From a virus, in IMG/VR virus record IMGVR_UViG_3300021165_001307, positions 1 to 25,769 of that record: DNA of 25,769 nucleotides. One strand, written 5' to 3'. This document shows positions 1 to 25,769 of this stretch, piece after piece; position 1 is the stretch's first letter; the number at the start of each line of letters is the position of its first letter. The notes under the pieces were generated by a model that was not told where the DNA came from, made no database searches, and saw nothing but the letters and a program-made list of their open reading frames with translations. Made by a program: the position numbers and the translations under genes.

Positions 1-3000
1 ACAACAAATCATAATTTTGTTAACGGACAGTCAATCATTTATAGTAATAATGGAAATCAAAGTCTAGGAATAGGAACCTTTGGACCTCCTGATAATGTTT
101 TCAACAGAATTGGAAATAAAACTCTGGTTAATGGTTCTGAGTATTATGTCCAAATCGTTAACCCAAGTAGCATAAAGTTATATCAGACTTTTAGTGATTA
201 TTATGTTGGAGTAAACACTGTTGGATTTACTACCGAAAATACAACAGGAATTCATAAATTTAGAACTCTTGAGAAGAATACTTTAAGAGAAATTAAAGTT
301 ATAGAACCTGGTAGTGGTTATCAATCTAGAAACTTATATGTAAAACCAACAGGTATATCTTCTGAAAGAGACTGTGTAATATTTAAAAATCACAACTTTA
401 ATGATGGTGATATTATTGAATATAATATTTCATCAATCGATGGTGTAACTTCACCATCTGTAATTTCTGGTCTATCTACAGAAAATTCATATTATATCTT
501 AAAAATAGATAATGACTCCTTCAGAGTAGCAAATGCTGGAATTGGAGCATCAATCGTTTCAAATTATGAAAGAAAGAACTACGTTAAGTTCTCTTCTACT
601 GGAACTGGATATCAAATCTTTAAGTATCCAAATATTGAAATAAACGTCAATGTTTCGTTCGGTAGCACGGTTGTTGGTATTATTACTGCAACTCCAGTTA
701 TTAGAGGACAACTTATTGATGCATATTTGTATGAAAAAGGAACAGGATATGGTTCAAACATTCTAAACTTTGTTAAAAAACCAAAAATTAGAATTAAGAA
801 TGGTAAAAATGCTGAAGTAGAACCAATTGTTAAGAATGGAAAAATAATTCAAGTTCAGGTTCTGTCTTCTGGTTCTGAGTATTATTCAGTTCCCAATTTA
901 AAAATTATTGGCGATGGTTTTGGCGCTGTATTAAGACCAGTAATATCAAACCAAAAACTAGTAAGTGTAATTGTTATTAACTCAGGAACAAACTATAATC
1001 AAGAAACAACCAAAATTAATGTAGTTGCGGCAGGTTCTGGAGCAATAATTGATCCTTCTATTAGATCTCTAACTTTAAATGAACAGTATAGAAACTCGGA
1101 AGATACTCTAATCGATACTCAAAATAACTTACAATATTCTATTGTCGGTTATTCTACAAACACTGTTGCAAGTGATTTTGGCGATACTGGGTCATCCCAT
1201 TCACCAATAATTGGATGGGCATATGATGGAAATCCAATCTATGGTCCATATGGTTTTTCAGATCCCGAGAACATTTCATCTAGTATTAGATTGTTAAAAA
1301 GTGGATATGTTTTAGATTCGTCTAGAGTTGAAAATAGACCAAGTTCTTTTGATGCTGGTTTCTTTGTAGAAGACTATGTTTATACTAATGCTGGCGACTT
1401 AGATGTTCACAATGGAAGATTCTGCAAAACATCAGAATTTCCTAATGGAACTTATGCTTACTTCGTTGGTATTGCAACAGATACTGCAACAAACACTTTA
1501 AAACCAGCATATCCTTACTTTGTTGGTGATTCATATAGATCGGTAGTTAATACTGATAACTTTATTTTAAATCAAACTTTTGACTTTAATAACTCCGATC
1601 TGATAAGAAATACGTTCCCATATAAAGTTGGTGATAGATATGCTGATAACGATTTCTTAGTGGAATCAAATGAAATTATTACACAACAAACTTTAATCGA
1701 ATCTGTAACCAAAGGTTCAGTTACTTCCGTATCAATTGATGAACCTGGTGATGGATATCGTGTTGGAGAAATTTCTATCTTTGATGATTCAAACACAAGT
1801 GGAAATGGTTTAAGTCTTGAAATATCTGAAGTTGAAGGAAAGGTAATTACTAATGTTTCCACTTCCGTAGAAACTTATAACAACTCAGTCTTTGTTTGGA
1901 AGGATAAGGAGACTGTAGAAGCAGTTATTTCACCATTCCACACTATAAGCGATAATGAGTATGTAAGTATTTCAGGTTTATCGACATCAATATACAAATT
2001 AGATAGAACTCACAAGGTAGGAGTTACGACTGCTAGAGTAAACTTAGTAAAAAATATTAGTGCAGTTGTCGCACCGGGAACTATTGAAGATATCTTTATC
2101 TCAAACATCCCATCTACTGTTTCAGTTGGTAGCACTATTACAATTGGAATTGGTGGATCTGAAACTTTAAGAGTACTTAATGTTTATAATGAAGGATCTA
2201 TTCTAAGAGTAAGAAGATCAGACACTGGTGTAGCACACACTGCATCGAGTCAAGTAAACGTAATACCAAACAAAATTGAAATACCACTTAATGCAAATTA
2301 TTTTGACTCAAGTGTAAATGATATTGTTTACTTCAATCCAAAACAAAGTGTAGGTGTTGGAACAACTATTGGTGGTTCTTCTACAATTATAAACACCGTA
2401 GGTGAAACATCCAAAAATATTTCTATATTGAATAGAAGCATCTATTTACCAAATCATCCATTTAAATCTGGACAGCAAGTTACACTCACTAAAAAAGATG
2501 GAACTTCTTCATTCTTATGTTCTGTTGATGGTGGAGTTACAGTATTCAACCTACCAAGTTCAGTTTCACAAACAGTTTATGTTATCAATAAATCAAAAGA
2601 TTTTATTGGAATAACAACTGCTGTTGGATTAACTACAAACACTGAAGGTGTAGCATTTACAACCAATGGTTCTGATAGTTATGAATACTATATTACTAGC
2701 AATCTAACTCAAGTAACTGGAAAAGTTGAAAAAATTAAGTCAACAGTTTCTGTTTCAACATCACATGGTTTGCAGATAGGAGATATTGTAACTCTTAATG
2801 TTTATCCTAATGTAACAACCGGAATAGGAAACTCCAGTTCAGTAAGAATTAAGTATAACCAAGAATATGATAAAGTTTTAGTCAACTCAATCGGATTTAA
2901 TTCAACAGGAATTAATACCAGTGCTTCTCAGATAACAATTGATGCATCTAATCTAAAGACGGGTGATAAAATATTCTATAATTCTACTGACTTAGTTGCT

Positions 3001-6000
3001 TCTGGACTTCAAACTGGAACATATTTTATTTACAAAATTGATGATAGTACAATAAAATTATCCAATACTTATTATGATACAACTTTAAAATATCCAAATA
3101 CCATTTCAATAGTTGGTGCTGGAGGTTCTGGACATGAAATAAGTCTGGTTAATCCACAAATTCCAATTGTTAGAAACTCGGACTTAGTTTTCAATGTTTC
3201 AAATTCTTCACTGCAAAATAGAAAGTTAAAAATATTCTATGATCAGAATTTTGATGATGAATTTGTATCTATTGGAAACACTTCAACGTTTAATATTTCT
3301 GGAGTAGGAACAATTGGTATATCAACCAGTGCAACGTTTACTCTGAAGTATTCTGATGGAGTTCCTTCCAAACTTTATTATACTCTAGAAAAGTCTGGAT
3401 ATCTGAGCACTTCAGATACTGAAGTTAGAAATCATTCTGAAATTTCATTTGTTGATAGTGCTTATAATGGCACTTACACCGTAACCGGAACAGGAACAAC
3501 CACGTTTAATATTGCACTATCCAAGGCACCAGAAAGAAATACGTTATATCCAACCCAACACGATGTATTAAAGTACACAACTTCATCTAGAACAACTTCT
3601 GGAGGGATTGGTAAATTAAAAACTATATTTGCAGGTTACAACTATAAGAAAGTGCCTAAGTTTGTTGGGTTCTCATCAAGTAGTGGAGAAAATGCAAACA
3701 TTATTGCAAACTCAACCACAATTGGTAAGATTAATAAAACCAGAATCTTAAATGCTGGTTTTGAATATTCTTCTGATAAGACTATCAGACCAGAAGCTTA
3801 CGTATCACCAATTATCTTTACTGAAAAATCAAATACTATTTCAAATGTACTGGTCACTGACGGTGGTAAAAATTATTCTTCGGCACCAAATCTGATAATT
3901 GTCGATCCAGAAACGGGAGAAGTTGTAGATAGTACCTCACTATCCTGCACGATATCTGGAAGTTCAGTAAACTCCGTAAAAATTATTTCAAACCCATATG
4001 GTTTAAGTTCTGTTCAACAAAGAATTATTGCGATAGACAACAGTAATGGAGTTTCAATTAGTTCGATTACATCTTCACCTGCTGGAATTGTAACATGTGT
4101 TCTTTCTACTCCCATTTTAGGATTTACAACTAATATTTTCTCAATTGGTGAAGAAATTTTTGTTGAAGGAATTGAAAAAGATAGTACTGCTGGTGATGGA
4201 TTCAATTCGGCAGATTATGGATATCAATTCTTTAGAGTAAGTTCCTACACAAATACGAACCCAGCTGTTGTAGAGTTTAGTCTTTCAGGAATTGCAACAA
4301 ATGCTGGTTTTGCAAAAACAAACCAGGGATATGCTTCAATCGTTTCTAGAAATAACTATCCAGTTTTTGATATTACTCAAACCTTTGCAACTCTAAACAG
4401 TGGTGAAAAACTTTTAACAAGCACTGGGGGTGGATATATCGAAAGAGACCTATACGTTTCAGAAAGCACAAGAAACTATATTAAGGTAAATGGTTCATAT
4501 ACACTTTCAGTTGGTGAAAAGGTAAAGGGTAAAAATTCTGGAGTCATTGTAACAGTTAAGAGTATAACTGAGAACAAAGGTCAATTTAAAGTTGATTATG
4601 CAACAAGACAAGACTATGGTTGGATAAGTGACACTGGAAAATTAAATGAATCATATCAAGTAACCTCTGATAACGATTATTATCAGAATCTATCTTACTC
4701 AGTAAGAAGTAAAATTCAGTATGATGAAATGATAGATCCAGTAAATCGTCTTCTTCATACTTCTGGTCTCAAGAATTTCTCAGATACTCAAATAGAATCA
4801 AAAGTTGGAAGTAAAGTTTCTTATGCTTCTACAACTAATGATACGATTGTCCTTGATATCATTGATAATAAGAGAGTTGATGCTATCAATAACTTCGATT
4901 TAACTCTAGATATTGATACATCATCTAATCAAACGAAGTCTAAGTTCTTAAAATTCAAGAATAAAAAACTAACTGATTATATCAAGTGTTTAACGAATAG
5001 AGTTCTACTTATTGATGATATTGAGTCTAGATTCTCCAACAGAGAATCAAATTCAGATACTTTTGTAGATATTGACTTCTTAGATGATACTTATTCAAGA
5101 TATTTAATTCAAGTAATAAATCCAAATAATCTAGATCGTCAAATATACGAATTTACAGTATTAAAAGATACTGGAAATTCTTATGTCTTAGAAAAAGGTT
5201 CTTTATCAAATACTAATATATCTCTAGGCGAAATTAGTGGTAAGAGTGATAGTGAAGGTCAATCAATTAGATTTACCCCTACAGATTTTTACGACACTGA
5301 TTATGATATCAAAATGGTGAAGACTAGATTCAACTCCTCCGTAAATGGAATAGGTACACAGTCTGTTGGATTTGTAAACCTCACGGGAGTTAATAAGTCT
5401 GTTGGTATTGGAACAACTGTAACGCTACTATCTTTCAACAAAGACAATGTTCAGAGTTTGTATGCGAACATTCAAATTCTAAACACTGTTACAGAAAAAA
5501 TGAACTATGTTGAGTTACTACTAGATCATGACGGAACAAACACATATCAGGCAGATTTTTACTTTGATAGTAGTGGTGTTCAAGGAAATTCTTCAAACTA
5601 TATGGGAACATTTGATTCCACCATCTCTGCTGGAATTGTTTCCTTAACTTATTACAATACAGAAAGTAACGTTGTTCTTGTAAGATCTAGTATCGTTGGA
5701 TTTGGTTCTACTTCTACTGGTATAGGAACATATAGATTCTTAGCTTCTGGACAACCAGGTGGTAGTGAGAGCAGTGCTAGATATGAGTCATCATATACTG
5801 TTTCATCTGGAACAACAAGTGTTATTGGCGTATCGACTGGTAATGTATCTTCTCTCAAGTCTCTTGTAAGAGTCTCATATGGAAATACGTCTGCTGTACA
5901 TCAAGTCTTGATGCTTCAAGATTCTTCAAACGTATACACAGTTCAGTATCCATTCCTATCAATAGGCAGCACTTCTGGAATTGGAACATTCGGTGGAGAG

Positions 6001-9000
6001 ATAAATGGTTCCTCTACTTATCTTAAGTTCTATCCTGATCCATTAATTAGTTCAAATATTCAAGTACAGAGTTTTAATGAAATTATTTACTTTGAAAATG
6101 ATTATGATAATGCTCCACAAAACTTAGACTACGGAACAGCAACAAGTCTTGTTCAACTATCTGCTTATGATGCAATTAATGGAAATAGAGCAAACAGACT
6201 CGATTTTGATATCAGATATGATGGAACTCAAATATACGTCAAGACATTTAATCCAGCAACCTCAAGTGTTTTAAATCCAGTTACAGGCATCTTCACAATT
6301 CCAAATCATTTCTTTAGTACTGGAGAAGAACTCTATTATGAACCAGGTTCTTCGTTTGTTGGAGTTGGTGCTACTGGAGTTGGAATCGGTGCAACCGCAA
6401 ACTATGTTGGAGTTGTAACTACAATACTACCTCCAAAAGTTTATGCAATCAAAGTAAATGATTCTCAATTTAAGTTATCAACTAAGAGAGAATATGCACT
6501 TGCAGGAATATTTGTAACATTTACATCATCTGGAACTGGTAATGCACATACTCTTGAGATGTCCAAAAAACTTGAAAAAACCATAATATCACTTAATGGT
6601 GTAGTTCAAAAACCACTTACTTTTGTACCAATATCATACACTGTAGCAAATAATTACGGGCAAGTAGGATTAGCCGCTACATTCTTCTCACTTTCTGGTA
6701 TTTCTTCCATCAAACCAAAAGATATCATAAAGATTGACGAAGAATATATGAGTGTAACTGACGTTGGAATAGGTACAACTACAACTGGACCAATTAGTGG
6801 AGTTGGAACTTTCCCATTAATTGAAGTTACTCGGGGATACGTTGGCAGTGCTGCAACATCACATAGTAATGGTGCTTTAGCTCAAATTTATAGAGGTGCA
6901 TATAACATTGAAAATAACAAAATTTGGTTTACTGAGGCGCCTAAAGGAAATCCAAGACAAAGGAGAAATCAGTCTAATTTACCAGTACCAAAAACAACAT
7001 TTAATGGTAGAGTTTATTTAAGAAATGATTACACTACAAATGTAATATATGATGATGTATCTGATCAGTTTACTGGTATTGGACAAACTTACGTAGTAAC
7101 AGTTCAAGGTATAAACACTACAGGAATTCAAACTGGAAGTGGAGTTCTATTCTTAAATGATATTTTCCAAACTCCAACAACATCAAATAATGCAGGTAAT
7201 AACTATGATGTATCAACACAGTCTGGTATTTCCAGTGTTAGATTTACAGGAATAACATCTACTAACGGGCAAATTATTGTTTCTCCTGGTGATGTAAATC
7301 AAAACCAACTTCCAAGAGGAGGAATTATTGTTTCTCTTGGTTCTACTTCTGGTGCTGGTTTTGCTCCTCTTGTTGGAGCATCAGTGACTGCCGTAGTTTC
7401 TGGCGGAGTTATCACTTCAGTTGGTATTGGAACGACAGATATTGTTGGTTCTGGTTATCGTGGTGTAGTTTCAATTGGTGTTACTGAAACTGGACATGCA
7501 GGAACCGCTGCTAATATCACAGCAACTGTTGGTGCTGGTGGAACTCTAACGTTTAACGTTGTTTCTGGAGGCACAGGATACACGAATCCACGCATATTGG
7601 TATCTGAACCAAATTATGAAAACTTACCAGTCATAGGCGTTTCTAGAGCTGGTGTGGGAGCAACTACCGATACTGGTTCAAACTTACTAATAACTTTAGA
7701 CGTTGGAGCAATTTCAACAACTGGTATCGGATCAACACTATTTGAAGTATCCTCGTTCAAAATTTCAAGACCAGGATATGGATTTAAAGTTGGTGATGTA
7801 TTTAAACCAGTTGGTTTAGTTACTGCTAGAGGACTTAATGCCCCATTGCAAGAGTTTGAACTGACTGTCTTGGATACATTCACAGATTCATTCTCATTCT
7901 GGCAGTTTGGTGAACTTGATTACATCGATTCCATCAAGAATCTACAAAACAACCAAAGAAAGAGATTTCCACTTTATTATAATGGTCAACTGTTGAGTTT
8001 TGAAAAAGATCCATCAAATACAACTTCTGTTAATATTGATCTTAATGCAGTTCTATTAATATTCATTAATGGAGTTATACAGCAACCAGGTGTTGCTTAT
8101 CAGTTCGACGGTGGAACATCATTCGTGTTTACCGATCCACCAAGAGTTGAAGATAATATTGCTATCTTCTTCTACAGAGGGACAAGAGGTGATGATACAG
8201 TATTCGTGAACGTTGCTGAAACTGTTAAAATTGGAGATTCGGTTCAAGTTTTCAGAAATAATGACTTTGATCAAACAATAAGTCAGAATCAAAGAGTTAT
8301 ATCTAATATTCCAGGGTCTGATAAAATTGAAACTGAAATTTATACTGCTCAAGGAATAGATGAAACATATTATAAACCACTAACCTGGATTAAACAAAAG
8401 GTTGACAAAGTTATTAACCTTGATATTGTCTCCAAAGAAAGAGATTCACTAGAAACTCAAATTTATCCAACTGCAAAAATCATTAAAGATGTACAAGCAT
8501 CCGATAATTCAATATTTGTAGATGATGCATCATTCTTCAATTATGAAGAAAATAATTATTCTATCACTATTGATAGTGTAGAGGGACTGATTGTTCAGGG
8601 AACAGATCCAGTATCTGCTGCAATCACTGCTGTAGTTTCTACCGCTGGAACTATCTCTTCGCTGAGCGTAGTTAACTTTGGAACTGGATACTCTGGTTCC
8701 GCAACCATTAAAATTGCATCTCCGTCAACAATTGGAGTTGGAGTAGGAAGCACTGCTACCGCAACAGTTTCCATTGTTGGAGGTTCAATAACAACTCCAG
8801 TTATTACTAACCCAGGTTTTGGATACACTTCATCCAATCCTCCACAAGTTATTGTATCATATCCCGACATTCAGGTAGAGAAAGTTACGAATATTACAAC
8901 AGTTGAAGGATTTGCAGGAATTATAACTGGTATCACCACAACAACTGGAACTTCAGGTAATCCACTTGCTCTAAAACTCTTCGTTCAAGGACCAAGTGGA

Positions 9001-9411
9001 TTTAGTGGTCTTGCAACTGGACATCCAATTCTAATTAAAGATACAACAGTTGGAAATGGTTTAACTTCAATAAACAATCTTGATAGTTCGGTTATTGGAA
9101 TAGGAACAACAAATGTTGATAATGTTTATATTGTTGCTAACATTGTACCCGCAGCAACAAACGCTGAGATTATAGTAAATGTAAAATCAGATTCTAACGT
9201 ATCTGGAGTTTCTACTTTTGGATCTTCTTCCTCTCCAGTTGGAAGATATTCATGGGGTAAACTTTCTGGAATAAACAGAGGCACTTCTCCAGTTGCTATT
9301 GGAGTTTCTGGTTTAACAGTTGATGTTGGTTTATCAACATTCCCAACCATTCAAAGAAGAGGATTTGGACTTAGAGATACTGGTGCTCTTAGAAAGAGAT
9401 CAAATGTATAG
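1..9411 (+). CDS. Giant virion structural protein with YHYH-like domain, 5' end outside window
   Basis: Frame 1 is open from the first base to TAG at 9409-9411, so at least 3136 residues are present and the true start lies upstream. The TTG at 727 is only an internal codon: the same frame reads on without a stop before it, in the same repetitive style. Residues are counted from base 1. A YHYH-like domain is at about 405-490 (GWAYDGNPIYGPYGF at 405-419, then HNGRFC at 470-475 and TYAYF at 484-488). Much of the rest is tandem beta-type modules: GxGY repeats (about bases 289-360, 856-1065, 1728-1860, 3738-3930, 7380-7815, 8620-8873), a GExVxGxxSG unit near 4507-4625 and an EYM...RG...H unit near 6736-6864. 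The C terminus (about 3081-3136) has GRYSWGK and a basic RRGFGLRDTGALRK tail that I recall from cyanophage virion proteins. No signal peptide or membrane segment is visible. Its place before gp8 matches T4 gene 7, so a peripheral baseplate or adsorption role is likely; direct homology to gp7 is not evident. Confidence 0.85.
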   Translation, partial: TTNHNFVNGQSIIYSNNGNQSLGIGTFGPPDNVFNRIGNKTLVNGSEYYVQIVNPSSIKLYQTFSDYYVGVNTVGFTTENTTGIHKFRTLEKNTLREIKVIEPGSGYQSRNLYVKPTGISSERDCVIFKNHNFNDGDIIEYNISSIDGVTSPSVISGLSTENSYYILKIDNDSFRVANAGIGASIVSNYERKNYVKFSSTGTGYQIFKYPNIEINVNVSFGSTVVGIITATPVIRGQLIDAYLYEKGTGYGSNILNFVKKPKIRIKNGKNAEVEPIVKNGKIIQVQVLSSGSEYYSVPNLKIIGDGFGAVLRPVISNQKLVSVIVINSGTNYNQETTKINVVAAGSGAIIDPSIRSLTLNEQYRNSEDTLIDTQNNLQYSIVGYSTNTVASDFGDTGSSHSPIIGWAYDGNPIYGPYGFSDPENISSSIRLLKSGYVLDSSRVENRPSSFDAGFFVEDYVYTNAGDLDVHNGRFCKTSEFPNGTYAYFVGIATDTATNTLKPAYPYFVGDSYRSVVNTDNFILNQTFDFNNSDLIRNTFPYKVGDRYADNDFLVESNEIITQQTLIESVTKGSVTSVSIDEPGDGYRVGEISIFDDSNTSGNGLSLEISEVEGKVITNVSTSVETYNNSVFVWKDKETVEAVISPFHTISDNEYVSISGLSTSIYKLDRTHKVGVTTARVNLVKNISAVVAPGTIEDIFISNIPSTVSVGSTITIGIGGSETLRVLNVYNEGSILRVRRSDTGVAHTASSQVNVIPNKIEIPLNANYFDSSVNDIVYFNPKQSVGVGTTIGGSSTIINTVGETSKNISILNRSIYLPNHPFKSGQQVTLTKKDGTSSFLCSVDGGVTVFNLPSSVSQTVYVINKSKDFIGITTAVGLTTNTEGVAFTTNGSDSYEYYITSNLTQVTGKVEKIKSTVSVSTSHGLQIGDIVTLNVYPNVTTGIGNSSSVRIKYNQEYDKVLVNSIGFNSTGINTSASQITIDASNLKTGDKIFYNSTDLVASGLQTGTYFIYKIDDSTIKLSNTYYDTTLKYPNTISIVGAGGSGHEISLVNPQIPIVRNSDLVFNVSNSSLQNRKLKIFYDQNFDDEFVSIGNTSTFNISGVGTIGISTSATFTLKYSDGVPSKLYYTLEKSGYLSTSDTEVRNHSEISFVDSAYNGTYTVTGTGTTTFNIALSKAPERNTLYPTQHDVLKYTTSSRTTSGGIGKLKTIFAGYNYKKVPKFVGFSSSSGENANIIANSTTIGKINKTRILNAGFEYSSDKTIRPEAYVSPIIFTEKSNTISNVLVTDGGKNYSSAPNLIIVDPETGEVVDSTSLSCTISGSSVNSVKIISNPYGLSSVQQRIIAIDNSNGVSISSITSSPAGIVTCVLSTPILGFTTNIFSIGEEIFVEGIEKDSTAGDGFNSADYGYQFFRVSSYTNTNPAVVEFSLSGIATNAGFAKTNQGYASIVSRNNYPVFDITQTFATLNSGEKLLTSTGGGYIERDLYVSESTRNYIKVNGSYTLSVGEKVKGKNSGVIVTVKSITENKGQFKVDYATRQDYGWISDTGKLNESYQVTSDNDYYQNLSYSVRSKIQYDEMIDPVNRLLHTSGLKNFSDTQIESKVGSKVSYASTTNDTIVLDIIDNKRVDAINNFDLTLDIDTSSNQTKSKFLKFKNKKLTDYIKCLTNRVLLIDDIESRFSNRESNSDTFVDIDFLDDTYSRYLIQVINPNNLDRQIYEFTVLKDTGNSYVLEKGSLSNTNISLGEISGKSDSEGQSIRFTPTDFYDTDYDIKMVKTRFNSSVNGIGTQSVGFVNLTGVNKSVGIGTTVTLLSFNKDNVQSLYANIQILNTVTEKMNYVELLLDHDGTNTYQADFYFDSSGVQGNSSNYMGTFDSTISAGIVSLTYYNTESNVVLVRSSIVGFGSTSTGIGTYRFLASGQPGGSESSARYESSYTVSSGTTSVIGVSTGNVSSLKSLVRVSYGNTSAVHQVLMLQDSSNVYTVQYPFLSIGSTSGIGTFGGEINGSSTYLKFYPDPLISSNIQVQSFNEIIYFENDYDNAPQNLDYGTATSLVQLSAYDAINGNRANRLDFDIRYDGTQIYVKTFNPATSSVLNPVTGIFTIPNHFFSTGEELYYEPGSSFVGVGATGVGIGATANYVGVVTTILPPKVYAIKVNDSQFKLSTKREYALAGIFVTFTSSGTGNAHTLEMSKKLEKTIISLNGVVQKPLTFVPISYTVANNYGQVGLAATFFSLSGISSIKPKDIIKIDEEYMSVTDVGIGTTTTGPISGVGTFPLIEVTRGYVGSAATSHSNGALAQIYRGAYNIENNKIWFTEAPKGNPRQRRNQSNLPVPKTTFNGRVYLRNDYTTNVIYDDVSDQFTGIGQTYVVTVQGINTTGIQTGSGVLFLNDIFQTPTTSNNAGNNYDVSTQSGISSVRFTGITSTNGQIIVSPGDVNQNQLPRGGIIVSLGSTSGAGFAPLVGASVTAVVSGGVITSVGIGTTDIVGSGYRGVVSIGVTETGHAGTAANITATVGAGGTLTFNVVSGGTGYTNPRILVSEPNYENLPVIGVSRAGVGATTDTGSNLLITLDVGAISTTGIGSTLFEVSSFKISRPGYGFKVGDVFKPVGLVTARGLNAPLQEFELTVLDTFTDSFSFWQFGELDYIDSIKNLQNNQRKRFPLYYNGQLLSFEKDPSNTTSVNIDLNAVLLIFINGVIQQPGVAYQFDGGTSFVFTDPPRVEDNIAIFFYRGTRGDDTVFVNVAETVKIGDSVQVFRNNDFDQTISQNQRVISNIPGSDKIETEIYTAQGIDETYYKPLTWIKQKVDKVINLDIVSKERDSLETQIYPTAKIIKDVQASDNSIFVDDASFFNYEENNYSITIDSVEGLIVQGTDPVSAAITAVVSTAGTISSLSVVNFGTGYSGSATIKIASPSTIGVGVGSTATATVSIVGGSITTPVITNPGFGYTSSNPPQVIVSYPDIQVEKVTNITTVEGFAGIITGITTTTGTSGNPLALKLFVQGPSGFSGLATGHPILIKDTTVGNGLTSINNLDSSVIGIGTTNVDNVYIVANIVPAATNAEIIVNVKSDSNVSGVSTFGSSSSPVGRYSWGKLSGINRGTSPVAIGVSGLTVDVGLSTFPTIQRRGFGLRDTGALRKRSNV
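1213..1464 (+). other. YHYH-like domain core inside the giant structural protein
   Basis: The segment encodes GWAYDGNPIYGPYGF followed about 50 residues later by DVHNGRFC and NGTYAYFV. From memory this matches the YHYH family pattern (G-[YW]-A-x-DG-x-PIYGPYG, then a LDxxNGR-type element and the YHYH strand). Here the eponymous YHYH position appears to read TYAYF, so both family-defining histidines seem to be absent, although a histidine precedes NGR. The domain is common in cyanophage tail proteins. Its biochemical role is unknown, and the missing histidines argue against a metal site like that suggested for cellular members. Confidence 0.6.
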
Positions 9412-9419
9412 TATAAATA
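9412..9419 (+). promoter_or_regulatory. T4-type late promoter box upstream of gp8
   Basis: An exact TATAAATA, the -10-type box read by the gp55 late sigma factor in T4-like phages, begins one base after the TAG stop of the giant upstream gene. It sits 18 bases before the gp8 ATG at 9438. Transcription would be expected to start about 6-8 bases past the box, giving a leader of roughly 12 bases. The only purine-rich ribosome site (AGGAAAAA, 9421-9428) would then be partly or wholly excluded. It probably drives gp8, the DUF4815 giant and the two small ORFs after it. Confidence 0.75.
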
Positions 9420-9437
9420 TAGGAAAAAGCTAATAAT

Positions 9438-10988
9438 ATGTCTGCAATTGTAACAGATCAGTTTAGAATCTTAAATACTGATAACTTTATTGAATCTGTT
9501 GAAAATGATTCTAATTCCTATTACATTTTTGTAGGGCTACCCAATCCTACACAAGTTGGTTTTGGTAGGTCAACAACCTGGAACACAAACGTTCCTAACC
9601 CTACAGATAATTTTTCATATCAAGCACATACATCTGATACGATGTTGTTTGGTAAGAAAATAACAACTGCTAATGTAAAGAGAGTTATTAGGAGAATTGA
9701 TTGGACTAAAGGCACAAGATATGAAATGTATCGTAATGACTACAGTGCTAATAATCCTTCACCATTTACACAGTCTTCGAGACTATATGATTCAAACTAC
9801 TATGTAATCAACTCTGACTACAGAGTTTATATCTGCGTAGATAATGGTTCTTCTGGAATCAACACTACAGGAAATGCTTCACAAGATGAGCCAACTTTTA
9901 CAGACTTAGAACCATCTGCTGCTGGTTCTAGTGGTGATGGATACGTTTGGAAATACTTATTCAGTATTTCTCCTGGAGATATTATTAAGTTTGATTCTAC
10001 AGAATATATTACTGTTCCAAATGATTGGGCAACATCAACCGATTCTCAAATACAAGCGGTTAGAGAAAATGGTGATTCTACGGTAAACTCAAATCAAATT
10101 AAAAAAGTTTATATTGATAACCCTGGAGCAAACTATTCAAATGGTGTAGGGCAAGAACTAAACATTTTAGGTGATGGTTCTGGAGCAAAAGTTATTGTTG
10201 ATGTTGTTGGTGGAAAAATTACAAACACAACAGTTTCCTCTGGTGGAAAAGGATATAGTTATGGTTTAGTTGATTTAGGATCCATCAATGGAAACTCAAC
10301 TGGTTCCTTTGCAAAACTGATACCCATCATTCCACCATCCAGAGGACATGGTTATGATATTTACAAAGAATTGGGAACTGATAGAGTTATTCTTTATGCA
10401 AGATTTGACGACTCAACAAAGGATTTTCCAATTGATACGAAATTTGCACAGGTTGGTATATTAAAAAATCCAACTTCAATTGGATCAACTGGAACGTTCA
10501 CTCAAAGTCAGTTTTCATCCACATATTCGCTGAAGTTTTCTTCTGTTACTGGAACTCCAACCATTGGAGAAAAGATAACTCAAAATGTGACTGGCGGCAA
10601 ATCTGTTGGATATGTAGCATCATATGATAGTGAAACGAAAGTTCTGAAATATATTCAAGACAGGTCTTTATATTTCAACCAAACAACTTTAGATCAAACT
10701 GATTACATTGGTATTTCAACCGGTGGTAAAGTTTTAAGTTTTCAATCTTCAGCAAACGCAGTAACTGGAACTAGTGGTTTTACTGGTTCTATAGACACTA
10801 ACTTTACCGGTATTAGTACTAATCCAACAGGAACTAAAGTTATTAACTTGGGTGTTAATTTTGCAAACGGTCTTGCTTCTCCAGAGATAAATAAAGGCTC
10901 AGGGGAAATTATTTACCTGGATAATAGACCCCTGATTTCTAGAAACACACGCCAAAAAGAAGATATTAAAATTATCCTGGAATTTTAA
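9438..10988 (+). CDS. gp8: Baseplate wedge subunit gp8
   Basis: This 516-residue protein matches T4-like gp8, a dimeric baseplate wedge protein that bridges inner and outer wedge components. The signature is the N-terminal region (FRILNTDNFIES at 9-20, SNSYYIFVGLPNPT at 26-38), GDGYVWKYLF at 167-175, a PPSRGHGYD loop near 299-307, and the C terminus GEIIYLDNRPLI...QKEDIKIILEF (489-516). T4 gp8 has about 334 residues, so this copy is much longer. Part of the excess is two GxGY beta units (tyrosines 233 and 273) and a GEKI...GGKSVGYV unit (about 374-413) that also occur in neighbouring virion proteins. The ATG at 9438 follows a late promoter box and is the first start compatible with conserved N-terminal sequence. 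The next gene starts three bases after its stop, so the two are co-transcribed. The family call is by recognition, not by a search. Confidence 0.88.
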   Translation: MSAIVTDQFRILNTDNFIESVENDSNSYYIFVGLPNPTQVGFGRSTTWNTNVPNPTDNFSYQAHTSDTMLFGKKITTANVKRVIRRIDWTKGTRYEMYRNDYSANNPSPFTQSSRLYDSNYYVINSDYRVYICVDNGSSGINTTGNASQDEPTFTDLEPSAAGSSGDGYVWKYLFSISPGDIIKFDSTEYITVPNDWATSTDSQIQAVRENGDSTVNSNQIKKVYIDNPGANYSNGVGQELNILGDGSGAKVIVDVVGGKITNTTVSSGGKGYSYGLVDLGSINGNSTGSFAKLIPIIPPSRGHGYDIYKELGTDRVILYARFDDSTKDFPIDTKFAQVGILKNPTSIGSTGTFTQSQFSSTYSLKFSSVTGTPTIGEKITQNVTGGKSVGYVASYDSETKVLKYIQDRSLYFNQTTLDQTDYIGISTGGKVLSFQSSANAVTGTSGFTGSIDTNFTGISTNPTGTKVINLGVNFANGLASPEINKGSGEIIYLDNRPLISRNTRQKEDIKIILEF

Positions 10989-10991
10989 AAA

Positions 10992-13900
10992 ATGCCACAG
11001 AAAACTAATCTCAACATTAATCCATATTATGATGATTTTGATATCAACAAGAACTTTTACAGAGTTCTTTTTAAACCAGGATATCCAGTTCAATCTAGAG
11101 AACTGACTACACTTCAGTCAATTCTTCAGAATCAAGTAGAATCGTTTGGTAGTCATATATTTAAAGAAGGATCCATGGTCATACCTGGATCAATTACATT
11201 TGATGATAAGTATTATTCTGTAAAAATTAACGCAGAGCACCTAGGGTTAGATGTTTCCCTTTATATCGATAAACTTATAGGAATAAGAGTTGAAGGGCAA
11301 AATTCTGGCGTAACTGCAGTAATTAAAAACTACAGTTTACCTTCAAATGATAATGTTGAGGAAGTAACTCTATACGTTAAGTATACATCTGCTGGTTCAG
11401 ATTTTGAGACAACTGAATTTGAAGATGGTGAATTACTTATCCTTCTCGATGGAATACAGTATGGAAACACATCAATTAATGTTGGAGACACTATTGCAAC
11501 TTTAATTGATACTGGTTCATGTACAACTGGTTCTGCTGTCGGATTGTCTGCAGGTGTTTACTTTATACGTGGAACTTTTGTAAATGTTCCCAATTCTTTA
11601 ATTGTTTTAGAACCATATTCTAACACACCAACATATAGAGTTGGTTTGAATATTTTAGAAGAAATTGTTACATCAAATGATGACCCATCTTTAAATGATA
11701 ATGCTAGAGGGTTTTCAAACTATGCAGCTCCTGGAGCAGACAGATTAAAAATAAGTACAGTTCTTGCTAAAAAGAGCATCAATGATTTTGATGATAAGAA
11801 CTTTGTAGAATTAATTAGAATTGATAATGGAATAATTAAAAAGTTACAGGACAAATCTGTATACTCAATTATAAAAGACTACTTTGCAAAAAGAACTTAT
11901 GAAGAGTCTGGCGACTATGCACTCAAGAACTTTGAAGTCGCCGCTTTAAACTCATTAAACGATAGAATTAAGAACGAAGGAATATATTTACCAACTCAAA
12001 AAACAGAACAAGGTGCAGAACCATCGGATGATTTATTATGCTATAAAGTTTCCCCAGGAACTGCATATGTTCGCGGATATGATATCAATATTCCAGCATC
12101 GACAATTTTAGATGTACAAAAACCAAGAGATACTCAAACTGTAAATACTGCTCTTGTACCATTCGAACTTGGTAGTTTACTTAGAGTCAACAATACATCT
12201 GGTACACCATTCGTAGGAATTCACACTGGTGGAAATACGGTAAAACTTTTCAATCAAAGAAAAGGTGTATCTGGATCTGGAACTACAGCAATTGGTGATG
12301 CAAGAGTATATACATTCAATCTAACAGATTCTGCATACCAGAATACATCATCTTCATGGGATCTTTATCTCTTTGATGTACAAACTTATACTGAGTTGAT
12401 TATTAACCAATCCCTAAACTCTGGCGATTGTCCTGTAGGTTCTTATGTAAAGGGTTTGAGTAGTGGTGGTTCTGGATATGTTGTAACTGCGCCTTCTGGA
12501 ACAACTTTAACTTTAACTCAAACATCTGGAACGTTTATTGTTGGCGAACAAATTACAATCAACGATACTCTAGTCAATGCTCGTTCTGTTGTTTCAGTTA
12601 GAGCATTCTCCACCGAAGATATTAAATCAGTTTATCAAAATGCTGTAGGTATAACACCAGCACTGAAGACCGCATTTTCTGCAGATTCTTCTCTGTTTAG
12701 AAAAATTCCATTTGGGTTCAATGCAACAGATAAGATAACTGTAAACTCAGCAGGCATAGTTACATGCCCAGGTAAGTCTTTCTTAGGAATAAAAACAGAT
12801 TCAATTATTAGATATCAAAAGACTGGTGTATCTACTAATGTAAGCACATTTAATGAAGTTGTTTCTATCTCTGCTGATGGATACACAATGACGGTCAGTG
12901 CTGTTCCATCAGTTAATGGCGTTTGTGATGGTACATTACCATCATCATCAGAAACAACTACCTTCAGTCTTGGAGTTCCAGATTTTAAAAATACAGAAAA
13001 GTCTGGTCTTTATACAAAATTAAATCAAAGCAATATATCATCAGTAAATCTATCTGGTTCTAATTTAATTGTAACATCTCAAGTTAGGGAAGTTTCAACC
13101 AATAGTACTGGAACAGCAACTATAACAGTTTCCAATACAGGAATTTCAAGTGCTTTCTTTGAAGCATATGACGCTGAAAGATATTCAGTTTTCTATTCTG
13201 ATGGAACTATTGAAGACTTATCTTCAGATCAGTTTGTTTTAAGTGTTGATGGAACTCAAATAACAATAAATGGTCTTAGAGCAAGTCAGAGTTCAAACGT
13301 AACAGTCAATACAACTTTAAGAAAGCAAGTTCTAACTAACAAAAACAAGACTTTTGCTAGAAGTAGAACGTTAAATATCACAAAAACTAATAATGGATCT
13401 ACAGCATCTGTAAGTGGTTTAACGACAAGTCTATTTTATGGTACAAGAATTGAAGATAATGAGATATCTTTGAATGTTCCTGATGTTGTTAACATCGTAT
13501 GTGTATATGAATCTCTCAACACTTCAACACCTATTTTAGATCGACTAACTTTCCCATCAGGTCTAGGTTTAGACTCAAATGCATTTATTGGTGAAAAAAT
13601 TATTGGAAGTAACAGTGGAGCAGTTGCCCAAGTCGTAACTTTACCAAGTTCTGGTAATGAAGTTGACTTTGTTTACTTAAATGGATCAAAATTTGATTCT
13701 GGAGAAGCAGTTACTTTTGAAGAGTCAAATATTACTTCATCAATTCAGTCGATAACAGTTGGAAGTTATCTTGATGTAACAAGCAGATTTACTTTAGATA
13801 AAGGTCAAAAAGAGCAATATTATGATTATTCAAGACTTGTAAGAGTACAAAATACTCCAGCACCATCAAGACAACTTTTAGTTGTTTTCAATTATTATAA

Positions 13901-16900
13901 TGTAGCAACCAATCAGCAAGGCGATATCTTTACAGTAAATTCATATGATGCTGAAAGATATACAAATGATATTCCACTACTTCAGAATGGACTAAGAGCG
14001 ACTGATGTTCTAGATTTCAGACCAAGAGTATCTGAATTCACTTCAACATCACAGTCTCCATTTGCATATGGAACTAGGTCTTTTGTAGTTTCGACAGCAT
14101 ACTCTGCTATCACTCCAAATGAAAGTTCTTTACTTGGATATTCATTCTATCTACCAAGAGTTGATAGAATAATTTTAGATAAACTAGGACAGTTCTCTAT
14201 TGTTAAGGGAGTTTCTGCTTTAGAACCAAAAGCTTCTTTAAACATTGAAGAAGCGATGGATATTGCTACTATTTACTTACCAGCATATCTTTACAATCCA
14301 CAAGACGCCAAGATAACCTTGGTTGATAATAGAAGATATACGATGAGAGACATTGGTTCTCTTGAAGATAGAATTGAAAACCTTGAGATAACAACGTCTC
14401 TTTCACTTCTAGAGGTTAACACTAAGACTCTACAAATTCAAGATACTGATGGTCTATCAAGATTTAAAACAGGATTCTTTGTCGATGACTTTAAAAATAA
14501 TAGTTTAATTGATAAAACAAATCCAGATGTAAAATGTGATGTAAACACAACTGAAGGTAAACTTATACCTTCAACAGATTTCTGGTCTTTAAAATTACAA
14601 CCAGCTTTAGCAACAAACCTTGATCCATCAACCGCAGACTTTTCTACAAATCTCAATCTTCTTGATAATAATGTAAGAAAAACTGGAGACCTAGTTACAC
14701 TAAACTATGAAGAAACTGGTTGGTTGGAGCAACCATTTGCAACTCAAGTTGAAAATGTAAACCCGTTTAATATTGTAGAATATACTGGCGGAATTACTCT
14801 CAATCCTTCTTCAGATAACTGGGTAAGAAATATTTACATTGAAAATAAAAGAACAGTATCTGATGGATCAATAGGAAATGCTGGAGATAGTTATGACTTT
14901 GTAGAAAGCGTTCAGGTGAGCAGTGAGCCAGATCCATTTATGAGATCTAGAAACGTTGAGTTTAGATCTGCTGGACTGAGACCATTAACAACACATTATT
15001 CATTCGTCGATGATATAAGTTCAATTGATATTGTACCCAAGTTACTTGAAATCTCAATGGTTTCTGGTTCATTTAATATTGGAGAAGATGTTGATGGATT
15101 TATTGGTTCCGAAAAGGTTATTTCTTTCAGAACTGCAAAACCATCTCATAAAGCAGGAACTTATAATAGTCCAACTTCAGAATATAATGCAAACCCATAT
15201 AACAAGGCACAAATTTTACCATCTGCATATTCTGCATCTTCTACAGTACTAAACATTGATACATCTTCATTAGCAGAAGAATCAATAACAAAATATGGTG
15301 GATATGTTAAGATTGGTGTTAAACTTGTTGGAAAAACCAGCGGTGCTGTAGCGTCAATATCCAATGTTAGACTCATTACAGATACTTTTGGAGACCTGAT
15401 AGGATGCTTCTTTATTAGAGATCCAAACACAACTCCAGTTCCACTGGTTAGAATTAGAACAGGGGAAAGATTATTTAAATTAAATCAAAATTCAGAAAAC
15501 GTCAAACCTCTACCTGGAGATAAAACATCAATTTCTTCAGCACAAACGACTTATACTGGAACTGGTATAATTCAAACTCAAATTACAAATATAGTTCAGG
15601 TTAGAAATCCACCCCCACCACCCCCACCACCACCTGCTGGCGGCGGCGGAGGTGGAAAAGATCCACTTGCACAATCATTTACTGTAGATGAGACTGGAGC
15701 ATTCTTGACTTCTGCAGATGTTTATTTTGCAGAAAAAGATCCAAACGAAAGACTATTTGTAGAACTTAGAACTGTAGAACTAGGAACTCCAACAGGTCAA
15801 TTAGTTGCAGATTATGCAAGAGTAATATTGGAACCAAGTCAGATAAACGTTTCATCTGATGGAACTGCAGTCACCAATATTAAATTCCCATCCCCAGTTT
15901 ACTTACAACCAAACGTAGAATACGCTTTGGTATTCTTAGCACCATCTTCAGATAAGTATAAGATGTGGATAGCAGAGATGGGTAAGAAGACTGTTAATAC
16001 CAGTAACTTACCATCTGCAGAAAGTGTTGTTGTAACCAAACAATATGGTGGAGGAAGTCTATTTAAGTCTCAAAACGGAACTATTTGGACTGCAAACCAG
16101 TTTCAAGATCTTAAGTTTAAACTCTATAAAGCTAAGTTTACTTCCAATAAGGGATCTATGTGGTTCTATAACCCACCTCTTATCCCAGAATCATCTGCAA
16201 TTGCTTATCTGAATGATAACTCAATTACTACCTATCCTAGGAAACTAAAAGTTGGTATTACAACTACCAGCGTCATGAACACAATTCTTGTTCCAGGAAC
16301 TAAGGTAAGTTATGGTTCTGTTTCTTCACCTGGTTCAAGTGGATATGTAGAACTTGCTGGTGGACCACTATCTACAGTTTCAATTGCAAATGCGGGTCTA
16401 GGATACTCTGGAGGTTCTTCAGGTGGAACCTATACAAACGTTCCATTATACACAATTACTGGTAAAGGATCTGGTGCAACTGCAACAGTAACCGTAACAA
16501 CTGGTGGTGTCGTAAATACTGTAAGTATTGCTAACACTGGAAATGGTTATGTTGTTGGAGATATTATTGGTGTTACAACAAGTAATGTTGTTAAAGGTAC
16601 TGGAGCAAGAATTTCAGTTTCTGCTATCGGTGGTTTAGATACTCTATATCTAACTAATGTTCAAGGTGAGTCATTTACCAATAACCAACCACTCATTTAC
16701 TATAGTGGCGCAACACCAGTTGCTACAGCAAGTACCGTTATAAGAGGATCATCGACTGAAATTGACGCATTATATTCTGGTAATGTTGTTGAAGTTCGTC
16801 AGTTTAACCATGGTATGCACGCCGACAACAATGTTGTAGAAATCAAGAATATTCTTCCAGATACAGTACCAGTTCAGTTGACTTCTGATGTTACCATTAG

Positions 16901-18116
16901 TAGCACCAATATTTCGATAGCAAATACAAATTCATTTGCACAGTTTGAAGGTATTAGCACATCGAGAGGATACGTTAAAGTCAATAATGAGATTATGTAC
17001 TACACTTCAGTTAACTCTGGTTCTGGTGGTGCTGGAACACTTGGAATTTCAACAAGAGGTGTTGATGGGACTGCGATAACAAACCATGCATCTGGTGATG
17101 CCGCATTTAAATATGAACTCAATGGAATGTCGTTGACTAAGATTAACACAATTCATAACTTACCATCTAATGCATCACTTAAAGCACGTAGAGGTCTAGA
17201 TGTTTATCATCTAGAAGTCAATAGACTTGGTAGATCCACTGGAGATTCTCAAGTAAGTTTCACCAATGAAAAAGTTGTTGGTGGAAAACTCATTTCAGCA
17301 TCTCAAAACTACCAATTCTCTGGAGTTGAACCTTATATCAACACCATTACTCCAGGTAAGAATACTACAGTTAATGCGGAAATTAGAACGGTAACAGGTA
17401 CAAGTTCTGGAGGAACAGAAGTATCATTCCAAGATAAGGGATATGAAAATGTTCAACTTAATAAGATTAACTTCTTACCAGAACCAAGACTTGTATGTTC
17501 CCAACAAAATGAAACAAACAGACTATCATCACTACCAAGAAATAAATCGTTCACATTAAAAGTGAATATGAGTAGTGATGATGCAAATCTTTCCCCAGTA
17601 CTAGACTTACAAAATGCATTCTTGATTCTTTCCAGAAATAGAGTTAATAACCCTATTTCAGATTATGTTTTAGATAATAGATCTAAATTAATTACTGGAG
17701 ATCCACATAGTTCGGTTTACATCTCCAATAGAGTTGATCTTAAGCAACCAGCATCATCTCTTAAAGTTCTTGTTTCCGCTTATAGACCGGCAGAGGCAGA
17801 CTTTAGAGTTCTGTATAAGTTGTACAAGACAGATTCTAGTGAAGTGGATCAATCATTCGTTCTATTCCCAGGATATGATAACCTGAAAGATACTGATGGT
17901 GATGGTTTTGGCGATCTTGTAATTGACTCCTCTAATAATAGTGGTAGATCTGATGCTTTTGTACGTCCAAGTAACGCTGGAGAGTTCTTAGAGTATCAAT
18001 TTACTGCTGATAACTTAGACATATTTACTGGTTTTGCAATTAAGATCGTAATCAGTTCTACAAACGAATCTAAATCACCAGAGTTTAAGGATCTAAGAGT
18101 TATTGCACTAGCATAA
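10992..18116 (+). CDS. DUF4815-type giant baseplate/adhesion structural protein
   Basis: The 2374-residue protein opens with NPYYDDFDINKNFYRVLF and PGYPVQSRELTTLQSILQ (about 10-47), the hallmark of DUF4815 phage proteins. A long beta-rich middle carries several GExIxGxxSGA units (about 95-117, 478-525, 866-912, 1441-1460). A linker of nine prolines, alanine and six glycines (1540-1555) precedes DPLAQSF (1557-1563). A probable jelly-roll-like segment (about 1557-1670, with YLQPNVEYALVFLAPS and MWIAEMG) follows. Next come two GxGY repeats (tyrosines 1805 and 1853), an EIM...RG...H unit (2000-2032), and a conserved C-terminal region from about 2185 containing NPISDYVLDNRSKLITGDPHS. A calcium-loop-like DTDGDGFGD is at 2300-2308. 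No membrane segment is apparent. It occupies the T4 gene 9-12 position, so it probably serves in the outer baseplate or in host attachment, but sequence similarity to those T4 proteins is not visible. The ATG three bases after the gp8 stop suits a coupled start. Confidence 0.85.
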   Translation: MPQKTNLNINPYYDDFDINKNFYRVLFKPGYPVQSRELTTLQSILQNQVESFGSHIFKEGSMVIPGSITFDDKYYSVKINAEHLGLDVSLYIDKLIGIRVEGQNSGVTAVIKNYSLPSNDNVEEVTLYVKYTSAGSDFETTEFEDGELLILLDGIQYGNTSINVGDTIATLIDTGSCTTGSAVGLSAGVYFIRGTFVNVPNSLIVLEPYSNTPTYRVGLNILEEIVTSNDDPSLNDNARGFSNYAAPGADRLKISTVLAKKSINDFDDKNFVELIRIDNGIIKKLQDKSVYSIIKDYFAKRTYEESGDYALKNFEVAALNSLNDRIKNEGIYLPTQKTEQGAEPSDDLLCYKVSPGTAYVRGYDINIPASTILDVQKPRDTQTVNTALVPFELGSLLRVNNTSGTPFVGIHTGGNTVKLFNQRKGVSGSGTTAIGDARVYTFNLTDSAYQNTSSSWDLYLFDVQTYTELIINQSLNSGDCPVGSYVKGLSSGGSGYVVTAPSGTTLTLTQTSGTFIVGEQITINDTLVNARSVVSVRAFSTEDIKSVYQNAVGITPALKTAFSADSSLFRKIPFGFNATDKITVNSAGIVTCPGKSFLGIKTDSIIRYQKTGVSTNVSTFNEVVSISADGYTMTVSAVPSVNGVCDGTLPSSSETTTFSLGVPDFKNTEKSGLYTKLNQSNISSVNLSGSNLIVTSQVREVSTNSTGTATITVSNTGISSAFFEAYDAERYSVFYSDGTIEDLSSDQFVLSVDGTQITINGLRASQSSNVTVNTTLRKQVLTNKNKTFARSRTLNITKTNNGSTASVSGLTTSLFYGTRIEDNEISLNVPDVVNIVCVYESLNTSTPILDRLTFPSGLGLDSNAFIGEKIIGSNSGAVAQVVTLPSSGNEVDFVYLNGSKFDSGEAVTFEESNITSSIQSITVGSYLDVTSRFTLDKGQKEQYYDYSRLVRVQNTPAPSRQLLVVFNYYNVATNQQGDIFTVNSYDAERYTNDIPLLQNGLRATDVLDFRPRVSEFTSTSQSPFAYGTRSFVVSTAYSAITPNESSLLGYSFYLPRVDRIILDKLGQFSIVKGVSALEPKASLNIEEAMDIATIYLPAYLYNPQDAKITLVDNRRYTMRDIGSLEDRIENLEITTSLSLLEVNTKTLQIQDTDGLSRFKTGFFVDDFKNNSLIDKTNPDVKCDVNTTEGKLIPSTDFWSLKLQPALATNLDPSTADFSTNLNLLDNNVRKTGDLVTLNYEETGWLEQPFATQVENVNPFNIVEYTGGITLNPSSDNWVRNIYIENKRTVSDGSIGNAGDSYDFVESVQVSSEPDPFMRSRNVEFRSAGLRPLTTHYSFVDDISSIDIVPKLLEISMVSGSFNIGEDVDGFIGSEKVISFRTAKPSHKAGTYNSPTSEYNANPYNKAQILPSAYSASSTVLNIDTSSLAEESITKYGGYVKIGVKLVGKTSGAVASISNVRLITDTFGDLIGCFFIRDPNTTPVPLVRIRTGERLFKLNQNSENVKPLPGDKTSISSAQTTYTGTGIIQTQITNIVQVRNPPPPPPPPPAGGGGGGKDPLAQSFTVDETGAFLTSADVYFAEKDPNERLFVELRTVELGTPTGQLVADYARVILEPSQINVSSDGTAVTNIKFPSPVYLQPNVEYALVFLAPSSDKYKMWIAEMGKKTVNTSNLPSAESVVVTKQYGGGSLFKSQNGTIWTANQFQDLKFKLYKAKFTSNKGSMWFYNPPLIPESSAIAYLNDNSITTYPRKLKVGITTTSVMNTILVPGTKVSYGSVSSPGSSGYVELAGGPLSTVSIANAGLGYSGGSSGGTYTNVPLYTITGKGSGATATVTVTTGGVVNTVSIANTGNGYVVGDIIGVTTSNVVKGTGARISVSAIGGLDTLYLTNVQGESFTNNQPLIYYSGATPVATASTVIRGSSTEIDALYSGNVVEVRQFNHGMHADNNVVEIKNILPDTVPVQLTSDVTISSTNISIANTNSFAQFEGISTSRGYVKVNNEIMYYTSVNSGSGGAGTLGISTRGVDGTAITNHASGDAAFKYELNGMSLTKINTIHNLPSNASLKARRGLDVYHLEVNRLGRSTGDSQVSFTNEKVVGGKLISASQNYQFSGVEPYINTITPGKNTTVNAEIRTVTGTSSGGTEVSFQDKGYENVQLNKINFLPEPRLVCSQQNETNRLSSLPRNKSFTLKVNMSSDDANLSPVLDLQNAFLILSRNRVNNPISDYVLDNRSKLITGDPHSSVYISNRVDLKQPASSLKVLVSAYRPAEADFRVLYKLYKTDSSEVDQSFVLFPGYDNLKDTDGDGFGDLVIDSSNNSGRSDAFVRPSNAGEFLEYQFTADNLDIFTGFAIKIVISSTNESKSPEFKDLRVIALA
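15609..15656 (+). other. Polyproline-polyglycine linker in the DUF4815 protein
   Basis: The codons give P9-A-G6 (residues 1540-1555). This local GC-rich tract stands out in AT-rich surroundings. Proline codons are mixed (CCA, CCC, CCT) and glycine codons are mixed (GGC, GGA, GGT), so it is more than a simple trinucleotide expansion. A stiff polyproline rod followed by a flexible glycine stretch, immediately before the DPLAQSF domain, suggests a boundary between the N-terminal virion-anchored half and a mobile C-terminal half. Confidence 0.8.
17889..17927 (+). other. Calcium-binding-loop-like motif near C terminus of the DUF4815 protein
   Basis: Residues 2300-2312 read DTDGDGFGDLVID. Asp at loop positions 1, 3, 5 and 9 with Gly at 6 resembles thrombospondin type-3 or EF-hand-like calcium loops. 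The usual acidic residue at position 12 is displaced by one (Asp2312). Calcium binding is inferred from the motif only. Confidence 0.45.
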
Positions 18117-18322
18117 TGATACCAGTAGAAGGAGACAAAAATCTCTTTAGAGATGAGAATAGTGGAGCAATTGTTAATTGCGATACAACAGGTTATACAC
18201 AATATCTTAAAATGAAAGGTGAAAAAAAGAAGCAACGTGAAGAGATTGAACAGATCAAAAAGGATATTGATGAAATTAAATTTTTATTGAAGGAGTTGGT
18301 AAATGGATCCAGATCAAATTAA
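18116..18322 (+). CDS. Small conserved virion-cluster protein with C-terminal coiled coil (68 aa)
   Basis: The ATG overlaps the TAA of the preceding giant gene by one base (TAATG), indicating coupled translation; no strong ribosome site is visible. The N-terminal half (MIPVEGDKNLFRDENSGAIV, residues 1-20) matches what I recall of short hypothetical proteins at this spot in cyanomyoviruses. The C-terminal half (about 33-62: KGEKKKQREEIEQIKKD followed by IDEIKFLLKELV) is a charged heptad-like helix that should form a coiled coil. Function is unknown. Between baseplate and fibre genes it could be a small virion or assembly factor. Confidence 0.75.
   Translation: MIPVEGDKNLFRDENSGAIVNCDTTGYTQYLKMKGEKKKQREEIEQIKKDIDEIKFLLKELVNGSRSN
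18290..18295 (+). promoter_or_regulatory. Strong ribosome binding site for the 62-aa ORF
   Basis: AAGGAG lies seven bases before the ATG at 18303. It supports that start even though it makes the gene overlap the previous one by 20 bases. The site is inside the 3' end of the 68-residue gene. It is one of the few strong ribosome sites in this cluster. Confidence 0.7.
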
Positions 18323-18491
18323 TTTAGAAAACTTGAGCAAAAGTTTTGAATATTTTAAATATGCATCAGAGATAGATTCTGTAACTGATGTTGAAACATT
18401 ACGGAACATTGCAAAATGTTATTACAAACTTTATTTAAAGCAACAGGAGGTTGTTTCTAAACTTGGATCTGTTGGGTTGGAAGGAATATAA
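18303..18491 (+). CDS. Small hypothetical protein (62 aa)
   Basis: A 62-residue, mostly helical protein (NLSKSFEYFKYASEID, then TLRNIAKCYYKLYLKQQEVV) with no recognised domain. The start is backed by AAGGAG seven bases upstream and the first 20 bases overlap the preceding ORF. The helical pattern with spaced Leu/Tyr residues suggests a small helical bundle or oligomerising factor. Its stop codon lies within the next late promoter box, so it is probably the last gene of the baseplate transcript. Function is unknown. The reading frame is judged real because of the ribosome site, tight packing and sense strand. Confidence 0.7.
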   Translation: MDPDQINLENLSKSFEYFKYASEIDSVTDVETLRNIAKCYYKLYLKQQEVVSKLGSVGLEGI

Positions 18492-18494
18492 ATA
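18487..18494 (+). promoter_or_regulatory. T4-type late promoter box upstream of the fibre/neck genes
   Basis: An exact TATAAATA spans the stop codon (TAA, 18489-18491) of the 62-residue ORF. An overlapping TATAAATT follows at 18493-18500. The first downstream start is at 18522, 27 bases beyond the box, which leaves a leader of about 20 bases. This is the second and last exact late box I find in the window. It is well placed to transcribe the fibre-like genes, the coiled-coil ORF, gp13, gp14, gp15 and gp16. Confidence 0.72.
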
Positions 18495-18521
18495 TAAATT
18501 AGATCCTGAAAATCTGTATAA

Positions 18522-18749
18522 ATGGCTGAAATAAAGGTCCGAGTAGGGCAACAAAATGCGGTAAAGGTCATATCTTCACTTGCTGGCGCTCAAGGATTGT
18601 CTTTATCAGAACTCAGTGATGTAAACGCCACAAATTTATTAGATGGTATGGTTCTTGTTTATAATGGATCTACTAAAAAGTGGGATGCAACGCTAACTTT
18701 AACACCTGGAGCAACCCAGAATTTGGACATCAACGGAGGTAACTTTTAA
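18522..18749 (+). CDS. Short fibre-like structural protein (75 aa)
   Basis: A 75-residue protein with the sequence SLSELSDVNATNLLDGMVLV followed by YNGSTKKWDAT. This is the 'LSDV...dG.vLvYn..t.kW' strand pattern often seen as a repeat unit in phage tail fibres and other adhesins. It ends in QNLDINGGNF, resembling the LDGGTF end of the next gene. The ATG follows a late promoter; no clear ribosome site precedes it. The stop overlaps the next ATG by one base (TAATG). It is probably a minor virion protein or fibre accessory. Function is inferred from motif and neighbours only. Confidence 0.72.
   Translation: MAEIKVRVGQQNAVKVISSLAGAQGLSLSELSDVNATNLLDGMVLVYNGSTKKWDATLTLTPGATQNLDINGGNF
18735..18740 (+). 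promoter_or_regulatory. Ribosome binding site for the tail-fibre-like gene
   Basis: GGAGGT lies eight bases before the ATG at 18749 and fixes that start. It is made by the Gly-Gly codons (GGA GGT) of the C-terminal NGGNF of the preceding gene, so one sequence serves both the protein end and the next start. Confidence 0.75.
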
Positions 18750-20428
18750 TGGCAAGTATTATTAGGATCAAAAGATCCTCTGGTACTAGTAAACCATCAA
18801 GTCTAAATTGGGGTGAATTAGCTTACGTAACAGGTATCGGTAGTTACGGTGGTGTTAATCAATATAAAGATAGAATTTTTGTCGGAGATGATGGTAATAA
18901 TGTAAATCCAGTTGGTGGATATTATTACGCCTCTATGATGGAGCACTCTCCAGGTGCTATTGATGGTGTATCAAATACTAGAAATAGTGATGGTGGTATT
19001 GTTGCTATTCTTGATAACAACAGAAAAGTAGATCAGTGGAATGTTGATAACCTTAGGTTAGATGCTAACACGCTATCATCAACTAATACTGATGGTAATA
19101 TCATCATCGATCCAACTGGAATTGGTAGCGTAGTAATTCCAGACGATACTTATCTAACATTTGGTGATGATAAGAACGTAGGAATGCGCTACGATGAAGC
19201 GGCAGACAATCGTTTTGAGATTGAGGGTGCTGACTGGTTTTTTGATGGTGGCGTTCAGATTACAATTGGAGATACTACAGAATCAACATCTAAGGATAAT
19301 GGTGCATTAGTTGTTGAAGGTGGTGTTGGTATTGAGAAGAATCTGAATGTTGGTGGAACGATTAGTGTTAGTGGAGCATCAATATTTGATTCTGTAAAGA
19401 TTGAAAATAATGTTATTTCAACATTACCTAATTCTGGAGACACACTTTACATTGATCCATATCCAGATGGTTTAAGTAATGAAGGTACAGTTGTTATTAA
19501 AGGTAACCTGCACGTTGATGGAACTACCACATCCGTAAATTCCACAGTTTTATCAATTAATGATCCAATAATTGTTATTGGTGACGTAACAAGCGTAAGA
19601 AGTGTTATGTCTCCAGTTGCTTCTGGAGTATCAACAATTACCATTGATTCTGTTGTTGGAATTAATACTGGAGATATCATTCAAGGTAGTGCTTCATTAC
19701 CAAATAGTGGTTTAACTACTATTACAGCATATAATAGTGCTACAAAAATTATTACAATCCAGGGAACTACAACTGCAGGTATTACCACAACTACACAGTT
19801 AACAATTACACACGCATTTGATACCAATACAGATCGTGGTATTGCGTTTGATTATAATACTGGAGTAGGCACTGCAAACAATAGAACTGGATTTTTTGGT
19901 TACATTGATGGAACTAATGTTGGAAGTTCCGCTACTGCAAGATCATGGACTTATATTCCAGATGCTACTATTACATCACCTGGTAATGTAGCTGGTACTA
20001 GAGGTTTCCTTGATATTAGAGGTATCTATTATCAAACAGGTGGATACGACACTCATGGTGTTGTTTACTTTGATGAAAATGGATTACAAACATCAACAAA
20101 TAATCCAAATGCTCCGACTATTACGTCGAAGCAGATTCTAACCGCAGTTTCTGAAGTTAATTTGACTCTTGGAAGTTCTGTTACAGTTTCTGCTGGTGAT
20201 ATCATTAAGCAAGATACATCAAATGCATATGGTGTTGTAAAAGTTGGCGGAACAGTCTCCACCATTGTCCTAACTGGTGTTGAGGGAAGTTTTACAAACA
20301 CATATAACTTGAGAAAAGAAGGTAATAATGGTTCTATTCAGAATCTTTCCATAATTCCAACTGCTGTAACTGGTATACATACTAATAAGCCATTCTGGAC
20401 TTCAACATTAGATGGAGGAACGTTCTAA
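18749..20428 (+). CDS. Tail-fibre-like virion structural protein (559 aa)
   Basis: The N terminus (ASIIRIKRSSGTSKPSSLNW then GELAYVTG, with FVGDDG near 44-49) is the anchor pattern of phage fibres, similar in style to the Mtd-type N-terminal domain. Further on are NGALVVEGGVGIEKNLNVGG (about 184-203), HVDGTTTSVNS, DPIIVIGD (272-279), TDRGIAFDYNTG (from about 361), a GFFGY strand and WTYIPDA, all typical of marine myovirus fibre proteins. It ends in NKPFWTSTLDGGTF. A segment of about 75 residues (about 282-356) between DPIIVIGD and TDRGIAF interrupts two elements that I recall as nearly adjacent in relatives. The start is set by GGAGGT eight bases upstream. It probably forms fibres or decorations on the virion. 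Whether it binds receptor is not shown by the sequence. Confidence 0.8.
   Translation: MASIIRIKRSSGTSKPSSLNWGELAYVTGIGSYGGVNQYKDRIFVGDDGNNVNPVGGYYYASMMEHSPGAIDGVSNTRNSDGGIVAILDNNRKVDQWNVDNLRLDANTLSSTNTDGNIIIDPTGIGSVVIPDDTYLTFGDDKNVGMRYDEAADNRFEIEGADWFFDGGVQITIGDTTESTSKDNGALVVEGGVGIEKNLNVGGTISVSGASIFDSVKIENNVISTLPNSGDTLYIDPYPDGLSNEGTVVIKGNLHVDGTTTSVNSTVLSINDPIIVIGDVTSVRSVMSPVASGVSTITIDSVVGINTGDIIQGSASLPNSGLTTITAYNSATKIITIQGTTTAGITTTTQLTITHAFDTNTDRGIAFDYNTGVGTANNRTGFFGYIDGTNVGSSATARSWTYIPDATITSPGNVAGTRGFLDIRGIYYQTGGYDTHGVVYFDENGLQTSTNNPNAPTITSKQILTAVSEVNLTLGSSVTVSAGDIIKQDTSNAYGVVKVGGTVSTIVLTGVEGSFTNTYNLRKEGNNGSIQNLSIIPTAVTGIHTNKPFWTSTLDGGTF
20414..20418 (+). promoter_or_regulatory. Candidate ribosome binding site for the 71-aa ORF
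   Basis: GGAGG is formed by the Gly-Gly codons in the C-terminal LDGGTF of the fibre gene. It is 13 bases before the ATG at 20432, longer than ideal, so initiation may also rely on coupling to the upstream stop at 20428. Confidence 0.5.
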
Positions 20429-20431
20429 AAT

Positions 20432-20647
20432 ATGAATAAAGAAAGTGAAGTTGATGTTAATGTTTTAGTGCGTTTATATAATCAAAAATTAGCGTTACTA
20501 ACAAATCAAAATGTTTTATTGGAAGCTAAACTCCAAACTTTAACGGCAGATTTTGCTGAAGAAAAAAATAATCTTCTATCGGCAAATCTTGAAATACAAA
20601 ATAAATATGATGCATTATTGGAAAGCACCAAAAAAGAAGGTAAGTAA
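20432..20647 (+). CDS. Small coiled-coil protein upstream of gp13 (71 aa)
   Basis: A 71-residue protein that is almost entirely one predicted amphipathic helix. After NKESEVDVNVLVRLYNQKL (2-20) come NQNVLLEAKLQTLTADFAEE and NNLLSANLEIQNKYDALLES with leucines in heptad spacing. It has no signal peptide or enzyme motif. It lies between the fibre-like gene and gp13 with gaps of three and two bases, so it is in the same late transcript. It resembles short hypothetical proteins seen at this locus in other cyanomyoviruses (from memory). A chaperone, fibre-attachment or small neck role is conceivable; function is unknown. Confidence 0.75.
   Translation: MNKESEVDVNVLVRLYNQKLALLTNQNVLLEAKLQTLTADFAEEKNNLLSANLEIQNKYDALLESTKKEGK
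20635..20640 (+). promoter_or_regulatory. Ribosome binding site for gp13
   Basis: AGAAGG lies nine bases before the ATG at 20650, inside the last codons of the 71-residue ORF. It supports the chosen gp13 start. Confidence 0.55.
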
Positions 20648-20649
20648 AA

Positions 20650-21492
20650 ATGGCGAAACCATCAACTAGACAAGAACTTATCGATTATTGTCTGAGACGC
20701 TTAGGTGCGCCCGTATTAGAAATAAACGTAGACGATGATCAAATTGATGATCTAGTTGATGACGCCATTCAATACTTTAATGAAAGACATTTTGATGGTG
20801 TCGAAAGAATGTATCTCAAATATCAGATTACTCAAGCTGATATTGATAGAGGTTCTGCAAGAAATACTTCAGGACCAGGTATTGTTACGACTACAGGTTC
20901 TTCATCCATTCCTGGATATGGAACAACAACATTTAATTTTTACGAAACATCAAACTATATTCAAGTTCCAGATTCAGTTATAGGAATTGAAAAAATATTT
21001 AAATTTGATACGAGTTCCATTTCTGGTGGAATGTTTAGTATTAAGTATCAGTTATTCTTAAATGACTTATACTATTTTAATTCAGTTGAACTATTACAAT
21101 ATTCAATGGTTAAAAGTTATCTAGAAGATATTGACTTCTTATTAACTACAGATAAACAAGTTCGTTTCAATAAAAGACAGAACAGACTATATTTGGATAT
21201 TGATTGGGGTGCTCAAAGTGTAGGAAACTATATGGTTATTGATTGTTATAGAGCTCTCGATCCAACTAATTTTTCTAAAATTTATAATGATAGTTTTATC
21301 AAAAAATATCTAACTGCATTAATTAAGAGACAGTGGGGTCAAAACTTAATTAAGTTTAGAGGTGTTAAACTTCCTGGAGGTATTGAATTTAATGGTAGAG
21401 AATTATATGAGGATGCTGAAAGAGAACTAGAAAATCTGAAACAGGTCATGGCTCTGGAGCATGAGTTACCACCATACGACTTTATTGGATAA
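20650..21492 (+). CDS. gp13: Neck protein gp13 (head completion)
   Basis: The 280-residue protein matches T4-like gp13, a neck protein that binds the portal vertex after DNA packaging and, with gp14, closes the head and provides the platform for tail joining. The hallmark is the N terminus: STRQELIDYCLRRLGAPVLE then INVDDDQIDDLVDDAIQYFN and ERHFDGVERMYLKYQI (about 5-61). Also visible are a VIGIEKIFKFD strand (about 110-120), DIDWGAQSVGNYMVIDCYRA, and the C-terminal FRGVKLPGGIEFNGRELYED followed by AERELENL. Length is close to T4 gp13 (about 309 residues). Unlike gp14 and gp15 it shows no inserted GxGY or RG-H module. The ATG has an AGAAGG site nine bases upstream, and its stop overlaps the gp14 start by one base, fitting equimolar production of neck partners. 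Confidence 0.93.
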   Translation: MAKPSTRQELIDYCLRRLGAPVLEINVDDDQIDDLVDDAIQYFNERHFDGVERMYLKYQITQADIDRGSARNTSGPGIVTTTGSSSIPGYGTTTFNFYETSNYIQVPDSVIGIEKIFKFDTSSISGGMFSIKYQLFLNDLYYFNSVELLQYSMVKSYLEDIDFLLTTDKQVRFNKRQNRLYLDIDWGAQSVGNYMVIDCYRALDPTNFSKIYNDSFIKKYLTALIKRQWGQNLIKFRGVKLPGGIEFNGRELYEDAERELENLKQVMALEHELPPYDFIG

Positions 21493-22919
21493 TGGCACTT
21501 AATCCCTTTTTCTTACAAGGAACACCTAGCGAACAGCGTCTACTGCAAGATTTAGTAAATGAGCAGTTGAGGATGTATGGTGTTGAAGTAATTTATATTC
21601 CAAGAAAGTTTGTAAAGAGAAAAACTATAATTGAAGAAATACAGTCTTCAAGATTTGATGATAACTTTGCCTTAGAAGCATATGTAAACACATATGATGG
21701 ATATTCTGGAGCAGGTGATATACTAACAAAATTTGGTATGAGTTTAAGAGATGAGTTACTCATCACAATATCTAAAGAAAGATTCGAAGACTTCATTGCT
21801 CCATTTTTAGGTGGTTTAGATGATGGGACTGAAGAATCTGAAATTGAAGTTTCTACTCGCCCAAGAGAAGGAGATTTAATATATTTTCCACTAGGGCAAA
21901 GGTTATTTGAAGTTAAATTTGTTGAGCATGAGCAACCTTTCTATCAATTAGGAAAATTATATGTTTATGAACTTAAGTGTGAACTCTTCGAATATGAAGA
22001 TGAAATCATCGACACTTCTATTGATGAAATTGATACTCAAGTTCAAGAAGAAGGATATATTACAACTTTACAACTAGTTGGTGTTGGTGTAACTGCTACT
22101 GCAACAGCATCTGTTGGTACTGGATATATTAGGCAAATTTTCTTGAATAATGATGGTTCTGGATATACTTCAGATCCTATTGTTGCTATTAGCACATCAC
22201 CAACTGGTAATCCAAATAATAATGCTTCTGCTGTTGCTATCACTACAGTTAGAGCAGGAGTTCGTTCTGTAGAACGAATCTATTTAACAAATGCTGGTGT
22301 AGGATATACTGTACCACCTACAATAACAATATATGGTGGAGCAGGTGCAGGAGCAGCGGCAACTTGTTCTGTAGAAACTACATATAATGGTCTTATCAGG
22401 TTCATTCTAACAGATGGTGGGGTTGGATATTCAACAACACCAGTAATAACAGTTAGTGCTCCTGGAGTTGCAGGTATTGGTGTAACCGCAGTTGGAATAG
22501 CATCTGTTGGTAGAGTTGGTTCCAACGATGTTGTTAGAGCAATATATATATCAAATCCTGGTATTGGATATACTTCAACACCAACTATTACAATTGCAAA
22601 TCCAACGCTGATAACAGGAATTGGAACCTACCTGTTTAATGAAGTAATTGAAGGAACTAGGTCAAGAACCAGAGCAAGAGTCAAAGAATGGGATAAAGAT
22701 ACTAAGATTCTTAAAATTTCTTTTGTTGGTATTGGAAGCACCACACAAGGATTCCTACCCGGAGAAACTATTGTTGGAAAAGAGTCTGGTGCAATATATT
22801 CTGTTCAAACATTTAATCAAATGGATCTTTATGATAAATATAGTCAAAATGATGAAATTGAAGAAGAGGCAGATCTCATTTTAGATTTTTCAGAATCAAA
22901 TCCATTTGGTAGTTATTAA
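21492..22919 (+). CDS. gp14: Neck protein gp14 with internal repeat insertion
   Basis: Residues 1-175 and the C terminus match T4-like gp14, which works with gp13 in head closure and tail joining. Diagnostic stretches are LNPFFLQGTPSEQRLLQDLV (3-22), VIYIPRKFVKRKTIIEEI (33-50), GAGDILTKFGMSLRDELLIT (73-92), and the end YSQNDEIEEEADLILDFSES plus NPFGSY (450-475). T4 gp14 has about 256 residues; this one has 475. The excess is mainly a glycine-rich insertion at about 190-372 with four GxGY units (tyrosines 225, 272, 313, 360; spacing 47, 41 and 47), followed by a GTRSRTRARV...GETIVGKESGAIYSV unit (about 388-438). The start overlaps the gp13 stop (TAATG) and lacks a strong ribosome site, so translation is probably coupled. 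The insertion keeps frame and codon style and is flanked by intact conserved ends, so it is not a frameshift artefact. Confidence 0.93.
   Translation: MALNPFFLQGTPSEQRLLQDLVNEQLRMYGVEVIYIPRKFVKRKTIIEEIQSSRFDDNFALEAYVNTYDGYSGAGDILTKFGMSLRDELLITISKERFEDFIAPFLGGLDDGTEESEIEVSTRPREGDLIYFPLGQRLFEVKFVEHEQPFYQLGKLYVYELKCELFEYEDEIIDTSIDEIDTQVQEEGYITTLQLVGVGVTATATASVGTGYIRQIFLNNDGSGYTSDPIVAISTSPTGNPNNNASAVAITTVRAGVRSVERIYLTNAGVGYTVPPTITIYGGAGAGAAATCSVETTYNGLIRFILTDGGVGYSTTPVITVSAPGVAGIGVTAVGIASVGRVGSNDVVRAIYISNPGIGYTSTPTITIANPTLITGIGTYLFNEVIEGTRSRTRARVKEWDKDTKILKISFVGIGSTTQGFLPGETIVGKESGAIYSVQTFNQMDLYDKYSQNDEIEEEADLILDFSESNPFGSY
22059..22607 (+). repeat. Four GxGY repeat units encoded inside gp14
   Basis: The protein repeat unit reads roughly (I/V)xxIxLxNxGxGYxxxPxIxI, then a glycine/alanine-rich strand. 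The four copies are centred on NDGSGY, NAGVGY, DGGVGY and NPGIGY. DNA copies have diverged (different codons for the same residues), so this is an old protein-level repeat rather than a recent DNA duplication. The pattern predicts a stack of short beta strands. Confidence 0.8.
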
Positions 22920-23965
22920 TGTTAGGAACTTACTATTATCACGAAATAATTAGAAAGACAATCATATCCTTTGGTACTCTTTTTAATCAAATTCATATCA
23001 GACATAAGGACGGAGATAATAATAATATCAGCGATATGCGGGTTCCATTAGCATATGGTCCCGTTCAAAAGTTCCTAGCTCGTTTAGAGCAACAGTCTGA
23101 TTTAAATAAACCAATTCAAATTACATTACCAAGAATGTCTTTTGAAATGGTTTCAATTCAATATGATGCAACAAGAAAAAGTAGCATAACTCAAACATTT
23201 AAGGTTTGTGATGGTGCAAACATTAAAAAAGTTTTTATGCCCGTACCATATAATATTGGATTTGAACTTAGTATACTTTGCAAGTTGAATGATGATGCTC
23301 TTCAAATAGTTGAGCAGATATTACCATACTTTCAACCAGCATTCAACGTAACTGTTGATCTAGTCGATTCAATTGGCGAAAAAAGAGATATTCCAATTAC
23401 ACTAGATAGTATTAATTTCCAAGATGATTATGAAGGAGATTTTTCTACACGAAGAGCACTAATTTATACATTACAGTTTACAGCAAAAACTTATCTGTTT
23501 GGTCCAATCGCAGATAGTTCTGAGGGTCTTATTAAGAAAGTTCAAGTTGATCTTTATAGTGATACCAATACGAGAACCGCTAGACGTGAAATGCGTTATG
23601 TCGCAACTCCACAAGCGAAAAAAGACTATAATAATGATAATTCAGCATACTTAATCTCAGATGTAAATAATTCATCTCTCGTTTTACAGGTAAATAGTAC
23701 AATACCATTTACTACCAATGATAGAATAATTATTGGTAATGAAATTATGCTAGTTACCGGTATTGTCGATGCTGATACATTAAATGTTCAAAGAGGATAT
23801 AATGATACAGCGGCATCTTCACATCTTCAAAGTGCATCTATCAATAGACTTACTGTGGAAGATGATGCTTTAGTCGAAGCAGATGATGACTTTGGATTTA
23901 ATGAAAACTGGACCTATCTAGGAGACGCCAAAGAGTTTAGCCCAACAAGACAAGTAGACATTTGA
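22919..23965 (+). CDS. gp15: Tail completion and sheath stabiliser protein gp15
   Basis: The 348-residue protein matches T4-like gp15, the hexameric terminator that caps the tail tube and sheath and connects the tail to the neck. Signature parts are LGTYYYHEIIRKTIISFGTL then FNQIHIRH (2-29), RVPLAYGPVQKFLARLEQ (41-58), ITLPRMSFEMVSIQYDATRK (68-87), DGANIKKVFMPVPYNIGFEL (98-117) and TLQFTAKTYLFGPI (184-197). T4 gp15 has about 272 residues. The excess is close to one segment at about 241-315 containing NEIMLVT, QRGYND and SSH, a unit also found in the two giant proteins; removing about 75 residues gives T4 length. The conserved-looking tail GFNENWTYLGDAKEFSPTRQ follows it. The start overlaps the gp14 stop by one base and no strong ribosome site is visible, so coupled translation is likely. 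Confidence 0.93.
   Translation: MLGTYYYHEIIRKTIISFGTLFNQIHIRHKDGDNNNISDMRVPLAYGPVQKFLARLEQQSDLNKPIQITLPRMSFEMVSIQYDATRKSSITQTFKVCDGANIKKVFMPVPYNIGFELSILCKLNDDALQIVEQILPYFQPAFNVTVDLVDSIGEKRDIPITLDSINFQDDYEGDFSTRRALIYTLQFTAKTYLFGPIADSSEGLIKKVQVDLYSDTNTRTARREMRYVATPQAKKDYNNDNSAYLISDVNNSSLVLQVNSTIPFTTNDRIIIGNEIMLVTGIVDADTLNVQRGYNDTAASSHLQSASINRLTVEDDALVEADDDFGFNENWTYLGDAKEFSPTRQVDI
23639..23863 (+). other. EIM...RG...H module inserted in gp15
   Basis: The encoded segment (residues 241-315) runs from YLISDVNNSSLVLQVNS through NEIM (274-277), QRGYND (291-296) and H302. The same unit, with Arg-Gly followed by His exactly ten residues after the Arg, occurs in the DUF4815 protein (E2000, R2022, H2032) and the first giant (E2248, R2278, H2288). 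It therefore looks like a mobile protein module rather than a gp15-specific part. Confidence 0.65.
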
Positions 23966-23975
23966 TGAATAAATT

Positions 23976-24398
23976 ATGTCAAATTACGATGAGATTGATA
24001 AAGCTTTGAATATCGAAAGTAGCATTGTAGAAGTAGAAGACACTAAGCCTGAAATAATACCATCTTTGAATGAAAAGCAAGATGATATTAAAAAAGACTA
24101 CGAATATACTCGTGCAAACTTGTACTCTCTTATAGAAAAGGGACAAGAAGCGATCAATGGTATTATGGAACTTGCTGGAGAGAGTGATAGTCCAAGAGCA
24201 TATGAAGTTGCGGGACAATTAATTAAAAGTGTTGGCGATGTAACAGATAAATTAATTGACTTACAAAAGAAATTAAAAGATGTAGAAGAAGACACAGTAA
24301 AAACCACAAATAATGTCACGAACAATGCAGTATTTGTTGGTTCAACATCTGAGTTGTCAAAATTACTCAAACAAGGTTTTCTAAATAATAAAGAGTAA
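23976..24398 (+). CDS. gp16: Terminase small subunit gp16
   Basis: The 140-residue protein matches T4-like gp16, which forms a ring, recognises phage DNA and regulates the gp17 packaging motor. A variable acidic N terminus (about 1-38) is followed by the central coiled coil (DYEYTRANLYSLIEKGQEAI, GIMELAGESDSPRAYEVAGQ, LIKSVGDVTDKLIDLQKKL; about 41-104). The conserved C terminus is NNVTNNAVFVGSTSELSKLL (114-133), the same FVGST-x-[ED]-L-x-x-[ML]-L ending found in T4 gp16. Length is near T4's 164. The ATG is ten bases past the gp15 TGA, with only a weak purine context upstream. The downstream gene is not recognisably gp17. Confidence 0.92.
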   Translation: MSNYDEIDKALNIESSIVEVEDTKPEIIPSLNEKQDDIKKDYEYTRANLYSLIEKGQEAINGIMELAGESDSPRAYEVAGQLIKSVGDVTDKLIDLQKKLKDVEEDTVKTTNNVTNNAVFVGSTSELSKLLKQGFLNNKE

Positions 24399-24410
24399 AC
24401 ATATAGTTTA

Positions 24411-25769
24411 ATGAGTTGGTCTAAAGAATATAAAAAATCAGTAGACTGTGATAACCCACAAGGTTTTTCACAAAAGGCTCATTGTGCTGCTCGTAAAAAA
24501 AGAGCAAAGGGTGAAGAGACTCAATCAAAGTCACCATTTACTGAGTCAAAAGAAGTAACGACATATCCTAAGTTTTCGCATAAAACAAAGCATCTTCCGA
24601 AATCTCAACATCAACTTGATCCTAATCTTGATATAAAACAATTAGTTCATCATGCAGTTCATCAATATGTTGATAGAGATGCTGATGGTGATATAGATGT
24701 GTATGATAAACCAAGTAAAAAAACTCCAGACGAAAATGTAATGAGTGCTCCTGGAGAAGCTCAAAAAAGATCTCTCAAACTTATTGCAAAACAAAAAGGT
24801 GAAATGCTACACAGTATGAAGCGTATTGCTTATGAAGAGACTATGCGCGAAGAAGGTCTTCGTGATTGGTTTGGTAAGTCTAAATCAAAAGATGGTAAGT
24901 CTGGTTGGGTCAATGTAGTGACTGGTGGAACATGTGCTAGTGATGAACCAGGAGAAGGAACTCCAAAGTGCGTCTCCTCTGCAAAAAGAGCAAGTATGAC
25001 TAAAGCAGAAAGACTATCAGCGGCAAGAAGAAAAAAAGCAGCAGATCCAGGACAGCAACAAAAAAGTGGTGCTGCAAAACCAACCTATGTTTCTACAGAT
25101 CCAAAGAAAAAAATGAAGGAAGAACTGGAATTACAGGAAGTAAAAGATAAATCATCCAAAGGCAGCGGCAAAAAAGATGCTTGCTACCACAAGGTTAAGT
25201 CACGTTATAGCGTTTGGCCAAGTGCATATGCATCTGGGGCACTTGTGAAATGTCGTAAGGTTGGTGCTGATAGTTGGGGAACAAAGTCAGAGTCTGTTGA
25301 AGAAATGAGATATTGTCCTGCTTGTCGAAAAAATGAGACAAAGGAAGAGTGTAAATTTGGTCCAAGATATTGGGAAATGTTTGGACAAAGATTAAATGAT
25401 CCTCAAATTTTGACTGCAAATCAAATAAAGTATGATCCTAACAGACCTCATCCAGCAAATGAAGAAAAGGACCATGAGTATTCAATGGCTCGCTCTGAAC
25501 TTTCAACCATTATTTCTGCTGCTAGACGTTTAAAGAAGAAAATGAAAGGTGAAGGTAATATTGAAGCATGGGTACAATCAAAAATTACTAAAGCAGCAGA
25601 CTATATTGATACCGCAGCAGATTATGTTGAAAGTGGTGAGCACAATGTTGATGAAGGAATTATTGTTCAAAACTCTGATGGTAAAGATACCGTTCAGTTT
25701 ATTGATATTATAGGACCAGAACCACTTAAACCATCTCAAGGAATCGGTAGTCAATTGATTGGTGAGGCA
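24411..25769 (+). CDS. Cysteine- and lysine-rich mosaic phage protein, truncated by the right edge
   Basis: The ATG at 24411 opens a frame that continues without a stop for 453 codons to the last base, so the gene is 3'-partial. It is built from short blocks. Block one is VDCDNPQGFSQKAHCAARKK (11-30). Block two is an EF-hand-like DRDADGDIDVYD (88-99). Block three is LRDWFGKSKSKDGKSGWV with C175 and C187, then KRASMTKAERLSAARRKKAA and KSGAAKPTYVSTD, which resembles a family I recall as DUF5872 (unverified). Block four is C258 through SRYSVWPSAYASGALVKCRK (C281). Block five is CPAC...C (C302, C305, C314) with GPRYWEMFG. Block six is EYSMARSELSTI (356-367) with GEGNIEAWVQSKITKAADYI (380-399). 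These blocks recur in marine myovirus proteins as I remember them. It is not recognisably the large terminase: no Walker or nuclease motif appears in the visible part. Function is unknown; a DNA-associated or internal head protein fits the composition. Confidence 0.8.
   Translation, partial: MSWSKEYKKSVDCDNPQGFSQKAHCAARKKRAKGEETQSKSPFTESKEVTTYPKFSHKTKHLPKSQHQLDPNLDIKQLVHHAVHQYVDRDADGDIDVYDKPSKKTPDENVMSAPGEAQKRSLKLIAKQKGEMLHSMKRIAYEETMREEGLRDWFGKSKSKDGKSGWVNVVTGGTCASDEPGEGTPKCVSSAKRASMTKAERLSAARRKKAADPGQQQKSGAAKPTYVSTDPKKKMKEELELQEVKDKSSKGSGKKDACYHKVKSRYSVWPSAYASGALVKCRKVGADSWGTKSESVEEMRYCPACRKNETKEECKFGPRYWEMFGQRLNDPQILTANQIKYDPNRPHPANEEKDHEYSMARSELSTIISAARRLKKKMKGEGNIEAWVQSKITKAADYIDTAADYVESGEHNVDEGIIVQNSDGKDTVQFIDIIGPEPLKPSQGIGSQLIGEA
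24672..24707 (+). other. EF-hand-like calcium loop in the 3'-partial gene
   Basis: Residues 88-99 of the protein read DRDADGDIDVYD, a full 12-residue loop with Asp at 1, 3, 5, 9 and 12, Gly at 6 and Ile at 8. This fits the canonical EF-hand/dockerin-type calcium loop well. The preceding HHAVHQYV segment could form the entering helix. Binding is inferred from the pattern. Confidence 0.6.

Follow-up and report, generated by a model that had tools for sequence, protein, structure and literature searches.

A GxGY beta-repeat in four virion proteins of a marine T4-like phage, probably related to domain I of the T4 tail sheath protein gp18

Domain I of the T4 tail sheath protein gp18 is an outward-protruding six-stranded barrel with a helix, which makes no gp18-gp18 contacts and serves as a binding site for the baseplate and, when these are retracted, the long tail fibres; its mutations G106S, S175F and A178V inhibit fibre retraction (PMC3004832). 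The short beta-repeat that we analyse here, the GxGY unit, is embedded in the profiles of PHROG families 460 (gp14), 701, 19630, 708, 2885, 438, 5342 and 1922, but these families name whole proteins, and the unit itself is not described there as a family. Phage Ig-like domains resemble it as an add-on beta module of variable presence on many unrelated virion proteins; unlike them, the GxGY unit is on present evidence a 40-residue three-strand repeat and not an Ig sandwich. No Pfam or NCBIfam family was found for the units of our window even at E 10, which includes the Ig families of Pfam, and only a synthetic consensus matched Fn3_arc (E 1.1). A PDB sequence search gave one marginal match, the Acinetobacter tailspike Dpo31, which shares the GGVSAITITDGGSGY motif (E 0.087), and our literature search found no published description of this repeat.

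The window, that is, the whole stretch of 25,769 nucleotides analysed, is the baseplate-neck cluster of a P-SSM2/ACG-2014f-like cyanomyovirus (Kyanoviridae), a marine T4-like phage. It represents an entire IMG/VR contig, and gp7 therefore lacks its 5' part. The cores of gp7, gp8 and gp14 are clear orthologues of the T4 proteins, which, unlike those of the window, have no GxGY cassettes. The four carriers and their units are as follows.

1-9411, plus strand: gp7, baseplate wedge initiator and main carrier, 5'-truncated by the contig end (phrog_2885; co-linear with P-SSM2 gp7, 5195 aa)
292-390, plus strand: gp7 unit Y107 (EPGSGY, aa 102-107, nt 304-321), read directly; segments 46-135 and 91-180 reach 59-63% against gp14 in hhalign
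838-945, plus strand: gp7 unit, aa 280-315 (unit HMM 19.8 bits; segment 271-360, hhalign 96% against gp14)
961-1062, plus strand: gp7 unit, aa 321-354 (unit HMM 11.4 bits)
1714-1803, plus strand: gp7 unit, aa 572-601, GDGYRVGE (unit HMM; top window segment for the T4 gp18 domain I profile, 79%)
3832-3918, plus strand: gp7 unit, aa 1278-1306 (unit HMM 21.4 bits)
7420-7650, plus strand: gp7 units Y2486 and Y2527 (segment 2476-2565, hhalign 94% against gp14)
8647-8775, plus strand: gp7 unit, aa 2883-2925, with FGTGY at nt 8677-8691 (unit HMM 31.3 bits; hhalign 98% against gp14)
8782-8865, plus strand: gp7 unit, aa 2928-2955, with PGFGY at nt 8812-8826 (unit HMM 10.8 bits)
9438-10988, plus strand: gp8, baseplate wedge, carrier (Pfam Phage-Gp8, 1.4e-15)
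10092-10331, plus strand: gp8 two-unit cassette, aa 219-298, Y233 and Y273 (unit HMM; six strands in AF2; T4 gp18 domain I match, Z 5.5; position in gp8)
10992-18116, plus strand: DUF4815 virion structural protein (T4-GC 109), carrier (Pfam DUF4815, 6.4e-62; gene order identical in P-SSM2)
16371-16502, plus strand: DUF4815 protein unit 1, aa 1794-1837, Y1805 (unit HMM; hhalign 94-97% against other carriers)
16518-16631, plus strand: DUF4815 protein unit 2, aa 1843-1880, GNGYVVGD, Y1853 (pair hhalign 94-97%; resembles unit 1 of T4 gp18 domain I, 63-70%)
21492-22919, plus strand: gp14 neck protein (head closure), carrier (Pfam T4_neck-protein, 3.1e-31; PDB gp14, 2.5e-23)
22122-22244, plus strand: gp14 unit 1, aa 211-251, Y225 (unit HMM 27.2 bits; AF2 pLDDT ~90)
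22266-22379, plus strand: gp14 unit 2, aa 259-296, Y272 (unit HMM 37.2 bits)
22386-22508, plus strand: gp14 unit 3, aa 299-339, Y313 (unit HMM 34.8 bits)
22533-22649, plus strand: gp14 unit 4, aa 348-386, Y360 (unit HMM 43.5 bits)

All landmarks named in the initial annotation of this DNA were recovered: EPGSGY, FGTGY and PGFGY in its "first giant", which is gp7, the two tyrosines each in gp8 and the DUF4815 protein, and the four units in gp14. Its count of about eleven units in gp7 was a fair one, as the HMM alone finds 6 and reading by eye adds about 8 further motif copies (about 14 in all), most of which lie where profile support is weaker. The gp8 cassette is flanked by parts that match residues 9-211 and 302-334 of T4 gp8, with a weaker piece matching 262-280; these are piecewise alignments, since global alignment of the gp8 family with T4 gp8 is useless past residue 202.

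By sequence comparison, the GxGY units of gp7, gp8, the DUF4815 protein and gp14 are homologous. An HMM built solely from gp14 units scored 20.0, 10.1 and 8.6 bits on gp7; in 100 copies of gp7 shuffled locally, no score exceeded 4.3 bits. This model, made from close orthologues, was too narrow to separate gp8 and the DUF4815 protein from controls, which was remedied by iteration and by two-unit profiles. The iterated, gp14-seeded HMM picks up all three other carriers, with 773 matches and none in reversed sequences. Two-unit profile-profile comparison furthermore linked all six carrier pairs over 55-75 columns (gp8-gp14 93.6%, gp8-gp7 97.0%, gp8-DUF4815 96.4%, gp14-gp7 98.6%, gp14-DUF4815 95.6%, gp7-DUF4815 97.3%), whereas other window segments had a median of about 1%. 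The initial claim of one unit shared by four otherwise unrelated proteins is thus borne out, and so is the single fold expected of it: the AF2 models of gp14 and gp8, of medium quality overall (mean pLDDT 66-67), have the same strand order A-B-C in each unit, repeated along the gp14 insert (pLDDT ~90) and giving six strands in the gp8 pair. A unit has about 40 residues, in which strand A (I-x-x-I-x-I-x-N-x-G) leads through a G-x-G-Y turn to the short strand B (P-x-V-x-I), and this through a G-x-G-A turn to strand C. A small six-stranded barrel results from two tandem units, and longer runs form arrays.

This architecture resembles gp18 domain I, in which two A-B-C strand units make up the six-stranded barrel, with a GxxY turn in unit 1 and an S/G-rich turn ahead of the last strand, and which is likewise an excursion inserted into another domain. 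We consider the two probably related, domain I being one diverged two-unit copy. The gp8 pair superimposes on domain I (3foa/3fo8) with 72-74 aligned residues, 18-20% of them identical, at 2.8-3.0 A; in the best case, gp8 222-298 aligns with the roughly 90-residue barrel of 3foa 99-186 (72 residues, 2.8 A) at Z 5.5, a value that unrelated folds can also attain. A Klebsiella phage sheath followed at Z 5.0, and no other match to this region of the model exceeded Z 2.9. Among 167 window segments, the best ten for the gp18 domain I profile all bear units, though the sequence similarity is weak, with 79% at best over 22 columns and 15% for the gp8 pair itself. Bacterial two-unit cassettes align with domain I in register (7.0% versus 0.05-0.2% in controls), and gp18 was the only one of 16 T4 proteins tested with a unit match. 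The cut-off of Pfam Gp18_dom_I (PF22639), 27 bits, was not reached by the DUF4815 protein (13.4 bits), and gp14 and gp8 gave no match to it. For the gp14 model, no gp18 was among the 50 matches listed, which were filled by another domain. The T4 gp14 core dominated the Foldseek search with the whole model, and a split barrel (residues 187-200 plus 375-443) dominated the VIA search, so that the gp14 repeat part was barely tested in the PDB. There are also differences. Domain I is a single two-unit copy confined to the sheath, on its outside, whereas the carriers of the window are gp7, gp8, gp14 and the DUF4815 protein; no unit match was found in the cyanophage sheaths examined (ACG-2014f, syn9), but prophage sheaths do carry units. 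The helix in unit 2 of T4 gp18 is longer and lies between strands A and B, whereas the gp8 model has a short helix (281-286) between B and C.

The units vary in number and occur widely. As the initial annotation had expected, presence differs between orthologues: gp14 has no unit in T4, 2 in syn9, usually 4 and up to 6, and the A3 profile found 0 copies in the T4 genome and 9-32 in cyanophage genomes. Its view of an old divergence also holds. Matches between carriers at the DNA level are of chance length only (13-20 bases), with no visible gene-to-gene copying, and for 796 of 797 units the closest copy sits in the corresponding carrier of a different phage, which indicates that the spread is old. 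It was not, as had been proposed, confined to the genes of one morphogenesis cluster. The unit is also present in tail-fibre-like proteins from other parts of the P-SSM2 and ACG-2014f genomes, in lambda-like tail tubes and in prophage tail sheaths, with undisputed copies in those of Brucella, Roseospira and Nostoc. A search of bacterial genomes with the consensus sequence as query moreover detected it in proteins secreted by bacteria and archaea of many phyla. Given this range of fibre-like, sheath, tube and secreted proteins, copying from gene to gene is no more likely than repeated acquisition from a wide pool. Prophage sheath and tube proteins cross-match the PHROGs listed above because GxGY units are embedded in those profiles.

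We propose that the GxGY unit serves as a docking module, promiscuous and exposed on the surface, that is homologous across its carriers and related to gp18 domain I, and give this reading a probability of roughly 60%; exposure in these phages and the docking function are the parts that we infer. Many virion proteins, among them the four carriers of the window, have received the unit in a loop or as a C-terminal extension, while T4-like coliphages most likely keep one diverged two-unit copy, gp18 domain I. Like that domain, the unit would probably protrude from the core of its carrier without a role in core assembly, and fibres and adjacent virion parts would dock on its two glycine-rich turns. 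Of the common surface module suggested initially, for example for sugar binding or for packing against neighbouring subunits, we favour a version that docks proteins, on account of the match to gp18 domain I; sugar binding found no support here. A bolder version, which we regard as speculative, would make it a docking module general to tailed phages, with the T4 sheath knob as one diverged two-unit member; cyanomyoviruses would have multiplied this knob on proteins of the neck, the baseplate and the fibres, so that fibres dock and park along the whole virion.

The units could instead be structural filler, i.e. cheap and stable spacers that make virion proteins larger or stiffer by packing against adjacent subunits and have no specific partner. 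Such a role would fit the gp14 insert, where 23 of the 27 columns conserved at 95% hold G, Y, P, N or D, mostly turn residues, and the other columns are more variable than the core (mean 0.66 versus 0.85). Drift in copy number between 2 and 6 per gp14 and up to 18 copies in unrelated secreted bacterial proteins point the same way. Two observations nevertheless make filler a rather unlikely explanation. Each gp14 unit keeps its positional identity across phages, and the fibre-retraction mutations of T4, whose sites (numbered without the first Met) are the first Gly of the GxxY turn and the S-x-G-x-A turn, cause a specific loss in turns that match those of the unit, if the homology holds (PMC3004832).

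Carbohydrate-binding surface modules that stick the phage to the host envelope, an adhesive role previously proposed for Ig-like phage domains, appear improbable. Units do occur in tail-fibre-like proteins and in secreted bacterial enzymes, including a GH64 glucanase-type protein, but the window units matched no carbohydrate-binding family in Pfam or NCBIfam, their conserved residues are those of turns and packing, and two carriers are a neck protein and a baseplate wedge protein, neither of which binds receptors in T4. Shared composition bias, in which low-complexity Gly/Thr/Ser/Val-rich sequence converged on GxGY, might be suspected from the Gly/Thr/Val-rich regions and the short units, but is ruled out for practical purposes by the reversed, shuffled and non-repeat controls and by the common strand order of the gp14 and gp8 models.

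With the docking module as the preferred reading, an unnamed and very common beta-repeat gains a structural identity. Sharing of this unit between profiles accounts for the cross-calls by which automatic annotation confuses unrelated virion proteins, for example prophage sheath and tube proteins on the one hand and head closure and baseplate families on the other. In abundant marine phages of the T4 type, the giant virion proteins are furthermore tied to a T4 domain with genetic data, and docking is predicted to take place at the glycine-rich turns of the unit.

Gene order and profiles identify the window, which is the complete 25,769-base IMG/VR record, as a Kyanoviridae baseplate-neck cluster, co-linear with P-SSM2 and with ACG-2014f as a near relative. 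It encodes, in order, gp7 (5' end removed by the contig edge), gp8, a DUF4815 virion structural protein, a phrog_15769 protein, gp13, gp14, gp15 and gp16; the four carriers of the GxGY unit, a beta-repeat of ~40 residues, are therefore gp7, gp8, the DUF4815 protein and gp14. The baseplate protein gp7 also contains a YHYH domain (PF14240, E 2.6e-25; aa 395-497, window 1183-1491). Short open frames occupy 18117-18748, separating the DUF4815 gene from the long ORF that follows, and 20429-20649, 5' of gp13; several small genes are found at the matching positions in P-SSM2.

We found that one repeat unit links all four carriers. The motifs listed in the initial annotation are all present where it had placed them, and the outcome that it had named as refuting, an HMM unable to link units across proteins, did not occur. 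An HMM seeded with 260 units, all from gp14 orthologues and none from the other carriers, scored gp7 units at 20.0, 10.1 and 8.6 bits, compared with at most 4.3 bits in 100 locally shuffled gp7 copies. After clustering and four iteration rounds on the full set of orthologues, its reach extended first to gp7, next to gp8 and finally to the DUF4815 protein, giving 773 hits in total and, in every round, none to reversed sequences. The iterated consensus is GGISSITITNAGSGYTTAPTVTISGPITGIGTTATAEAVIS; no Pfam or NCBIfam model covers the unit.

GxGY units in the window proteins, as detected by HMM
gp7, aa 280-315, 321-354, 1278-1306, 2883-2925 and 2928-2955: five units
gp7, aa 572-601: unit added at a looser threshold
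gp8, aa 219-257: one unit
gp8, aa 259-298: unit added at a looser threshold
DUF4815 protein, aa 1794-1837: one unit
gp14, aa 211-251, 259-296, 299-339 and 348-386: four units

An independent test, in which the cluster was divided into overlapping 90-residue segments (167 in all) that were aligned to their own orthologues and compared by profile-profile alignment, gave the same picture. The gp14 repeat segments matched gp7 (2881-2970, 98.2%; 271-360, 95.8%; 2476-2565, 93.8%), the DUF4815 protein (1801-1890, 94.2%) and gp8 (181-270, 72%) against a median background of 1%, and windows centred on unit pairs reached 93.6-98.6% for all six carrier pairs.

As proposed, copy number varies between orthologues of one carrier: among 83 near-complete gp14 sequences, 69 have four units, 13 have five or six and one (syn9) has two. 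Whole genomes yielded 15 hits in P-SSM2, 9 in ACG-2014f and 32 in syn9; T4 had none. Most of the syn9 hits fall in a 6076-aa structural protein at the gp7 position, beside gp6 and gp10-like genes (DQ149023.2 60762-78992). For 796 of 797 units the best match is the same carrier in another phage, and DNA-level likeness between window carriers is at chance level; the spread is thus older than the divergence of these phages, in line with old spread, one of the two options offered initially. Its restriction to one morphogenesis cluster did not hold. The unit also occurs in P-SSM2 and ACG-2014f proteins that resemble tail fibres, in the tail sheaths of prophages (Brucella pecoris L222, Nostoc foliaceum L264), in a Roseospira protein that is sheath-like by sequence (L208), in lambda-like tail tubes of Pseudomonas and Stenotrophomonas and, with up to 18 copies, in proteins of secreted or surface type from many phyla. 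The tube proteins (L206, L247, L199, L200, L256; about 2600-3400) have exactly two units in one internal loop, and the Brucella and Roseospira sheath-like proteins exactly two each, as if the inserted element were the pair.

Several partly independent lines, each weak and all agreeing in register, suggest with a probability of roughly two in three that the unit is homologous to domain I, the outer domain of the T4 tail sheath protein gp18. Among solved structures, T4 domain I aligned with the modelled gp8 pair over 72-74 residues at 2.8-3.0 A and 18-20% identity (Z 5.5), followed by the sheath of Klebsiella phage KP1 variant Lilla1 (Z 5.0); all other matches listed for this part of the model were at or below Z 2.9. 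With a domain I profile built from 13 Straboviridae, the ten best of the 167 window segments all bear units, and the top one reaches 79% across 22 columns around G-x-x-Y-x-V-G-D; bacterial two-unit cassettes aligned in register at 7.0%, versus 0.05-0.2% for controls, the reversed profile among them. Only gp18 gave a unit hit when 16 T4 proteins were examined, and Pfam Gp18_dom_I weakly matches the DUF4815 protein repeat. The window units are not classed as PF22639 members because the Pfam cut-off is not reached; what we claim is shared ancestry and a comparable mode of action.

T4 domain I sticks out of the sheath without gp18-gp18 contacts, binds both the baseplate and the long tail fibres in their retracted state, and harbours three mutations that inhibit retraction (PMC3004832). 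Numbered without the initiator Met, the sole numbering giving Gly at G106 and Ala at A178, the GxxY turn of unit 1 has G106 as its first Gly, and the S-S-G-L-A turn of unit 2 contains both S175 and A178. The mutation sites are thus the two turns conserved in the GxGY unit, which may offer them as a docking surface; by analogy with T4, we infer that the putatively surface-exposed units could dock in this way in cyanophages. In the gp14 insert, G, Y, P, N or D accounts for 23 of the 27 columns with 95% conservation, consistent with a fixed scaffold on which the remaining exposed positions change with the partner, and fitting plain filler equally well.

AlphaFold2 predicts a long, a short and a long strand in each unit of the gp14 insert (pLDDT ~90, in a whole model of medium quality, mean pLDDT 65.8). 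The gp8 pair is modelled as six strands (223-228, 236-245, 248-257, 260-271, 276-279, 293-297; pLDDT about 80). It is bordered by the parts that match T4 gp8 9-211 on one side and 302-334 on the other; T4 residues 262-280 are matched by a weaker piece. In gp14 the units follow the region homologous to T4 gp14, where the T4 protein has an arm (178-256) that binds gp15 (PMC12270204).

At least two more modules are common to the same carriers.

Further shared modules
Second module, I..GxExMxV....L.V.RGY.GT.A..H..GA.I: gp15 C-terminus, 23636-23878; gp7, 6667-6882; DUF4815 protein, about 16914-17126
Third module, GE.[IV].G..SGA.A.V: gp14, 22617-22826; gp8, 10515-10778; DUF4815 protein, aa 91-180, 451-540 and 856-945

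The gp15 copy of the second module matches gp7 2206-2295 at 97% and DUF4815 protein 1981-2070 at 95%. Its presence or absence within one carrier is clear, since 18 gp15 orthologues are long (about 350-368 aa) and have the extension and 58 form a short class (<300 aa). The third module has a fold like EF-Tu domain II or the riboflavin-synthase type barrel, and the four gp14 GxGY units appear to be inserted within this barrel (aligned model residues about 187-200 and 375-443). With these further modules common to the carriers, the baseplate-neck cluster resembles a mosaic built from a small number of recurring add-ons, the GxGY unit among them.
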